Shown: piece by piece, positions 1 to 50,072 of the stretch | Layout of the letters: each line of letters opens with the position of its first letter | How positions within the stretch are numbered: position 1 is the stretch's first letter | DNA from: a virus | IMG/VR virus record: IMGVR_UViG_3300036819_000014 | Location: 1 to 50,072 of that record | Direction: 5' to 3' (one strand) | DNA: 50,072 nt | Made by a program: the position numbers and the translations under genes | Notes under the pieces: generated by a model | Seen by the model: only the letters and a program-made list of their open reading frames with translations | The model's database searches: none | Told to the model about the DNA's origin: nothing

Positions 1-324
1 GGCAAAAAATGCTCCGGCGGAAAAATCCGGGGGAAGTTTCCCAAAAACGGCTTCGGCGAGATGGCTGATGTGGTCTTCGAAGGGGCATTCGAAGCCTTCA
101 TCGATAAGGTTGTGTCATCTCGCCGAAGCTTTTCTAAGCTCCAGCACGGACAATGCTCGATGCACCCCCGTCGAGTGCGTTCCCCAATTGTCCGTGCTGG
201 TTTTCGATTCAGATCGCTTTCGATGGATGCATCGTGGAACTCGAACAGTGGACCCCGATCCCCTCTGTGCAAGTCACTCCCTGGTAAACTTGCCCGAAAG
301 TACCGGTGCATCCTTCAAAAGTGA
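1..324 (+). CDS. Possible 3' part of the gene that starts at 49764 (junction-spanning)
   Basis: Frame 1 is open from the first base to the stop at 322-324. The gene starting at 49764 runs off the right end after exactly 103 codons, so if the two ends are contiguous (circular map or cohesive ends) it continues here. The first ~38 codons read like ordinary protein, with a Lys/Gly-rich start and then EMADVVFEGAFEAFIDKVV. After about position 115 the codon use becomes irregular and the DNA is dominated by inverted repeats, so the true C-terminus is uncertain. No function recognised. Confidence 0.35.
   Translation, partial: GKKCSGGKIRGKFPKNGFGEMADVVFEGAFEAFIDKVVSSRRSFSKLQHGQCSMHPRRVRSPIVRAGFRFRSLSMDASWNSNSGPRSPLCKSLPGKLARKYRCILQK
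51..128 (+). ncRNA. Predicted three-way-junction RNA or DNA structure at the left end
   Basis: A perfect 13-bp inverted repeat (51-63 with 116-128, cttcggcgagatg) encloses a second perfect hairpin (cttcgaa/ttcgaag around 75-94) and a small cctt/aagg hairpin, forming a compact three-way junction. It sits near the genome end, upstream of packaging genes. It could be a processed RNA, a packaging-site structure or part of a terminator array. The overlapping open frame does not explain the perfect complementarity. Confidence 0.4.
141..207 (+). terminator. 14-bp stem hairpin followed by a T-run
   Basis: ccagcacggacaat (141-154) pairs perfectly with 187-200 and is followed by TTTT at 201-204. The 32-nt loop holds a further 5-bp stem (ctcga/tcgag). 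This is compatible with an intrinsic terminator ending the last gene across the genome junction, before the packaging operon. A second structured RNA or a terminase-recognised element is possible. A small cgatg/catcg hairpin follows at 221-234. Confidence 0.45.
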
Positions 325-377
325 TCTGAAAGTCCTTTTACTGGGCACAAAACTCTTCATAAGTGGAGGTGAACTCT

Positions 378-719
378 ATGGCCAATTCTAGGCGCACAAC
401 GAAGAAAGACGTTGCCTCCAGACCTCCAGCTACTAGCCCTGAATTCAGGGAAACGCAAGTTGTCTCTGCCGCTTACGACTTGGCCGAGAGACAGCTCAAA
501 GAAGGAACCGCTTCAGCTCAGGTCATCACGCATTTTCTCAAGCTCGGCACCGAACGTGAGTCACTTGAGCGAGACAAACTGCGTGGCGAGAATGAACTGA
601 TGAAGGCGAAGATCGATGCGCTTGCTTCCGCGGCTCGAATGGAAGAGATCTACGAGAACGCGCTGAAGGCGATGCGCACTTACTCAGGAATTCCCGAACC
701 CGATGCCGTCGAGGATTAG
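378..719 (+). CDS. Terminase-associated small protein (candidate small terminase subunit)
   Basis: 113 aa. The ATG at 378 is preferred over an upstream in-frame GTG because GGAGGT ends 7 nt before it. The protein is basic at the N-terminus and then mainly helical, with QVITHFLKLG and a heptad-like KLRGENELMKAKIDALA stretch that suggests a coiled coil. Proteins of this type sit directly upstream of the HNH/large-terminase module in many actinophages. By position it may be the DNA-recognising small terminase subunit, but no diagnostic motif is visible. It overlaps the next gene by 17 nt. Confidence 0.6.
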   Translation: MANSRRTTKKDVASRPPATSPEFRETQVVSAAYDLAERQLKEGTASAQVITHFLKLGTERESLERDKLRGENELMKAKIDALASAARMEEIYENALKAMRTYSGIPEPDAVED

Positions 720-1119
720 AACCTACTCGAAGCTGCTGACGATCTCGTCATTCGAAGAACGCTACAACTATCTCAGACTTCAGTCAGAAGTTGGGATTGC
801 AACTTTCGGATTTGATCGTTGGCTCAACCAAGGATTCTATACGTCGACTGAATGGCGACACGTTCGCAACATCGTGATCACTCGAGACAACGGTTGCGAC
901 CTTGCTTGCGAAGGTTACGAGATATACGATCGTATCTACATTCATCACATGAACCCGATGCAACTCGACGATGTTGTCCACGGCAATCCTGACATTCTCG
1001 ATCCTGAGTTGCTGATCTCAGTTTCGCACAACACGCACAATGCTATTCACTATGGCTCAGCCAAGACTTTGCGCAAGCCGCCAGTCGAACGCCGGCCTGG
1101 TGATACGAAACTTTGGTAA
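703..1119 (+). CDS. HNH endonuclease
   Basis: 138 aa. The C-terminal half holds the nuclease core: a histidine pair in IYIHHMNPM (about residues 83-91), then LISVSHNTHNAIHYG (about 104-118), which supplies the Asn/His of the beta-beta-alpha-metal fold. HNH proteins encoded next to terminases are known to assist DNA packaging and cos cleavage in several phage systems. The ATG lies inside the preceding gene, so translation is coupled. The packaging role is inferred from position. Confidence 0.8.
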   Translation: MPSRIRTYSKLLTISSFEERYNYLRLQSEVGIATFGFDRWLNQGFYTSTEWRHVRNIVITRDNGCDLACEGYEIYDRIYIHHMNPMQLDDVVHGNPDILDPELLISVSHNTHNAIHYGSAKTLRKPPVERRPGDTKLW

Positions 1120-1128
1120 GGAGATCGG

Positions 1129-1368
1129 ATGCCAAATCCAAGTGTGAGCCGAATTGTTCACTACGTTAGTTACGGAACTCCCGGCGGAGAATTCACGTCA
1201 CAGTGCCGTGCGGCAATCATCAACGAAGTTGCTGTTGAATTCGACGGCAAGTTTGACGTTGGCCTTACGGTTGTAAATCCGACAGGGCTTTACTTCAACC
1301 AGCATGTTGAGCAGGACGAGGAAAATCATGCTGGCGGAACCTGGCACTGGCCGGAAAGGGTCGAGTAG
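1129..1368 (+). CDS. Conserved small phage protein (GTWHWPERV type)
   Basis: 79 aa, preceded by AAGGAG. It contains RIVHYVSYGTPGGE, CRAAIINEV, LTVVNPTGLYF and GTWHWPERV, an arrangement I recognise from small conserved proteins of many actinophages, usually near packaging or lysis genes. The function is not established. It is rich in beta-forming residues, with no membrane segment, and is probably a small cytoplasmic or virion protein. Its stop abuts the start of the endolysin gene. Confidence 0.65.
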   Translation: MPNPSVSRIVHYVSYGTPGGEFTSQCRAAIINEVAVEFDGKFDVGLTVVNPTGLYFNQHVEQDEENHAGGTWHWPERVE

Positions 1369-2136
1369 ATGCGGACTATGTGGGATGGCATTAACACGGA
1401 TGCCGCAACGATTGCGAAGATCTGCAAGCCCGGCGATCTGATCGCGTATTACATCGACGGTAAGTACGCCTGGACTGCTCAGGAGATCGCTCTTTTCAGC
1501 GGCCACCCGATGGTGACGATTACTTGCACTGGATCACACGCCGCAGATGTTGGGGACGTTGAGACTGGCGACATGACGCCTTCTGGCGGAGCAAGCTGGG
1601 TTGAGGATCGGATCAAGGCTGGCTATGCTCGTCCTAGTCTGTACACGAGCCTGAGTGTTGTCGAGAACATTCGAATCGCAACTGGCGCAAACATTCTCCA
1701 GAAGAACTACGACCTCTGGGTCGCCGACTACGACAACAAGACTGCTTCGGTTTACGTCGGCTCGGCCGCCAAGCAGTTCAAGAACACGGCGTACTACGAC
1801 GAGTCGGAAGTCTACGATGATCTCTGGCCGCATCGGACTGTCGTCGGAGCAGTTACCACTGTCGCCAGTCGACCGAAGTGGCCACTCGGCCAGCTTCTCG
1901 TCCTTGGCAACAAGGGTAATGCAGTTCAGGCTATGCAGGAAGGTCTGTCATGGTCTGGTCTTCACACTATCGGCGGAATCGCGACCGATGGCGTGTTCGG
2001 AACGAAGACCGAGGCTTCAGTTCGTGCTTACCAGGCTTACGCCGGCATTTCTGTCGATGGCAAACCTGGTAACCAGACTCGCGCTTCCATGATCGGCAAG
2101 AAGCTTCTGAACTCCGCCGGGCAAGCGATCGACTGA
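1369..2136 (+). CDS. Endolysin: glycoside-hydrolase-like domain plus peptidoglycan-binding domain
   Basis: 255 aa. The N-terminal ~170 residues look like the DUF1906 / Rv2525c-like glycoside-hydrolase TIM barrel (MWDGINTDAATIAK, DLIAYYIDG, VGDVETGDMTP, DLWVADYDN, AKQFKNTAYYDESEVYDD). Residues ~180-245 are a PG_binding_1 domain (NKGNAVQAMQEGL, TDGVFGTKTEASVRAYQ, VDGKPGNQT). It would cleave the host wall at lysis. No signal peptide is seen, so release should depend on the holin, encoded about 20 kb away at 22380. The start directly follows the preceding stop. Confidence 0.8.
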   Translation: MRTMWDGINTDAATIAKICKPGDLIAYYIDGKYAWTAQEIALFSGHPMVTITCTGSHAADVGDVETGDMTPSGGASWVEDRIKAGYARPSLYTSLSVVENIRIATGANILQKNYDLWVADYDNKTASVYVGSAAKQFKNTAYYDESEVYDDLWPHRTVVGAVTTVASRPKWPLGQLLVLGNKGNAVQAMQEGLSWSGLHTIGGIATDGVFGTKTEASVRAYQAYAGISVDGKPGNQTRASMIGKKLLNSAGQAID

Positions 2137-2537
2137 TGACCGATCCGAATCCTCTTTCGATTCTGGACTCAGTTAAGAAGATCCTGGGCCTGGATGTTGA
2201 CTACACCGAGTTCGATCTCGACGTGGTCATGCACATCAACACGGCTTTCATGAATCTTCAGCAGCTTGCTGTTGGTCCTGTCGAAGGATTCACGATCGCC
2301 GACAATACGAAGTTGTGGACTGACTTCACGGAAGTTGAGAATCTGCTCTCCGGAATTCAGTCGTACATATATTTGCGTGTACGAATGCTTTTCGATCCTC
2401 CGACTCTGTCTTTCGTCATCGACGCAATGCAGAAGCAGATCGCAGAGCTTGAGTGGCGGCTCAATGTTCAGGCCGAGCAGATCGATCCGCCGACAAATCC
2501 GTACACGCATCCAGCACAGCCGTATGCACCATCGTGA
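2136..2537 (+). CDS. Conserved phage head/connector-type protein
   Basis: 133 aa, starting in a TGATGA overlap with the endolysin gene. Motifs VVMHINTAFMNLQQLAVGP, SGIQSYIYLRVRMLFDPP and ELEWRLNVQAEQ match a widespread small phage protein usually encoded beside packaging and head genes; a head-tail adaptor-like role has been suggested for similar helical proteins. It is helical in the first 100 residues with a Pro-rich C-terminal tail. The family is recognised with fair confidence, the role is inferred. Confidence 0.6.
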   Translation: MTDPNPLSILDSVKKILGLDVDYTEFDLDVVMHINTAFMNLQQLAVGPVEGFTIADNTKLWTDFTEVENLLSGIQSYIYLRVRMLFDPPTLSFVIDAMQKQIAELEWRLNVQAEQIDPPTNPYTHPAQPYAPS

Positions 2538-2544
2538 GGTGATC

Positions 2545-2670
2545 ATGGATCGGGAACGTTTCATACTTTTTGGGCGCAAGGCTCTTCGTGCAATCAAGCG
2601 GCCTTGGTTTGTCCTCGAAATCAAGATCAAGTTCGGTGTCAGAGACGTTCCGGAACTTCCTCCGGAGTAA
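2545..2670 (+). CDS. Small basic protein, 41 aa
   Basis: ATG 8 nt after the preceding stop, with a GAGGTG ribosome site just upstream, giving 41 codons. The product is basic (MDRERFILFGRKALRAIKRP) and ends in PELPPE. It fills the gap between two real genes in the same strand and spacing style, which supports it. No function recognised. It could be a virion protein or a regulator. Confidence 0.5.
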   Translation: MDRERFILFGRKALRAIKRPWFVLEIKIKFGVRDVPELPPE

Positions 2671-2698
2671 TTACTAGATATTCCGGAAAGGAATGTGG

Positions 2699-3364
2699 AT
2701 GGCGACTTCCGAGCCGTCTCAGAAGCAGCGAATGCTCTGGGCGAAGATGGGCTGGGCACTCCCAGACGGTTCTTATTACATTCGACCACTTGCCCAGGGT
2801 GGTGCTCAAGATGTTCAGAACGCGGTTCTGGCAATCGGTCGTGCCAAGCCCGGTCCGAATCAAAGCCAGACCGTTACTCAGGCACAGACTGCTGCTCGCC
2901 GACACGTCATTGCCCGGGCGAAGGTTCTGAATCTCTCAAGCAAGATCCCCGCGACTTGGAATGCTGACGGAACTCTCAAGCCTACGGCTGCGGCACAGTC
3001 CGCGACCACTGTCGACGAGTTCTTTGAGCATTTCGGGGTCAAGGGAATGAAGTGGGGTCGGCGAAAGGACTCAGCTCCAAAGGCGCCGGCATCAGAAGAA
3101 TCAACAAAAACTACCGAAACTCGTGCCAAGGCCAAGGCGAGCGGTTCATCATCACTGTCGAACAAGGAACTTCAGGACGCGGTTACTCGCCTGAATCTTG
3201 AGCGACAGTACGCTTCACTAACTACCAGCGATCTGAGTGTAGGCAAGCGTCTCGCTCTCGAAATCACCGGCACCGGCGGCAGCATCGCCAAGCAGCAGGC
3301 CAATCAGGTAGCTCAGCAGCAGTCAGCGAAGCTTGTCAAGAAGCTCATCGAGAACGCAGGTTAG
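2699..3364 (+). CDS. Head-associated protein with HFGVKGMKWG tag
   Basis: 221 aa. ATG 2699 is chosen over ATG 2693 because AAGGA then has normal 6-nt spacing. Order: a domain with ALPDGSYYI, DVQNAVLAIGRAK and RRHVIARAKVL (about 20-95), typical of proteins tied to phage head morphogenesis; the short motif FFEHFGVKGMKWGRR (about 107-121); a low-complexity Ala/Lys/Ser linker; and a helical C-terminus. The tag occurs in many phage structural proteins and its role is unknown. A head or ejection protein is likely. Confidence 0.65.
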   Translation: MATSEPSQKQRMLWAKMGWALPDGSYYIRPLAQGGAQDVQNAVLAIGRAKPGPNQSQTVTQAQTAARRHVIARAKVLNLSSKIPATWNADGTLKPTAAAQSATTVDEFFEHFGVKGMKWGRRKDSAPKAPASEESTKTTETRAKAKASGSSSLSNKELQDAVTRLNLERQYASLTTSDLSVGKRLALEITGTGGSIAKQQANQVAQQQSAKLVKKLIENAG

Positions 3365-3376
3365 GAGGGATTGGTC

Positions 3377-5122
3377 GTGACATTGTCGAACACGGCAACG
3401 CCAAAGTATTACGGCGAATTCCGTGCCGCTGTTCTCCGCGGGGATATTCCGGTTAACCGGGAAATTTCTCTGCAGATGAACCGGATCGATGATCTCATAG
3501 CCGATCCAAATTTCTATTACGATGATGCCGCGATTGACGGTTTTGTCAAGTACTGCGAACACGAGCTAACACTAACCGATGGTGGCGACTTCCACCTCCT
3601 TGATTCGTTTAAATTGTGGGCTGAAGATCTCTTGGCATGGTTTTACTATGTTGAGAGATCTGTCTACGAACCGAACGAAGATGGGCATGGCGGTCATTAT
3701 GTCCGCAAGATCATTGCGAAGCGACTAGTTCGTAAACAGTACCTGATTGTCGCTCGTGGTTCAGCTAAGTCTATGTATGCCGAATGTATTCAGGCATATT
3801 TTCTTAACGTTGATACGTCAACGACGCACCAGATCACGACTGCTCCGACAATGAAGCAGGCCGAGGAAGTCATGTCCCCGTTCAGGACAGCGATCACCAG
3901 AGCTCGTGGTCCGTTGTTCATGTTCCTGACTGAAGGATCGCTGCAGAATACAACTGGTTCAAAAGCCATGCGAGTTAAGCTAGCATCCACCAAGAAGGGC
4001 ATCGAGAACTTCCTTACAGGATCTTTGCTCGAAGTGCGTCCGATGACGGTCAATAAGCTACAGGGACTTCGTCCTAAGGTATCGACCATAGACGAGTGGC
4101 TCTCAGGAGATGTCCGTGAGGATGTTGTGGGAGCCATTGAGCAGGGCGCGTCAAAGCTCGACGACTATATTATTGTGGCCACGAGCTCAGAAGGCACGGT
4201 TCGTAACGGATCTGGCGACACTATCAAACTCGAACTTGCCGATATTCTCAAGGGCGAGTATGTTAACCCTCATGTATCAATCTGGCATTACAAGCTAGAT
4301 GAAATTGAGGAAGTCGCTAATCCGGAAATGTGGCTCAAGGCAAATCCCAATCTCGGGAAAACCGTAACTTACGAGACCTATCAACTGGAAGTTGAACGAG
4401 CTGAGAAAGCTCCGGCTTCTCGTAACGATATTCTCGCTAAGCGTTTCGGAATCCCGATGGAAGGATTCACCTACTTCTTCACGTACGAAGAAACGGTACC
4501 ACACCGGACTCGTGAATTCTGGCGGATGCCATGTGCTATGGGCGCCGACCTATCACAAGGCAATGACTTCACAGCTTTCACTTTCTTGTTCCCGTTGGCT
4601 AACGGCTCGTTTGGGATCAAAACTAGAAGCTATATTTCAAGCCTGACTCTTATGAAGCTGCCTGGTGCCATGCGTCAGAAGTACGATGAGTTTATTGATG
4701 AGGGTAGTCTTCACGTTCTCGAGGGAACTGTTCTTGACATGATGGAGGTCTATGATGATCTCGAACGTTTTGTTCTCGCTAACGAGTATGATGTTCGGGC
4801 ATTCGGATTCGACCCGTACAATGCCAAGGAATTTGTTACGCGCTGGGAAAGTGAGAATGGTCCTTACGGGATCGAAAAGGTTATCCAAGGCGCACGCACT
4901 GAATCGGTTCCTCTCGGCGAACTTAAGAATCTGTCCGAAGAGCGAATGCTCATCTTCGACCAGGCTCTCATGGGTTTCGCCATGGGTAATGCAATTACGA
5001 TGGAAGATACTAACGGTAACCGAAAGCTCCTCAAGAAGCGTCAGGATCAGAAGATCGACAACGTTTCAGCACTGATGGATGCCTGGGTTGCTTACAAGAT
5101 GAACAAGGACTCATTTGAATGA
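3377..5122 (+). CDS. terL: Terminase large subunit
   Basis: 581 aa. The GTG at 3377 is preferred over a TTG at 3371 that would touch the GGAGGGA site. ATPase domain: variant Walker A ARGSAKS (about 126-132) and Walker B VSTIDEW (about 235-241). The RNase H-like nuclease domain starts at GADLSQGNDF (about 388), whose Asp would bind metal. It fits the Terminase_1 family and drives ATP-dependent packaging and genome cutting at the portal. It overlaps the next gene by 4 nt (ATGA), so it is translated with the head operon. Confidence 0.93.
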   Translation: MTLSNTATPKYYGEFRAAVLRGDIPVNREISLQMNRIDDLIADPNFYYDDAAIDGFVKYCEHELTLTDGGDFHLLDSFKLWAEDLLAWFYYVERSVYEPNEDGHGGHYVRKIIAKRLVRKQYLIVARGSAKSMYAECIQAYFLNVDTSTTHQITTAPTMKQAEEVMSPFRTAITRARGPLFMFLTEGSLQNTTGSKAMRVKLASTKKGIENFLTGSLLEVRPMTVNKLQGLRPKVSTIDEWLSGDVREDVVGAIEQGASKLDDYIIVATSSEGTVRNGSGDTIKLELADILKGEYVNPHVSIWHYKLDEIEEVANPEMWLKANPNLGKTVTYETYQLEVERAEKAPASRNDILAKRFGIPMEGFTYFFTYEETVPHRTREFWRMPCAMGADLSQGNDFTAFTFLFPLANGSFGIKTRSYISSLTLMKLPGAMRQKYDEFIDEGSLHVLEGTVLDMMEVYDDLERFVLANEYDVRAFGFDPYNAKEFVTRWESENGPYGIEKVIQGARTESVPLGELKNLSEERMLIFDQALMGFAMGNAITMEDTNGNRKLLKKRQDQKIDNVSALMDAWVAYKMNKDSFE

Positions 5123-5370
5123 GTAATGCCCAGAAGGTCACTCAGGCGCTTGTCGTCACAGGACCGATCAATCCGACTCAGGACGTTGAGCGAATTGCGC
5201 TCTTCAATTCTGATGGTACTCCGGTCACTTTCGACGGAACTGAGACCGGTGCTCAGGTTCTCATGACCGGCTACACCGCGCAGTCGGCCGGAAACGTGGC
5301 TGCAACGGACACCGTCAACCACGCCGTCGCGAAGCTCGAAGCCAGGATTGCCGCTCTCGAAGCGGCCTGA
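5119..5370 (+). CDS. Head fibre / decoration-like protein
   Basis: 83 aa. ALFNSDGTPVTFDGTETGA and GYTAQSAGNVAATDTVNHA followed by a C-terminal coiled-coil KLEARIAALEAA resemble small head-fibre or head-decoration proteins found between terminase and portal in other phages. The coiled coil suggests trimerisation. Its start overlaps the terL stop, and a strong AAAGGAGGTGAG site follows for the portal. Confidence 0.6.
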   Translation: MSNAQKVTQALVVTGPINPTQDVERIALFNSDGTPVTFDGTETGAQVLMTGYTAQSAGNVAATDTVNHAVAKLEARIAALEAA

Positions 5371-5402
5371 TCGATTTCGAGAAACAAGAAAGGAGGTGAG
5401 TT

Positions 5403-6671
5403 ATGCCTGGACTCTTCACAAGGCTTAGGCACAGCTGGAACGCCTTCGTTTCCACGGAGAAAACTCCGCAGCCCGTTCAGAATCTAGGGCCAAGTTATAG
5501 TATCAGGCCTGACCGGACAAGACTCCGTGTGTCCAACGAGCGCTCCATCATCTCCTCGATCTACACACGTCTCGGTCTCGACGTTGCCGCAGTTGATATT
5601 CGGCACATTAAAGTCGATGATGACGGACATTATCTGTCTGACATGCAAAGCGGCCTGAATGACTGTCTTTCGGTCGAAGCGAACATTGACCAAGGAGCTC
5701 GCGCGTTCCGACTTGATGTTGTGCTGTCTTTGTTCGACAAGGGTGTCATTGCCATCGTCCCGGTAGATACGACGATGGATCCACTGAAGACCGGAAGTTA
5801 TGATGTACAGTCATTGCGTGTCGGAGAAGTTCTTCAGTGGTGGCCAAGGCATGTTCAGGTTCGGGTTTACAACGATGACATCAAAAAGGGTCGTAAGGAA
5901 GATATTATCCTTCCCAAGACCATGGTGGCGATTGTCGAAAACCCATTCTACTCAGTTATGAATGAGCCGAACTCAACTCTCCGAAGGCTAATTCACAAAC
6001 TGAATCTTCTGGACGCTGTCGACGATCAGTCTGCTTCCGGAAACCTTGACCTGATCATTCAGCTTCCTTACGTAATCAAGACGGAGGCTCGTCGAGCCGA
6101 AGCCGAGAAGCGTCGTAAGGAAATTGAAGTCCAGCTCAAGGGATCACAATACGGCATTGCGTATACTGACGGCACTGAAAAGGTTACTCAGCTTAACCGT
6201 CCTGCCGAGAACAATCTGTGGACTCAGGTCACTGAACTGACTGCGATGCTTTACAGTCAGCTAGGCCTTACGCCGGATATTATGGCTGGCACAGCTACAG
6301 AACAGGTTATGCTCAATTACTATAGTAATACAATTGAGCCACTTCTTGCTGCTATAACTGAATCTATCAAGAGAACTTTCCTGACTAAGACTGCTCGTAC
6401 CCAGGGTCAGTCTGTAGCTTACTTCCGTGACCCATTCCGTTCGGTCACTATTGCGGATCTTGCCAGCATGGCGGATGCGTTCTCTCGTAACGAGATCCTG
6501 TCGCCGAACGATCTTCGGGCCGTTATCCGGTACAAGCCGTCGTCTGATCCCGCGGCTAACCAGTTGAAGAACCGGAACATGCCGACTGGAACAACGCCGG
6601 GCTCTCTTCCGGCCGCGCCAATACCTGAACCACAACCGGTAGGAGTAAGCCAGAATGGCACCGGACCCTGA
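5403..6671 (+). CDS. Portal protein
   Basis: 422 aa, with a very strong ribosome site (AAAGGAGGTGAG). Family features: SIISSIYTRLGLDVAAV near residue 50, the WWPRHVQVRVYN wing region, and the stem/helical segment around TQVTELTAMLYSQLGLTP followed by NYYSNTIEPLLAAI. Portals form the dodecameric ring through which DNA enters and leaves the capsid. The C-terminal ~35 residues are Pro-rich and overlap the next gene by 17 nt, a typical coupling of portal to protease. Confidence 0.88.
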   Translation: MPGLFTRLRHSWNAFVSTEKTPQPVQNLGPSYSIRPDRTRLRVSNERSIISSIYTRLGLDVAAVDIRHIKVDDDGHYLSDMQSGLNDCLSVEANIDQGARAFRLDVVLSLFDKGVIAIVPVDTTMDPLKTGSYDVQSLRVGEVLQWWPRHVQVRVYNDDIKKGRKEDIILPKTMVAIVENPFYSVMNEPNSTLRRLIHKLNLLDAVDDQSASGNLDLIIQLPYVIKTEARRAEAEKRRKEIEVQLKGSQYGIAYTDGTEKVTQLNRPAENNLWTQVTELTAMLYSQLGLTPDIMAGTATEQVMLNYYSNTIEPLLAAITESIKRTFLTKTARTQGQSVAYFRDPFRSVTIADLASMADAFSRNEILSPNDLRAVIRYKPSSDPAANQLKNRNMPTGTTPGSLPAAPIPEPQPVGVSQNGTGP

Positions 6672-8826
6672 TTTCTCTGGGTACGCTACGCGCAATGGCC
6701 TTAAGTGCACTGACGGTCGAGTTATTATGGCCGGCGCATTCAAGGACAATGACGGGCAGCGTGTCCCGCTAGTTTGGCAGCATGGCCATTCCGAGGCAAC
6801 GAATGTCCTCGGTCATGCCATCCTCACCAACGTTTCCGATGGCGTTCGTGCAGACGGTTATTTCAACCCGACGCCGAACGGCCAGAATGCCAAGATGCTT
6901 GTCCAGCACAAGGACATTACGCAGCTTAGCATCTATGCGAACGATCTCGTTGAGAAGAACAAGCACGTCCATCACGGCAATATTCGTGAGGTCAGCCTGG
7001 TTCTTTCTGGCGCGAACCCGGGTGCGACGATTGACCCAGTCACCATCAAGCATGGTGACGACGAATACACGCTCGATGACGAAGCCATCATCACGACTGG
7101 CGAAACCATTGAACATGCAGCAGCCGCTGTAAAGACCAAGTCCAAGACTGTGACTCCTCCGGCGTCCAGCTCAACCGACAAGGCCGACAGTTCTGAGAGC
7201 GATGACAGCACGTCCGACCAGACGGTTGGCGATGTTTTCGACACTCTGACCGAAGCACAAAAGAACGCCGTCTATGCGATGCTCGCGGAAGTTGCCGGAT
7301 CCTCGGCTTCCCACTCGGCTGTCGAAGAAGAGGGCGAAGACGAAATTGGAGACATTGTGGCGAAGCTCGCTCATGCGGCTGCTGGCACCGGAGAAAAGTC
7401 TGTTCAGGACGTTCTCAACGAAATGACCGAAGAGCAGCAGGAGGTCATCCACGGCCTCATCGGTCAGGCTCTTGCTCACTCGGGTACCGAATCAGAAGGA
7501 AACGGCGTGCCGCGCAACGTGTTCGACCAGACCGACGCGGGCAAGCCCGCAGAGCCCGACGCGTACGTGCTTTCGCACTCCGACGTCAAGGAGATCGTTT
7601 CCGCGGCTCAGAAGCGCGGTTCGCTGAAGGAAGCTGTCCAGGACTACGCACTGGCGCACGGCATCGACAACATCGATGTTCTGTTCCCGGACGCGAAGCT
7701 CATCCAGGACCAGCCCGACTTCATTTCCCGGCGGACTGAGTGGGTGGCCACCGTTCTCGGTGCGACCCGTCACAGCCCGTTCTCGCGAGTGAAGACGATC
7801 CTGGCTGACATCACGCCTGACGAGGCTCGCGCCAAGGGCTACATCAAGGCGAACATGAAGAACGAAGAGTTCTTCGGTGTCACCAAGCGCACCACCACTC
7901 CGACCACCGTCTACAAGAAGCAGAAGCTGGACCGGGATGACGTCCTGGATATCACTGACTTCGACGTCGTCGCCTGGATCAAGGGCGAAATGCGGCTGAT
8001 GCTGGACGAGGAAGTTGCTCGTGCCATCCTCATCGGCGATGGGCGTGAGGTCAACAACATGGACAAGGTCAAGGACCCGGTCGGTGCGGCTGACGGCGCC
8101 GGCATTCGTTCCGTGCTCAATGATCATGAAATTTACGTCACTACGGTGAACGTAAATCTCGCGGACACGGGAAGTACGGCCGACGACATCGTCGACGCCA
8201 TCGTCAACGGTATGCAGTTCTACCGTGGCACTGGTCTGCCGACGTTCTTCACGACCCTGCCGATCCTGACCAAGCTGCTGCTTGCCAAGGACACGCTGGG
8301 CCGGCGTCTGTACGCCACCCAGCAGGAACTCGCGGCCGCCATGATGGTGTCGAACATCGTCACTGTCGAGCCGATGGAAGAGATCCCGACCACACTGGGT
8401 ATCGTCGTCAACCTGGCCGATTACAACGTCGGTGCGGACAACGGTGGCGACGTTTCGATGTTTGATTTCTTCGACATCGACTTCAACCAGCAGAAGTACC
8501 TGATCGAGACTCGTCTCAGTGGCGCGCTAGTAAAATTTAAGGCGGCCGTCGTCATCAACAACATCAACGACGGAAGCGACGTCCTGATCGACCCGGTCGT
8601 GGCTCCGGTCAACACGGCCAACGTCGTGTCCGGTCTCAATCAGGCTCACGTGACCTACACGGCCACTGACTCGGCCGGGAATGCCGTCACCCCGACGAGT
8701 GGTTCGTTCACCATGACCTCCAGCACTGCTTCGCCGGTCACTGTCGTGGCGACTGCAGCCTCGGGTTACTACTTCGCGTCCAACGCGGAGAACACCTGGG
8801 TCTTCGCTTACGAAGCCACTAGCTGA
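6655..8826 (+). CDS. Fused capsid maturation protease and HK97-fold major capsid protein
   Basis: 723 aa. Residues 1-~150 are an S78-type prohead protease (VWQHGHSE with His43/45; REVSLVLSGANPG with catalytic-type Ser114). Residues ~150-285 form an acidic linker with two related segments (VFDTLTEAQKNAVYAML and VLNEMTEEQQEVIHGLI), probably scaffold-like. From about 285 comes the HK97-fold capsid protein, and from about 640 an Ig-like or decoration C-terminus. From ~7500 codon use shifts strongly to C-ending codons, as expected for the most abundant virion protein. Self-cleavage during assembly is inferred from the fusion. Confidence 0.88.
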   Translation: MAPDPDFSGYATRNGLKCTDGRVIMAGAFKDNDGQRVPLVWQHGHSEATNVLGHAILTNVSDGVRADGYFNPTPNGQNAKMLVQHKDITQLSIYANDLVEKNKHVHHGNIREVSLVLSGANPGATIDPVTIKHGDDEYTLDDEAIITTGETIEHAAAAVKTKSKTVTPPASSSTDKADSSESDDSTSDQTVGDVFDTLTEAQKNAVYAMLAEVAGSSASHSAVEEEGEDEIGDIVAKLAHAAAGTGEKSVQDVLNEMTEEQQEVIHGLIGQALAHSGTESEGNGVPRNVFDQTDAGKPAEPDAYVLSHSDVKEIVSAAQKRGSLKEAVQDYALAHGIDNIDVLFPDAKLIQDQPDFISRRTEWVATVLGATRHSPFSRVKTILADITPDEARAKGYIKANMKNEEFFGVTKRTTTPTTVYKKQKLDRDDVLDITDFDVVAWIKGEMRLMLDEEVARAILIGDGREVNNMDKVKDPVGAADGAGIRSVLNDHEIYVTTVNVNLADTGSTADDIVDAIVNGMQFYRGTGLPTFFTTLPILTKLLLAKDTLGRRLYATQQELAAAMMVSNIVTVEPMEEIPTTLGIVVNLADYNVGADNGGDVSMFDFFDIDFNQQKYLIETRLSGALVKFKAAVVINNINDGSDVLIDPVVAPVNTANVVSGLNQAHVTYTATDSAGNAVTPTSGSFTMTSSTASPVTVVATAASGYYFASNAENTWVFAYEATS

Positions 8827-8834
8827 TAGCTAGT
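8818..8834 (+). terminator. Hairpin at the major capsid stop codon
   Basis: actagct, loop gat, agctagt: a perfect 7-bp stem spanning the capsid stop. There is no T-run, so it may be an mRNA-stabilising or attenuating hairpin that separates very high capsid expression from the next gene rather than a full terminator. Confidence 0.35.
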
Positions 8835-8838
8835 CATC

Positions 8839-9186
8839 ATGGCGAGATTCCGCGGTTCTGTGGGATACGCCACTGATCAGGAAACAGCACCAGGCGTCTG
8901 GCGTGAGGTCATTACCGAGAAATCATATTTCGGAGATGTTCTTGTAAACGCCAGACGCCTGGTTCCTGCTTCCCCAGAGACTCTCAACGACAATCTTGCT
9001 GTCGAGAACTCTATCAGCATCGTGGCGGATGCCTACGCTGTCGAGAACTTCAGCGCAATGAGGTATGTTAACTGGAACGGGAGCAATTGGACAATCACTA
9101 GCGTGAAAGTCCTTCGTCCCAGGCTTATCCTGACGATTGGAGATCTGTGGAATGGGGACACGCCTGGAGCTCCAAGCGGTTCTTGA
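8839..9186 (+). CDS. Head closure (head-to-tail stopper) protein
   Basis: 115 aa. ARFRGSVGYATDQETAPGVW, EKSYFGDVLVNARRL and NSISIVADAYAVENFSAM match a common phage protein encoded just after the capsid gene and before the tail terminator, in the position of the head-closure ring protein. It is beta-rich. No good ribosome site is visible, and initiation may depend on re-initiation after the capsid gene. It overlaps the next gene by about 35 nt. Confidence 0.7.
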   Translation: MARFRGSVGYATDQETAPGVWREVITEKSYFGDVLVNARRLVPASPETLNDNLAVENSISIVADAYAVENFSAMRYVNWNGSNWTITSVKVLRPRLILTIGDLWNGDTPGAPSGS

Positions 9187-9457
9187 GGGGCTACAGGAAG
9201 GTCTCAACGTATATTTTCAGCCTCCAAGCAACGTCTCGATGACCTATCCGGCGATTGTTTATAACCGAGATTACCTGGAAGTATCACACGCGGATAATTT
9301 TCCTTATCAGAAGACAACGCGCTATCAGCTCACGGTTATAGACAAAGATCCTGACAGTCTCGTACCTGACGCGGTTGCATCACTTCCTATGACGTCTTAT
9401 GTAAGGCATCTTGTGGTGGACAACCTCAATCATGACATCTATTCCGTCTACTACTAG
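9152..9457 (+). CDS. Tail terminator / tail completion protein
   Basis: 101 aa from the ATG at 9152 (GGAG 9 nt upstream). YPAIVYNRDYLEVSHADN and TRYQLTVIDKDPDSLVPDAV are typical of small tail terminator or minor head-tail joining proteins that precede the major tail gene. The predicted alpha/beta fold would form a hexameric ring capping the tail. The role is assigned from position and motif style, not from active residues. Confidence 0.65.
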   Translation: MGTRLELQAVLEGLQEGLNVYFQPPSNVSMTYPAIVYNRDYLEVSHADNFPYQKTTRYQLTVIDKDPDSLVPDAVASLPMTSYVRHLVVDNLNHDIYSVYY

Positions 9458-9465
9458 GGAGTATA

Positions 9466-10131
9466 GTGACTGCCACTATTACCTGGGATGACGCTGGAAC
9501 TCGCGAATACGAGACCGGCATTGACCATGGCGTCCTCTATCCGTTCAACACGACGACTCACGCGTACGACACCGGTGTGGCCTGGAACGGTCTGACCGAG
9601 GTCGACGAGAAGCCCGATGGCGCGGATGCCAACGACACCTACGCCGACAACATCAAGTATCTGTCCATCCGTGCTGCTGAGACTTTCGGCGGGACGATCC
9701 AGGCATTGACCTATCCGGATGAGTTCGGACCGTGTGACGGTACTGTTGAGCCGTCTCTCGGCGTGTCTCTCGGCCAGCAGCCTCGCCAGACGTTCGGTCT
9801 GTCCTATCGGACACAGCTCGGCAACGACGAGGATTCTGCAGCGGGTTACAAGCTGCATCTCGTGTACGGTGCCACGGCGTCGCCGTCCGAGAAGGACTAC
9901 GCCACGATCAACGACAGTCCGTCTCCGGTTGCGTTCAGCTGGGACTTCACGTCGAACCCGGTTTCGGTGACTGGCTACGGTCCGGTTTCCCTGATCACGA
10001 TCGATTCGACTACGGCCGATTCCGCTCATCTGGCGGCACTCGAAGTGCTTCTGTACGGCAGTAGCAGTGTTGCTCCGGCTCTTCCGTCGCCGGACGCAAT
10101 TCTGACGTTGTTCGCGACTGACGGAAGCTGA
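9466..10131 (+). CDS. Major tail protein, copy 1 (high-expression codon use)
   Basis: 221 aa from GTG 9466 with AGGGA 5 nt upstream. Signature segments: WDDAGTREYETGIDHGVLYP, GVAWNGLTEVDEKPDGADA, YADNIKYLSIRAAETFGGTI and ALTYPDEFGPCDG. Family members polymerise as stacked hexamers to form the tail tube. The gene uses C-ending codons strongly, as the capsid gene does, implying very high expression. A diverged paralogue lies at 10716. The C-terminus lacks that paralogue's extra Ig-like domain. Confidence 0.88.
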   Translation: MTATITWDDAGTREYETGIDHGVLYPFNTTTHAYDTGVAWNGLTEVDEKPDGADANDTYADNIKYLSIRAAETFGGTIQALTYPDEFGPCDGTVEPSLGVSLGQQPRQTFGLSYRTQLGNDEDSAAGYKLHLVYGATASPSEKDYATINDSPSPVAFSWDFTSNPVSVTGYGPVSLITIDSTTADSAHLAALEVLLYGSSSVAPALPSPDAILTLFATDGS

Positions 10132-10160
10132 TCCGATCGTAGGATCTGATTAAAGGACCA
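10132..10160 (+). promoter_or_regulatory. Small hairpin between copy 1 tail gene and chaperone gene
   Basis: gatcc / ggatc stem with a 7-nt loop immediately after the major tail stop, without a T-run. It may attenuate transcription or protect the 3' end of the abundant tail mRNA. Weak evidence. Confidence 0.25.
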
Positions 10161-10164
10161 GAGA

Positions 10165-10704
10165 ATGCTCGTAATCATGCTTGGCGACGAAAGCTTCGAC
10201 GAAGCGACCCAGCGATTTGTCACTTCAGAAGAGTTCGAACTCAAGCTGGAGCATTCTCTGGTTTCTTTGTCAAAATGGGAGTCGGAATGGGAAATTCCGT
10301 TTCTCAGTACTAATAACAAGACCGCAGAGCAGACGATTGACTACATCCGTAAGATGATTGTCGGAACTGAACCCGCTCCGGAGGTTTTTGATAAACTCTC
10401 TGAAAAGAACATTGAAGCGATTAATGATTATGTTAATGCTAAGATGACAGCAACGTTCATTCGAGAGAAAGAATCAAAGCGCCGAAATCAAGAAGTGGTT
10501 ACTTCCGAACTGATCTATTACTGGATGATCGCTCTCGGTGTCCCGTTCGAGTGCCAGGACTGGCATCTCAACAGACTTCTTACGCTGATCAAGGTTTGCA
10601 ATTTCAAGAATGCTCCAAAAAGCAAACCGAGCAAGAGTGAAACGTTCGCGCAAAGACGAGCTCTCAATGATCAGCGTAGAGCACAAATGAGAACTAAGGG
10701 CTGA
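10165..10704 (+). CDS. Tail assembly chaperone-like protein
   Basis: 179 aa. [21 protein letters not shown] is a motif I associate with proteins encoded between the major tail and tape-measure genes and annotated as tail assembly chaperones; these keep the tape measure soluble during assembly. The C-terminus is basic ([16 protein letters not shown]). I see no obvious slippery heptamer or second chaperone frame, so the classical -1 frameshift product seems absent here. Confidence 0.6.
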
Positions 10705-10715
10705 GAGGAGTTTAA

Positions 10716-11507
10716 ATGTCGGCTATTGTGTGGGACGATACGGGCGAGAGATTGTTCGAACTGGGAATCGATCGCGGCGTTCTGTATGTTGACAATCAGC
10801 CCGGTGTTCCGTGGAACGGTCTTTCTGAGATCGAGGAAAAGCCGACCGGCGGTTCTGCAACACCGTATTACCTTGACGGTGAAAAGTACCTGAACGTTCC
10901 GTCCTCCGAAGAATTCGCCGGAACAATTACAGCATACACTTATCCAGACGAGTTTCTGCCGTGTGACGGAACTCAGCAAGCAGACATAGGCTTGTTCGTT
11001 GCAAGTCAGCCTCGAGTTCCGTTCAATCTTACTTACCGGACACTTGTCGGTAATGACACTTCAGGCACAAGCTATGCGTACAAGATTCACCTGATTTACA
11101 ATGCGCTAGCAGAACCATCAACTCGAGATAATAAGACTCTTTCGTCGAGTGCTGCTGATCCTACTGAATTTGCGTGGGATATTTCGGTCAGTCCGATTCA
11201 GCTACCCGGTTACAAAAGCTCCGGGCATCTTATATTCGATACTGAGGTAGCTCATCCTGGCGCAGTTGTTCAGCTTGAGCAGCTTTTGTATGGAACCGAT
11301 ACGACCGACCCAGCATTCCCGGCATTCAGTGATATTCTTGCTATTATCGCCGAGAATGCGAACATCATGGTTGTCGATAACGGTGATGGCACTTATACAC
11401 TGACCGCCGACGATGACGCTCTGACCATTTCCGGTGGAACATTCACCGTCGAGTCGAATGCCGTAACTGATAACGGCAATGGAACATTCACCATTAGCAC
11501 CATCTAG
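10716..11507 (+). CDS. Major tail protein paralogue, copy 2, with C-terminal extension
   Basis: 263 aa with an AGGAG site. It aligns with copy 1 along its first ~210 residues (WDDTGERLFELGIDRGVLY, GVPWNGLSEIEEKPTG, AYTYPDEFLPCDG, TYRTLVGND) and then carries about 50 extra residues with two NGDGTYTL/NGNGTFTI-type beta repeats, like Ig-like tail decorations. Codon use is ordinary, unlike copy 1, implying lower expression. It may be a minor tube subunit, a decorated variant or a tail-tip adaptor. The paralogy is visible, the role is inferred. Confidence 0.75.
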   Translation: MSAIVWDDTGERLFELGIDRGVLYVDNQPGVPWNGLSEIEEKPTGGSATPYYLDGEKYLNVPSSEEFAGTITAYTYPDEFLPCDGTQQADIGLFVASQPRVPFNLTYRTLVGNDTSGTSYAYKIHLIYNALAEPSTRDNKTLSSSAADPTEFAWDISVSPIQLPGYKSSGHLIFDTEVAHPGAVVQLEQLLYGTDTTDPAFPAFSDILAIIAENANIMVVDNGDGTYTLTADDDALTISGGTFTVESNAVTDNGNGTFTISTI

Positions 11508-11519
11508 GAAGGAGTGACG

Positions 11520-12086
11520 ATGGCTACAGTCACTAGCTATGATCAGGCTCAGATTGACGAAATTGTCGGCGCGCTAGTCACTACTGGTGCTATTGATGAC
11601 GATGGAAACCTGACTGTCACTACTCAAAGTGGAACAGTTATTGCCGTTGGCACTGTTCTTCAGTCAGTTCCGACAGCAACCGAGAGTATTTCGGGAACTG
11701 TCATGGTGGCCACAGCTGCTGAAGTAACCGCCGGTACGGACGACACAAGCGCTGTTACTCCGCTTAAGCTCGAAACTGTCACGACGGCGATTAATACAGC
11801 TATCGCAGCTAAGCAGGCATCCAGCGCAGTTCTCACCACAATTGCCGGTTTGTCACCGGCCAACAAGGACGTTCTTCAATACGAATCGACTGCCTGGTCA
11901 CATCGAACTCCGGCGCAACTTGCCGCAGATCTTGTGGCTGCCTACCAGTTCTTGGCAGCGCAGTTGTATTCCGGATCAGCTTATGCTGCCGCTGTCGGAG
12001 CTCAGTCCTATGTCGGCGCAACTGACCCGTCAACCCTCGGAACTGTTGTTAATGGCTCAATCTGGTTCGACACAAGCGGGTCGTAG
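11520..12086 (+). CDS. Short tail-fibre-like / receptor-interacting protein
   Basis: 188 aa. ATG 11520 is preferred over GTG 11514, which overlaps the AAGGAG site. The segment SGTVMVATAAEVTAGTDD followed by TSAVTPLKLETV is the repeat type seen in tail fibre and collar proteins. The C-terminus has GATDPSTLGTVVNGSIWFDT, common in virion appendage proteins. Its stop abuts the next fibre-like gene. It is probably a tail-tip or side-fibre component. Confidence 0.6.
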   Translation: MATVTSYDQAQIDEIVGALVTTGAIDDDGNLTVTTQSGTVIAVGTVLQSVPTATESISGTVMVATAAEVTAGTDDTSAVTPLKLETVTTAINTAIAAKQASSAVLTTIAGLSPANKDVLQYESTAWSHRTPAQLAADLVAAYQFLAAQLYSGSAYAAAVGAQSYVGATDPSTLGTVVNGSIWFDTSGS

Positions 12087-14078
12087 ATGAGTATCTGGAC
12101 TGAGACAGTCCTCGACAACTTTACCGAGGGCTATGTCGATACGACGAAGTGGACAACCAGCGATACCCAGACGGTAACATCATATTCGTCTAGTACTTCG
12201 TGGACGCCAACTCAAGAAGTCATGGCGAAGGTCGAAGTGACCGCGGCTGGAGCCGGAGGTCAGTATGGCGCCGGTTCTGGTGGCGGAGCTGGCGAATATG
12301 CTTGCGAACCGCATCTTGTACTTCCCGCAGCAGCGTATACAATAACGACTAACCCACCTGGTGCGGGTGGAACAAGCACGTCAACAACAGGTAGAGCGGC
12401 CAACAACAGCGCTTTTGTTCAGGGAAGCACAAACCTGGTTCTGGCGCATGGCGGACCAACAAACAGCGGCTCCACTTCAACTGGCGGTACTGGATCAACC
12501 AACACGATCCATTACAATGGTGGAGGCTCAACAACGGCTTCTGCTTCAAGTCCAGGCGGCAGTGGTGGCGGTTCTTCTGGAGGATCTAGCGCAGCCGGAA
12601 ATAACGGCTCGCCGAACTCAGGATCTACTGGCGGAGCTGGCGGAGTAGCTGTTACTGGTGGCGGAGCTGGCGGTAAAGGCGGTAATGGCGGCACAACGCC
12701 AGTAGCCGGTACGGTGGGCGCAGCTCCAGGCGGCGGTGGTGGTTCTGGTGGTTTGGGCACTAGCACCGGAGCCAACGGAGCAGCCGGCGGAAACCCGCTT
12801 ATCAAAGTAACCTACACTTACATGACGAATGTCAAGGTTGCCAGTAATTCGCTACAGATTAAAGCAACTACGGCGTACCCAGCCTTGACTGGTGTTACTT
12901 CATACGACATCAGCAATCAAATCGTCGCATGTAAGTGGAATGCTGGAAGTGGAACGGCCACAGCATCAACCACATTCACTCTCGGCGTTAAAGATGCCGC
13001 GGGTAACTCGGTTAACATTACGAGCACGCCGATCAGCAACTATGGCCAAATTCAGGCTGGCGGTTCGGCAACGTGCAGTGACAGTGGTTCAAGTGGCGGT
13101 CTCGGAACTGATCTGGCGAATGGTAGCTGGATTGGCATTGGGATGATGGGTAACGATAAGGTTATCCATATATTTACGTCAGTTGACGGCATTATCTGGA
13201 ATGAGATTCGTTCAGCCGCTATTGGCGGAACGTTCACCAAAACAGCTGTCAAAATCTATCTGTCGTCCGGCTATTATACGACTAGTGAATCGCCGACATG
13301 GATTAGTGACATTACTGAGGTTGGAATCTGGGATCTGACTTACCGGTCAATTCTGTATGACAATTTCAGTGCATCAGAGATCGACACTTCCAAATGGAAT
13401 ACGTTCTCTGACGACGCCGAGTATATTTCAACGGCTACCGGCGCTTGCGTGATGACGACGGCGACAACGTATCCCACGATCAACTCGCTGCCAAACTTTG
13501 ATTTCAGTCATGGAATCATGGCATTCCAGTACACGCAAAGCGGAACGCCAACGGTGACGTCGACGTGTGAATTCCAGTTCGGTATTATCGATGAATCCGG
13601 CGCCAATGTCATTGTCGATAGCACACCCAGCGGTAGTTTCTGGCAGATTCGAGGCCAGGGTGGCGCATCGATCACCAATGATATTTACTCAGCCGAATCT
13701 CTAGGCATCGGATCGTGGGTAAACGGCAATTGGCTTGCCGTTGGTAATCTCAGTAACGATGACAATTTGCATTTCTATAAGTCATCGGATGGTGAGAACT
13801 TCACCGAAATCGCGAGTGCCAAAGTCTCCGGAATCAACACGAGTGCCGCCGGTCTCTCGCTCAGTAATGGCTATTACGACACAACGCAATCTCCGACATT
13901 CACAGCCACGATCGATAATGTCACTAAGCTTTATGATGTTGCTGCTCCGTCGAATACGTCACATGTTCGTGTTGGCGGTTCTTGGGTGCAGGCGACACCG
14001 AAGGTTCGTGTTGGCGGTTCTTGGGTTACGGCAACAGCAAAAAGCCGTGTCGGAGGTTCGTGGGTAGCGTCGTCTTAA
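12087..14078 (+). CDS. Glycine-rich tail fibre / adhesin with lectin-like repeats and GGSWV tail
   Basis: 663 aa. After a short beta segment comes a Gly/Ser-rich region (about 65-245), possibly a polyglycine-II or collagen-like adhesin fold. Two ~190-residue repeats follow, each opening with L(Y)DNFS/T..E.DT.KW and containing a GSW..IG/VG..ND..H.F.S.DG motif, resembling concanavalin-type lectin domains. The end has three tandem RVGGSWV units. A similar triple unit ends the fibre at 20995. Host-surface binding is the likely role. Confidence 0.65.
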   Translation: MSIWTETVLDNFTEGYVDTTKWTTSDTQTVTSYSSSTSWTPTQEVMAKVEVTAAGAGGQYGAGSGGGAGEYACEPHLVLPAAAYTITTNPPGAGGTSTSTTGRAANNSAFVQGSTNLVLAHGGPTNSGSTSTGGTGSTNTIHYNGGGSTTASASSPGGSGGGSSGGSSAAGNNGSPNSGSTGGAGGVAVTGGGAGGKGGNGGTTPVAGTVGAAPGGGGGSGGLGTSTGANGAAGGNPLIKVTYTYMTNVKVASNSLQIKATTAYPALTGVTSYDISNQIVACKWNAGSGTATASTTFTLGVKDAAGNSVNITSTPISNYGQIQAGGSATCSDSGSSGGLGTDLANGSWIGIGMMGNDKVIHIFTSVDGIIWNEIRSAAIGGTFTKTAVKIYLSSGYYTTSESPTWISDITEVGIWDLTYRSILYDNFSASEIDTSKWNTFSDDAEYISTATGACVMTTATTYPTINSLPNFDFSHGIMAFQYTQSGTPTVTSTCEFQFGIIDESGANVIVDSTPSGSFWQIRGQGGASITNDIYSAESLGIGSWVNGNWLAVGNLSNDDNLHFYKSSDGENFTEIASAKVSGINTSAAGLSLSNGYYDTTQSPTFTATIDNVTKLYDVAAPSNTSHVRVGGSWVQATPKVRVGGSWVTATAKSRVGGSWVASS

Positions 14079-14092
14079 CAGAAAGGACCGGC

Positions 14093-14473
14093 ATGGCGTT
14101 CGGCATAACATCAACCGGTTCTTTCAATAACATGGATCGTTTCCTCAATTTCCTCAAGGGTTTCAGCCTGGGTGATATTCTAGGCCAGTACGGTCAAATG
14201 GGCGTCGAAGCTTTGGCTGCTGCTACACCTGAGCGTACTGGCCTAACGGCTGAATCCTGGGGATACGAGGTTACGAACTCCGGTGGTGACTGGAAAATCA
14301 CCTGGACGAACACAAACATCAACGAGGGTGTCGCAATCGCGATCCTTATTCAGTACGGCCACGGCACGGGAACTGGCGGTTACGTGCAAGGCTATGACTT
14401 TATCAACCCTGCGATCCAGCCTATATTTGACCAGATCGCAAACGGAGTGTGGAAGGCGGTGACTTCAGCATGA
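14093..14473 (+). CDS. Tail component next to tape measure (HK97 gp10-like or similar)
   Basis: 126 aa. The ATG at 14093 follows a GAAAGGA site. ALAAATPERTGLTAESWGYEV, ITWTNTNINEGVAIAILIQYGHG and GYDFINPAIQPIFDQIA resemble gp10-like tail completion components: an amphipathic N-terminus, then an alpha/beta core. It overlaps the tape measure start by ATGA. Assignment to a specific ring is uncertain. Confidence 0.6.
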   Translation: MAFGITSTGSFNNMDRFLNFLKGFSLGDILGQYGQMGVEALAAATPERTGLTAESWGYEVTNSGGDWKITWTNTNINEGVAIAILIQYGHGTGTGGYVQGYDFINPAIQPIFDQIANGVWKAVTSA

Positions 14474-17400
14474 GTAGTGTCGATGAGAGAATCGTCGATA
14501 TGGAGTTCAAGGCGACGAGCTTCCTGACGAGTGTTTCATCAGTTATATCGGCATTGGCCAAGCTGAAGAGCAGCCTGAACCTCACCGGTGCAGAAGAAAG
14601 CATTAACGATCTCGATGCTGCGGGAAAGAAGTTCTCCCTATCTGGGATGGCTTCCGCTGCCGAAAGTGTCGGGTCGAAGTTCGGTGCCCTGGGTGTTCTA
14701 GGTGTTTCAGCTCTGGCAACGATTGCCAGTAAGGCTGTAAGCGCCGGCATTGATCTCGTTAAAGGTTTCACGATCGATCCAATTCTGGAAGGTCTTGATA
14801 CTTACGAACAGAAGATCAATGCCATCCAGACGATTCTGGCGAACACCCAGTCTGAAGGAACGAACCTCAGCCAGGTTACCGGTGCACTGAACAACCTGAA
14901 CACTTACGCCACCAAGACTGTTTATAACTTCGGTCAGATGGCGCAGAGCATCGGCACGTTCACCGCGGCTGGTGTCGATCTTCAGACCTCGGTCTCGTCC
15001 ATTAAAGGTATTGCCAACCTGGCAGCCCTTTCAGGTTCTAGTGCTGAGCAAGCTTCTACTGCGATGTACCAGCTATCGCAGGCTATCGCTTCTGGTTCTG
15101 TTAAACTTCAGGACTGGAACTCGGTTGTGAATGCTGGTCTTGGTGGTAAGGTCTTCCAGAATGCTCTGGAGCAGACTGCCAAGGCAACTGGCGTCAACAT
15201 CGACGCAATTATCAAGAAGGCCGGCAGCTTCAGGAACTCGCTGCAAGAAGGCTGGCTTAGTACCAAGATCCTGACTCAGACGCTAGACACGTTTACCGGT
15301 GACTTGTCCGCTAGCCAGCTCAAGGCTATGGGCTATACGAACCAGCAAACTGCAGCCATCCTGAAGCAGGCAGCAGCTGCCGTACAATCTGCTACACAGG
15401 TTCGTACGATCAGTCAACTCCAGCAGGACCTAACGGAGGAGGTTGGTACTGCTTGGGGCGCAATCTTTCAGGCTCTGATTGGTAACATCACTCAGGCTAC
15501 CGCGTTGCTGTCTAGTGTTCACAATGTTCTTGAGAACGCCTTTACCAAGCCTATCTATGACTTGGCTGCTCTACTTCAGCTTTGGAATCAGCTTGGCGGT
15601 CGTGCTGATGTCATCCAAGGTCTTTCCAATCTCTTCAAAGCTTTCAGTGTCGTCATTGATGCAGTCAAAGAAGCTTTCACCGACGTCTTTCCGCCGGCAA
15701 CAGCACAAGACCTTGTCGCATTGTCGAAGGATTTCGAAGATCTAACAGCGGCTTTGATTCCTAGCAAGGAGCAAGCCGGTCTCATTCGAGACATCTTCAT
15801 CGGCCTGTTCTCCGCAGTCAAAATAGTACTAGATGTGATTGGCGGCATCGCCAAGGGTTTCTCTGGTGTCGGGTCTGCTGCTGAATCTGGTGTGGGCGGC
15901 GTAACAGCTATAGCAGCTCATATTGCCGACTTCATTAATGAAGCTCTTCAGTTCGTCGAGGGCAATGCTAACTTTACTAATGCCCTGAAAGACATCGGCG
16001 AAGTTCTTAGTGCCCCGATCAAGCTTCTTGGCTTGGCTGCTGGTGCCGTTACTGACCTCGGATCTGCGGTTGAAGCTGCCTGGAAGTTCATCGAGCCATT
16101 TGCAGATGAAGTCGGAGCTGAATTCAGTAAGCTCGGGTCTGCGATTGCTGACGCAATCAACGGTGGCGGAATCTCGAACATCGAGAACATCCTTAACCAA
16201 GGCATATTTGCCCTGATTCTTCTTCAGGTTAAGAAGTTCATTGCTAACCTGGGTAAGGGCGAAGATGAAGAGAAGCCGGGCTTCCTAGACACGATTAAGG
16301 AGTCGTTCGAAAGCCTGACGACAACGTTGCATTCTATGCAGCAGACTCTGAAGGCCACGATTCTGCTCGAAATTGCTGCGGCGGTTGGTGTGCTGACTGC
16401 TTCTGTGATTGCTCTGTCGTTCATCAATGCCGCAAAGCTTACACAGGCTTTGACTGCGATCACGTTCATGTTCACCGAACTTCTCGCCGGCATGGCAGTG
16501 ATTAGCAAGGTCGCAGGATCCGAAGGCATCCTCAAGATGCCTATCATCGCGTTCTCGCTGAATCTTCTTGCTACCGCTATCCTGATCCTGAGTGCGGCAG
16601 TTGTTATTCTCGCTGCGTTCAGCTGGGAAGGTCTTGGCAAGGGCATCGCGACCATTGCCGTTCTTCTGGCAGAGCTCGTGGTTGCTGTCCGAACCATGGG
16701 AACTGACAGTGCAAATCTGATTGCTTCAGCATATTCCATGGAAGTCATGGCTACGGCGCTGAACATTTTGGCTATCGCTGTCAGAACTCTCGGCAAGCTT
16801 GATATCGGCACTCTCGCTAAGGGTGTCGGAACGATCGCTGCGCTTCTTCTAGTGCTTGCTGCTTTCCAGAAGATAGGCGGTGGCGAGAACCTAATAACGA
16901 CGGCAGCATCGATGGTTATTGTCGGTGCGGCACTAAACATCATCGCGGCTGCTATTGGCAAGCTTGGCGCTATGTCCTGGGAATCGCTAGCCAAGGGAAT
17001 GGTTTCGGTAGCGACGGCTCTTGCTGTCATATCTGCCGACATGATTCTCATGGAAGGTTCACTCCCAGGTGCAGTAGCCATTCTGGTCGTATCTGCAGCG
17101 CTGGTTGTCCTGGCTCAGGCTATGACTACCTTTGGCGGAATGTCGTGGGATCAGATCGCGAAGTCTCTCGTCGAGCTAGCGGCGTCACTAATCATCATAT
17201 CCGCGGCGATGGTTCTCATGGAAGCTGCTTTGCCTGGTGCAGCTGCGCTTCTTGTTGTAGCCGCATCATTGGCTATTCTGGCGCCTGTTCTTATCGCTCT
17301 GGGCAGCCTATCCTGGTCACAGCTTCTAATATCGCTGGCCGGTTTGGCTGGCACGCTACTCATTCTCGGTGGCGCATCTCTCGTTCTGGCACCGCTTATT

Positions 17401-18669
17401 CCGGTTATGCTCGGTCTCGGGCTTGCCATCGCATTGTTCGGTGTCGGAATTCTAGCCGCCGGCGCCGGAGTGCTCGCGTTCGCTCTAGGCTTGACCGCTC
17501 TTGCAGCCGCAGTGACCGCATCAGGGTTGGCGATCACCGCATTTGTTAGTGCGATAATCGGGCTTATTCCGCTCGCGATAACGCAGTTCGGTGTCGGCCT
17601 TATCGATCTGGCAGGCGTAATCGGCAATGGCGGACCAGCCATTACGAAGGCTTTCCAGGCACTATTGCTAGCACTGCTTAATGCAGTAATAGCTGTAACA
17701 CCGAAGATCGTGCAGGCAGTTGAGGTTATTCTTACTCAGCTTATCGCACTCATCGGCAAGGAAACGACGCCGGCCATCAATGCGATGACGACGTTGACTC
17801 TCAAGTTGCTTGCTGCGATTACGTCCAGGGCTGGCCAGTTTACAACAGCGGGTGCTAATGCTCTTATCGCAGTTATCAACGGCATATCCAAGCAGATTGG
17901 CCGTATCGCCACTGCTGGCGGTAATGCGGCTATATCTTTCATCAATGCCATTGGCGCGCAGGCCGGTCGTATCGACGCTGCCGGCGTCAACATGGTTATC
18001 AACCTCGTAAATGGTCTAGCCAATACGATCCGGAGTGACTCGGGTCGTATGCACGCTGCTGGAGAGAACCTGGCGTCGGCCATTATCGAAGGCATGATAT
18101 CCGGCATGTCTGGTGGTATCGGCGGCGTTGAGGCTGAGGCCAAGGCCGTTGCCGAGTCTGCTCTGAACGCCGCTAAGAATTTCCTGGGCATTCATTCGCC
18201 TTCGAAACGATTCGAGCAAGAAGTTGGCGAAGAGTCCGGCTCAGGAATCGCTGTCGGCTTTATCAACATGGTCGGAACTATTACCGACGCGGCAACTACA
18301 GTAAGCAAGAAGGCTCTGGGCGCATTCCAGGAGAACCTGTCCAATGTCAGCGACATTGTCAATGAGAATCTGGATATTCAGCCGACTATTACGCCAGTGA
18401 TCGATCTGACTCAGGCTCAGAGTGGCCTTTCCGCACTGAACAACCTGACGAAGAACCAGCTTCTGTCTGCCAATGTATCGACGAACAAGGCTACGTCTAT
18501 ATCTGCCGAGAACGCTGCAACAGCTGAAGAAGCTGGCCTGATCACGCCAACCGGTTCGAATCTCACCTTCAACCAGTACAACAATTCGCCAAAGTCTTTG
18601 TCTACTGCAGATATTTACAGGCAGACCAAGAACCAGCTCAGCGTCGTGAAGGAGGCTCTGCCTAAGTAA
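14470..18669 (+). CDS. Tape measure protein
   Basis: 1399 aa from ATG 14470 (ATGA overlap). The N-terminal tape-measure domain has YEQKINAIQTILANT, VYNFGQMAQSIGTFTAAGVD and GSVKLQDWNSVVNAGLGG. Residues ~620-1040 are a long series of hydrophobic Ala/Leu/Ile helices with a recurring MSWE/LSW..L.KG..... unit, typical of membrane-inserting regions. The C-terminus holds FLGIHSPSKRFEQEVGEESG. Tape length sets tail length: at about 1.5 A per residue this predicts roughly 200 nm. It is also expected to help DNA cross the host envelope. Confidence 0.93.
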   Translation: MSSVDERIVDMEFKATSFLTSVSSVISALAKLKSSLNLTGAEESINDLDAAGKKFSLSGMASAAESVGSKFGALGVLGVSALATIASKAVSAGIDLVKGFTIDPILEGLDTYEQKINAIQTILANTQSEGTNLSQVTGALNNLNTYATKTVYNFGQMAQSIGTFTAAGVDLQTSVSSIKGIANLAALSGSSAEQASTAMYQLSQAIASGSVKLQDWNSVVNAGLGGKVFQNALEQTAKATGVNIDAIIKKAGSFRNSLQEGWLSTKILTQTLDTFTGDLSASQLKAMGYTNQQTAAILKQAAAAVQSATQVRTISQLQQDLTEEVGTAWGAIFQALIGNITQATALLSSVHNVLENAFTKPIYDLAALLQLWNQLGGRADVIQGLSNLFKAFSVVIDAVKEAFTDVFPPATAQDLVALSKDFEDLTAALIPSKEQAGLIRDIFIGLFSAVKIVLDVIGGIAKGFSGVGSAAESGVGGVTAIAAHIADFINEALQFVEGNANFTNALKDIGEVLSAPIKLLGLAAGAVTDLGSAVEAAWKFIEPFADEVGAEFSKLGSAIADAINGGGISNIENILNQGIFALILLQVKKFIANLGKGEDEEKPGFLDTIKESFESLTTTLHSMQQTLKATILLEIAAAVGVLTASVIALSFINAAKLTQALTAITFMFTELLAGMAVISKVAGSEGILKMPIIAFSLNLLATAILILSAAVVILAAFSWEGLGKGIATIAVLLAELVVAVRTMGTDSANLIASAYSMEVMATALNILAIAVRTLGKLDIGTLAKGVGTIAALLLVLAAFQKIGGGENLITTAASMVIVGAALNIIAAAIGKLGAMSWESLAKGMVSVATALAVISADMILMEGSLPGAVAILVVSAALVVLAQAMTTFGGMSWDQIAKSLVELAASLIIISAAMVLMEAALPGAAALLVVAASLAILAPVLIALGSLSWSQLLISLAGLAGTLLILGGASLVLAPLIPVMLGLGLAIALFGVGILAAGAGVLAFALGLTALAAAVTASGLAITAFVSAIIGLIPLAITQFGVGLIDLAGVIGNGGPAITKAFQALLLALLNAVIAVTPKIVQAVEVILTQLIALIGKETTPAINAMTTLTLKLLAAITSRAGQFTTAGANALIAVINGISKQIGRIATAGGNAAISFINAIGAQAGRIDAAGVNMVINLVNGLANTIRSDSGRMHAAGENLASAIIEGMISGMSGGIGGVEAEAKAVAESALNAAKNFLGIHSPSKRFEQEVGEESGSGIAVGFINMVGTITDAATTVSKKALGAFQENLSNVSDIVNENLDIQPTITPVIDLTQAQSGLSALNNLTKNQLLSANVSTNKATSISAENAATAEEAGLITPTGSNLTFNQYNNSPKSLSTADIYRQTKNQLSVVKEALPK

Positions 18670-19505
18670 TGCTGACGCAAATGGATGTTATCAACGCGTC
18701 CGGCGGTACTTTGCAGCTTCCGCTTGCGAGTTCGGCTGGCGGATACGTTGTCAAGGAGATCGATGGGCTGGACCCCGTCACTGCAACATTGACTTCATCG
18801 TCTTTGGCGCAGGTTGACGGGGCTCAGCTCAACGCCGCATCTCGCGGCACACGGAACATTACGGCCAAATTCGGCTTTGCTCCTGACTATTCAGCTTCAT
18901 CAGTCAAGAGCCTTCGGAAGAACCTCTACAAGTACATGCTGCCTAAGTCGAACATCACCATGAAATTCTACGATAACGGAACCCTGAATGCTATAACGAC
19001 GGGGACTGTTGAGTCACTAGCGGCACCGTCGAGTTTCTTTGTGCAGGATCCAGAGATGGATCTGTCAGTTATCTGCTTTGACCCTGATTTCTATGCTCCG
19101 GATTCCGAAACGGTCACTGGGGCAACAATAGCACCAAGTACATCAACACCGTCAGCCATTACTTACGAGGGTGATTCCGCAGCAGGATTCATATTTACCC
19201 TCAACATCAATGGCGCACCAACAACGATTTCGCTCTACAATGTTCAGCCTGACGGAACGAGTCAATTGTTCGAAATGGACAACCTGTCGCTAGCATCTGG
19301 CGATGTTGTCACTATCAACACAATCCCGTTTCAGAAGGCTGTGACGCGTAACCGGGCTGGCACAGTCACTTCGCTGCTTTATACGAAATCGCAGCAATCA
19401 GTCTGGCCAAGCCTTGTGACCGGAGTAAACAATATTCGCTGTACAAGTGATCTGGCAGCTATTCCGTGGTCACTGAATTACACAGCGAAGTTTGCGGGGT
19501 TGTGA
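18669..19505 (+). CDS. Distal tail protein (Dit-like)
   Basis: 278 aa, TAATG overlap with the tape measure. It sits in the Dit position, directly after the tape measure and before the Gp37-like hub. GGYVVKEIDGLDPVTATLTSS, RGTRNITAKFGFAPDYSASS and VESLAAPSSFFVQDPEMDLSV fit the N-terminal hexamerising domain plus galectin-like C-terminal domain of distal tail proteins. It is expected to form the ring joining tail tube and tip. Confidence 0.72.
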   Translation: MLTQMDVINASGGTLQLPLASSAGGYVVKEIDGLDPVTATLTSSSLAQVDGAQLNAASRGTRNITAKFGFAPDYSASSVKSLRKNLYKYMLPKSNITMKFYDNGTLNAITTGTVESLAAPSSFFVQDPEMDLSVICFDPDFYAPDSETVTGATIAPSTSTPSAITYEGDSAAGFIFTLNINGAPTTISLYNVQPDGTSQLFEMDNLSLASGDVVTINTIPFQKAVTRNRAGTVTSLLYTKSQQSVWPSLVTGVNNIRCTSDLAAIPWSLNYTAKFAGL

Positions 19506-20695
19506 TGAATCCGCTCGACTTCTATATTCTGGATCAGGCAACTCTCAGGCGATCGGCCCTTATCGAAGGCTATACGTCCTTTATTTGGACTGACCGGTTC
19601 AACACTTCCGGAGACTTCGAGATCAAGATCGATTCAACTCCGGCTAACAGGGCAAAATTTACCCCGGGGACGTTTTTGGGCTGTAACGGCTCAAATCGCT
19701 TCATGATTATTGATACTGTTGAAGATGCTGTTGACGACAACGGTGCCGACGCGCTTGATATTACGGGCAAGTCGTTTGAGAACATCTTGAACGATCGTGT
19801 CGCGATGAACTCGCTGACAGCGCCGATGTCGTCAACAGCTCAGCAGTGGATTATCGGTCCGGATACACCGCAGAACATCATCAACACAATCTTCCAGACT
19901 ATCTGTGTTGAGTGCGTGCTGGACCCGAATGACACTATCCCGTTCTACACAACGGGCTCTATCACTCCTGCAGGAAACATAGCTTTCCCGACAGACACAA
20001 TTACTGCGACGCTAGGTATTGGCGACGTCTACACCGCTATCAGCACGCTATGTGCTACGTACAATCTCGGGTTCAGGTTCGTCAAAGATGGCGATACTGG
20101 CCAGGTTTACTTCGAGTTGTACACAGGAAACGACCGTACATCTGGTCAGAGCGCATTGCCATCTGTGATCTTCTCCGAAGACATGGACAATCTCACAAAC
20201 AAGTCCATACTGACGTCCACGGCATCTGTCAAGACAGTCGCCTATGTGTTCGCTCAGAACGGAACTGAGGTTGTCTATGCACTCGGTGCTGATACAACTG
20301 CAACGGGTCTCGGGCGTCGAGTTCTGTTTGTTGACGCTTCTGACATTGATACTGCTGCTGGCGATGACCTCACGGCGCAGCTCACGCAGAAGGGCCTCGA
20401 GGCTCTCGCAGCCCAGCAAACGGTCTACACTTTCGACGGCCAGATTCCTGAGTATGGCGGTTACATTTACGGAACAGATTACGAGCTGGGTGACATTGTT
20501 GAGGAGCAGGATTCCACGGGATTCGGTAACCGAATGCGAGTCACAGAGCACATCTATGTTTCTGATGACGTGGGTGATCGATCTTATCCAACTCTCGCGG
20601 TCGACGATGTCGTTGTTCCGGGCACTTGGTCGGCATGGCCCGCAAATCAGTCCTGGTCTGAAGTTGACGAAACAGATGTTTGGGGCAACGTATAG
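19505..20695 (+). CDS. Tail hub / ReqiPepy6 Gp37-like protein
   Basis: 396 aa from ATG 19505 (TGATGA overlap); the upstream extension is not needed. LDFYILDQATLRRSALIEGY, SFIWTDRFNTSGDFEI, ITGKSFENILNDRV and DYELGDIVEEQDSTGFGNRM are characteristic of Gp37-like siphovirus tail proteins, which act as the central hub or tail-associated lysin platform at the tail tip. It has no enzymatic C-terminal domain. Confidence 0.78.
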   Translation: MNPLDFYILDQATLRRSALIEGYTSFIWTDRFNTSGDFEIKIDSTPANRAKFTPGTFLGCNGSNRFMIIDTVEDAVDDNGADALDITGKSFENILNDRVAMNSLTAPMSSTAQQWIIGPDTPQNIINTIFQTICVECVLDPNDTIPFYTTGSITPAGNIAFPTDTITATLGIGDVYTAISTLCATYNLGFRFVKDGDTGQVYFELYTGNDRTSGQSALPSVIFSEDMDNLTNKSILTSTASVKTVAYVFAQNGTEVVYALGADTTATGLGRRVLFVDASDIDTAAGDDLTAQLTQKGLEALAAQQTVYTFDGQIPEYGGYIYGTDYELGDIVEEQDSTGFGNRMRVTEHIYVSDDVGDRSYPTLAVDDVVVPGTWSAWPANQSWSEVDETDVWGNV

Positions 20696-20707
20696 GAGGA
20701 AGTCAAA

Positions 20708-20995
20708 ATGGCAGTCGGTGATGAAGCTACTGCAGCCGGCTACGCCATTGTCCCAGATACTGGCGACGGTGGTGAAGTTCGTCTCGGTGCTCAGGAAATT
20801 AACCGGACTCGAGACTACGTCGCTGAGGTAAAGAACTCTGTGCAGGCTGTCTGGCCTGTAGCAAACGGAGGAACTGGCGGCACGTCCAACATCACAGCGC
20901 AAGAAGGTCTGGGAATTACAACAGGAACCGCTGCGGCGTCAGATGCTGTTGGCGGAGCTGTCGACGGTAACATCTATTTCAGAATCGTTAGCTGA
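20708..20995 (+). CDS. Minor tail protein, small
   Basis: 95 aa with AGGAGGAAG upstream. TAAGYAIVPDTGDGGEVRLG, INRTRDYVAEVKNSV and VANGGTGGT are typical of short tail-tip or fibre-attachment proteins placed between hub and fibre genes. It may be a trimerising adaptor. The stop overlaps the next start (TGATG). Confidence 0.6.
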   Translation: MAVGDEATAAGYAIVPDTGDGGEVRLGAQEINRTRDYVAEVKNSVQAVWPVANGGTGGTSNITAQEGLGITTGTAAASDAVGGAVDGNIYFRIVS

Positions 20996-21810
20996 TGCCT
21001 AGCGCATCTAAGACCGTCAATGTCAGTTCAGGTGGTCAGCTCGAGATCGTCGTGGACCAGGTTTCGCAGTTGCCTGGTTCAAACATGTCCCTCGTTCGCG
21101 TACGGGGAATCATGCGCAATACGAGCAGCGATACCTCGTATCATCTCGACAAGAATATTGGCGCGTATATTAGCGGAAGCTGGAGTTACAGCCCAGATGA
21201 CTTCAGCTTCGATCTTGCTGGCGGCGAAAGCCTGACGTTCGTGGATCATCAGAACAATCTGAACCACAACTCAGCTGGTGAGCTAACCGTGTCATTCGCA
21301 GTAGGCTATGGTGCGACGGGCACAGCTACATTTGGTGACTACAAGCAGGCTGCGGTCAGCCTTGCACTTACCCGGATTCCGAAAGCACCGAGTAAGCCAG
21401 GACAGCCGCATGTTACAAACTTGCTGCCGACAACATGTACGGTAAGCTGGACTGCAGCAACCAGTAATGGCGGATCTGGTATTACTTCATATCTGCTTCG
21501 ACGATGGACCGGTTCCGCCGGGCATGGTTCATACGTCGATAACTCGGCTAACAACTTGTCGAGGAACGTCACAGGGCTAACTCCAGGCACATCTTACGGT
21601 TTTGCCGTTTATGCACGCAATGGCGCTACGTATGACAACAACGGATATTCGGGCGTTTCCGTCGGGACTAACATCCAGACACTCGCAGGCGCGTATATTC
21701 GAAGTGGTGGTGCATGGAAGCTAGCTGTTCCGTACGTTCGCACGGGTGGGGTGTGGAAAGTTGCGGTTCCGTATGTTCGCAAAAGCGGAACCTGGAAACT
21801 TACGGAATAG
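20995..21810 (+). CDS. Tail fibre with fibronectin type III domain and GG-W repeats
   Basis: 271 aa. Residues 1-~125 form a beta-sandwich (tail-fibre or adhesin-like). A fibronectin type III domain follows at ~130-230 (PSKPGQPHVTNLLPTTCTVS, LTPGTSYGFAVYARN). The end has three tandem units, AYIRSGGAWKLAV, PYVRTGGVWKVAV and PYVRKSGTWKLTE. The final repeats parallel those ending the 12087 gene. Probable receptor-binding or saccharide-binding appendage. Confidence 0.68.
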   Translation: MPSASKTVNVSSGGQLEIVVDQVSQLPGSNMSLVRVRGIMRNTSSDTSYHLDKNIGAYISGSWSYSPDDFSFDLAGGESLTFVDHQNNLNHNSAGELTVSFAVGYGATGTATFGDYKQAAVSLALTRIPKAPSKPGQPHVTNLLPTTCTVSWTAATSNGGSGITSYLLRRWTGSAGHGSYVDNSANNLSRNVTGLTPGTSYGFAVYARNGATYDNNGYSGVSVGTNIQTLAGAYIRSGGAWKLAVPYVRTGGVWKVAVPYVRKSGTWKLTE

Positions 21811-21825
21811 TGGAAGTGAGGTGAA

Positions 21826-22074
21826 ATGAGTTGGCCGTCTATCCGTCGTATCCTGAGAAACGGCTTCCGAGACTATCTGTTGATGGGCTTTGGAGCCTGG
21901 ATCATCTGGACGCAGGTCTATGCGATGACGCCGAACGGCTATCTGGCAGCGATAGGATTCGCTTGCATGGTGCCGTCCGGAAGATCCGCCATCATAAAGA
22001 TCTTGTCCGAGCCTGGATCATCCTCGGAATCTTCATCCCCACCGGAGGAGCCGCCGCCGCGATCCTCACAATGA
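21826..22074 (+). CDS. Small membrane protein with Ser/Pro/Glu tail
   Basis: 82 aa with a GAGGTGAA ribosome site. Hydrophobic segments at about 17-36 (DYLLMGFGAWIIWTQVYAM) and 40-60, then a Ser/Glu/Pro-rich tail ending PPEEPPPRSSQ. Its place between tail fibre and holin genes makes a lysis-accessory or tail-attached membrane protein plausible. I recognise the type from other actinophages but not its function. Confidence 0.6.
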   Translation: MSWPSIRRILRNGFRDYLLMGFGAWIIWTQVYAMTPNGYLAAIGFACMVPSGRSAIIKILSEPGSSSESSSPPEEPPPRSSQ

Positions 22075-22084
22075 GCGGGCATCT

Positions 22085-22363
22085 ATGACAGATACACCGG
22101 AAATCAAAAGAAAAAGGCGCATTCGTAAGATGAAATACGAACGCCTCACACAATGGATAGTTCCGGTCGTCGTCTCAGTTCTGCTCATATTCTTGACGTT
22201 GTACATAGACAATCAGAACAATCACAAGTTCTGCAGTATCGTCAAGGCAGCGGCTTCTCAACCTGTGGAAAAACCCTCTGATCCTAACGCAAAACCAGCA
22301 CAGGAAACTCAGTACGAATGGTACGTGCGTTTCAAGGAGCTTGGTACAGCTCTAGGATGTTAA
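22085..22363 (+). CDS. Single-pass membrane protein near the holin
   Basis: 92 aa. A basic N-terminus (IKRKRRIRKMKYERL), one transmembrane helix (about residues 26-43, VPVVVSVLLIFLTLYI), and a polar C-terminal domain with WYVRFKELGTALGC. This is N-in topology by the positive-inside rule. It lies next to the holin and could be a spanin-like or antiholin-type lysis accessory; no diagnostic motif. Confidence 0.6.
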   Translation: MTDTPEIKRKRRIRKMKYERLTQWIVPVVVSVLLIFLTLYIDNQNNHKFCSIVKAAASQPVEKPSDPNAKPAQETQYEWYVRFKELGTALGC

Positions 22364-22379
22364 CCAAGAAGGATCGGGA

Positions 22380-22709
22380 ATGACTCTCAGCAACAAACTG
22401 TATGATCTACTTAAGCCAATCGCTCTTGTATGGCTTCCTGCGATCGGAACGCTGTATTTCGCGCTGTCTCAGATCTGGGGTCTGCCGGATGGTGCGGAAA
22501 TTGTCGGATCAATCACGGCTGCCGACACATTCCTCGGCGGTATCCTGCACATCTCATCGAGTTCCCTGCCAGACAACGATGGCAGTCTCGTGATCGACAA
22601 GAGCGATCCGTCCAAGGATACATACTCGCTTGAGCCGAGCATCTCGTTCGATGAGATCGACAAGAAGGACACGATCACCTTTAAGGTGGTTCAGAAGACC
22701 GGATCTTAG
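22380..22709 (+). CDS. Holin, phage r1t type
   Basis: 109 aa. LYDLLKPIALVWLPAIGTLY and ALSQIWGLPDGAEIVGSI, then ADTFLGGILHISSS, are the signature of r1t-like holins with two transmembrane helices. The polar C-terminal ~45 residues (GSLVIDKSDP... ITFKVVQKTGS) match extended versions. It would form membrane lesions that release the endolysin encoded at 1369. It is the last gene before the first early-type promoter. Confidence 0.85.
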   Translation: MTLSNKLYDLLKPIALVWLPAIGTLYFALSQIWGLPDGAEIVGSITAADTFLGGILHISSSSLPDNDGSLVIDKSDPSKDTYSLEPSISFDEIDKKDTITFKVVQKTGS

Positions 22710-22712
22710 CCT

Positions 22713-22740
22713 CTCGCGTGAATTTCAAGGACTATAATGA
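22713..22740 (+). promoter_or_regulatory. Early promoter-like element P1
   Basis: CTCGC at 22713-22717, exactly 15 nt, TATAAT at 22733-22738, then GA. One of six near-identical elements in the window (the others at 23201, 24441, 27543, 35192 and 42332). The -10 is a perfect bacterial consensus, while the upstream box is not a TTGACA-type -35. It precedes the small gene at 22764. Confidence 0.75.
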
Positions 22741-22763
22741 GATTCCACCGAAAGGAAAGATTC

Positions 22764-23069
22764 GTGTTTAGCCTGAAGCGTCAAGTGTCAGAGCCCACAG
22801 TCCTTGATAATGCAATCGACAATCTCGTACTCGAACTCGGAAACCAAACAGGTTACGACGATGAGAGCACTGCACTCTGTGCGAACGTGAAGACGCTCTG
22901 TGAAGCTAACGCTGCCCTAAAGGCCGCCAATAAGCCCAACACAGTCAGCGCTGACACGATCGTAACAGTCGCAGGCTCACTCGCCGGAATCCTCGCGGTT
23001 TTGAGCTATGAGCACGTGAATGTCGTTACATCCAAGGCAATGAGCTTTATCATCAAGCCGAAGATCTAA
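22764..23069 (+). CDS. Small membrane-associated phage protein
   Basis: 101 aa. GTG 22764 is chosen because AAAGGA lies 7 nt upstream and the earlier in-frame ATG (22737) is inside the -10 box of P1. The polar N-terminus (VLDNAIDNLVLELGNQTGYD) is followed by a hydrophobic helix near the C-terminus (TIVTVAGSLAGILAVLSYEH) and VTSKAMSFIIKPK. I recognise the type from other phages, without a known function. It is closed by the terminator at 23102. Confidence 0.65.
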   Translation: MFSLKRQVSEPTVLDNAIDNLVLELGNQTGYDDESTALCANVKTLCEANAALKAANKPNTVSADTIVTVAGSLAGILAVLSYEHVNVVTSKAMSFIIKPKI

Positions 23070-23101
23070 CAGATCAGACCTGAGAAGAGTCAAAATGGGA
23101 G

Positions 23102-23155
23102 TCCCGAGTGTTTAACTGAGCAAAAATCAAGTTGACACTCGGGATTTCTGTTTTT
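23102..23155 (+). terminator. Intrinsic terminator
   Basis: tcccgagtgt (23102-23111) pairs perfectly with acactcggga (23135-23144). The stem can extend inward through ttaact/agttga with a bulge, and is followed by a T-rich tail (tttctgttttt). It ends the P1 transcript, just before P2. Confidence 0.75.
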
Positions 23156-23200
23156 ACAGTTGGTATCAAAAAATTCCCGCGGGGTAAGATCCGGTAAAAC

Positions 23201-23228
23201 CTCGCAAGAAAAACATGGTGTATAATGA
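23201..23228 (+). promoter_or_regulatory. Early promoter-like element P2
   Basis: CTCGC 23201-23205, 15 nt, TATAAT 23221-23226, GA. It contains GTGTATAATG, an extended -10. It drives the membrane gene at 23267. Confidence 0.75.
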
Positions 23229-23266
23229 ACCTGAACCCAGTATTCATCAACGTAAGGATAAACGTA

Positions 23267-23446
23267 ATGACTGAAGAAGTTCAGAATGTCACCAAGCCCT
23301 CCACTAAGAGGGAGCTCACGGCGACCGTCGCATCGACGGCTGTCGGAGTTCTGCTTAGCATCGGCACGAGCATTCTGGTCAGCAAGGTCACCAAGCGAGT
23401 CCACGACAAGATCGCACCGGAAGTAGTTTCATCAACCGACGAATAG
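23267..23446 (+). CDS. Small membrane protein, 59 aa
   Basis: The ATG at 23267 is used because the earlier in-frame ATG (23225) lies within promoter P2. A polar start (TEEVQNVTKPSTKRELTATV) is followed by one transmembrane helix (about 20-37, STAVGVLLSIGTSILVSKV) and a charged C-terminus. It belongs to a run of short membrane proteins, each with its own promoter. Function unknown. Confidence 0.6.
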   Translation: MTEEVQNVTKPSTKRELTATVASTAVGVLLSIGTSILVSKVTKRVHDKIAPEVVSSTDE

Positions 23447-23453
23447 TCGAAAC

Positions 23454-23479
23454 GGGAGCCACACACGTGGTTTCCTTTT
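23454..23479 (+). terminator. Intrinsic terminator
   Basis: gggagccac, loop acac, gtggtttcc (9 bp including two G-T pairs), followed directly by TTTT. It lies between the 59-aa membrane gene and the DUF6353 gene. Confidence 0.65.
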
Positions 23480-23509
23480 AGCCGAAAACAGGATCGAGAC
23501 AAGGACAAT

Positions 23510-24292
23510 ATGTCTAGCTCTACTTGGCTGAATCACATCGGCCGAACACTTAAGACGAATACTCCGGCAATCCTGTCAGGCATCGCTGTCGCAGGCCTCA
23601 TCGGAACTGTCGTACTGGCGGTTAAGGCGACTCCGGATGCTTGTGAGGCAATCGCGATGGCTAAGGAAGACAAGGCCGTCGAGGAGAATACTGAAGTCCA
23701 CGACACCAACCTTACTCCGCAAGAGCTTGTTCAGACAACCTGGAAGTTCTACATTCCGACCGGCATCTCAGGTGCAGCATCGATTGCATGTATCGTCGGA
23801 GCTTGCACGGTCGGTTATCGTCAGAAGGCAGCTCTGGCTGGAGCGTATGCCCTGATCGACCAGAATTTCAGGATCTACAAGGAAAAAGTCATCGAGCAGA
23901 TCACGCCGCAGAAGGCTGACAAGATCGAAGACGAAGTCAACAAGGAGTACCTTCATCGTAGCTCCGGTGAAGGTAAAGAGGTCGTCATCATCGCGGGCGG
24001 CGACGTCCTCTGCATGGATAGCATCACAGGCCGGTACTTCCGCAGCACTCACGAAGCAGTTCGCAAGGCCGAGATCGATACAGACGCTGAGACTGTCAAG
24101 AACATGTACATGGATCTCAACTACTTCTACGAGCGCCTCGGCCTACCTAAGGTCGATATCGGTGAAGAGCTGGGATGGAATATCGACAATCGCATCAAGC
24201 TTCACTTCTCCAGTCTCCTCAACGAGTGCGACGTTCCGGTCTTCGTCGTCGGCTACGAAAATCCCCCGCGAATCGGATACGACAAGGTCTAG
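23510..24292 (+). CDS. DUF6353 family membrane protein, copy 1
   Basis: 260 aa. N-terminal APAIL-type motif (KTNTPAILSGIAVAGLIGTV), a transmembrane helix at ~17-38, a second one near 85-105 (YIPTGISGAASIACIVGACT), a helical segment (ALAGAYALIDQNFRIYKEKV), and a C-terminal soluble domain with YFYERLGLPKVDIGEELGWN and VPVFVVGYENPP. A paralogue lies at 27718. The family is common in phages and its function is unknown. A hydrophobic open frame continues in another frame past its stop. Confidence 0.75.
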   Translation: MSSSTWLNHIGRTLKTNTPAILSGIAVAGLIGTVVLAVKATPDACEAIAMAKEDKAVEENTEVHDTNLTPQELVQTTWKFYIPTGISGAASIACIVGACTVGYRQKAALAGAYALIDQNFRIYKEKVIEQITPQKADKIEDEVNKEYLHRSSGEGKEVVIIAGGDVLCMDSITGRYFRSTHEAVRKAEIDTDAETVKNMYMDLNYFYERLGLPKVDIGEELGWNIDNRIKLHFSSLLNECDVPVFVVGYENPPRIGYDKV

Positions 24293-24494
24293 CTGGATCG
24301 TCAGGCTATTTCCGAGACTGGGGACATTCCTGGTCTGGATCCTGGTACCATATCTCATCGCCGCCGGAGTCTTGATCGCTCATAAAAGGCTCCGCGGGTC
24401 ATCCAAGCCGAAGCGAGAAGCTCTTGCGATCGGGCGAGAGTTCGCAGACATTACAAGGCATATAATGAAACCCATTATGCCTAAGAGAGGTTAA
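24291..24494 (+). CDS. Membrane segment ORF with unresolved start
   Basis: This frame is open here and encodes a convincing transmembrane helix (LGTFLVWILVPYLIAAGVLI) and a basic C-terminus ending HIMKPIMPKRG, but no ATG, GTG or TTG lies before the helix; the first TTG is at 24372. Options are a rare start codon, a +1 frameshift at the end of the upstream DUF6353 gene (an AAGG precedes its TAG), or a damaged gene. Its 3' part contains promoter P3. Confidence 0.4.
   Translation, partial: SWIVRLFPRLGTFLVWILVPYLIAAGVLIAHKRLRGSSKPKREALAIGREFADITRHIMKPIMPKRG
24441..24468 (+). promoter_or_regulatory. Early promoter-like element P3
   Basis: TTCGC 24441-24445, 15 nt including ACAAGG, TATAAT 24461-24466, GA. 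It is embedded in the 3' end of the preceding open frame and drives the 55-aa gene at 24499. Confidence 0.7.
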
Positions 24495-24498
24495 TATC

Positions 24499-24666
24499 AT
24501 GCCTGAGAACGACACCAAGTCCTTCCTCAACGCTGGTACCGCTCAGACTGCTGGCGTCGCTGTCGCTGGCGGTGTTGCCGCTTCGATCGTCACGATCGCT
24601 GCCTTCACCGTCGCGTTCCGCATGCCCAAGCACCTGAAGAAGTACCTGCCGAAGAAGACTAACTAA
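24499..24666 (+). CDS. Highly expressed small membrane protein, 55 aa
   Basis: ATG 24499 with GAGAGG upstream. MPENDTKSFLNAGTAQTAGV leads into one Ala/Val/Gly-rich helix (about 16-40) and a basic end (MPKHLKKYLPKKTN). Codon choice is strongly biased to C-ending codons, as in the capsid and major tail genes, so expression is probably very high. It has its own promoter (P3) and is followed by a terminator-like hairpin. Function unknown. Confidence 0.65.
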   Translation: MPENDTKSFLNAGTAQTAGVAVAGGVAASIVTIAAFTVAFRMPKHLKKYLPKKTN

Positions 24667-24707
24667 GTCTTCAGACCTGTAACACCAAGCAAGTCAAGAC
24701 GGTTTAA

Positions 24708-24747
24708 AGCCTAAGGCCATTAGAGAAATCTAGTGGTCTCGGCTTTT
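24708..24747 (+). terminator. Probable intrinsic terminator
   Basis: agcc ... aggccatta, loop gagaaatc, tagtggtct ... ggct, with a 9-bp inner stem (two G-T pairs) and a 4-bp outer stem, followed by TTT. It ends the P3 transcript upstream of the 24772 gene. Confidence 0.55.
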
Positions 24748-24771
24748 CATATTTCACGAGGAGAGACACGT

Positions 24772-25215
24772 ATGAGCGAGCCTATCGCCTCCGTTTCTGG
24801 TTCAGGCGACGTTTCGGCACGGGCCGGCATGGCTGCAGTAGCATCTGCGCCGGCTAAGATCGTCGAGATCGACCAGCCCAAGCCGGAGACCGCGTATCGG
24901 CCTAGGCCTAACGGGCGTCCGAACAAGAGGCGTACTGACGATACCAAGTCGGGCTCGAACCGTCATATCAACCTGGCCAAGAAGCTCGTGGTCAACAACT
25001 ACAACAGTCACCACGACCCGAACGAGACGCCTCCGCTTACTGTGGAGCTCGTGTACGTCAGCACGTTCAATAAGGTTATAGATAACTGGAAGGCTATCGT
25101 CGAATCCACGACGGTCAAGGGTCTTCTGTACGAAGTGACCTATAACGCGGCTAGGTCGGAAGCGACCATCGCCATTTTCCAGAAGATCAACCAGGTCAAG
25201 ATCGCCGTCGATTAG
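24772..25215 (+). CDS. DUF6275 family protein, copy 1
   Basis: 147 aa, ATG after a GAGGAG site. Residues 1-~60 are a low-complexity Ala/Ser/Pro/Arg linker (PRPNGRPNKRRTDD). From ~65 the DUF6275-type domain follows (HINLAKKLVVNNYNSH, VELVYVSTFNKVIDNWKAIV, LLYEVTYNAARSE). A shorter copy without the linker is at 34420. Phage-restricted family of unknown function. Confidence 0.65.
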   Translation: MSEPIASVSGSGDVSARAGMAAVASAPAKIVEIDQPKPETAYRPRPNGRPNKRRTDDTKSGSNRHINLAKKLVVNNYNSHHDPNETPPLTVELVYVSTFNKVIDNWKAIVESTTVKGLLYEVTYNAARSEATIAIFQKINQVKIAVD

Positions 25216-25225
25216 GAAGAGCATC

Positions 25226-25771
25226 ATGCTTAAGAAGGCAATTAGCTTTTTGGATTTCGATGAGAATCCTCAGATCGAAGTTCATCATTTCAATCTTACG
25301 AGGGCTGAGCTTATCGAGCTTGAGCTTGAGGGAGACGGCGGAAGTCTTGGCGAATGGCTGAAGGCGGCTGCCAGGGACGAAGACAAGCGTAAGATCGTGA
25401 AGCTGTACAAGCTCTTCATTCTCAAGAGCTACGGAAGGCGCGAAGGCGACAAGTTCATCAAGTCGGATGAGCTCTCGAAGGAATTCGAGCATAGTCTGGC
25501 GTACGATGCACTGTTCACGGAAATGGCAACTGTCGAGCAGGCCAGCGTGGAATTCATGAAGGGCATCATCCCGTCGGATCTTCTGGAGAAGCTCGATGAT
25601 GGCGGAGCTCTCGAGACTGTGGATCTTCCTGCGGCATACAAGAAGCCTGAGGAAGACGAGCGGCCGGCCTGGATTCGTGAGGATCGTGAGCCGACTCGCA
25701 AGGAGCTCATAGCCATGTCGGATGAGCAGATCAAGGCCGCGTTCAAGAAGAAGAATCAGGTCAGTCTCTAA
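25226..25771 (+). CDS. Tail assembly chaperone-like protein outside the tail operon
   Basis: 181 aa. HHFNLTRAELIELELEGDGG, FILKSYGRREGDKFIKSDEL and EFMKGIIPSDLLEKL match a phage family often annotated as tail assembly chaperone and normally found between major tail and tape-measure genes. Here it lies ~14 kb away, among early or middle genes. The acidic C-terminus ends in DEQIKAAFKKK. The family call is from motif memory; the chaperone role at this locus is uncertain. Confidence 0.55.
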   Translation: MLKKAISFLDFDENPQIEVHHFNLTRAELIELELEGDGGSLGEWLKAAARDEDKRKIVKLYKLFILKSYGRREGDKFIKSDELSKEFEHSLAYDALFTEMATVEQASVEFMKGIIPSDLLEKLDDGGALETVDLPAAYKKPEEDERPAWIREDREPTRKELIAMSDEQIKAAFKKKNQVSL

Positions 25772-25812
25772 CCATCCATCAAGCGAATAGCCCGACTATT
25801 TTAGGGAATCGT

Positions 25813-26472
25813 ATGAGCGAAGAGATGATCGTCGACTTCGGTGGCGGCCGCTCTAGGAGTATGACAGTGGAATATCCAGGTAATTCCAACAAAGCCAAAG
25901 AGCAGAGTGAAAAGCCGGAAGTGAAGCCGGTTGTTCTGCAGCCTGTCACTCGGCGCAAAAAGTCTCTGCTCGACAGGATCAGCGGAAGTGTCGTCAATGA
26001 AGACACTCAGACCGTAGGACAGTATATTCTGTTCGATGTGATGATTCCGGCAGCGAAGAACATGATCAGTGATGCTGTTAGCCAGGGCATCGAGCGCATG
26101 CTCTTCGGTGAAGTTCGTTCCAGGTCATCCAGTCAGACCCGGCCGGGTTACACGAGCTATAATCGCATCTCAAGGGCTGCGCCGGCCCAGCAGTATGAGC
26201 GACGTGAGCTAGGACGTCAGCAGCGAGCTCGTCACGACTTCGATGACATCGTGCTGGCGAGTCGCGGTGAAGCAGAAGATGTTCTCGACGGATTGCGCGA
26301 TCTGGTCGACAAGTTCAGTCAGGCAACCGTGGCTGACTTGTACGATCTGGTCGGCATATCTGGCGAGTTCACCGATCACAAGTGGGGCTGGTTCGAACTC
26401 AAGAACGCCGGAGTTCGCAGTGTCCGCGGGGGCTACATGGTGCTGCTTCCTAAGCCAGAACCAATCGATTAG
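25813..26472 (+). CDS. Conserved phage hypothetical (VGQYILFDVMIPAAK type)
   Basis: 219 aa. A Pro/Lys-rich N-terminus, then VGQYILFDVMIPAAKNMISD and GIERMLFGEVRSRS, an Arg-rich middle, and a C-terminal domain with SRGEAEDVLDGLRDLVDKF, ATVADLYDLVGISGEFTD and NAGVRSVRGGYMVLLP. I recognise this layout from many siphophages, often next to the chaperone-like gene at 25226, but know no function. The middle amphipathic segment may bind membrane. Confidence 0.65.
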   Translation: MSEEMIVDFGGGRSRSMTVEYPGNSNKAKEQSEKPEVKPVVLQPVTRRKKSLLDRISGSVVNEDTQTVGQYILFDVMIPAAKNMISDAVSQGIERMLFGEVRSRSSSQTRPGYTSYNRISRAAPAQQYERRELGRQQRARHDFDDIVLASRGEAEDVLDGLRDLVDKFSQATVADLYDLVGISGEFTDHKWGWFELKNAGVRSVRGGYMVLLPKPEPID

Positions 26473-26489
26473 CTTGTAGCAACAACGCA

Positions 26490-26624
26490 ATGACAACAAA
26501 CCAAATGCGCGAGTGGCTCAGGACAGCATATTCAGGTAAGTCCTGGGCTGCTCGCGTTGCGCAAATGTCTGATCAGCAAATCTATGCCGTATATTCGCGG
26601 CTTAACTCAAGGAGATCAAAATGA
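26490..26624 (+). CDS. Small conserved phage protein, 44 aa
   Basis: ATG 26490, stop overlapping the next ATG (AAATGA). The product, MTTNQMREWLRTAYSG then KSWAARVAQMSDQQIYAVYS, is a compact two-helix protein of a kind common in phage early regions (a short basic W-K/R-VxxMSDxQVxAVYxR pattern). Function unknown. The stop-start coupling supports it being translated. Confidence 0.6.
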   Translation: MTTNQMREWLRTAYSGKSWAARVAQMSDQQIYAVYSRLNSRRSK

Positions 26625-27064
26625 ACAGCGCCAAGCGTACCAATTACACCATCGTCGCCGTTCTCATCGGCATGATCATTCTCGCAATCGCCGGTGTCAT
26701 CATCCTGACGAACGGCAACACCACCAACGCCAACGCACCGAAGCCCGTCTCAACGCTCAAGCCCGTTCAGCCTTCAACGACGCCGGCCGTTCCTAAGCCT
26801 GTGACTGTGGCTCAGCCCAAGACGGAGACTGCTCAGCAGATCGCGGACGCGCTGAACTGCACGAGCTTCACCGACGAGGGTGAGTCCGGGAACGCTGGTG
26901 TCGCCGACTCTGGCACCTGCTATATCGACGGTGCCAAGTACGCGATCGACACCTTCACGACGAAGTATGCTCGTGACGCATGGCTCCCGGTCGCCGAGGG
27001 CTACGGTGTCGTCCCGAAGTGGGAGACCGACACTTCCGTGACCTATCCGAGTGTGAACTCGTGA
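26621..27064 (+). CDS. Membrane-anchored secreted protein
   Basis: 147 aa with AAGGAG. One N-terminal transmembrane helix (about 9-30, IVAVLIGMIILAIAGVIIL), a Pro/Thr/Lys-rich linker (about 35-70), then a small disulphide-capable domain (LNCTSFTDEGESG ... DSGTCYID) ending in GYGVVPKWETD. The C-terminal domain should face outside. Extracytoplasmic phage proteins of this kind may act in superinfection exclusion, but that is inference only. Confidence 0.65.
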   Translation: MNSAKRTNYTIVAVLIGMIILAIAGVIILTNGNTTNANAPKPVSTLKPVQPSTTPAVPKPVTVAQPKTETAQQIADALNCTSFTDEGESGNAGVADSGTCYIDGAKYAIDTFTTKYARDAWLPVAEGYGVVPKWETDTSVTYPSVNS

Positions 27065-27168
27065 CTTCGCACGAAAACTGTGTGCATTACCAACTTACCG
27101 GAGGCCGTGCGATCGAGGTTGAGAAAGACGAACCTTACGATTACTGTACCAATGATCCGGAAGAGTAA
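27061..27168 (+). CDS. Mini-protein, 35 aa
   Basis: GTG 27061 overlaps the preceding TGA (GTGA). 35 residues with MTSHENCVHYQLTGGRAIEV and an acidic C-terminus; two Cys and two His residues. Overlap and spacing fit the operon. Function unknown. Confidence 0.5.
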   Translation: MTSHENCVHYQLTGGRAIEVEKDEPYDYCTNDPEE

Positions 27169-27177
27169 GGATTTCGC

Positions 27178-27540
27178 ATGGTTCAGACCGTAGCCATAGA
27201 TTTCGATGGCGTCATTCATCAGTATTCCAAAGGATGGAATGACGGAACTATCTACGATTACGCAGTAGTCGGAGCTTTCAAGTCCATCGAAATTCTGCAG
27301 AAGACGCATGCTGTGGCCATATTCACCACACGAGAAGTTCAGTCAATAATTGACTGGTTTCGTTCGTATGGTTACGAGAACTGCACCACTGAGTGGACTC
27401 CGCCTTTCTGGAATGATCAGGAAAAAATCCTGGTTACTAACATTAAGCCGGCGGCTCAGGTGTATATCGATGATCGAGGTATCCGGTTCAAGGACTGGGA
27501 TCAGACTATCGATGAGCTACGTCGTCTCGGGATTATCTAA
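27178..27540 (+). CDS. HAD-like phosphatase / nucleotidase
   Basis: 120 aa. AIDFDGVIH (residues ~6-14) is HAD motif I with nucleophile Asp8 and Asp10. FTTRE (about 49-53) supplies motif II. VYIDDRGIRF (about 95-104) is the DD motif IV. The small size, without a cap domain, resembles 5'(3')-deoxyribonucleotidase-like or polynucleotide-phosphatase-like phage enzymes. The substrate is not deducible. Followed by promoter P4. Confidence 0.78.
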   Translation: MVQTVAIDFDGVIHQYSKGWNDGTIYDYAVVGAFKSIEILQKTHAVAIFTTREVQSIIDWFRSYGYENCTTEWTPPFWNDQEKILVTNIKPAAQVYIDDRGIRFKDWDQTIDELRRLGII

Positions 27541-27542
27541 AT

Positions 27543-27570
27543 CTCGCACGAAAAACAAGGACTTTAATGA
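27543..27570 (+). promoter_or_regulatory. Early promoter-like element P4
   Basis: CTCGC 27543-27547, 15 nt including CAAGG, TTTAAT 27563-27568 (one change from TATAAT), GA. It precedes a ~145-nt structured leader before the second DUF6353 gene. Confidence 0.7.
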
Positions 27571-27571
27571 A

Positions 27572-27690
27572 GTGAAGTCCGCTTCCAGATCCCGGTAACA
27601 AGGGGTCTTAGTTTATATTGAGGGGATTACCCAGAGTCCTGGTAATCTTAAACGACAGAAGCCGGCGCAGGCGCGTCAACTTGTGCCCTC
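27572..27690 (+). ncRNA. Structured leader RNA candidate
   Basis: Downstream of P4 and before the DUF6353 gene. Consecutive hairpins: gaag/cttc (27574-27585); agatccc/ggggtct (27587-27593 with 27602-27608, one G-T pair); gattacc/ggtaatc (27625-27631 with 27641-27647); ggcgca/tgtgcc (about 27663-27687). There is no convincing open frame. It could be a leader regulating the downstream gene or an independent small RNA. Confidence 0.45.
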
Positions 27691-27717
27691 TTAATCATCT
27701 ACCCAAGAAAAGGGAAA

Positions 27718-28611
27718 ATGAACCTCACAGGAATTGCGCAGAAGGTTCTCGGCTCGTCTGAGATCTATCTGCGAAAGAATGCGCCAGCGATTCTGACCGG
27801 CGTTGGTATCGCCGGCTTCGCTGCAACGACCGTTCTGGTCGGGCGCGCTGTTCTCAAATCTCAGGACGATCTTGACTCGGTGATGGTCAAGTCGAACCAC
27901 GCCAAGAAGAAGGAAATCACCGAAGAGTACCCGCAGGAAGCGAAGGTCAAGGAAGTCGGAGAGATCTGGGTTCGCGGTAGCATGCAGCTGGCCAAGCATT
28001 ACTGGCTGCCCGCAACTGTCGGCCTGTTCTCTGTCGGATGTATTCTCACGAGCCACGGAATGATGAAGAAGCGCAACGCTTCCATCGCCGCGGCTTATGT
28101 CGCACTCGACGCCGGTTTCAAGGCATATCGCAAGCGCGTCTCGGAAGAGCTCGGCGCCGAAAAGGAACTCGATTTCTATCGCGGTGTCAAGAGCCGCAAG
28201 GAGATCACGGATCTGTCCGAAGTGGACGGCGAAGGCACTGAGAAGTGCATCATCAACGAGTATGGCGAGCAGGTTCCGTCGCCGTATGCCCGGTTCTTCG
28301 ATGAGTCCTCGGTCATGTGGAGCAAGGATCCGGAGTACAATCTTCTGACTCTGCGGGCTCAGGAGCAGTGGGCAAATGACCGGCTCACTGCCAAGGGAAT
28401 CGTCTTCCTGAACGAAGTCTACGAAAACCTAGGTCTGGAGCGTTCTCAGGCCGGCCAGTCTGTTGGCTGGAAGAAGAAGAATCCTGGTGGCGACGGCTTC
28501 ATCAGCTTCGGCCTGTATGACATCTTCGATGAGTCGAGCCGGGCATTCATCAACGGTCTCGAACACACGGTTCTTCTCGATTTCAACGTCGATGGCGTTG
28601 TCACTCTCTGA
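27718..28611 (+). CDS. DUF6353 family membrane protein, copy 2
   Basis: 297 aa. Same architecture as the 23510 gene: RKNAPAILTGVGIAGFAATT, a second hydrophobic segment at about 98-118, then AAAYVALDAGFKAYRKRV, and a soluble C-terminal half with FLNEVYENLGLERSQAGQSV and a GLYDIFD segment. Codon use is biased to C-ending codons in places. Two copies in one genome suggest non-redundant membrane roles. Function unknown. Confidence 0.75.
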   Translation: MNLTGIAQKVLGSSEIYLRKNAPAILTGVGIAGFAATTVLVGRAVLKSQDDLDSVMVKSNHAKKKEITEEYPQEAKVKEVGEIWVRGSMQLAKHYWLPATVGLFSVGCILTSHGMMKKRNASIAAAYVALDAGFKAYRKRVSEELGAEKELDFYRGVKSRKEITDLSEVDGEGTEKCIINEYGEQVPSPYARFFDESSVMWSKDPEYNLLTLRAQEQWANDRLTAKGIVFLNEVYENLGLERSQAGQSVGWKKKNPGGDGFISFGLYDIFDESSRAFINGLEHTVLLDFNVDGVVTL

Positions 28612-28625
28612 GTTATGAGCAAAGG

Positions 28626-29609
28626 ATGAAATTCAATGTACATCCAGTCTCCCTTGGCCTTGGCTGTGGTGGGGGTCTTGCTGCTGGTCTCCTATGTGGT
28701 GTTCTTCTCACACGAGGAAAGTACCAGCGCGAGCTCAACGCCGAAGTCGAAGAGCTCAAGTCCCATTACCATCACAGCCTCGCCTCGGTCATTGCCTCCT
28801 TTGATCGACCCGTCACCAGCGTCGAAGTTCAGCCCTCCGTGGGACAGCCTGATGGGGCTAGCGGAGCCAGTGAGGTATCTTCCGGCAATCCCGAATCTCA
28901 CCACATCGATGATGACGATCCCCGACTCGAGGGAATCGACGGAGTTTATGATGGAGACGAGGATGGATATTCCGAAGATCCCGGCGATGACGAGGCCGCA
29001 GATCAGTCTTTCCGCCTTGCAGAACGCCCATCAGTTCCTGTCGATGGAGGCTACAACCCCCGGACTGACTACAGCCGCTCTTCTCGCAACGGATCGCGCG
29101 TTGTCAAAGAAAAGCCGTCACTCGGGGACGCCCTTGTCATGGCGGGACTCGTTCCAGAAGCCGACGGGAGTGCACGCGAAGTAGATCTGTCCAAGCCGCA
29201 CATTATATCCTACGAGGAGTTCTTCGAGGATCCGGAAGCGGATGACTTGCATCATCAGAAGCTGAGTATTACGTATTACGCTCAGGACAAGGTTCTGGTT
29301 GATGACAGGGACGCGCCGATTCCGGATCTCGAGGGAACTGTTATCGCAGCTAATCTTCAGAATTTCGGTGGAATCTCACGCGATGAGAATATCGTGTTCA
29401 TCCGGAATCCAAAGCTGAAGATTGACTTCGAGATCTCGAAGGATGCCAGGGCTTACGCCGAAGTAGTTCTGGGCTACGGCAATCCAGCCAAGGCTAAGAA
29501 TCAGAGAAAGTTATGCTCCAGGAACCGATCGATGAGGCATATTTCGAATGGCTCTACGATCACGCTCATCCGGAACGAAGGCGCGGAGCAAAGCTGGCTT
29601 ATACGATAG
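28626..29609 (+). CDS. Membrane-anchored acidic protein with large 3' overlap
   Basis: 327 aa. An N-terminal helix (LGLGCGGGLAAGLLCGVLL), a short coiled coil, a long acidic linker (DDDDPRLEGIDGVYDGDEDG), and a conserved C-terminal domain: PHIISYEEFFEDPEADDL, KLSITYYAQDKVLVDD, NIVFIRNPKLKIDFEI. The last ~30 residues overlap the next gene by 97 nt and look atypical, so the ancestral stop was perhaps near 29510. The ribosome site is weak. Conserved in other phages; function unknown. Confidence 0.65.
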   Translation: MKFNVHPVSLGLGCGGGLAAGLLCGVLLTRGKYQRELNAEVEELKSHYHHSLASVIASFDRPVTSVEVQPSVGQPDGASGASEVSSGNPESHHIDDDDPRLEGIDGVYDGDEDGYSEDPGDDEAADQSFRLAERPSVPVDGGYNPRTDYSRSSRNGSRVVKEKPSLGDALVMAGLVPEADGSAREVDLSKPHIISYEEFFEDPEADDLHHQKLSITYYAQDKVLVDDRDAPIPDLEGTVIAANLQNFGGISRDENIVFIRNPKLKIDFEISKDARAYAEVVLGYGNPAKAKNQRKLCSRNRSMRHISNGSTITLIRNEGAEQSWLIR

Positions 29610-30070
29610 TCAGTGGTCTGATGCACAATATCGAATTCAACGATAGCGTGCACAATGATGACAATCGTTCCGCGGAAGGCAGAGAGCTGCGATTTGAATT
29701 CATCGATGATACACAAGATCTCGGTGAATTCGACCCTGAAGAATGGGACTTCATATCTAGTCCAGCAACTCTCTTCGAGGTGCTCGTAGCTCTCTGCCGT
29801 CGGCTTGACTTCCAGGCTGAGCTTGGTGTCAGCAACTGGTACTACGTACTCATCCAGAATCTGGGCTTGAAACAGTACGCGGACAATGATGTGGCTTCTT
29901 CACAGAAGGGTTCCATCACTCGCAAGCTTAACAAGCTCAATAACAGGACATATTCCGCCGACGGTAGAGGTGGTTTGTTTCCGCTCAAAGACCCGCCAAA
30001 CGATCAGCGAACAGTCGAGCTATGGTACCAGATGTCGTACTACATTCTCGAGAACGATCTAATCCAATAA
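29513..30070 (+). CDS. Conserved phage hypothetical preceding the replication gene
   Basis: 185 aa, ATG after GAGAAAG. DEAYFEWLYDHAHPERRRGA, KLAYTIVSGLMHNIEF, DDNRSAEGRELRFEFIDDT, TLFEVLVALCRRLDF, NWYYVLIQNLGLKQYAD. I recognise this as a widespread phage protein of unknown role, often upstream of replication genes. Alpha-rich and acidic. Confidence 0.65.
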   Translation: MLQEPIDEAYFEWLYDHAHPERRRGAKLAYTIVSGLMHNIEFNDSVHNDDNRSAEGRELRFEFIDDTQDLGEFDPEEWDFISSPATLFEVLVALCRRLDFQAELGVSNWYYVLIQNLGLKQYADNDVASSQKGSITRKLNKLNNRTYSADGRGGLFPLKDPPNDQRTVELWYQMSYYILENDLIQ

Positions 30071-30088
30071 TAGATGGGAGGAGAACGC

Positions 30089-33000
30089 ATGGACTTTTAT
30101 CAGATCAAGGAACGCGAAACGAAGACTGGTCTAGAGGTATATCCTGACTTCGTGGTGAAACGTTCGAAAGATCTGATGGTACGTGGTCGTTCTTTCTACG
30201 CCATCTGGGATGAAGAGGCGGGACTATGGAGCACGGATGAGTACGAGGTTCAGCGTCTAGTCGATGCTGAGCTATATGCTCACGCAGATAAGCTCCAGAA
30301 GAATGGCGGTGATTCGGTATATGTCAAGAGTCTCGGTAGTTTCGGGTCACGAGCATGGTCGGATTACCGCAACTACATCAATCAACTATCAGATTCAAGT
30401 GTTCAGCTAGACGAGAGTCTTGCGTTCGCCAATACCGAAGTCAAGAAGACTGACTATGTCTCACGAAGGCTGCCATATTCTCTGGAAGCTGGAGACATCA
30501 GCGCTTATGATGAACTCATCGGGACGCTCTATATTCCGGAAGAGCGTGAGAAACTCGAATGGGCAACTGGCGCGATCGTTGCTGGCGACGCAAGACATAT
30601 TCAGAAGTTCATCGTACTGTATGGCGAGGCTGGCACAGGAAAGTCGACGTTCCTGAACATCTTGCAGCAGCTTTTCGATGGGTATTGCACCAACTTCGAA
30701 GCCAAAGCTTTGACAGGTGCGAACAACGCATTCTCGACTGAAGTATTCAAGTCGAACCCGCTAGTAGCAATTCAGCACGACGGTGATCTTAGCAAGATCG
30801 AAGACAACACGAAACTGAACTCGATTATCAGTCACGAGCTGATGACGATGAACGAGAAGTACAAGCCGTCATATTCGGCGAGGATTAACTCGTTCTTGTT
30901 CATGGGTACAAACAAGCCAGTGCGGATCACGGACAGCAAGTCGGGCATTATTCGAAGGCTTATCGATGTGCATCCGTCAGGAGATCGTGTAACACCGAAG
31001 CGATATTCCACACTGGTTGCGCAGATTGATTTCGAAATCGGTGCTATTGCCCAGCATTGTCTTGACGTTTACCGAAGCTTGGGAAAGAACTATTTCTCAG
31101 GCTATAGGCCAATCGAGATGATGGTACAGACTGATGTGTTCTACAACTTCATGCTGCAGTACTATGACGTCTTCAAGGCTTACGATGGCGTCTCGCTTAG
31201 TCAGGCTTACAAGCTTTACAAGCAGTATTGCGAAGAAGCTCAGATAGAATACAAGCTTCCGCGGCATAGGTTCTCGTCTGAGATCCGGAACTATTTCGAA
31301 GGATTCAGCGACAGAACTACAATCGAGGGTGAGGAAGTCAGAAGCTGGTATCATGGCTTCAAGACTGACAAATTCAAGACAGTTGAACTGATTCTGGAGG
31401 CGCCAGTCACGCTAGTCATGGACGAGTATGAATCCATATTTGACACTGTGTGTGCTGAACAACCGGCGCAGTATGCCAATGAGGATGGCACTCCGAATCA
31501 GAAGTGGGCTAACATAACTACAAAGCTGAAGGATCTTGACACGACGCAAATGCATTATGTCAAGCCAGGACTTCAGCATATCGTTATCGACTTTGATCTG
31601 ACAGACGATCAGGGTAAAAAGAGTCTTGAGAGGAATCTGGAGGCAGCCAGCGGCTGGCCGAAGACGTATGCTGAGTTTAGTAAAAGCGGTTCCGGCGTTC
31701 ATTTGCATTATATTTACGACGGTGACGTTACAAAGCTGAGCAGCATATTCAGCGAAGGCATAGAGATCAAGGTGTTCTCAGGCGATGCCTCACTGCGCAG
31801 AAAGCTTTCGAAGTGTAACAATATTCCAATAGGAAGGATCAACGGCAGCCTTCCTTTGAAGGAGAAGCGCGTGATCGATGCCGACACGATCAAAAGTGAG
31901 AAGGGATTGCGCACTCTTATTCTGCGTAATCTTCGTAAGGAGATTCATCCTGGAACTCGGCCGAGTATCCAGTTCATCCACAAGATCCTCGATGACGCAA
32001 GCAAATCTGGGCTGATCTACGATATCAGTGACTTGCGAAGCAGCATTCTGGCATTCGCGAACAACTCCACCAACCATGCGATGTACTGCATCAAGATGGT
32101 TATGGACATGAAGTTCAGCAGCGAGCCGAAGGAAATTGCGGAAAAGCCCCCGGAGCCAAAAGACAATCGACTAGTCTTCTTCGACGTCGAAATATTTCCG
32201 AATCTTTTCGGAGTCTGCTGGAAATTCGAAGGCGATACGAATGTCGTCAAGATGCTAAATCCATCGCCGCAAGCTATCGAGAATCTTATCAAGCTGAAGC
32301 TTGTCGGATTCAACAATCGAAAGTACGACAATCATATTCTGTACGGCCGGATGATGGGTCTGGACAATCAGAAGTTGTACGAGCTTTCGCAGAAGATCAT
32401 CAACGGCGGAACTGCCCAGATGTTTGGCGAGGCGTACAATCTGTCGTATGCTGATATCTACGATTTCAGCAGTGTTAAGCAAGGTCTGAAGAAGTTCCAG
32501 ATCGAGCTTGGGCTTAATCACAAAGAGCTCGGACTGCCTTGGGATCAGCCCGTGCCCGACGACATGATCGAAGAAGTGCTTAACTACTGTGCGAACGACG
32601 TGATCACTACGGAGCAGGTCTTCGATGATCGCAAGCAGGACTTCGTCGCACGTCAGATTCTGGCCGAATTGTCAGGCCTAACTGTTAACGACACAACGCA
32701 GAAGCATACTGCCAAGATCATATTTGGCACAGATAAGAAGCCGCAGGAAAAGTTCAAGTACACGAATCTTGCGGATCGCTTCCCTGGCTATATTTACGAT
32801 TTCGGGAAGTCCACTTACAAGGGTGAGGAAACGGGTGAAGGCGGCTATGTTTATGCTGAACCTGGTATGTATACCAATGTCGCGGTTCTCGATGTGGCTT
32901 CGATGCATCCTACATCAATTGAGATCCTTGACCTTTTCGGTCCGTACACTCAGAATTTCAGCGATCTCAAGAGTGCGCGTATCGCGATCAAGCGGCGTGA

Positions 33001-33826
33001 CTTTGAGAGTGCGCGTAAGATGCTTGGCGGAATCCTGGGACCGTATCTTGGCTCCGATGACGACGCGAAGGCACTTTCTTACGCGCTTAAGATCGTCATC
33101 AACATCGTTTACGGGCTAACTTCGGCCTCGTTCGACAACCCATTCCACGATCCGAGAAACAAGGACAACATCGTCGCTAAGCGCGGTGCCTTGTTCATGA
33201 TCGACCTGAAGGAAGCCGTGCAGCACAAGGGCTTTAAGGTCGTTCACATTAAAACGGACTCGATCAAGATTCCTGACGCAACTCCGGAGATTATCCAGTA
33301 TGTGATGGATTTCGGAAAGGAATACGGTTACGAGTTTGAGCACGAGGATACTTACGAGAAGTTCTGTCTCGTGAATGATGCCGTGTACATCGCCAAGAAG
33401 ATGTCTGATCCCTGGGCTGCTGACGCCGAAGTCGACAATGCCAAGTTGTGGACTGCCACAGGGGCGCAGTTCCAGCACCCGCACGTCTTCAAGACGCTGT
33501 TCAGTAAAGAACCACTAACATTCCAGGACCACGTCGAAACTAAGACGGTTAAGACTGCGCTATATTTGCAGTTTGGCGAAAACGAGCCGCACTTCGTCGG
33601 AAAGGCCGGAGCATTTGTCCCGGTCATTAATGGCGGAAAGCTGCTCCGAGTAGCAACTGACGGAAAATTCCACTCGGCTTCCGGTGCCAAGAACTATCTC
33701 TGGCATGAAGCTGACGTGACGAAGAGCTCGAATCTCGAGATAGACAAGTCGTATTTCGTTAAACTTGTCGACGATGCAAAAGACAACATATCCAATTACG
33801 GCGACTTCGAATGGTTCGCCAGTTAG
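30089..33826 (+). CDS. Fused SF3 helicase, AEP primase and family B DNA polymerase
   Basis: 1245 aa. ATG 30089 has GGGAGGAG at normal spacing; ATG 30074 precedes that site. SF3/D5-like helicase: Walker A GEAGTGKST (~180), VAIQHDGDL (~225), LFMGTNKP (~270). AEP-like primase: VIDFDL (~498), SGSGVHLHY (~533), GIEIKVF (~557). Family B polymerase: ExoI FFDVEIF (~697), ExoII FNNRKYDNHIL (~741), ExoIII YCANDV (~832), motif A LDVASMHPTSI (~934), motif B KIVINIVYGL (~1000), motif C IKTDSIKI (~1054). It could unwind, prime and copy DNA alone. All catalytic motifs appear intact; AEP is the least certain module. Confidence 0.85.
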   Translation: MDFYQIKERETKTGLEVYPDFVVKRSKDLMVRGRSFYAIWDEEAGLWSTDEYEVQRLVDAELYAHADKLQKNGGDSVYVKSLGSFGSRAWSDYRNYINQLSDSSVQLDESLAFANTEVKKTDYVSRRLPYSLEAGDISAYDELIGTLYIPEEREKLEWATGAIVAGDARHIQKFIVLYGEAGTGKSTFLNILQQLFDGYCTNFEAKALTGANNAFSTEVFKSNPLVAIQHDGDLSKIEDNTKLNSIISHELMTMNEKYKPSYSARINSFLFMGTNKPVRITDSKSGIIRRLIDVHPSGDRVTPKRYSTLVAQIDFEIGAIAQHCLDVYRSLGKNYFSGYRPIEMMVQTDVFYNFMLQYYDVFKAYDGVSLSQAYKLYKQYCEEAQIEYKLPRHRFSSEIRNYFEGFSDRTTIEGEEVRSWYHGFKTDKFKTVELILEAPVTLVMDEYESIFDTVCAEQPAQYANEDGTPNQKWANITTKLKDLDTTQMHYVKPGLQHIVIDFDLTDDQGKKSLERNLEAASGWPKTYAEFSKSGSGVHLHYIYDGDVTKLSSIFSEGIEIKVFSGDASLRRKLSKCNNIPIGRINGSLPLKEKRVIDADTIKSEKGLRTLILRNLRKEIHPGTRPSIQFIHKILDDASKSGLIYDISDLRSSILAFANNSTNHAMYCIKMVMDMKFSSEPKEIAEKPPEPKDNRLVFFDVEIFPNLFGVCWKFEGDTNVVKMLNPSPQAIENLIKLKLVGFNNRKYDNHILYGRMMGLDNQKLYELSQKIINGGTAQMFGEAYNLSYADIYDFSSVKQGLKKFQIELGLNHKELGLPWDQPVPDDMIEEVLNYCANDVITTEQVFDDRKQDFVARQILAELSGLTVNDTTQKHTAKIIFGTDKKPQEKFKYTNLADRFPGYIYDFGKSTYKGEETGEGGYVYAEPGMYTNVAVLDVASMHPTSIEILDLFGPYTQNFSDLKSARIAIKRRDFESARKMLGGILGPYLGSDDDAKALSYALKIVINIVYGLTSASFDNPFHDPRNKDNIVAKRGALFMIDLKEAVQHKGFKVVHIKTDSIKIPDATPEIIQYVMDFGKEYGYEFEHEDTYEKFCLVNDAVYIAKKMSDPWAADAEVDNAKLWTATGAQFQHPHVFKTLFSKEPLTFQDHVETKTVKTALYLQFGENEPHFVGKAGAFVPVINGGKLLRVATDGKFHSASGAKNYLWHEADVTKSSNLEIDKSYFVKLVDDAKDNISNYGDFEWFAS

Positions 33827-33835
33827 GAAACTGAG

Positions 33836-34180
33836 ATGCCCAAGTCTGACAGCGAGATTCTGAATGAACTTCGCAAGCACTCAACGGAAGAACTTCTGGC
33901 GTTTCGTAAGAAACTCAGGAAGATGCACACTAGTCAGGCTTGGGCGATCCGGTTCTGGATTCTGAAAATCCTCGTAAGCCGATCACTTTTCGTGGATCCA
34001 GAGCCAGGTCAGTTCTCTCAACTAACCCCCGACACTGATCCTACAGCGTTCTACGAGGAACGAGACGCAGGCTGGTATCACCTGTGTGACCTGCCGATGC
34101 ACAACCACCATATCCGATTCCCGTTCCGCGACTGCAATGCCGACACTCTTACATGGGAGTCGAGTTATGCCCATTTTTAA
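33836..34180 (+). CDS. Hypothetical protein downstream of the replication fusion
   Basis: 114 aa. The N-terminal ~55 residues are basic and helical (LRKHSTEELLAFRKKLRKMH). The C-terminal part has His/Asp/Cys-rich HLCDLPMHNHHIRFPFRDC, which could bind metal. Its stop overlaps the start of the next gene. I do not recognise a family. Its place in the replication operon suggests a nucleic-acid role, but there is no direct support. Confidence 0.5.
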   Translation: MPKSDSEILNELRKHSTEELLAFRKKLRKMHTSQAWAIRFWILKILVSRSLFVDPEPGQFSQLTPDTDPTAFYEERDAGWYHLCDLPMHNHHIRFPFRDCNADTLTWESSYAHF

Positions 34181-34415
34181 TCGTCTCAAGACCATGACGG
34201 CGGAAGAGATTCGGCATAATCGGCACATGTATCTTCTTCGCGGTGGAGCTCAGTTCGGACACGCGGGAATGCATCATGGTTCCGGAAGCGAAGAATGTCC
34301 AAAGCGAGAGCATCACCATCATGATGAGCTCTGCCCATATCCGACCAAGCGGGAACTTCTGCTGGCCGGAATCAATCCAGAAGACTTCACAGTTCAGACA
34401 CGACGAGGGAGATAG
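34167..34415 (+). CDS. His/Cys-rich small protein, 82 aa
   Basis: ATG 34167 after GGGAG, overlapping the previous gene by 14 nt. The segment HHGSGSEECPKREHHHHDEL followed by CPYP could bind zinc or another metal. The C-terminus KRELLLAGINPEDFTVQTRR is typical of small phage proteins. Function unknown. Confidence 0.5.
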   Translation: MPIFNRLKTMTAEEIRHNRHMYLLRGGAQFGHAGMHHGSGSEECPKREHHHHDELCPYPTKRELLLAGINPEDFTVQTRRGR

Positions 34416-34419
34416 TTAT

Positions 34420-34728
34420 ATGGCCAGCGAATCAGGCTTCCAGGAAATGGCTCGGTCAATCGTCGTCAAATACTTCAACGACAAGAAGGAAAAGACCGAC
34501 GACTTCAAGCTTGACTACGATGACACATATGTCGTCTGGTTCAGCAAGACACTCGCGAACTGGAAGGCGCTCGTCAGCACGACCGTTGTCGACGGTATGT
34601 ATTACGAGATCACTCACAACGGTAACTCCGGCGAGACTTATCTCGACGCGTACAAGAAGTTCGAGAACAAGGCATACACGCCTGACGAGCTGATGGCCGC
34701 CACACTTCAGGCGGTCGCGACCGGATGA
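34420..34728 (+). CDS. DUF6275 family protein, copy 2
   Basis: 102 aa from ATG 34420. DDTYVVWFSKTLANWKALVS, MYYEITHNG and GETYLDAYKKFENKAY are the DUF6275 core; it is the minimal version of the 24772 protein. The next gene starts within its stop (GATGAG). Function unknown. Confidence 0.7.
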   Translation: MASESGFQEMARSIVVKYFNDKKEKTDDFKLDYDDTYVVWFSKTLANWKALVSTTVVDGMYYEITHNGNSGETYLDAYKKFENKAYTPDELMAATLQAVATG

Positions 34729-34901
34729 GCTGCCCCAAGTCCTTCAACGATCAGCATCTCTGGGACAAGAAGAACAAGGACGGCACTCCGCGTAACAAAT
34801 GGAGATGCAAGCTCTGCGGCAAGATACGTTCTCGTCAGACTAACCAGCATAAGTTCGTGAGGCGAGATGATACGACAGGCACCACGTCGTTACGAGGATA
34901 G
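34725..34901 (+). CDS. Zinc-ribbon-like small protein, 58 aa
   Basis: ATG 34725 overlaps the preceding stop. MSCPKSFNDQHLWDKKNKDG then WRCKLCGKIRSRQTNQHKFV: a CxxC knuckle plus Cys/His residues suggest a zinc ribbon. Basic overall, compatible with nucleic-acid binding. Its 3' end overlaps the next gene by 35 nt. Confidence 0.5.
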   Translation: MSCPKSFNDQHLWDKKNKDGTPRNKWRCKLCGKIRSRQTNQHKFVRRDDTTGTTSLRG

Positions 34902-35190
34902 TCTTGAGTACATAGTCATGATGCCAGAAGGCAAGAAGCTGATCGCGGACGTATATCCTGTCGGCTTCCTGTTCGACCTGAAGATGTCATGGCGAGTCAA
35001 GCGCTACCGCATGGCTATCTTCAGCATGATCGGCTGGTTCTTCACAGGCAAGTGGCGACGTCTTCGCAGTCATCTCAACGGCTATCTCGCAGAGCCGCTA
35101 GTATTCCCGGGCAAGCTCAAGCGCTGCGGAACTGGCTGGACTCGCAGAAGCGCAGTCCGAGATCTGCAGAGAATGCTGAACAAGTCGTAA
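34867..35190 (+). CDS. Basic protein with a hydrophobic segment
   Basis: 107 aa. ATG 34867 has GAGG upstream. A hydrophobic stretch (about 50-63, MAIFSMIGWFFTGKW) sits between strongly basic regions (SWRVKRYR, KWRRLRSHLNGY). A membrane-peripheral or nucleic-acid-binding protein is possible. No family recognised. Promoter P5 begins just after its stop. Confidence 0.5.
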   Translation: MIRQAPRRYEDSLEYIVMMPEGKKLIADVYPVGFLFDLKMSWRVKRYRMAIFSMIGWFFTGKWRRLRSHLNGYLAEPLVFPGKLKRCGTGWTRRSAVRDLQRMLNKS

Positions 35191-35191
35191 C

Positions 35192-35219
35192 CTCGCGAGA
35201 AACGCAAGGTGTATAATGA
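35192..35219 (+). promoter_or_regulatory. Early promoter-like element P5
   Basis: CTCGC 35192-35196, 15 nt, TATAAT 35212-35217, then GAGAGATA. The sequence from TATAATGAGAGATA is shared with P6. It precedes a structured RNA region and then the 35342 gene. Confidence 0.75.
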
Positions 35220-35300
35220 GAGATAATCGACTCGGAGCCTATAGCAGGCACCAGTCTATCGGACCACTGTGTACCGGTAGGAGTCGACTATCTCTCACTA
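35213..35300 (+). ncRNA. Structured RNA element with GAGAGATA closing arms
   Basis: Arms 35218-35233 and 35281-35296 are complementary over 16 bp with one A-C mismatch, and pairing can extend outward into the TATAAT box (second A-C mismatch). Inside lie gcct/aggc (loop atagc) and a cagt/actg or gtc/gac hairpin (loop containing ctatcgg). An A-run (35311-35318) follows, then GGGAGA before the next gene. If transcription starts ~7 nt after the -10, the RNA keeps 10 bp of the closing stem. Shares promoter and arms with the element at 42353. Confidence 0.5.
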
Positions 35301-35341
35301 TATTTCTCTCAAAAAAAAGCCCGAGTATTGTAGGGAGAATC

Positions 35342-35521
35342 ATGTTCGACCCGAACTCGTATCCATACCACAACGAGCCTATCACGATGGAGGAGATTAA
35401 CGAGCTGCTTGATTTCCACGATGAGCATCTCGCGCAGGAGGACGGAATCCGGGCTCAGCGTGACTTCTGGGAAACTATCAAGCCTCGTGAATACACCGAA
35501 GTCGAGAAGGAGAACTCGTAA
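35342..35521 (+). CDS. Small acidic protein, 59 aa
   Basis: ATG 35342 after GGGAGA; the upstream in-frame extension would run through the P5 RNA element. MFDPNSYPYHNEPITMEEIN then ELLDFHDEHLAQEDGIRAQR, acidic and helical. First gene of an operon of small helical proteins running to ~38407. Function unknown. Confidence 0.55.
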   Translation: MFDPNSYPYHNEPITMEEINELLDFHDEHLAQEDGIRAQRDFWETIKPREYTEVEKENS

Positions 35522-35522
35522 C

Positions 35523-36194
35523 ATGACTGACCAGAATGGGTACGACCCGAACGAGATCCAGTTCGAGAAGGTCGGAGAGGTCAACATCGTCACTCCGCCG
35601 GCGAGCGGCAATGGCTCTATGCCAATCGAGGCTCAGGCCGCGGCTACTGGCGGTTGGCAGCACCTGACCGGCGAGCAGCATCAGCAGGAGCGAAAGCCGG
35701 CTCTTGAAGCTCTGGCGGACAGGCTGAAGGCTGACCAGGTTATCCGTGAGCAGGAAAATCGGGTTCGCAAGTCCGAAGTGTGGAACGAAAACGCCATCGT
35801 TACTCTGGACAATCTGCGGGATATTCCGGTCGATCTGTTCGTCAACTGGTACCAGCAGGACACCAACTTCGCCATGATGGCCGATCAGCACATGTCCCGA
35901 GACGAGATCAACGATCGCCTTGGCGAGGCGGCTCAGCGTTTTCTTCGTGAAGAAGAAATTCCAAGCGTCACGCATCATATCGAGGAGCAGCCCAAGGTTG
36001 CTACTCAGCCGATGCCGCAGGATTTCCGTCCTGGTGAGATTGACATCAGCCACTACGTCAAGGCTCAGGGTCGCTTCATCCACTTCAACATGCGCTTTCT
36101 CAACAGCGAGATTTCCCTGCAGGAGTTCAGCAAGGCGCAGGGCGAGTTCATCGCGGAGCAGAACCGCATCCTCAATCAGCTAGGCATCATCTAG
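35523..36194 (+). CDS. Hypothetical helical protein, 223 aa
   Basis: ATG 35523, 1 nt after the preceding stop, so translation is coupled. A low-complexity N-terminus is followed by helices (LTGEQHQQERKPALEALADR) and a C-terminal unit, KAQGRFIHFNMRFLNSEISL then EFSKAQGEFIAEQNRILNQL. That last unit resembles segments in the next two proteins and in 37865, suggesting a diverged family. No function recognised. Confidence 0.55.
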   Translation: MTDQNGYDPNEIQFEKVGEVNIVTPPASGNGSMPIEAQAAATGGWQHLTGEQHQQERKPALEALADRLKADQVIREQENRVRKSEVWNENAIVTLDNLRDIPVDLFVNWYQQDTNFAMMADQHMSRDEINDRLGEAAQRFLREEEIPSVTHHIEEQPKVATQPMPQDFRPGEIDISHYVKAQGRFIHFNMRFLNSEISLQEFSKAQGEFIAEQNRILNQLGII

Positions 36195-36488
36195 GTGACA
36201 GCAACGCTCAAGAATCTTGTACGGGCCCAGGATGAGACGATCATAGCTTTGACTGAAATGATCACCATCCTGGGCCCGGACAGATCCAAAGAACTTATCT
36301 ACGCACGTGATCTGTTTATGCTTCAGTCAATCTCGTTCAAGGATTTCTCTGAACTCGCAGATGACTGGACTATAACTGTCGGAGACTATATATCCCGGCA
36401 GGAAGAATACGCGGATCAACAGCGCATATTCATTCGGGAACAGCTTAAGTTCCTCGTAGGATCGGAGCATTTCAGTGGTCGCGGTTAG
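36195..36488 (+). CDS. Hypothetical helical protein, 97 aa
   Basis: GTG 36195 directly after the preceding stop. LVRAQDETIIALTEMITILG, YARDLFMLQSISFKDFSELA and QEEYADQQRIFIREQLKFLV repeat the aromatic/glutamine helical-hairpin pattern of its neighbours. Likely a small oligomerising protein; function unknown. Confidence 0.5.
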   Translation: MTATLKNLVRAQDETIIALTEMITILGPDRSKELIYARDLFMLQSISFKDFSELADDWTITVGDYISRQEEYADQQRIFIREQLKFLVGSEHFSGRG

Positions 36489-36489
36489 C

Positions 36490-36795
36490 ATGGAAAAGAT
36501 CATGAAGATCTGGAGCACTCAGCGCAACACGATCAAGGCGCTCGAGGCATACATCATCCTCGTGGATCCTGTCGACAACGACGGCGAGTTCCTGGCAGCG
36601 CAGGCGAGGTATCAGCAGGAAGTCGATGCCTGGACCCATGTTTCGCTCAGGCCCGGAGTTAGCAACAACGATTTTCAGGCAGAACGCGGCCGCTACTTCG
36701 CTGCTCAGAAGGCGTACATCAAAGCGATGGTGATCCTGCTAGCGAACAGCGCCATCTTCGAGATAGGAAACGAGACAGAGTTTTATGGCGACTAA
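36490..36795 (+). CDS. Hypothetical helical protein, 101 aa
   Basis: ATG 36490 overlaps nothing but follows the previous stop by 1 nt; a GTG at 36475 is an alternative. IWSTQRNTIKALEAYIILVD, FLAAQARYQQEVDAWTHVSL and AERGRYFAAQKAYIKAMVIL again show the paralogue-like pattern. The stop overlaps the SSB-like gene start. Function unknown. Confidence 0.5.
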   Translation: MEKIMKIWSTQRNTIKALEAYIILVDPVDNDGEFLAAQARYQQEVDAWTHVSLRPGVSNNDFQAERGRYFAAQKAYIKAMVILLANSAIFEIGNETEFYGD

Positions 36796-37324
36796 GCGAG
36801 AAATCCCGAACGTTCTTCTCGAAGAGTGCCGGATTATCTTCCGGAATTTCTCCGGGGCGGAAGGCCGGTTCAACGCCGCGGGAAAGCGCAACTTCAACGT
36901 CCTCCTCGATGATGACATTGCCGAGAACATGGCTCGCGATGGCTGGAACGTCAAGTATCTTGAGCCTCGTGAGGAAGGCGACACTCGTCAGGCTCGTATC
37001 GAAGTCGAGGTCAGCTACAAGGGACGGCCGCCGCGTGTCAGCATGATCACTTCTCGCGGGAAGACCGATCTTACCGAAGACATGATCGGCATTCTCGACT
37101 GGGCTGAGATCAGGCAGACTGACGTGATCATCAGGCCGTATCAGTGGGACGTGAACGGCAAGACCGGCATCAAGGCGTACCTCAAGACGATCTTCGTGAT
37201 CATCCAGGAGGACGAGCTTGAGATGAAGTACATCGATGTCCCGGACACGGCCCAGACTGCCCTGATGGAGAATGCAGAGGAGCAGCTGGCGATCGGAGCT
37301 GGCGACGAAAGTGTCCCGTTCTGA
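36785..37324 (+). CDS. SSB-like single-stranded-DNA-binding protein candidate
   Basis: 179 aa. CRIIFRNFSGAEGRFNAAGK then NFNVLLDDD, RVSMITSRGKTDLTED and VIIRPYQWDVNGKTGIKAYL suggest a beta-barrel (OB-like) fold seen in a conserved phage family. The C-terminus ends in acidic/hydrophobic GDESVPF, very like the DDDIPF-type tip through which bacterial SSBs recruit partners. It lies in the replication region. The fold is inferred; the tip is visible. Confidence 0.6.
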   Translation: MATKREIPNVLLEECRIIFRNFSGAEGRFNAAGKRNFNVLLDDDIAENMARDGWNVKYLEPREEGDTRQARIEVEVSYKGRPPRVSMITSRGKTDLTEDMIGILDWAEIRQTDVIIRPYQWDVNGKTGIKAYLKTIFVIIQEDELEMKYIDVPDTAQTALMENAEEQLAIGAGDESVPF

Positions 37325-37509
37325 TGCTGACTCCCGACCAAATCGAGGCGCTGAACGTCTATCAGTCACTCGATTATATTCATGAGCTCCGTCTGTCCTT
37401 GCTCAATCCTGGCACCGACTTCGAAGCGAATGACGAAGCTGATGCCAAGATGTATCACGAGCAGATTGAGCTCACGAAGAAGTCGCTGAAGGAGAAAGGC
37501 TACTGGTAA
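37324..37509 (+). CDS. Small acidic helical protein, 61 aa
   Basis: TGATG overlap with the SSB-like gene. LTPDQIEALNVYQSLDYIHE, then an acidic loop and IELTKKSLKEKGYW. Helical hairpin type. The tight coupling to the SSB-like gene suggests related use; function unknown. Confidence 0.55.
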   Translation: MLTPDQIEALNVYQSLDYIHELRLSLLNPGTDFEANDEADAKMYHEQIELTKKSLKEKGYW

Positions 37510-37868
37510 TGTCTGAGGATCCTTCAGTAGTCAACCTCAGCGAAATAGATGTCATCGACTGGCTTCAAAGGAGAATGTTTGTTATGGGGCCGCATCAGGG
37601 AATCAATACGGGCATCGACCAGCGTGTTCGAGCTGAGATGATCACAGGTGGTCTGCCTGCGGCTATCGCTGCCGAGGCCATCAACGAGATGCAGGATTCC
37701 GGAATCTTCTTCACATACAGCAGTAGCGATGGACATGTGACCGAGAACACCCTGTTCACCGTCAAGACGGCTTTGTCTGCTGTTGGTGCTACCACGACTC
37801 AGGCTAACAACGCCATCACCAATGTCCAGAACCACGGCATATTCTTCAGGCAGGTATCACCAACATGA
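37509..37868 (+). CDS. Protein with two G-x-A-IxxMQ-GI-FF repeats
   Basis: 119 aa, TAATG overlap. Two ~45-residue repeats: MITGGLPAAIAAEAINEMQD then SGIFFTYSS, and VKTALSAVGATTTQANNAIT then NVQNHGIFFRQV. A third unit is the 58-aa product at 38231. Each looks like a small helix-turn-helix-like bundle. DNA binding is possible, but no family is recognised. Confidence 0.55.
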   Translation: MSEDPSVVNLSEIDVIDWLQRRMFVMGPHQGINTGIDQRVRAEMITGGLPAAIAAEAINEMQDSGIFFTYSSSDGHVTENTLFTVKTALSAVGATTTQANNAITNVQNHGIFFRQVSPT

Positions 37869-38164
37869 GACTCGAAAAGCGGGATGGACGTTATATTCTA
37901 GACGTCACCGAGTTCATCGAGAAGCAGAAGGTCTACACCAATGTCGAAGAGCAGTTCCATGAATACACGCGAGCTTATCGCGATGCTAGGAATCTGTATC
38001 GCAGTGCCGTCATCGATGCTGATGAGTTTGAAACTCGTCGAAGCGTCTATGAAGTGGAACAAGGAGAGGTCATCAAGGCGCGCCAGACGTATTCAAACGC
38101 GATCGATGACGTCATCCGAGCTCTGGCAATCGTTCCTGGAGGAGATGAAGTCGATGGGACTTAA
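37865..38164 (+). CDS. Hypothetical helical protein, 99 aa
   Basis: ATGA overlap with the upstream gene. EEQFHEYTRAYRDARNLYRS and EFETRRSVYEVEQGEVIKAR then QTYSNAIDDVIRALAI show long helices similar in pattern to the 35523-36490 proteins. Coiled-coil likely. Function unknown. Confidence 0.5.
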   Translation: MRLEKRDGRYILDVTEFIEKQKVYTNVEEQFHEYTRAYRDARNLYRSAVIDADEFETRRSVYEVEQGEVIKARQTYSNAIDDVIRALAIVPGGDEVDGT

Positions 38165-38234
38165 CGAAGGTGAGCCGCTGCTTGAAGACTCGCCGGTCAG
38201 GCCGTTCATTGCGCCAATCACGCCAAGCTCGTGA
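38145..38234 (+). CDS. Mini-protein, 29 aa
   Basis: ATG 38145 inside the 3' end of the previous gene with TGGAGG upstream; the stop overlaps the next GTG (GTGA). MKSMGLNEGEPLLEDSPVRP then FIAPITPSS, Pro-rich. Supported only by spacing and overlaps; weak. Confidence 0.35.
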   Translation: MKSMGLNEGEPLLEDSPVRPFIAPITPSS

Positions 38235-38407
38235 ATCACAACTGCCTTGAGAATGTGCGGCCAAAGTTCAGTGATGCTCAAATCACTGTCAAGGTCTACA
38301 ACGTCCTGCGTCGTACAGGCCTGACGGCCAATCAGACTCTCGACGCCATCAACGAGATGCAGAAGTCGGACATCATATTCGGTGAACTGCATCTCAACGG
38401 CAACTGA
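38231..38407 (+). CDS. Single-repeat homologue of the 37509 protein, 58 aa
   Basis: GTG 38231 (GTGA overlap), stop overlapping the next ATG (TGATG). QITVKVYNVLRRTGLTANQT then LDAINEMQKSDIIFGELHL matches the repeat of the 37509 protein. It is probably a small helical domain that arose by duplication. Function unknown. Confidence 0.55.
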   Translation: MNHNCLENVRPKFSDAQITVKVYNVLRRTGLTANQTLDAINEMQKSDIIFGELHLNGN

Positions 38408-38640
38408 TGGTTCAGTATAAAAACGCTCGTACAGTCGTCCTCAGGAACTGGGTCAACAAGGACTTGAGGACGACTGTACAGGCTGCTGAAGTAACCGAAG
38501 CGAATATCGAAACAATCCGGACTGCTTGGCACAAGCCTGATGCGCAAGTAGGCCAGTATCTGGTCAAGGCAAACATGAAGTACAAGATCGTGGATGCTGG
38601 CCATTTCCTCAAAAAATACCGTCGTCCAATCGGAATGTAA
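38407..38640 (+). CDS. Basic small protein carrying an internal 15-bp inverted repeat in its DNA
   Basis: 77 aa, TGATG overlap. MVQYKNARTVVLRNWVNKDL, TTVQAAEVTEANIETIRTAW, KYKIVDAGHFLKKYRRPIGM. Basic, probably nucleic-acid-binding. The coding DNA at 38429-38479 holds a perfect 15-bp inverted repeat. Function unknown. Confidence 0.5.
   Translation: MVQYKNARTVVLRNWVNKDLRTTVQAAEVTEANIETIRTAWHKPDAQVGQYLVKANMKYKIVDAGHFLKKYRRPIGM
38429..38479 (+). repeat. Perfect 15-bp inverted repeat inside a coding region
   Basis: gtacagtcgtcctca (38429-38443) is exactly complementary to 38465-38479, with a 21-nt loop. It lies just after the start codon region of the 77-aa gene. A hairpin this strong could control translation or mark a protein-binding site. 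Confidence 0.6.
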
Positions 38641-38654
38641 GAGGAGTTATATTT

Positions 38655-39116
38655 ATGCCGTCCAATCTCGAAAAGCATGCTGAGTACGAGCTCAAGCTAC
38701 TCGATGAAGAGCCTGAGATCGTCGAGATGTACATGAATGTTGTCCGTGCGTTCAGCGCATTCGGCCACTCTGGCGGATCGGCAATGGTCGCCATCCCGGT
38801 CATCACGAGGCTTCTCTCGTACGAGAACCTGTCGCCACTGACTGTCGAGAAGGACGAGTGGATCTATCACGATCAGCGTCATGGCAACGTCTGGCAGAGC
38901 ACGCGAAACTCGAAGATGTTCTCGACTGACGGCGGAAAGACATATTTCAACGTCGATGAAGGTCTCCTGGAGTCCGGTGAACGTCGTCTATATTACTCGA
39001 CGGACCTGGAGGAGGCGAACTGGATCTTCAAGATTGGCGAAGATCTCGTCGAGATTACGCATGCTCAGATGGCCGAGATCCGTGCGCTGGTTGATTACCA
39101 GAATCGTCTCGACTAA
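38655..39116 (+). CDS. Conserved phage hypothetical, 153 aa
   Basis: ATG after GAGGAGTTATATTT. The N-terminal helical region (EKHAEYELKLLDEEPEIVEM) ends by residue ~60. The C-terminal beta domain has DEWIYHDQRHGNVWQSTRNS, KMFSTDGGKTYFNVDEGL and MAEIRALVDYQNRL, similar to small beta-rich phage proteins that carry a W-Q-x-x-R-x-S...F motif. Function unknown. Confidence 0.6.
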   Translation: MPSNLEKHAEYELKLLDEEPEIVEMYMNVVRAFSAFGHSGGSAMVAIPVITRLLSYENLSPLTVEKDEWIYHDQRHGNVWQSTRNSKMFSTDGGKTYFNVDEGLLESGERRLYYSTDLEEANWIFKIGEDLVEITHAQMAEIRALVDYQNRLD

Positions 39117-39301
39117 TGAAGATTCCCATCGTGCTTCAACACAAGGTGACCGGTTATACCAAGATCGGTGAACTCAACGTCGACGAGAACGGCAAGATCG
39201 AAGGAAACATCGACGATTTCTACGGCCAAATGATAAACAAGAATGGCCACCAGAAGTTCGCCGTGGAAATCTATCCGATCCCGGATCACCCGGCAACATG
39301 A
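39116..39301 (+). CDS. Small beta-rich protein, 61 aa
   Basis: ATG 39116 overlaps the previous stop (TAATG). MKIPIVLQHKVTGYTKIGEL then NVDENGKIEGNI, and QKFAVEIYPIPDHPAT. Small, soluble and probably a beta-barrel. The next gene starts in its stop (ATGA). Function unknown. Confidence 0.5.
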   Translation: MKIPIVLQHKVTGYTKIGELNVDENGKIEGNIDDFYGQMINKNGHQKFAVEIYPIPDHPAT

Positions 39302-39474
39302 ACGACGCAATTCTGCAGCATCTCAGGAACACCGCATTTCTCCAGCTAGTCAGGGAGATGCGATGGAAATCTGATGATGCTGCGTTGGTCGTAGGACTAT
39401 CGCGAGCGGATGCTACAAGGCTCGCCGGTGTAATAGCGGCCGAAAGAAAGATCGACCCGATCGAGTTGTTCTAA
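39298..39474 (+). CDS. Putative HTH mini-protein, 58 aa
   Basis: ATGA overlap with the previous gene. VREMRWKSDDAALVVGLSRA then DATRLAGVIAAERKIDPIEL reads as a compact helix-turn-helix. It could be a transcriptional regulator. It ends just before the cloverleaf-like RNA region. HTH assignment by eye only. Confidence 0.45.
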   Translation: MNDAILQHLRNTAFLQLVREMRWKSDDAALVVGLSRADATRLAGVIAAERKIDPIELF

Positions 39475-39510
39475 CTCGTCTGAGCGAGTATAAACAGGCA
39501 CTTAGGCTCA

Positions 39511-39650
39511 GAGCGGCTGGTGGTGGCGCAATCTGGTAAATCCGTCGCAGTCATATCCTGGAGGGATGACGGTAACTCCAGCTTCTTACCGAGAGCCTTA
39601 AACTCAATGTGATAAGGCCACCAGCATGGCAGTAGATTCCGCTGCCTATA
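39511..39650 (+). ncRNA. Cloverleaf-like structured RNA candidate
   Basis: Closing stem gctggtgg/ccaccagc (39516-39523 with 39618-39625) surrounds four arms: ggcg/cgtc (39525-39528 with 39543-39546, loop with TGGTA), gtcat/atgac (39550-39554 with 39566-39570), ggtaa/ttacc (39571-39575 with 39586-39590) and gcctta/taaggc (39595-39600 with 39613-39618). A ggcag/ctgcc hairpin follows (about 39628-39646), just before the next ribosome site. It has tRNA-like topology but no T-loop consensus, so it is not a canonical tRNA. No open frame of note. Confidence 0.45.
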
Positions 39651-39663
39651 TCAAGGAGACACC

Positions 39664-39909
39664 ATGGGTCTTGCAGCAAACGTTTCGCAGTCCGTGCACG
39701 ATGAGCTCGCTGCGGAGGCCAAGAAGCACCCCGGCTTCCAGACCTTCCTGAACGACATGCAGAAGCTTGCCGAGAACGTCTGGCACAAGGTTCGCGTTCA
39801 GGCTTCCGACGATGCCAAGGAAGCTGTGACTGAGGCAGAGGGTGACGCGGTAGCTGCTGTCACTCCCGAGGCTCAGACGGTTTCCACGTCGGAGACGCCG
39901 GGAGCCTAG
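39664..39909 (+). CDS. Highly expressed small helical protein, 81 aa
   Basis: ATG after AAGGAGACACC. SQSVHDELAAEAKKHPGFQT then FLNDMQKLAENVWHKVRVQA, and an acidic Thr/Ala/Glu tail. Codon choice strongly favours C-ending codons, so expression is likely high. Flanked by two structured RNA elements. Function unknown. Confidence 0.6.
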   Translation: MGLAANVSQSVHDELAAEAKKHPGFQTFLNDMQKLAENVWHKVRVQASDDAKEAVTEAEGDAVAAVTPEAQTVSTSETPGA

Positions 39910-39917
39910 AACTCTTA

Positions 39918-39981
39918 GGTAACCTGCGGTTCGGTCTGAGCTTTCCTGAGGGGGTTTTCTCAGACCGGATCGGAAGTTATC
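39918..39981 (+). ncRNA. Duplicated structured 3'-UTR RNA element, copy 1
   Basis: Begins 9 nt after a stop codon. Outer helix ggtaac/gttatc (39918-39923 with 39976-39981), conserved internal loop (ctgcgg / cggaa), inner helix cggtctgag/ctcagaccg (39932-39940 with 39959-39967), apical loop with TTCCTG. Copy 2 at 40491-40551 keeps the loops but changes helix bases compatibly. Possibly an mRNA-stabilising or protein-binding element. Confidence 0.6.
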
Positions 39982-40013
39982 GTGACTTCTGAACACAACC
40001 GAGGAGAATCACA

Positions 40014-40487
40014 ATGGGTGGATGTCTCAAGGTAGCCGGCGCTGTTGTTGTCGGCGTTATCGCGCTCGTGGTCATCATCGTCATCGCTACGTCTGGCGGT
40101 AGCAGCACAAGTACTCCGTCAGTCTCAGTCAAGCCGGCCGTTACACACATCAGCGGTCCGGTGCACGCTTCTGCTACTTCGGCTCCGAAGCCTACGGTGA
40201 ACGATGAGGCTGTCACGGATGCCAAGAACTACCTCTCGACTGAGCCTGGCTTCAGCGAGGGCGGTCTTGAGCAGCAGCTCGAGTACGACAAGTTCAGCCC
40301 GTCTGATTCGGACAAGGCTGTCGAGTCGCTCAACGTGGACTGGAACGCTCAGGCAGCTGACGACGCTCGCAACTACGTACAGGAAGAAGGCAGCTTCAGC
40401 ATGAGCAGCCTCGAACAGCAGCTGGAGTTCGACAAGTTCACGTCGGCTCAGGCTGACTACGGTGCGAACGCGGCGCTTGCAAGCTAG
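40014..40487 (+). CDS. Ltp-like membrane-anchored protein (superinfection-exclusion type)
   Basis: 157 aa. An N-terminal hydrophobic anchor (CLKVAGAVVVGVIALVVIIV), a Ser/Thr/Pro linker, then two tandem Ltp-type domains: DAKNYLSTEPGFSEGGLEQQ then LEYDKFSPSD, and DARNYVQEEGSFSMSSLEQQ then LEFDKFTSAQ. Ltp of Streptococcus phage TP-J34 blocks injection by incoming phages through such domains; the same role is a reasonable inference. A Cys near the N-terminus hints at lipidation but no lipobox is clear. Confidence 0.75.
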   Translation: MGGCLKVAGAVVVGVIALVVIIVIATSGGSSTSTPSVSVKPAVTHISGPVHASATSAPKPTVNDEAVTDAKNYLSTEPGFSEGGLEQQLEYDKFSPSDSDKAVESLNVDWNAQAADDARNYVQEEGSFSMSSLEQQLEFDKFTSAQADYGANAALAS

Positions 40488-40489
40488 AT

Positions 40490-40552
40490 AGTTAGCCTGC
40501 GGCTGGGTCTGAGATTCCTGCGGTGTCTCTCAGGCTCGGCCGGAAGTTAACT
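40490..40552 (+). ncRNA. Duplicated structured 3'-UTR RNA element, copy 2
   Basis: Begins 2 nt after the Ltp-like stop. Outer helix gttagc/gttaac (40491-40496 with 40546-40551), same internal-loop sequence (ctgcgg / cggaa), inner helix gggtctgag/ctcaggctc (40505-40513 with 40529-40537, G-T pairs), apical TTCCTG. Same architecture as copy 1 with compatible base changes. Confidence 0.6.
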
Positions 40553-40572
40553 CATAAACGTAACGGAGTCAT

Positions 40573-40710
40573 ATGGTTAAGCTCTGTGATCACAAGTGGA
40601 GTGCGGCAGTTATGACCGACGAAAACGATGACACGTATACTCTGGAGAAATACTGCACTAAAGGATGCGGAGCTACGTCAACTTCGGTTAAGCCCAAGCG
40701 GAAGAAGTAA
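40573..40710 (+). CDS. Zinc-binding mini-protein A, 45 aa
   Basis: ATG 40573. MVKLCDHKWSAAVMTDENDD then TYTLEKYCTKGCGATSTSVK: C-x-H ... C-x3-C spacing typical of a tiny zinc ribbon. It is clearly paralogous to the 40841 product (CDHKW/CQHKW, KGCGA/NGCGA). Follows RNA element copy 2. Function unknown. Confidence 0.55.
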   Translation: MVKLCDHKWSAAVMTDENDDTYTLEKYCTKGCGATSTSVKPKRKK

Positions 40711-40712
40711 TC

Positions 40713-40844
40713 ATGGCTGTCTGCAATAACTGCAACGATCTCGGTGAAGTTGCTAATCCAGAATACCCCGCCGGAAGTTCGGCAGTGACTATCACCTGCC
40801 CAGTCTGTCACGGCAACAGTACTTCAGGGAGGTTATATTCATGA
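40713..40844 (+). CDS. Zinc-knuckle mini-protein B, 43 aa
   Basis: ATG 40713. MAVCNNCNDLGEVANPEYPA then GSSAVTITCPVCHGNSTSGR: paired CxxC (CNNC and CPVC) as in DnaJ-type or rubredoxin-like zinc knuckles. The stop overlaps the next ATG. Function unknown. Confidence 0.55.
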   Translation: MAVCNNCNDLGEVANPEYPAGSSAVTITCPVCHGNSTSGRLYS

Positions 40845-40978
40845 CCGAAATCTGCCAGCACAAGTGGGGCACTCGTGAGAAGATCGACGAAGATGAGCAG
40901 TGTATCGTCTACGAGGCTACGTGCAAGAATGGTTGCGGTGCCATCGAGACGTTCGTCGAGCCCAAGAACGGTAACTGA
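40841..40978 (+). CDS. Zinc-binding mini-protein C, 45 aa
   Basis: ATG 40841 in GGAGGTTATATTCATG. MTEICQHKWGTREKIDEDEQ then CIVYEATCKNGCGAIETFVE, a paralogue of the 40573 product. Third in a tandem run of cysteine mini-proteins. Function unknown. Confidence 0.55.
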   Translation: MTEICQHKWGTREKIDEDEQCIVYEATCKNGCGAIETFVEPKNGN

Positions 40979-40979
40979 C

Positions 40980-41291
40980 GTGCGCGCAATCAAACTTATC
41001 CCGAAGAACTTCGATAAGATCATCGAAGAGTATGAAGATCAGCGTCCTGAGACTCTGGAATGGATACTCGCGATCTACGAAGGTGTCGAAAATACCTCCG
41101 CCTTCATTACTTCGTCATATCTGTACACGAATCGCCAGTCAGAGCCAGAAGCTCCAATCGTGCTTAGCCAAGACGAACTTATCGCCTGGTGCTACTTCAA
41201 CCACGAAGGCAACACCGATACTGACTGGTTCGATATTTCGCCGCTCTGTGAGATTACTGAGTGGTACGACATCGCCGAAGACCAATTCTAG
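40980..41291 (+). CDS. Acidic hypothetical protein, 103 aa
   Basis: GTG 40980, 1 nt after the previous stop. MRAIKLIPKNFDKIIEEYED, RPETLEWILAIYEG and TDTDWFDISPLCEITEWYDI. Acidic and alpha/beta; no motif recognised. Translation is coupled to the mini-protein run. Confidence 0.5.
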   Translation: MRAIKLIPKNFDKIIEEYEDQRPETLEWILAIYEGVENTSAFITSSYLYTNRQSEPEAPIVLSQDELIAWCYFNHEGNTDTDWFDISPLCEITEWYDIAEDQF

Positions 41292-41303
41292 CCTGGAGGA
41301 AAC

Positions 41304-41900
41304 ATGTTCGGAAAGATCATCAAGATCATCCTGCCCGTCGCCGGTTTCGCCATATTCGCTAAGGCGGCCTTCGAGTTTAAGCAGGAGCGAGAGGCTCAGT
41401 ACTTCGCAGACCGGGCACTAGACTCTCGCATCACCGAGCTCACCAGCGAATTCCAGCGAGTGGAGTCAGGTCGCGGTCTCGACCAGGACAACCTCACGGC
41501 GTGGAAGCTTGAGCTGGAGCACTACGCCACTGAGAATTTCGAAGACCTGAAGATCAGTACAGCAGTCGCTGTCAAGCAGGCTCAGGCCGAAGTAAGGAAG
41601 GCTACGAAGCTGCACAAGGAAGTCTCGGAGAATCTTGTCGAGAAGTACAACGACAATCTGCGTCTGGTCAATGCACACGAAACTGCTCTTCGAGACGTTT
41701 ACAAGACTCTCAAAAACCAGCAGGATCATCTTTCGCTACTTACCGAGAGGCTCGAAAAGATCGAGAAGTTCGATCGGGACGCATTTCTCGAGATCTTCAG
41801 TGAAGCACGAAAGAAGATCGAGCAGCTGGACAAAGAGATGGACCGCGTTCGCGCTGAGCCTCAGAACGAGAACACTCCGCCGGAGAATTCGCAGGAATAG
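41304..41900 (+). CDS. Membrane-anchored coiled-coil protein
   Basis: 198 aa with CTGGAGGAA upstream. N-terminal hydrophobic anchor (about 5-22, IIKIILPVAGFAIFAKAAF), then almost continuous coiled coil (VAVKQAQAEVRKATKLHKEV; LLTERLEKIEKFDRDAFLEI; KKIEQLDKEMDRVRA). Cytoplasmic rod tethered to the membrane. It could act as a scaffold for replication or lysis control; no family known. Confidence 0.6.
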   Translation: MFGKIIKIILPVAGFAIFAKAAFEFKQEREAQYFADRALDSRITELTSEFQRVESGRGLDQDNLTAWKLELEHYATENFEDLKISTAVAVKQAQAEVRKATKLHKEVSENLVEKYNDNLRLVNAHETALRDVYKTLKNQQDHLSLLTERLEKIEKFDRDAFLEIFSEARKKIEQLDKEMDRVRAEPQNENTPPENSQE

Positions 41901-41963
41901 CAAATCGCATAACGAGAGACTATTCTGTCTTTCATATTCTCGACAACTGTTATCGGGAGAGTC

Positions 41964-42344
41964 ATGAACGAGAAGATCGAAAAGATCAAGAAGCACATCG
42001 TTGAGAACAAGCTTGTCTATATCCTCGGCGCAGGCGCGTTCGCTGCGGGAACTGGCGTGGGACTCACGATCGGAATTCGCCAGATCGTGGTGACTGATGT
42101 CGCGAATGTCAAGTGGCATTCTCCGACTATAAACAACATCATCGCTTCGGTGGAACGGCGCGGTCATCCTGGAAACGTCATCCGCTGCAATGAGACTGGT
42201 GAGATATTTGCTAGCCAGAACCATGCGGCGAAGCTGATGGGCCTCAATCCCGGAAGTCTTTCAAGTCACCTTAGCGGTAAGTACGACCACGCGAATGGCT
42301 ACACCTTCGAGAAGCTGGGCGAAGCCGTAACCTCGCAAGAGTAA
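41964..42344 (+). CDS. Membrane protein with NUMOD1-like DNA-binding domain
   Basis: 126 aa. Basic start, a transmembrane helix at about 17-40 (LVYILGAGAFAAGTGVGLTI), then a C-terminal HTH-type module: VIRCNETGEIFASQNHAAKL, MGLNPGSLSSHLSGKYDHAN, GYTFEKLG. The latter fits NUMOD1/IENR-like modules that bind DNA in homing endonucleases. Here there is no nuclease, so the protein may tether phage DNA to the membrane. Confidence 0.65.
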   Translation: MNEKIEKIKKHIVENKLVYILGAGAFAAGTGVGLTIGIRQIVVTDVANVKWHSPTINNIIASVERRGHPGNVIRCNETGEIFASQNHAAKLMGLNPGSLSSHLSGKYDHANGYTFEKLGEAVTSQE

Positions 42345-42359
42345 CAAGCACTATAATGA
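42332..42359 (+). promoter_or_regulatory. Early promoter-like element P6
   Basis: CTCGC 42332-42336, 15 nt, TATAAT 42352-42357, then GAGAGATA as in P5. It overlaps the 3' end of the NUMOD1-like gene and precedes the triple-hairpin RNA. Confidence 0.75.
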
Positions 42360-42462
42360 GAGATAGCCCTAAGCGCCCGTTAAGGGTACTTGAAAAGACG
42401 CCCGTTAAGGGTATCAGATCCCATCGTTCGTTAAGGCGATGGTTAGAGCTATCTCTCATTAT
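42353..42462 (+). ncRNA. Triple GTTAA-hairpin RNA element
   Basis: A perfect 15-bp inverted repeat bounds the element (42353-42367 with 42448-42462). Inside are three successive hairpins: agcgccc-GTTAA-gggtact (42372-42390), gacgccc-GTTAA-gggtatc (about 42398-42415) and ccatcg...c-GTTAA-g...cgatgg (42421-42442). The first two have differing outer pairs but the same C-A mismatch. All three present a CGTTAAG apex. Under P6; no open frame. The 5' arm overlaps the -10 box, so a DNA-level role is also possible. Confidence 0.6.
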
Positions 42463-42481
42463 CATTTTTCTCGGAGGTTAG

Positions 42482-42730
42482 ATGCCAGACCTAAATAACT
42501 CAGACTACGTAACCTGGCAAGACATCTCGGATGATATCGCAGAATGTTACAGAGTAAAGCGACAACGTTATGAGATGTGGAAGAAGCTAGTGGCTAATTT
42601 TCCACTAGAACTAGAGCCAAACGAACCATATCGGCTAACCGAGCATCTTACTCGCGGAAGGGAGATTCTTTATGGATGGCAAGACGAAATCAGTGCCTTT
42701 CATCAAGACAATAACCCTGGAATTCTCTGA
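42482..42730 (+). CDS. Hypothetical acidic protein, 82 aa
   Basis: ATG after CGGAGGTTAG. DYVTWQDISDDIAECYRVKR then ANFPLELEPNEPYRLTEHLT, with aromatic residues. Overlaps the next gene by 59 nt. No family recognised. Confidence 0.5.
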   Translation: MPDLNNSDYVTWQDISDDIAECYRVKRQRYEMWKKLVANFPLELEPNEPYRLTEHLTRGREILYGWQDEISAFHQDNNPGIL

Positions 42731-42944
42731 CTACGAGAATGCCTGGAGTGGCAAGACTGACAAGGCTGTCCTGGTTACCAGTAAGATCCTCAAGCAGGCT
42801 CGTGAGTTCATGTCGGCCAAGGCGCCGAACTACTCACGGCTAACGATGCCGGGTGACTGGATTGTCGAGAAGGATCGGCATGGCAAGAAGATGTACGAAC
42901 TTCTTGACTCGGCGATGTTCCGTGCGTTTCATCCTCAGAAGTAG
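42672..42944 (+). CDS. Hypothetical protein, 90 aa
   Basis: ATG 42672 with GGAAGGGAGA upstream. ILKQAREFMSAKAPNYSRLT then MPGDWIVEKDRHGKKMYELL. Small alpha/beta protein; the large 5' overlap is unusual but the ribosome site is good. Function unknown. Confidence 0.5.
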   Translation: MDGKTKSVPFIKTITLEFSDYENAWSGKTDKAVLVTSKILKQAREFMSAKAPNYSRLTMPGDWIVEKDRHGKKMYELLDSAMFRAFHPQK

Positions 42945-42956
42945 GGAGTTATATTC

Positions 42957-43274
42957 ATGGAATACACCAGCGAAGAGAAGGAACTCATTCAACGGGAAAA
43001 TCACTGCATGCAAGCTCTTCTCGATCTTAGACTGGAGATGCGGCACAAAGGATTCGATAAGGACGCTGAGCTGAGCAAGGCCGATGAGCTTCGTCTGCAG
43101 GAATCTGAGCAATATCGTCGAGTCAACTTCAGCGCACGTCCACCATCTCATCGGGAAGCCGTGGATTCTCTTCGAAAAGAGGTCGAGTCGAAGGAACGTC
43201 TTGTCAAGGCGTTTGAAGAATTCATCAAGCGGATGAAAAAGTCACAGGAGTTATGTTCGTGGACTTTGACGTAA
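42957..43274 (+). CDS. Coiled-coil protein, 105 aa
   Basis: ATG in GGGAGTTATATTCATG. EEKELIQRENHCMQALLDLR and DSLRKEVESKERLVKAFEEF are strongly helical. It ends inside the next small open frame (overlap 22 nt). Function unknown. Confidence 0.55.
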   Translation: MEYTSEEKELIQRENHCMQALLDLRLEMRHKGFDKDAELSKADELRLQESEQYRRVNFSARPPSHREAVDSLRKEVESKERLVKAFEEFIKRMKKSQELCSWTLT

Positions 43275-43350
43275 GCGAAGAGGCTTATCTTCTCAGAACC
43301 GACTCGTCGAGGAATTCGATGCGTACTTCAAGCGTTTGGAATCCAGCTAG
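43253..43350 (+). pseudogene. Probable frameshifted small gene
   Basis: ATG 43253 has CAGGAG upstream and opens MFVDFDVSEEAYLLRT, but the plausible C-terminus LVEEFDAYFKRLESS ends at TAG 43348-43350 in another frame (-1 relative). Together they would form a ~30-residue acidic protein. Either a real one-base deletion, a sequencing error, or frameshifting. A GGTTATATTCATTG remnant resembling a ribosome site follows. Confidence 0.35.
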
Positions 43351-43359
43351 GTTATATTC

Positions 43360-43400
43360 ATTGAGGGCCCTGTGAAAAGATACAGGGTCTCTCAATTTTT
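43360..43400 (+). terminator. Intrinsic terminator
   Basis: attgag...ccctgt, loop gaaaagat, acaggg...ctcaat, with a one-base bulge, followed by TTTTT (43396-43400). Classical form, placed between the frameshifted gene and the 43416 gene. Confidence 0.8.
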
Positions 43401-43415
43401 CGAAGGAGATCAGTA

Positions 43416-43781
43416 ATGCACATGCCAGTCGCAACTATCATCACGCCGGAAGAGTTTCTCACAAAGGTTAAGGAGACGAACGATACTGAAGAGTGGCATA
43501 TTCGCATGTCACGAAACGACGTCTACCCTATAACACTATATCTCGTGGATAAGGAAGGCGAGATCAAGGCTTTTTCTGCTGATCTGGTAAACAGCCCGAC
43601 TGCGGAATTCATGGCATTCTTTCCGAGACTCGATCAGATCTTCATCGAGAAGCGCGGTCTCAGTAAAGGAACATGGGAAGTAAGCTTATGCGTAGCTTCA
43701 TGGTGCTCATCGCGTGCTTTTCGATATTCCTCTGCTTCGCAGGAGTTATTATCGGCATGCTCATCATACGAAATGATCTAG
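43416..43781 (+). CDS. Hypothetical protein, 121 aa, with doubtful C-terminus
   Basis: ATG after AAGGAGATC. Residues 1-~90 look normal (ATIITPEEFLTKVKETNDTE, LYLVDKEGEIKAFSADLVNS, FFPRLDQIFIEKRG). After GTWEVSL the frame overlaps the next gene by 94 nt and becomes Ser-rich and atypical, suggesting a recently lost stop near 43690. Function unknown. Confidence 0.55.
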   Translation: MHMPVATIITPEEFLTKVKETNDTEEWHIRMSRNDVYPITLYLVDKEGEIKAFSADLVNSPTAEFMAFFPRLDQIFIEKRGLSKGTWEVSLCVASWCSSRAFRYSSASQELLSACSSYEMI

Positions 43782-43861
43782 TAATGTGGCTGTTCTTTGG
43801 ATGCGAGTTCGGATTCTGGGGATGGCTAGAAGTATTCGAAAGGGACAGGAAGAAGAAATGA
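43688..43861 (+). CDS. Small membrane protein, 57 aa
   Basis: ATG 43688 with GGGAAG 7 nt upstream (ATG 43673 is less well spaced). Two hydrophobic helices, MRSFMVLIACFSIFLCFAGV and VMWLFFGCEFGFWGWLEV, then a basic tail. The stop overlaps the next ATG (ATGA). Possibly a lysis or membrane-modifying peptide; unknown. Confidence 0.55.
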   Translation: MRSFMVLIACFSIFLCFAGVIIGMLIIRNDLVMWLFFGCEFGFWGWLEVFERDRKKK

Positions 43862-44034
43862 AGATCCTAGATGAGGAATTCAAGCCAACTAGATGGTGGC
43901 GTGTAATCAGTCCAGATGGTAAGCTCTGGTGTGAGACGAGCGACGAAAAAGAAGCTCGTGAATCAATGCGGCCTGGCGATAAACTTCAGCGTCTGCATCA
44001 GAAGACCGACTATCTGTGGGGAGATACTGAATGA
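43858..44034 (+). CDS. Conserved small protein (W-R-V-SPDGKLWCETSDE type), 58 aa
   Basis: ATGA overlap with the membrane gene. RWWRVISPDGKLWCETSDEK then EARESMRPGDKLQRLHQK is a pattern seen in many actinophage small proteins. Beta-strand plus helix. Function unknown. The next start overlaps its stop. Confidence 0.6.
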   Translation: MKILDEEFKPTRWWRVISPDGKLWCETSDEKEARESMRPGDKLQRLHQKTDYLWGDTE

Positions 44035-44186
44035 AGCGCATAGTAAGAACTGTCATGCTGCTATGTATCAGTGTCTGCACGTGCGGCATATTCCTAGTGA
44101 ACATCATACCGCTGCAATGGGCATTCGGTGCGATCGTCATTGTCGCTGTCATGGCATTCGTGCTTCTTATGCTGTCTGAGCAATGA
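44031..44186 (+). CDS. Small membrane protein, 51 aa
   Basis: ATGA overlap at both ends. Two hydrophobic segments: MLLCISVCTCGIFLVNIIPL and AFGAIVIVAVMAFVLLML. Basic N-terminus. Coupled to the helicase gene. Function unknown. Confidence 0.55.
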   Translation: MKRIVRTVMLLCISVCTCGIFLVNIIPLQWAFGAIVIVAVMAFVLLMLSEQ

Positions 44187-45373
44187 CAACAGACACAGTC
44201 ACTCTGTTCCCCATAGCATATTCGGAGGAACTGCAATTGTTCCCGAATCTCGGTAAGCATCAGAAAAAGGCTGTCGCAGAACTCAAGAACGGATCAATTC
44301 TCAAAGGCGGTGTAGGAACAGGAAAGTCTCGTACGGCTATCGCATATTACTGTCAGTTCGCACCATGGATTCCGCTGTATATTATTACGACAGCGAAGAA
44401 GCGTGACACAGCTGACTGGGAAGAAGAGTGCAAGGCATTCGGGATAGTGCCAGTCGTTGACTCGTGGAACAACATGATGAAGTACGAAGACGTGACTGAC
44501 GCGTTCTTCATATTCGACGAGCAACGACTGGTTGGCTCGGGTGTCTGGGTTCAGGCGTTCATCAAGATCGCTCGTAAGAACAACAAATGGATTCTGCTAT
44601 CTGCGACTCCTGGTGATAGCTGGATGGATTATATTCCAGTGTTTATCGCGAACGGGTTCTACAAGAACCGTACTGAATTCATTCGCAGGCACGTAGTCTT
44701 CAATCAGTTCAGCAAGTATCCGAAGGTAGACCGGTTCCTCGATGAGTCAATTCTCAAAGCGCTTAGGCGAAGAATTCTGGTAGAGATGCCGTATGAGCGC
44801 CACACAGTCCGGCACGTGAAAGATGTGTACTGTGAGTACAATCGCGATCTCTATGATCTGGTCGTGAAGAAGCGGTGGAACTTCATCGAGGAAAGACCGA
44901 TCAGGCAGATAGCCGAGATGTTCTCGCTGATGCGAAGAGTCGTGAACTCGCATGATTCTCGTATTGAGAACGTCGGTAATTTGATGAAGACTCACAAAAG
45001 GATCATCATATTCTACAACTTCGATTACGAATTGGAGAAACTAAGAGAGCTTGACGTTCCACTGGCTGAGTGGAACGGCCACAAGCACGAGGAAATACCT
45101 GACGGAGACGAGTGGGTTTATCTCGTTCAGTACGCCGCCGGAGCTGAAGGATGGAATTGCATCTCGACAGACGCGATGATATTCTACTCGATGAACTACT
45201 CTTACCGAGTCTACGAGCAAGCTCAAGGCCGAATCGACCGTCTCAACACTCAGTACACTGACTTGTATTACTACAGATTCAGGAGCTCGAGTATGGTCGA
45301 CAATGGTGTAGCTATGGCACTCGAAAGTAAAAAAGACTTCAATGAAGGAGATTACTACAAGAAAGCTGTCTGA
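44183..45373 (+). CDS. SNF2-like DEAD-box-type helicase
   Basis: 396 aa. Walker A GGVGTGKSRTA (~42-52), motif II FDEQ (~110-113), motif III LLSATPGDSW (~137), and C-terminal motifs including AEGWNCI and QAQGRIDRLNTQ (~344-355), which resembles the arginine-finger motif VI. Compact superfamily 2 helicase or translocase, like phage SNF2 proteins used in replication or recombination. ATGA-coupled to the upstream membrane gene. The target is not deducible. Confidence 0.85.
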   Translation: MTTDTVTLFPIAYSEELQLFPNLGKHQKKAVAELKNGSILKGGVGTGKSRTAIAYYCQFAPWIPLYIITTAKKRDTADWEEECKAFGIVPVVDSWNNMMKYEDVTDAFFIFDEQRLVGSGVWVQAFIKIARKNNKWILLSATPGDSWMDYIPVFIANGFYKNRTEFIRRHVVFNQFSKYPKVDRFLDESILKALRRRILVEMPYERHTVRHVKDVYCEYNRDLYDLVVKKRWNFIEERPIRQIAEMFSLMRRVVNSHDSRIENVGNLMKTHKRIIIFYNFDYELEKLRELDVPLAEWNGHKHEEIPDGDEWVYLVQYAAGAEGWNCISTDAMIFYSMNYSYRVYEQAQGRIDRLNTQYTDLYYYRFRSSSMVDNGVAMALESKKDFNEGDYYKKAV

Positions 45374-45420
45374 TTGAAAACGGACAGCTCTCGAAGCGAT
45401 CGGACATTCGGTATATTCCC

Positions 45421-45597
45421 GACGTCAAAACGGCAAAACTAATGGGTCAATAAAAGTCGCTCAGTGAAATACTTTATACTAGTCAATTTATAGTATATAC
45501 TCTATATTTTCAGCTAGGTATATACTACTTCTTGACTAGTATAAAGTATTCTACGGAGCGTCTTTATATGGGGGCTTAGTTTTGCCGTTTTGACGTC
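45421..45597. repeat. 177-bp imperfect palindrome with TAGTATA motifs (candidate origin)
   Basis: Three perfect inverted-repeat tiers share one centre at 45509: 20 bp (45421-45440 with 45578-45597), 19 bp (45468-45486 with 45532-45550) and 10 bp (45491-45500 with 45518-45527). The intervening 27-nt arms are equal in length and match at 16 positions. TAGTATA occurs four times inside (45475-45481 and 45521-45527 inverted; 45491-45497 and 45537-45543 direct). AT-rich core. Origin, resolution site or bidirectional terminator are possible. Confidence 0.7.
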
Positions 45598-45630
45598 TAG
45601 CTATTTTCCATCCAAAGAAAAAGGGACAAA

Positions 45631-46140
45631 GTGCTACCGCAGGACATGAACAACCGTCTATGGTCTAAAGTGGATGAATTTCCTGATTACTCGTTCAGTG
45701 ATCGTGGTGATGTGTGGAACCAGATCTCCAACAAGGTTATATCTCCATCGAAGGTTAACGGCACAGGTTTCAAAGTCAATCTCCGACGAGACGGAAGGAA
45801 CTGTGTTCGGTCTCTATCCACGATGGTGTGCCGAGCATTCCACGGTGAGCCAGAGAAAGATCACGTTGTTATATTCCGAGACAACGATCAGACGAACTGC
45901 CAAGCCGACAATCTATATTGGGGCACACGATCTCAGGCATACGATCGTCTTCGGCAGTCCAAGCGAAACGGAGTTCCACTTCGAACTATACCAGTCATGC
46001 ATCTCGAGACCGGTAAAGTATATTCCAACACTCTCGAAGCCGCTAACGCTGTCGACGGAATCGAAGAGTATATCGTCGTCGCTGCTGCCGATCCGAAATT
46101 TGCATTCTACCGAGGACAGTGGACTTGGGTTAAAGGCTAA
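45631..46140 (+). CDS. HNH homing endonuclease with NUMOD4 domain
   Basis: 169 aa from GTG 45631 with AAAGGGA upstream. NUMOD4 at the N-terminus (WSKVDEFPDYSFSDRGDVWN, SLSTMVCRAFHGE). The HNH core KDHVVIFRDNDQTNC then ADNLYWGTRSQA departs slightly from the usual HH pair. A NUMOD1-like C-terminus (VMHLETGKVYSNTLEAANAV) follows. Free-standing homing endonucleases copy themselves by cutting unoccupied sites; it lies between the palindrome and further TAGTATA repeats, suggesting insertion there. Confidence 0.8.
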   Translation: MLPQDMNNRLWSKVDEFPDYSFSDRGDVWNQISNKVISPSKVNGTGFKVNLRRDGRNCVRSLSTMVCRAFHGEPEKDHVVIFRDNDQTNCQADNLYWGTRSQAYDRLRQSKRNGVPLRTIPVMHLETGKVYSNTLEAANAVDGIEEYIVVAAADPKFAFYRGQWTWVKG

Positions 46141-46142
46141 AG

Positions 46143-46161
46143 TAGTATAAGGTAGTATAAG
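46143..46161. repeat. Tandem TAGTATAAG repeats after the HNH gene
   Basis: TAGTATA at 46143-46149 and 46153-46159, 10-bp period, same 7-mer as in the palindrome on the other side of the HNH gene. Together these would be six copies, iteron-like. The rest of the gap to 46245 shows nothing else that I can name. Confidence 0.5.
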
Positions 46162-46245
46162 AAACTTACCCTCTAATGAATAGAGTAGAATAGGCCTCCT
46201 CTGATCATCACCAGCTCATCTTATAGTCTTTCGAAGGAGGATGAG

Positions 46246-46572
46246 ATGGCTAACATAGAGAGCCGATTCCAGGCAGAGATCATCAAGGACATCCGCAAGA
46301 TGTTCAACGGCTGCATCATACTCAAGAACGACGCATCATATCTTCAGGGCGTTCCGGACTTGCTGGTCTTGTTCGGAACCACCTGGGCAGCTCTTGAGTG
46401 CAAGGCAAACCCGCGAGCATCAAGGCAGCCGAATCAAGACTATTACGTAGCGAAGTTGAACGACATGTCTTTCGCTGCATTTGTCTTCCCGGAAAACAAG
46501 GACGATATTCTCCATGGACTTCAACTCGCATTTCGATCTGCGAGGAAAGCACGCATTTCTCAGCGCGTCTAA
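46246..46572 (+). CDS. VRR-NUC / PD-(D/E)XK nuclease
   Basis: 108 aa with AAGGAGG upstream. MANIESRFQAEIIKDIRKMF supplies the leading Glu helix; GVPDLLVLFGTTWAALECKA gives PD...ExK (Asp ~38, Glu51, Lys53). VRR-NUC-type enzymes cleave branched or flap DNA. Located with helicase and Cas4-like genes, it likely acts in recombination or Holliday junction resolution. It overlaps the next gene by 59 nt. Confidence 0.75.
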   Translation: MANIESRFQAEIIKDIRKMFNGCIILKNDASYLQGVPDLLVLFGTTWAALECKANPRASRQPNQDYYVAKLNDMSFAAFVFPENKDDILHGLQLAFRSARKARISQRV

Positions 46573-47068
46573 CTATCACTGGATCAATTACGATGCTGTG
46601 AAGCTAGACGAGGTTTACCGTAACTCGCTTGCCGCGATGCACGGAACAGAACTCCACGCGTTCGCTCACGAAGCCATTCGTCTCGGCATCAAACTTCCGA
46701 AGACGCAGAAGACACTGAACATGTACGTGAACGACGCAATCGGCTATCGCATGAATCCCGAGCAGATTCTATATTACTCGGACAACTGTTATGGTACCGC
46801 TGATGCTATTAAGTATCGTAACAATCTTCTTCGCATCCACGACCTCAAGACTGGTGTCAATCCTGGATCGGTGCATCAGCTTGAGGTCTATGCGGCTATA
46901 TTCTGCCTCGAGTATGCAATGCGTCCTGGCGAGCTTGAGATTGAGCTTCGCATATATCAGAATGATGAAGTCATCGAGTTCAATCCCGAACCCGAAATTA
47001 TCATCAAAATCATGAGCACTATTATATCTTTCGACAAGCGGATCGAACTTCTCAAGGCTGAGATCTAA
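46514..47068 (+). CDS. Cas4/AddB-like PD-(D/E)XK exonuclease
   Basis: 184 aa from ATG 46514. GKHAFLSASNYHWINYDAVK, GTELHAFAHEAIRLGIKLP, then the catalytic part GTADAIKYRNN (Asp ~97) and LRIHDLKTG (Asp ~110, Lys ~112), followed by VHQLEVYAAIFCLEYAM, the QxxxY motif. Members trim DNA ends in recombination. It lacks the Cys cluster of true Cas4. Common in siphophages beside polymerase and helicase genes. Confidence 0.78.
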   Translation: MDFNSHFDLRGKHAFLSASNYHWINYDAVKLDEVYRNSLAAMHGTELHAFAHEAIRLGIKLPKTQKTLNMYVNDAIGYRMNPEQILYYSDNCYGTADAIKYRNNLLRIHDLKTGVNPGSVHQLEVYAAIFCLEYAMRPGELEIELRIYQNDEVIEFNPEPEIIIKIMSTIISFDKRIELLKAEI

Positions 47069-47086
47069 AACTTAAGGAGGTGGATA

Positions 47087-49771
47087 GTGGTAATTGACGA
47101 AGACTCATATTTGATGCACTACGGTGTTCTTCGCAGATCGGGTCGCTATCCATGGGGATCGGGAAATACTCCTTACGAGCGCAGTTCCGGATTTCTCGGC
47201 GCAGCGGACGATCTCAAACGACAGGGACTTAGCGAAGTTGATATCGCTAAAGGTCTCGGTCTCGACTCAACAACACAGCTTCGTGCTGTACGCGCAATCG
47301 CGAAGAATCAGGTTCGTGCCGCTGATTCCGCTCAGGCTCTTCGTCTGAAGAACAAGGGCATGAGCAATGTCGCCATCGGTCAGCAGATGCATATTAACGA
47401 ATCATCGGTTCGTTCTCTGCTTGATCCTGCACTCGCAGACAAACGCGATATTCTGCAGACAACGGCGAACCTGCTTAAAGACAAAGTCGGAGAAGACGGT
47501 TACCTAGACATCGGATCGGGAACCGAGAACAACCTGTCTATATCTCAGACTAAGCTCGCGACCGCAGTTGAGGTTCTGAAGGAAGAAGGATATGAGGTCC
47601 ACAACGTCCAGGTCACTCAGCTGGGAACTGGAAACAAGACCACTATCAAAGTCCTTGCGCCTCCAGGCACAACCTATCGAGACATCGTCCGCAACCCATC
47701 GAACATCAAAAGTGTTGCTGCATATTCTGATAGTGATGGCCGAGACTATACGCCAGTCAAGCCTCCCGTTGGCATTGATCCTGATCGTGTGGGCGTGCGC
47801 TTTGCCGAACAAGGTGGAACCAACGCTGACGGCGTCATCTACGTACGCCGCGGCGTTTCTGACGTCTCGCTAGGCACAGCAAAATATGCTCAGGTTCGGA
47901 TCAAGGTCGGCGACGACAACTATCTTAAAGGCATGGCAATGTACAACGACGATATGCCAGAAGGCGTTGACTTGTTGTTCAACACGAACAAGAGTGAATC
48001 AAAGGGCAAGATCGGTGCCATGAAGCCGATCAAGGACGACCCTACGAATCCGTTCGGTGCCATCACCCGGCAGAAAACATATGTCGACAGCGATGGCAAA
48101 GAGAAGCAGTCGGTCATGAATATCGTCAATGAAGAAGGCGATTGGAAAGACTGGTCTCGTACACTGTCAAGTCAGATGCTGTCCAAGCAGGATCCGGCTT
48201 TGGCTAAGAAGCAACTTGATATTGCATACAACTCAATGAAAGACGAGTTTAGCACGATCAAGGGACTGACAAATCCTGTCGTCAAGAACAAGCTTCTGTC
48301 ATCGTTCGCCGATGGTGCTGAATCAGCTTCGGTCCATCTCAAGGCCGCTGCACTTCCGAGTCAGGCAACGCATGTTATATTGCCACTTGAGAAAATAAAA
48401 GAGAACGAAGTCTATGCGCCGAACTATCCAGACGGAACTCGTGTAGCCCTAGTTCGATTTCCTCATGGTGGAACATTCGAGATTCCAGAACTCACCGTTA
48501 ACAATAAGAACTCAGAAGCAAAGTCCAGTATCGACCGAGCAGTCGACGCTATCGGTATCCATCCGAAGGTTGCGTCTCGCTTGTCTGGTGCGGACTTTGA
48601 CGGTGACACAGTTCTGGTTATTCCGAACAATGACAAGAAGATTCGCACATCGCCGCCACTCAAGGATCTAGAAGACTTCGATCCTCAGTCTGCCTATCCA
48701 AAATATGATGGCATGAAAGTGATCTCGCCTCGTGCCAAGCAACAGCAAATGGGCGACGTTTCGAATCTGATTACGGATATGACAGTCAAGGGTGCTAAGC
48801 CAGAAGAACTGGCACGAGCAGTCAAGCATTCTATGGTTGTCATTGACTCTGAGAAGCATGAGCTTAACTACAAGCAGTCGTATACCGATAACGGTATCGC
48901 TAGTCTCAAAGCAAAATATCAGGGTGTCGGTGAGACCGGTCGTCTTAAAGGCGCATCCACCATCATCTCCAAGTCTGGTAACGCCACAGTCAAGGTTCCT
49001 GAGCGCCGTCTTCAGAAAGCTAGTGAAGGCGGTTCTATAGATCCGGTTACCGGTAAGAAAATATACCGTGAGACTGGCGCAACCTACACAGACAAGACTG
49101 GCAAGACACGACAGAAGCTGTCTGATAGCAAGCCACTGCTAGAGACTGATGATGCATTCACCCTGTCGTCTGGAACGGCCATGGAGAATATCTATGCCGC
49201 ACACAGCAACAAGCTGAAGGCATTGGCAGACAGTGCAAGGAAAGCTAGCCTTAGTACTGGAAGCCAAAAATCATCCCCCACCGCTAAGAAAACGTATGCC
49301 TCACAGGTAGACAGCTTGAATGCCAAACTAAACACGGCCCTCAAGAACAAGCCTAAAGAACGGCAGGCGCAGCTTCTAGCAAACGCCATAGTCTCAGCGA
49401 AGACCCAGGACAACCCTGGCATGGAGTCGGCTGACCTCAAGAAGGTCAAGGGTCAAGCACTCACAACTGCAAGAAACAGAATTGGAGCACAAAAGGAAGT
49501 TATTGACATCACACCTGATGAGTGGACTGCTATCCAAGCAGGTGCTGTGACTGCTAACAAGTTGTCATCAATCATTGACAATGCTAATCTAGATCAAGTC
49601 AAGGAACTAGCAACACCTAAGACTAAGCTAGAGGTCACACCAGCTAAGCTAGCAAGAGCTCAGTCGATGCTCGATTCTGGTTACACACAGGCAGAGATCG
49701 CTCGTGCCCTTGGCATTCCTACTTCAACACTCAACGAAGCAATACTTGGTGAAGGAGCGTACAGTGGCTGA
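47087..49771 (+). CDS. Putative single-chain RNA polymerase-like protein with HTH domains
   Basis: 894 aa from GTG 47087 (AAGGAGGT). A tag-like opening (LMHYGVLRRSGRYPWGSG) is followed by two HTH modules (~30-75 and ~78-113; NKGMSNVAIGQQMHINESSV), then a lysine-rich beta segment (YLKGMAMYNDDMPEGVDLLF then NTNK, ~283-306) and AIGIHPKVASRLSGADFDGD then TVLVIP, ending about 513. ADFDGD at 502-507 is the metal-binding signature of double-psi beta-barrel polymerases. AKQQQMGDVSNLITDM and a C-terminal HTH (~855-890) follow. Polymerase activity is inferred from the motif. Confidence 0.6.
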   Translation: MVIDEDSYLMHYGVLRRSGRYPWGSGNTPYERSSGFLGAADDLKRQGLSEVDIAKGLGLDSTTQLRAVRAIAKNQVRAADSAQALRLKNKGMSNVAIGQQMHINESSVRSLLDPALADKRDILQTTANLLKDKVGEDGYLDIGSGTENNLSISQTKLATAVEVLKEEGYEVHNVQVTQLGTGNKTTIKVLAPPGTTYRDIVRNPSNIKSVAAYSDSDGRDYTPVKPPVGIDPDRVGVRFAEQGGTNADGVIYVRRGVSDVSLGTAKYAQVRIKVGDDNYLKGMAMYNDDMPEGVDLLFNTNKSESKGKIGAMKPIKDDPTNPFGAITRQKTYVDSDGKEKQSVMNIVNEEGDWKDWSRTLSSQMLSKQDPALAKKQLDIAYNSMKDEFSTIKGLTNPVVKNKLLSSFADGAESASVHLKAAALPSQATHVILPLEKIKENEVYAPNYPDGTRVALVRFPHGGTFEIPELTVNNKNSEAKSSIDRAVDAIGIHPKVASRLSGADFDGDTVLVIPNNDKKIRTSPPLKDLEDFDPQSAYPKYDGMKVISPRAKQQQMGDVSNLITDMTVKGAKPEELARAVKHSMVVIDSEKHELNYKQSYTDNGIASLKAKYQGVGETGRLKGASTIISKSGNATVKVPERRLQKASEGGSIDPVTGKKIYRETGATYTDKTGKTRQKLSDSKPLLETDDAFTLSSGTAMENIYAAHSNKLKALADSARKASLSTGSQKSSPTAKKTYASQVDSLNAKLNTALKNKPKERQAQLLANAIVSAKTQDNPGMESADLKKVKGQALTTARNRIGAQKEVIDITPDEWTAIQAGAVTANKLSSIIDNANLDQVKELATPKTKLEVTPAKLARAQSMLDSGYTQAEIARALGIPTSTLNEAILGEGAYSG

Positions 49772-50072
49772 TGCCGATGAACACATGCTGACTACCACTG
49801 ACAATCCATACGATCCCTTCACACAGTGGGATGAGTGGTGGCAGTACGATACTTCAAAAGGCTACAACTCATCTAGCTATCTTGCTAGAATCTGTAATAC
49901 TTCGATCGATTTGTCAGATCTTGACAATGATCAAGCAATCGAAGATGCAATTGACGAAATTGTAAAACTAAATATTAATGGCATGTACACAAAAGCTGTT
50001 AAGAAAAATTTAGTTTTAGAAAATTTCTGCAATCCGGGGGAGGTCATGAAAATTTCTGACCCCCCTATGCAT
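49764..50072 (+). CDS. Conserved phage protein, open at the right end
   Basis: GTG 49764 with GAAGGAG, overlapping the RNA-polymerase-like gene. 103 codons to the end, no stop. TTTDNPYDPFTQWDEWWQYD and YNSSSYLARICNTSIDLSD then DAIDEIVKLNINGMYTK match a conserved acidic protein often encoded near packaging genes in siphophages. It probably continues at position 1. The last ~150 bp are AT-rich, unlike the rest of the window. Confidence 0.7.
   Translation, partial: MADADEHMLTTTDNPYDPFTQWDEWWQYDTSKGYNSSSYLARICNTSIDLSDLDNDQAIEDAIDEIVKLNINGMYTKAVKKNLVLENFCNPGEVMKISDPPMH

Follow-up and report, generated by a model that had tools for sequence, protein, structure and literature searches.

A repeated promoter-like element shared by phages of soil bacteria is probably read by their own two-barrel RNA polymerase

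Which enzyme would start transcription at the short element that recurs along one half of the viral genome IMGVR_UViG_3300036819_000014? The window, by which we mean the whole stretch of 50,072 nt that was analyzed (positions 1 to 50,072 of this IMG/VR record), had been described as carrying six promoter-like copies of a CTCGC box followed by a −10 box, from which transcripts would begin 6–8 nt downstream. A pattern scan of both strands found four exact copies of CTCGC-N15-TATAATGA (elements 1, 2, 5, and 6 in table 1) together with a TTCGC variant (element 3) and a TTTAATGA variant (element 4). All six lie on the + strand, when the reversed control pattern has no match in the window. With three mismatches allowed, the pattern alone is not significant in the window (10 matches found vs. 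12.8 expected). A position matrix derived solely from 66 sites in other phages (polymerase-encoding IMG/VR records plus the phages Bilo and Secretariat, the window being excluded) ranks the same six elements first, at 39.8, 29.1, 28.1, 20.5, 17.9, and 13.3 bits, ahead of a degenerate seventh element (12.9 bits) and of position 29919 (8.6 bits, within a gene), and with this matrix nothing exceeded 8 bits in twenty 50-kb second-order Markov controls. The repetition of the element six times is thereby confirmed, as is the spacer, which is exactly 15 nt long and holds an ACAAGG patch at a constant position. A sigma-70 scan found no TTGACA-like hexamer at 16–18 nt for any element, and sigma-70 scans of the right arm of the genome gave matches at or below chance level, in agreement with the original prediction, which did not take the upstream box for a sigma-70 −35. 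The predicted location in the nonstructural half was also borne out, no element falling within the structural genes. Each element is followed by a gene (elements 1–3) or by a predicted structured RNA (elements 4–6).

Table 1. Coordinates of the candidate promoter elements and associated features in the window
Feature	Coordinates	Strand	Basis and context
Candidate promoter element 1, CTCGC-N15-TATAATGA	22713-22740	+	Pattern, matrix; SD 13 nt downstream, gene 22767-23069
Terminator-like hairpin CCCGAGTGT/ACACTCGGG, then T-run	23103-23155	+	Adjoins element 2 upstream; sequence reading, missed by a consensus scanner
Candidate promoter element 2	23201-23228	+	Pattern, matrix; SD 27 nt downstream, gene 23267-23446 (59 aa)
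Candidate promoter element 3, TTCGC variant	24441-24468	+	Top matrix score; SD 20 nt downstream, gene 24499-24666 (55 aa)
Candidate promoter element 4, TTTAATGA variant	27543-27570	+	Pattern, matrix; predicted structured RNA next
Predicted structured RNA after element 4	27569-27700	+	Fold z −2.8; upstream of gene 27718-28611
DNA primase/polymerase, PHROG 4210	30074-33826	+	Lineage marker/confounder; co-occurs equally with the motif
Candidate promoter element 5	35192-35219	+	Pattern, matrix; predicted structured RNA next
Predicted structured RNA, outer stem from the base after TATAAT	35218-35296	+	Fold z −4.8
Degenerate seventh element, CATAACGA	41888-41915	+	12.9 bits, controls ≤8; upstream of gene 41964-42344
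Candidate promoter element 6	42332-42359	+	Pattern, matrix; predicted structured RNA next
Predicted structured RNA, multi-branched, outer 10-bp stem GAGAGAUAGC/GCUAUCUCUC right after TATAAT	42358-42457	+	z −6.3, stem statistics
Single-subunit two-barrel RNA polymerase, PHROG 4291, 894 aa	47087-49771	+	Profile, DFDGD 503-507, helix-turn-helix at both ends, structural model

In its full form, the element reads CTCGC-A-N6-ACAnG-nCC-TATAATGA-GACCCC. At least 119 stretches match CTCGC-N8-CAnG-N3-TATAATGA in IMG/VR, and among the matches listed, 173 unique copies give the consensus CTCGC-A/G-n-R-AAWW-ACAnG-nCC-TATAATGA-GACCCC, usually followed by a Shine–Dalgarno (SD) sequence and a start codon; as this set was picked with a perfect TATAATGA, the conservation of those letters in it arises by selection. 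When the hexamer is left free, TATAAT is found in 34 and TATAGT in 12 of 56 actinophage copies. The 44 motif-selected IMG/VR records of at least 25 kb all carry the motif on one strand, in 2–21 copies each (a single copy in one record), vs. 0–1 matches to the reversed control pattern, and 230 of 50,697 phage records hold it. Across five genomes, for which element positions in Bilo, Secretariat, Lactococcus phage P092, and Faecalibacterium phage FP_oengus were included, none of 44 copies lies among the structural genes and most sit in the interval that separates the tail/lysis genes from the DNA polymerase, a placement that fits early/middle genes, as for gp64 of Thermus phage P23-45. To judge from their sequence features, these elements are start-of-transcription signals common to hundreds of phages of soil bacteria.

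The surroundings of the copies strongly support a promoter function, because what is expected of a promoter on either side far exceeds the controls: an SD with an open reading frame lies 10–23 nt downstream of 268 of 383 copies from many phages (70%, vs. 4% in controls), and 30% of the copies are preceded by T-runs (vs. 3%). That the elements would rather be binding sites of a replication, partition, or termination protein is very improbable in view of this fixed SD distance, of the terminator-like nature of the upstream T-runs, and of the GACCCC conserved after the element, even if such sites would also be repeated, clustered, and in one orientation. Equally hard to sustain, and in fact scarcely credible, is the idea that CAAGG is itself an SD for the ATG within TATAATGA, in the manner of the start-associated sequences of cluster K mycobacteriophages. 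AAGG does stand at SD distance from this ATG, and the frame stays open for at least 35 codons in 82 of 311 copies; we rejected this reading since the median open frame is only 12 codons, and 76% of copies have a second SD and start downstream. Besides, the SD found ∼13 nt downstream of TATAAT does not overlap the motif, as it would in a cluster K start-associated sequence, and three of the copies in the window precede predicted structured RNAs.

A candidate reader of these elements is encoded by the last large gene of the window, whose product matches PHROG 4291 over its full length (E 0, residues 4–886). It contains DFDGD, the DxDGD catalytic motif of two-barrel polymerases (QDE-1, YonO, and multi-subunit enzymes), within an LSGADFDGD block, and this motif is invariant in 38 sequences. 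Sequence searches of the PDB returned helix-turn-helix and repeat proteins only, and a profile comparison with YonO of SPbeta gave no significant match. An AlphaFold2 model (pLDDT 78.5, pTM 0.57) matches QDE-1 (Foldseek E 1e-8; Z ∼18 over ∼370 residues), the Thermus phage RNA polymerases 8f5m (P74 gp62) and 8f72 (gp64), both at Z 14, and, among weaker Foldseek hits, 6vr4, such that the modeled chain adopts the double-barrel catalytic fold. Helix-turn-helix matches were found by sequence scans at both ends; within the N-terminal 230 residues, which have weak winged-helix matches (PadR, TFIIE-like, Z ∼6), residues 116–204 look weakly winged-helix-like. This polymerase is encoded by about 250 sequenced phages, with hosts that include Arthrobacter, Gordonia, Streptomyces, Rhodococcus, Microbacterium, and Lactococcus, where it is often annotated just as a helix-turn-helix protein or as an "RNA-dependent RNA polymerase." Its disordered N-terminus bears a conserved tag, LxHYGVxRxSGRYPWGSG, that shares LxHYG(V/I) with HYGVKGMKWGVRR tags on head-region proteins of the same genomes. 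In the window, this HYG/HFG-type tag is seen as MHYGVLRRSGRYPWGSG at the polymerase N-terminus (47114-47164) and as HFGVKGMKWGRR in a head-region protein (3020-3060, within 2693-3364), and the same pair is present in Bilo, Secretariat, and FP_oengus.

The motif and PHROG 4291 travel together, nearly every phage record with the motif encoding this polymerase, whose gene sits toward the genome end. In the collection of 50,697 phage records, those that carry the motif and those that encode the polymerase are equal in number for phages of Arthrobacter (95), Gordonia (55), Streptomyces (54), Rhodococcus (4), and Microbacterium (4) and for records named Siphovirus (12), when Curtobacterium phages number 4 with the motif and 7 with the polymerase. 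Of 16 IMG/VR records selected for the polymerase, 15 match the motif pattern at two mismatches or fewer, in nearly all cases on the same strand as the polymerase; the sixteenth is a 15-kb fragment, and the record G011 has weak matches only. Conversely, the polymerase was found in 35 of the 44 motif-selected records. In six of the nine remaining records, the DNA polymerase is near a contig end, which would place the RNA polymerase gene beyond the contig; the last three are fragments in which neither gene is present. This association is nonetheless lineage-wide and is not proof: because the DNA polymerase (PHROG 4210) marks the same phages, the RNA polymerase is not singled out, and the records without a DNA polymerase match, being fragments or too few, do not break this confounding.

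The element has diverged, yet stays co-linear, in relatives that encode the polymerase but lack the CTCGC-TATAATGA form. Within their early intergenic regions, P092 has a variant, TTTTACAnACCCTATAAT, in ten + strand copies, and FP_oengus has CGCG-N7-CA-N5-CTTTATG in 13 copies (1.4 expected), where CTTTATG replaces TATAATG; the spacing from CA to the −10-like box is kept in both, and that from CGC to CA also in FP_oengus. In the G013 record, the hexamer takes the forms TTTAAT and TGTAAT. Most actinophage copies have the A at −11 and the T at −7 of a sigma −10, when the co-linear FP_oengus copies carry T at position −11 and most G013 copies carry T or G there. Sigma-A needs the A at −11, and its loss in repeated copies is not expected of a sigma-A promoter; its absence from these Firmicutes-infecting relatives argues against sigma-A as the reader. 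G011 and a further relative, G012, have few clear copies, and de novo word counts revealed no clear variant in them. In P092 (L125, 20080-20180) and FP_oengus (L126, 2930-2990), variant elements were seen by eye directly before tRNA-like sequences.

On this question of the reader, we favor, at a probability of roughly two in three, a phage-specific promoter class recognized by the phage's own single-chain, QDE-1-like polymerase, although the actinophage hexamer, as a good sigma −10, speaks against it. The same TATAAT match is all that recommends unaided host sigma-A promoters with a strong −10 and accidental or structural upstream boxes, an improbable reading given that TCGC and ACA match the −10 in conservation (1.8–2.0 bits in the matrix, the letters being partly preset by the choice of sites) and recur in very diverse phages, that no TG extension is consistently present, and that the −10 is lost in relatives. 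Host sigma-A assisted by a phage activator that would bind the CTCGC/ACAnG boxes in place of a −35, following the logic of T4 MotA, is a more serious possibility, if still an unlikely one. It would account for the TATAAT consensus in actinophages and for a box centered near −30 without a −35, and a MEME motif of phage Vardy has been published as sigma-70 (PMC9671010). Yet it agrees poorly with the altered −10 of the co-linear FP_oengus and G013 elements, and, apart from the polymerase, no candidate activator for the −30 box was found among the proteins scanned, nor, by annotation, any other conserved transcription protein among the genes common to Bilo, Secretariat, P092, and FP_oengus. It is further disfavored by RNA stems and SDs that begin before the sigma start site would.

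These stems and SDs bear on where the RNA would begin. Outer stems starting right after TATAAT, as predicted after elements 5 and 6, also occur in five other loci (L007, L026, L050, L089, and L125), and in five copies the SD lies 0–6 nt after TATAAT. With a start 7 nt further on, both would be truncated, which favors a start next to TATAAT. Over 529 copies, stems of at least 10 pairs at offsets −5 to +3 number 22 of 38, vs. 9 of 22 in the background; in some copies they extend as far as 5 nt ahead of the proposed start, and stems also arise by chance at an appreciable rate, such that the signal at TATAAT is real but not sharp, and does not pin the start. Taken together, these features support transcripts that begin near the base following TATAAT, even if read-through from upstream could also supply the structured RNAs. 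Thus, the promoter part of the original prediction gains strong support from the flanking SDs, reading frames, and T-runs, when its other part, TATAAT as a host −10 with starts 6–8 nt beyond, does not, and the host-sigma picture is probably wrong. As for the RNAs themselves, the one at 42358-42457 has an identical GUUAA loop in three hairpins and no Rfam family; among the loci compared, no relatives were found for it or for that at 35218, and weak ones only for that at 27569. A recurring RNA of the approximate form GAAGnnnTAAGACACGAATGTGTA follows the element in other phages (L002 near 1469, L008 near 8596, L089 near 10134, and L100 near 1187) and looks like a family of its own. A Pistol ribozyme (Rfam RF02679, 42.6 bits) lies at 39474-39528, right after a small gene, and is shared by 9 of the 29 records of related phages that were searched, which makes it a recurrent feature of the lineage. 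Between the helicase and HNH genes, a large imperfect inverted repeat (45421-45597; two 80-nt arms 17 nt apart) is possibly a replication origin or a regulatory site.

If the phage polymerase were the reader, its helix-turn-helix and winged-helix-like terminal domains would bind both the CTCGC box and the ACAnG patch, melting and initiation would take place over the TATAATGA stretch, and RNA would start with the base that follows TATAAT or one close to it, to give either a short leader with an SD ∼13 nt on or a structured RNA. The elements would then drive the early/middle (nonstructural) genes, and the structural genes, which have no element, would depend on the host polymerase or on read-through. 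More speculatively, the polymerase might be packaged in the virion and injected, which would make the elements immediate-early promoters independent of host transcription; this is rather unlikely, but if true, the shared LxHYG(V/I) tag could be a common packaging or processing signal.

A defined promoter would make start-site finding by YonO/QDE-1-type single-chain polymerases directly testable, in phages that can be grown without difficulty, and the polymerase might be developed into a small transcription tool whose promoter recognition is built in. Among known systems, the MotA-dependent middle promoters of T4 combine a box near −30 with a consensus −10 and no −35, a layout like that of the present elements, whose −10 is, however, not conserved across the lineage. 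The 50-bp and 43-bp MEME motifs of the cluster DJ Gordonia phages Vardy and Conley, with TATAAT and in intergenic, mid-genome positions, are very probably the same element in relatives; five copies in each phage were published as sigma-70 promoters, within single genomes and with no tie to a polymerase or to other lineages (PMC9671010, PMC10868162). No report of the wider motif family or of its link to a polymerase was found in the literature searched, where subscription journals are thinly covered, and both appear new. The virion RNA polymerase gp66 of the crAss-like phage phi14:2 (6vr4) is of the two-barrel class too, but has 2166 residues and another architecture. YonO of SPbeta, with DNDGD, is likewise a phage single-chain RNA polymerase and a distant kin of multi-subunit enzymes, but it serves late genes from one start with an undefined promoter (PMC5467207), and inspection by eye of the sequence upstream of yonK revealed no such element. 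A further parallel is the non-virion RNA polymerase gp64 of P23-45, whose promoters were mapped by cappable-seq and ChIP (PMC10770324), when the present elements are known from sequence. The solved chains of this class, P74 gp62 and gp64, are shorter (∼590 residues vs. 894 here) and the promoter motif of gp64 is described as GC-rich, but gp64 is single-chain and two-barrel, of the same fold class (Z 14), and, much as proposed here, it has its own promoter motif in early genes and leaves late genes to the host (PMC10770324).

Follow-up and report, generated by a model that had tools for sequence, protein, structure and literature searches.

Among SF3 replicons, P4 and the staphylococcal SaPI satellites use iteron origins. 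Those of SaPI consist of iterons flanking an AT-rich core, in which we know of no long perfect dyad, and P4 replication needs two sites, ori and crr. The SV40 origin is composed of dyad-symmetric initiator sites by an AT tract, and its large T antigen is an SF3 double hexamer. In the Sulfolobus plasmid pRN1, a 100-bp stem-loop whose shape is conserved but whose letters are not was genetically tested as an origin, suffices in cis and works when moved, and a pRN1-like stem-loop origin was proposed for phage BIP-1 as well (PMC4234260). The initiator of P4, the alpha protein, is a helicase-primase whose winged helix binds repeats (PMC4234260).

The viral DNA analysed here, hereafter the window, is a stretch of 50,072 nt in which all genes are oriented rightward and which contains a long palindrome. 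Since SF3 replicons use iteron or stem-loop origins and this element has both features, it is taken as a replication origin: judging from sequence comparison, it probably serves as the only origin in this phage and in a large set of relatives. The likeness to pRN1 lies in an SF3-helicase replication protein with a winged helix and in a stem-loop kept in shape, not in letters. In contrast, the pRN1 origin has no iterons and is shorter, and the replication gene immediately precedes it, whereas the phage element, which is a candidate origin, has iterons and longer arms, with the replicase gene about 11 kb away in the window and also distant in the named phages. With SaPI Pri-Rep1, the phages share a D5-type SF3 initiator, a class found here by profile and fold, including a match of the N-terminal part of the replicase to PDB 7ola, described as SaPI5 primase-helicase (E 1.4e-4); the SaPI initiator, however, has no polymerase in the same chain. 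The likeness to P4 is a match of the same N-terminal part to TIGR01613 (P4-family primase C-terminal domain; E 4e-14), although below the curated cut-off, and one site is seen in the phages here versus two in P4. SV40, compared by plan rather than by sequence relation, resembles the element in its dyad-symmetric initiator sites beside an AT tract and its SF3 helicase, but the SV40 origin is much shorter. No replication origin annotation was found at this site in the records consulted for Arthrobacter, Gordonia, Streptomyces, Rhodococcus, Microbacterium and other phages, nor a published origin for these phages in the literature searched.

The palindrome occupies a noncoding interval between a helicase gene and an HNH endonuclease gene, and the features of the window considered below are as follows (strand given for genes).

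30074-33826, plus strand: replicase joining a D5-type SF3 helicase to a family B DNA polymerase, and proposed as the initiator
44183-45373, plus strand: SF2-type DNA helicase, left neighbour
45374-45630: noncoding helicase-to-HNH interval holding the element, 257 bp, from the ORF list (GC 0.37 versus 0.52 for the window)
45421-45597: palindrome, candidate replication origin, with arms 45421-45500 and 45518-45597
45421-45442: left outer arm, a perfect 22-bp block that carries the iterons GTCAAAA (45424) and GGCAAAA (45432)
45449-45548: AT-rich centre, candidate unwinding region, 74% AT
45468-45486: left middle arm, 19 bp perfect, AATACTTTATACTAGTCAA
45491-45500: left inner arm, 10 bp, TAGTATATAC
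45518-45527: right inner arm, pairs with 45491-45500
45532-45550: right middle arm, pairs with 45468-45486
45576-45597: right outer arm, carrying the iterons TTTTGCC (45580) and TTTTGAC (45588) at a spacing of 8 bp
45631-46140, plus strand: HNH endonuclease, right neighbour, missing from many relatives
46246-46572, plus strand: VRR-Nuc-type endonuclease (same name in related records)
46481-47068, plus strand: Cas4/RecB-type exonuclease
47087-49771, plus strand: single-chain RNA polymerase of the RdRP/YonO-like two-barrel type, with a DFDGD motif and a terminal HTH

Elsewhere in the window, a Pistol self-cleaving ribozyme at 39474-39528 (plus strand) scores over the Rfam gathering threshold, and the product of 38655-39116 (plus strand) matches Tad3, a type I Thoeris inhibitor (Pfam E 1.7e-30), and is likely encoded by an anti-defence gene.

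A 177-bp concentric palindrome with a single centre at 45509 had been described in a sequence-only reading of this DNA, and both arm pairing and exact mirror partners bear it out. Its 80-nt arms, separated by a 17-nt spacer, are 80% complementary, with 64 of 80 positions paired; at the same arm length and loop, the window averages 20 pairs (sd 4.1) and its second-ranked site reaches 38. When scored as an ungapped palindrome, the 45509 site reaches 40, the second-best site of the 50 kb having a score of 17.5. The lengths first given for the perfect middle and inner arms (19 and 10 bp) are correct, but the outer block measures 22 bp and not 20; similarly, the stretches between outer and middle arms are partly complementary, with about half of the positions matching, but are 25 nt long instead of 27. 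The AT-rich centre is one of the two AT-richest 100-bp stretches of the window (tied with 49926), the overall AT content of which is 48%. The motif TAGTATA occurs six times in the window versus 1.4 expected, and its distribution is as initially stated, with four copies inside the palindrome, two per orientation, and two past the HNH gene at 46143 and 46153. It is the iterons, the AAAACTTTT boxes and the AT-rich centre that are conserved, rather than this motif. The two copies outside the palindrome, 10 bp apart (46143-46159, plus strand), lie between the HNH and VRR genes and are possibly promoter-like. An exact search of viral contigs with the middle-arm 19-mer gave no match, and the hits of the outer-arm 17-mer were set aside, the 64 contigs that it matched being unrelated and having no inverted partner nearby.

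Relatives were gathered by a helicase search, which provided 80 viral loci, most with the same gene order, and recurrence was counted by an ungapped palindrome scan of 81 non-redundant loci. Ungapped scores and an expected count were used because raw fold energies across relatives are confounded by GC content, and the sequence past the polymerase gene was left out, as it holds a separate class of GC-rich hairpins. In 58 of the 81 loci, versus 8.0 (sd 2.6) expected, the top palindrome fell in noncoding sequence between the helicase and the HNH or VRR gene, as it did in 22 of the 22 loci with a palindrome score of at least 18, so that the palindrome recurs in relatives at the matching interval. 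Intact neighbours without a palindrome had been named as the contrary case, which applies only in part: in 23 of the 81 relatives the best palindrome does lie elsewhere, yet all 23 are weak. The second class of long hairpin is a different element, found near the genome end, mostly GC-rich and devoid of iterons; it lies past the polymerase gene in L003, L004, L033, L040, L045, L046 and L069.

A noncoding gap of 290-470 bp precedes the HNH or VRR gene in named phages of Gordonia, Rhodococcus, Streptomyces, Arthrobacter, Microbacterium and Curtobacterium. Most of these gaps follow the same plan, which was seen in Gordonia, Rhodococcus, Streptomyces, Arthrobacter and Microbacterium phages, with letters that differ between lineages while the shape is kept; repeat-rich candidate elements are also present in Bifidobacterium and saliva phages. 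The location of the element depends neither on the helicase gene nor on the block of VRR, Cas4 and RNA polymerase genes. Lewando, Synepsis, DizzyRudy and Qui have their helicase gene kilobases off, and the element still precedes VRR, and in the genomes G008 and G009 it is found between the helicase and HNH genes, with Cas4 and RNA polymerase about 8 kb away, past the structural genes. Since this design is kept despite changed neighbours, the element is more likely to function by itself, as DNA. In either arrangement it still lies next to one of two linked blocks, and a regulatory role is therefore possible. The Bifidobacterium phage BitterVaud1 was discarded as an independent case without RNA polymerase, the gene being found at the opposite end of the record.

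From the outside in, the commonest plan comprises TTTTGNC-related iterons, AAAACTTTT or AAAACTTT boxes and an AT-rich inner palindrome, all mirrored on the other side, and the lineage-specific iteron forms include TGCCCACTT, TGCCACTTT and GGTCAAATCT. Within each genome, iteron k-mers hardly occur outside the element, as illustrated by AAGTGGCA in pSs2407 (7 of 7 copies), AGATTTGAC in Chikenjars (4 of 4) and AAGTGGGCA in Lewando (5 of 5). Only two TTTTGNC iterons per arm occur in the window, multiple short repeats at one site being clear in relatives. Of the 20 sequences scanned for repeat density in 400-bp stretches, 10 have their maximum at the element (the fetched genomes of Chikenjars, Lewando, Synepsis, DoctorPepper, DizzyRudy, Heisenberger, Qui, G008, G013 and G016), whereas another stretch is denser in repeats in Secretariat, Bilo, Poco6, pSs2407, Daddyjeff and the window. 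A second repeat-dense stretch in G008 (31751-32150) was rejected as a further element, being collagen-like coding sequence. In 12 of 12 comparisons, the GC content of the element is below that of the genome.

The relatives checked carry a replicase predicted to join a D5-type SF3 helicase to a family B polymerase, and this protein was found in 12 of the 13 records searched with it, the exception being a 14-kb fragment. In the window, the replicase is laid out as a D5-type SF3 helicase (about residues 160-345), a winged-helix-like region (about residues 347-429) and a C-terminal family B DNA polymerase. Its N-terminal part also matches phage primases, and a primase-like stretch at about residues 469-554 is indicated by a weak phrog match and by eye only. 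The structural model (mean pLDDT 66) resembles NrS-1, ASFV PrimPol, Mpox E5/vaccinia D5 and SaPI5 PriRep1 in Foldseek searches, and residues 347-429 are modelled as winged-helix-like, mostly with a pLDDT of about 80, with a weak Pox_D5 match (E 0.024). In BitterVaud1 (L307 9972-14602), the replicase is split, its helicase and polymerase parts occurring as separate genes.

A replication origin is favoured by the single site per genome, the inverted iterons, the AT-rich centre, the neighbour-independent position and the D5-type SF3 replicase of the relatives. Of the three functions first suggested for the palindrome, namely an origin, a resolution site and a source of long double-stranded RNA, the origin is thus the best supported and is held as a candidate. 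The cumulative GC skew of the window peaks near the palindrome (about 45.5 kb), and the skew drops across the element in most relatives, being usually lower on its right than on its left, a sign opposite to that of a classical bidirectional origin. GC skew therefore does not mark the element as such an origin; all genes run one way.

The main rival to an origin is a transcription control region at an early/late boundary, with operators and a promoter that would drive the downstream block and may be the only one used by the phage RNA polymerase, which we view as conceivable and rather unlikely. Genes run rightward across the element, structural genes come after it in G008 and G009, and the RNA polymerase gene, which carries HTH motifs, is close by in most genomes; in addition, the iterons could serve as operators, and a promoter-like TATAATG, recognized by its letters, follows the element in several Arthrobacter phages. 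A directional promoter, however, does not need mirror symmetry, and promoters seldom take the form of one site per genome flanked by long dyad arms. The two-barrel RNA polymerases of phage P23-45 recognise numerous short promoter motifs instead (PMC10770324), and no good sigma-70 promoter above chance was found in the element of the window. The RNA polymerase at 47087-49771 may be packaged in the virion, because the corresponding Poco6 protein has been labelled structural on the basis of similarity to phage 1706. In pSs2407 (L086 10746-10907), a short frame outside the RNA polymerase gene matches polymerase residues 554-614.

The predicted single-strand fold of the palindrome is highly stable (-89.6 kcal/mol, z -13, equalled by 0 of 200 shuffles), as would suit an RNA-level element in which a very long hairpin acts as a terminator, an RNase III target or a source of double-stranded RNA. 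Selection on one RNA strand would leave G-U rather than A-C mismatches, yet the arms of 27 non-redundant palindromes display 29 G-U versus 26 A-C mismatches (p 0.79). The lack of a G-U excess speaks for a site in DNA and against an RNA hairpin, and leaves the long double-stranded RNA proposed earlier unsupported. Among fourteen Gordonia relatives, 97.6% of cells are paired and 3 pairs are altered on both sides; pairing falls to 38-53% when the partner is slid by 1-3 columns, a flattering control since the structure was derived from the same alignment. Complementarity is maintained, without sign of strand preference. With no Rfam match at the palindrome and no intrinsic terminator (a G+C-rich hairpin followed by a T run) within it, a function in RNA appears improbable.

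A cruciform cut by the neighbouring VRR-Nuc or HNH nuclease, that is, a resolution or recombination site, is hardly to be expected either. A perfect dyad is capable of extrusion and a structure-cutting nuclease family is encoded alongside in most genomes, but nothing favours resolution: the VRR-Cas4-polymerase block is far from the element in G008 and G009, many relatives have no HNH, lineage-specific iterons are unnecessary for cutting, and hairpin ends are not needed, because Poco6 has annotated cos ends. Palindromic mobile repeats exist, but a mobile repeat or functionless chance remnant is very improbable for a single copy in a constant place, with pairing conserved across genera despite diverged letters.

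As a replication origin, the element might represent a type used across the whole family, which we propose tentatively, combining lineage-specific iterons with a long cruciform-capable dyad and served by a single chain of initiator, SF3 helicase and family B polymerase. The replicase would bind the inverted iterons of the outer arms by its winged-helix domain, and the dyad symmetry would allow two helicase rings to assemble face to face. The AT-rich inner palindrome would then melt, or form an extruded cruciform, and so make single strands available for priming. Both forks would be started by the polymerase carried in the same chain as the helicase. With a defined site and a likely initiator, origin mapping, initiator binding and the swapping of repeats between lineages become directly testable, and would reveal how an all-in-one SF3-polymerase replicase begins replication.

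Follow-up and report, generated by a model that had tools for sequence, protein, structure and literature searches.

A 50,072-nt stretch of viral DNA, referred to here as the window (IMG/VR record IMGVR_UViG_3300036819_000014), contains an ORF whose product carries a DFDGD motif between helix-turn-helix (HTH) domains. A sequence-only reading had taken this motif for the catalytic signature of the RNA polymerase beta' subunit and proposed a one-chain double-psi-barrel RNA polymerase (RNAP), related in principle to YonO-type enzymes, as the user of six non-standard promoters, P1-P6, in the same genome. Two questions therefore arise at this locus: whether the protein is such a polymerase, and which enzyme reads these elements. 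The explanation that we favor, to which we assign a probability of roughly three in four, is a self-contained single-chain DNA-dependent RNAP of the two-double-psi-barrel superfamily that uses a promoter class of its own to transcribe early and middle genes.

A conserved gene usually annotated as an HTH protein

The ORF lies on the plus strand in an operon whose gene order is kept in relatives:

46246..46572, +, VRR-Nuc nuclease gene (phrog_93), first in the polymerase operon
46481..47068, +, Cas4-family exonuclease gene (phrog_3953)
47087..49771, +, single-chain two-barrel RNA polymerase gene (894 aa, GTG start), based on PHROG 4291, conservation, the AlphaFold model and Foldseek
49776..50072, +, small conserved gene after the polymerase (PHROG 4303), running off the contig

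Profile search showed that PHROG 4291 matches the entire protein with 1285 bits. The family was detected in 250 phage records, 249 of which contain full-length relatives. Depositors usually label its members "HTH protein" or helix-turn-helix; some RefSeq records have "RNA-dependent RNA polymerase", and others are hypothetical. In an alignment of 136 homologues, with members down to 44% identity with the first sequence, the ADFDGD loop (D503-F-D505-G-D507) is invariant, as are R271, K281-G282, P291, D295 and many residues of segment 555-593, and K302 is nearly so. Since all three aspartates are conserved throughout, DFDGD is not a chance pentapeptide, and the loss of these metal-binding positions in homologues, which would have refuted the polymerase reading, was not observed. 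The only catalytic family matched in Pfam is RdRP (PF05183; residues 494-594), whose 20.0 bits fall below the gathering cut-off of 23.8. At E<=0.01, Pfam RdRP is matched by 26 and Sigma70_r4_2 by 44 of 46 sampled family members.

Predicted fold and relation to two-barrel polymerases

The protein was modeled by AlphaFold2 with a pLDDT of 88 and a pTM of 0.81; disorder is limited to residues 1-33, a short loop (212-222) and the last four residues at the C terminus. Two six-strand sets are present in the model, and the resulting layout is as follows:

47111..47164, +, N-terminal tag LMHYGVLRRSGRYPWGSG (residues 9-26), near-invariant and predicted disordered; a possible virion-packaging tag by inference
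47192..47254, +, N-terminal HTH 1 (residues 36-56), model helices 36-45 and 50-56, PHROG HTH matches
47366..47422, +, N-terminal HTH 2 (residues 94-112), model helices 94-101 and 105-112, Pfam HTH_28/GerE matches
47834..48133, +, partner (beta-like) barrel (residues 250-349), model strands 250-253, 267-274, 278-286, 296-299, 328-333 and 339-349, containing the invariant R271, K281-G282, P291 and D295
48365..48625, +, catalytic (beta'-like) barrel (residues 427-513), six model strands, hhalign matches with P23-45 gp64 and beta'
48593..48607, +, DFDGD metal-binding loop (residues 503-507), invariant in 136 sequences
48749..48859, +, MGDVSNLITDM...HSMVVIDSEKH helices (residues 555-591), in alignment with the segment that follows the catalytic loop in QDE-1/RdRP and within the Pfam RdRP match 494-594
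49640..49750, +, C-terminal HTH similar to sigma70 region 4 (residues 852-888), from the model and Pfam, with Sigma70_r4_2 in 44 of 46 members

The three HTH modules of the initial reading thus correspond to helical units at approximately 36-56, 94-112 and 852-892 in the model, and HTH or sigma70 region 4 matches were found in Pfam and PHROG at both ends. All peptides that it quoted are correctly placed: ADFDGD occupies residues 502-507, preceded by IGIHPKVASRLSG (489-501) and followed by TVLVIP (508-513), and both GTRVALVRFP (450-459) and TFEIPELTV (463-471) fall inside the catalytic barrel. The proposed beta'-like arrangement was supported by hhalign, which aligns residues 487-511 with E. 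coli beta' 445-468 (50% identity, pairwise E=0.021), the family profile's DFDGD being placed on NADFDGD of beta'. The same profile aligns with P23-45 gp64 over 78 columns including GADFDGD (E=0.002). Segment 283-306 (MAMYNDDMPEGVDLLFNTNKSESK) does lie within the partner barrel of the model, as suggested, but is not rich in lysine; the invariant basic residues of this barrel are R271 and K281. Comparison of the family profile with beta/RpoB by hhalign found nothing at the partner barrel. A resemblance between LKGMAMYNDDMP..VDLLFN of the window protein and NKGVIS...EDMP..VDIVLN of beta was judged by eye only.

When the model was compared with PDB by Foldseek, six matches reached E<=1e-3, and every one is a two-barrel RNA polymerase, so a structure without any double-psi barrel, also named beforehand as a ground for refutation, is not what was predicted. 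These matches are led by QDE-1, the Neurospora RNAi polymerase (PDB 2j7n; E 1.2e-7), and include the RNAP of the Thermus phage P23-45 gp64/P74-26 gp62 type as the second-best fold match (PDB 8f72, 8f5m; E ~1e-6) and two entries of plant RDR2 (maize and Arabidopsis; E 3e-5). Most matches weaker than E 1e-3 are the largest subunits of cellular RNAPs. The TM-scores are low (0.25-0.39; for the gp64-type RNAP, 0.25-0.28 by query length, with 11-13% identity in the structural alignment), which indicates that the shared part is the catalytic core and not the overall shape. Although the pairwise E-values are modest when taken alone, the structure match, the invariant residues and the profile alignments together make the superfamily assignment safe. 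The protein encoded at 47087-49771 is almost certainly a complete one-piece RNA polymerase, a distant relative of cellular RNAP, whose activity is inferred; no enzymatic data for any family member were found in the literature searched.

Several more specific assignments were rejected. The link to YonO holds at the level of the superfamily; no sequence-level relationship was detected by hhalign, in which a 46-sequence profile gave E=0.079 against YonO, off the active site, and membership in the YonO family was discarded. Neither the Pfam search nor the 50 listed PDB matches of Foldseek included a palm-domain polymerase of the T7-like single-subunit kind. A tape-measure-fused virion RNAP of the P23-45 gp96 type does not apply either, as the window RNAP is a stand-alone ORF and the tape measure gene is separate:

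14449-18669, tape measure gene, separate ORF

Sequence searches of PDB with the single protein or the profile returned at best HTH or designed proteins; the one exception was a tape-measure-protein chain, matched weakly (E=0.52) by residues 481-513.

A promoter-like element in the window

P1-P6 are copies of TCGC(A/G)nAAAwwACAnGnCC-TATAATGAGA. They belong to repeat family D1 and were scored with a matrix, together with three weaker sites:

22714..22742, +, promoter element P1
23202..23230, +, promoter element P2
24442..24470, +, promoter element P3
27544..27572, +, promoter element P4, TTTAAT variant
29920..29948, +, weak candidate copy, score 18.2 (shuffled maximum 16.1)
35193..35221, +, promoter element P5
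41889..41917, +, weak candidate copy, score 19.4
42333..42361, +, promoter element P6
46153..46181, +, tentative P7, 934 bp upstream of the polymerase gene, score 18.1 with the clostridial-type matrix and 8.8 with the actinophage matrix, positioned as in relatives

The six strong copies are real: their scores of 27-35.5 compare with at most 16.1 in 100 shuffles of the whole window and with no more than 3.9 on the reverse strand. They are confined to one strand, and all six are located in the early/middle half of the genome and none in the head-tail module. P7, ahead of the window's own polymerase operon, is weak.

Co-occurrence of the element and the polymerase in other phages

Each of the phages Vardy (Gordonia), Arcadia (Arthrobacter), ReqiPoco6 (Rhodococcus) and Bilo (Streptomyces), all of which encode the polymerase, contains 5 to 13 copies of the element. 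The consensus of 279 unique sites is TCGC(A/G)nAAAwwACAnG(G/C)CC-TATAATGAGACCCC. Here, the search pattern fixed CGC, ACA and TATRAT; it left free the flanking positions, at which T, A, G, CC, GA, A and a C-run are conserved. A pattern fixing T0, G15, C18 and GA had, however, been used to fetch some of the contigs, so independent support for these positions comes from isolate genomes. Because additional sites proposed by a simple EM motif search were unreliable in few-copy genomes, fixed matrices with shuffle and reverse-strand controls were used.

In viral contigs, at least 120 motif stretches were found, versus 3 for the same pattern with the spacing increased by 2. Every one of the 21 motif contigs of at least 50 kb encodes the polymerase, as do 31 of the 42 of at least 32 kb, one spurious short match (G020) being discounted; the polymerase was absent from all 26 sigma70-pattern control contigs (including 17 of at least 50 kb) and from the 3 spacing-control contigs. 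Among 50,697 INPHARED phage records, 225 contain the 43-nt consensus, and the tallies for motif and polymerase are equal in Arthrobacter (95), Gordonia (55), Streptomyces (54) and Rhodococcus (4); this agreement refers to per-genus and listed host-strain tallies, not to individual records. Three further motif records, chosen because their polymerase had not yet been seen, all have the module of VRR nuclease, exonuclease, large gene and small gene. In both the contig and INPHARED searches, the motif was found only in phage groups that encode the polymerase. Lactococcal relatives have only a degraded motif, and an intergenic repeat of CaiB (cluster DR) proved to be a different sequence.

We also examined loci from bacterial genomes, mostly Clostridia, using a 19-nt matrix of the upstream half of the element that was trained on the actinophage and viral-contig set without clostridial data. 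A score above 14 was obtained in 61 of 78 loci, at a median of 948 bp upstream of the polymerase gene, where the element precedes the nuclease/exonuclease/polymerase operon. No reverse strand of the 78 loci reached 14; the mean maximum of shuffled regions was 5.1, with single shuffles sometimes exceeding 14. The clostridial copies keep TCGC and AAAACA while the -10-like part departs from TATAAT: the downstream half, which lies outside the search matrix, reads TTTTAT in 40 of the 61 loci, TATAAT in 8 and TGTTAT in 7. In viral-contig loci, 31 of 95 have an element scoring above 12 at the same upstream place, and many more have weaker look-alikes. Because several of the bacterial-genome loci come from metagenome bins, the hosts given for these are unreliable.

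Which enzyme reads the element

TATAAT is the canonical -10 hexamer. It is possible that the protein is a two-barrel RNAP while P1-P6 are host sigma70-family promoters read by the host RNAP, TCGC/ACA being the site of a phage-specific activator, perhaps with help from a small phage HTH protein, and the polymerase serving, for example, late transcription. The authors of the Vardy and Conley genomes regard the motif as sigma70-type (PMC9671010; PMC10868162), and YonO transcribes the late genes of SPbeta (PMC5467207). We consider this explanation unlikely, though it remains the strongest competitor. Neither host feature is enriched at 283 sites: a -35 TTGACA at 16-18 bp with at least 4 of 6 matches occurs in 4.9% of sites compared with 12% in shuffles, and a TGn extended -10 in 1%. 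Conversely, 120 sigma70-type control sites have neither CGC nor ACA at the motif offsets. The clostridial relatives replace TATAAT by TTTTAT or TGTTAT and retain TCGC...AAAACA, the element sits ahead of the polymerase operon itself in many relatives, and the motif was found only in phage groups with the polymerase, which is the one obvious transcription enzyme common to all motif phages. Considering the missing -35, the clostridial TTTTAT and the co-occurrence, the polymerase with its sigma4-like HTHs is the best candidate and very likely the reader, promoter recognition itself being inferred. Co-occurrence alone cannot name the reader, as phages with this RNAP share many other genes through common descent, and the host RNAP may contribute because the actinophage-form TATAAT is also a perfect host -10. 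The suggestion that this protein uses P1-P6 is therefore strongly supported by co-occurrence and by motif variation across phyla, without having been shown biochemically.

Two further explanations concern the protein itself. A role as an RNA-dependent RNA polymerase, to which the database name points, or as a replication enzyme that makes RNA primers and works with the neighboring helicase, nuclease and primase-polymerase instead of in transcription, would agree with QDE-1 as the best structural match, with RdRP as the sole catalytic Pfam match and with the operon shared with the VRR nuclease and the Cas4 exonuclease. It is improbable in view of the three DNA-binding HTH modules, including matches of the sigma region 4 type, the phage's own primase-polymerase, and the action on DNA of the related phage two-barrel enzymes YonO and P23-45 (PMC5467207; PMC10770324). 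A catalytically dead, RNAP-derived DNA-binding regulator would fit the HTH annotation given by most depositors and is hardly credible, given that, in 136 sequences down to 44% identity, invariance covers not only the three aspartates but also the second barrel's basic residues and a large part of the post-loop segment.

According to the favored reading, a self-contained phage transcriptase, newly made or particle-borne enzyme would bind the element through its HTH modules. Those at both ends, of which the C-terminal one is sigma-region-4-like, may read the ~29-nt element, TCGC(A/G)nAAAwwACAnGnCC followed by TATAATGA (actinophage form) or TTTTATGA (clostridial form), without a host sigma factor. 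The enzyme would then open the AT-rich TATAATGA/TTTTATGA segment and synthesize RNA at the DFDGD metal site of the beta'-like barrel, facing the beta-like barrel with R271/K281; this catalysis is inferred from invariant residues and fold, and the geometry is unmeasured. Early and middle genes and the enzyme's own operon would be transcribed (the positions of the element are observed, its use is inferred), and, where the element precedes the VRR-nuclease/exonuclease/polymerase operon in relatives, self-amplification may follow. With less certainty, some enzyme may be packaged via the disordered N-terminal tag and injected with the DNA for immediate transcription.

Relation to known systems

Cellular RNA polymerase has its simplest relatives in the single-chain two-barrel polymerases. 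Since the YonO and P23-45 polymerases are known and the family already has a database number, the kind of enzyme is not new. The window protein shares with QDE-1 and RDR2 two barrels in one chain and a Pfam RdRP signal over the catalytic loop and the following helices; at ~14% identity, it differs from them by HTHs at both ends, the N-terminal tag and accompanying promoter-like elements. YonO of the Bacillus phage SPbeta is a single-chain, ~100 kDa, DxDxD-dependent DNA-directed phage RNAP that transcribes late genes from an unknown promoter sequence (PMC5467207), whereas the window elements precede early/middle genes. P23-45 gp64, also a single-chain RNAP of a phage, has promoter motifs of its own (PMC10770324); the text searched names no HTH domains for it, and the window protein has three. 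The RefSeq name of PHROG 4291, "RNA-dependent RNA polymerase", refers to the same family, but this label was merely transferred by similarity and says nothing about a promoter or the virion. The window element is also the TATAAT motif repeated between genes of Vardy: the 50-bp/43-bp "sigma70-like" motif of Vardy and Conley (Gordonia cluster DJ) was published as a host-type promoter in one cluster, without a link to a polymerase or to other hosts or phyla.

As far as the searched literature shows, two things are new: the identification of a widespread "HTH protein" as a polymerase that has a conserved candidate for its cognate promoter in phages of different host phyla, and a hint of virion carriage. 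The family occurs in hundreds of phage records and in prophages, mostly mislabeled as HTH, and many natural variants of its conserved candidate promoter accompany it. A viral transcription system that is widespread and has been overlooked, including DNA recognition without a sigma factor, thereby becomes testable. It is likely to be the transcription program of several large actinobacteriophage groups, and it could be the source of a new orthogonal polymerase/promoter pair for use in GC-rich hosts.

Possible carriage in the virion

The homologue in Lactococcus phage 1706, orf75, was deposited as "structural protein" without "putative". Predicted functions in that record do carry "putative", and we took the label to reflect particle proteomics. 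It suggests that the polymerase is carried in virions, a hypothesis resting on this one database label. P23-45 gp64, in contrast, is a non-virion enzyme that was not detected in the virion (PMC10770324). For ReqiPoco6, the indication of an enzyme in the particle is by similarity only, and "ORF75" of PVJ1 is an unrelated capsid protein.

The N-terminal tag of the polymerase has the form LxHYGxxRxSGRYPxGSG and is near-invariant yet disordered. Of the loci examined, 53 encode further proteins with a similar tag, LxH(H/Y)G(V/I)xGMKWG (82 occurrences); that the two tags are related is a hypothesis based on inspection by eye. It is conceivable, though we lean against it, that a widespread phage class carries in its particles a sigma-independent one-chain two-barrel RNAP whose HTHs read a promoter conserved from actinobacterial to clostridial hosts, and that the tag, related to HHGxKGMKWG, loads the enzyme so that transcription starts without the host enzyme. 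The tag is not common to all "structural" proteins of phage 1706, as orf62 and orf71 have the same label and lack it. It is present twice in 1706 orf7, which was also deposited as structural and has a positional counterpart in the window:

2693..3364, +, tagged protein (EHFGVKGMKWGRR) directly upstream of the terminase

Additional conserved features

Small conserved gene, PHROG 4303: 49776-50072, directly after the polymerase gene

Those relatives that were examined carry the PHROG 4303 gene 3' of the gene encoding the putative single-chain RNA polymerase, just before the genome end; its product is possibly an accessory subunit. Upstream, an inverted repeat separates the helicase and HNH genes, and the same interval also contains inverted repeats in the phages Bilo (Streptomyces), Vardy (Gordonia), and ReqiPoco6 (Rhodococcus). 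The inverted repeat could serve as an origin of replication or as a structured site of regulation.

Inverted repeats in the window and in equivalent intervals of relatives
Window: 45421-45597, large, AT-rich, 80-nt arms (80% complementary), 17-nt loop
Bilo: L033 18307-18455
Vardy: L197 40435-40559
ReqiPoco6: L199 44959-45022

Besides the strong copies of the putative promoter element, two weaker forward copies (window 41889 and 29920) were detected, both exceeding the shuffled maximum. The lactococcal phages P092 and 1706 have lost TCGC while retaining ACA...CTATA(A/G)T(G/A)(A/G)A, and provide a natural variant for promoter-specificity tests.

Lactococcal variant elements (P092 and 1706): L035 8818 and 14218; L195 3562 and 14310

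Just upstream of P2 (promoter element copy at 23202..23230, + strand), a TTGACA-N17-TACAGT site resembling a host-type promoter and, adjoining it, an imperfect inverted repeat (GTCAAAATGGGAGTCCCGAGTGT / ACACTCGGGATTTCTGTTTTTAC) were observed at approximately 23089-23165.

In total, 53 polymerase-bearing loci contain 82 occurrences of the tag LxH(H/Y/F)G(V/I)(K/L)GMKWGVRR, often with one to three copies per locus. It is placed internally or close to the N terminus of proteins that are otherwise dissimilar, and may function in packaging or processing. Where the tagged protein in the window (2693-3364) matches PHROG families, which are numerous, diverse and of unknown function, the matches fall at their N termini. 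The window also contains two major tail protein paralogues (9466-10131 and 10716-11507), both belonging to PHROG 2645 and lying 1.25 kb apart.
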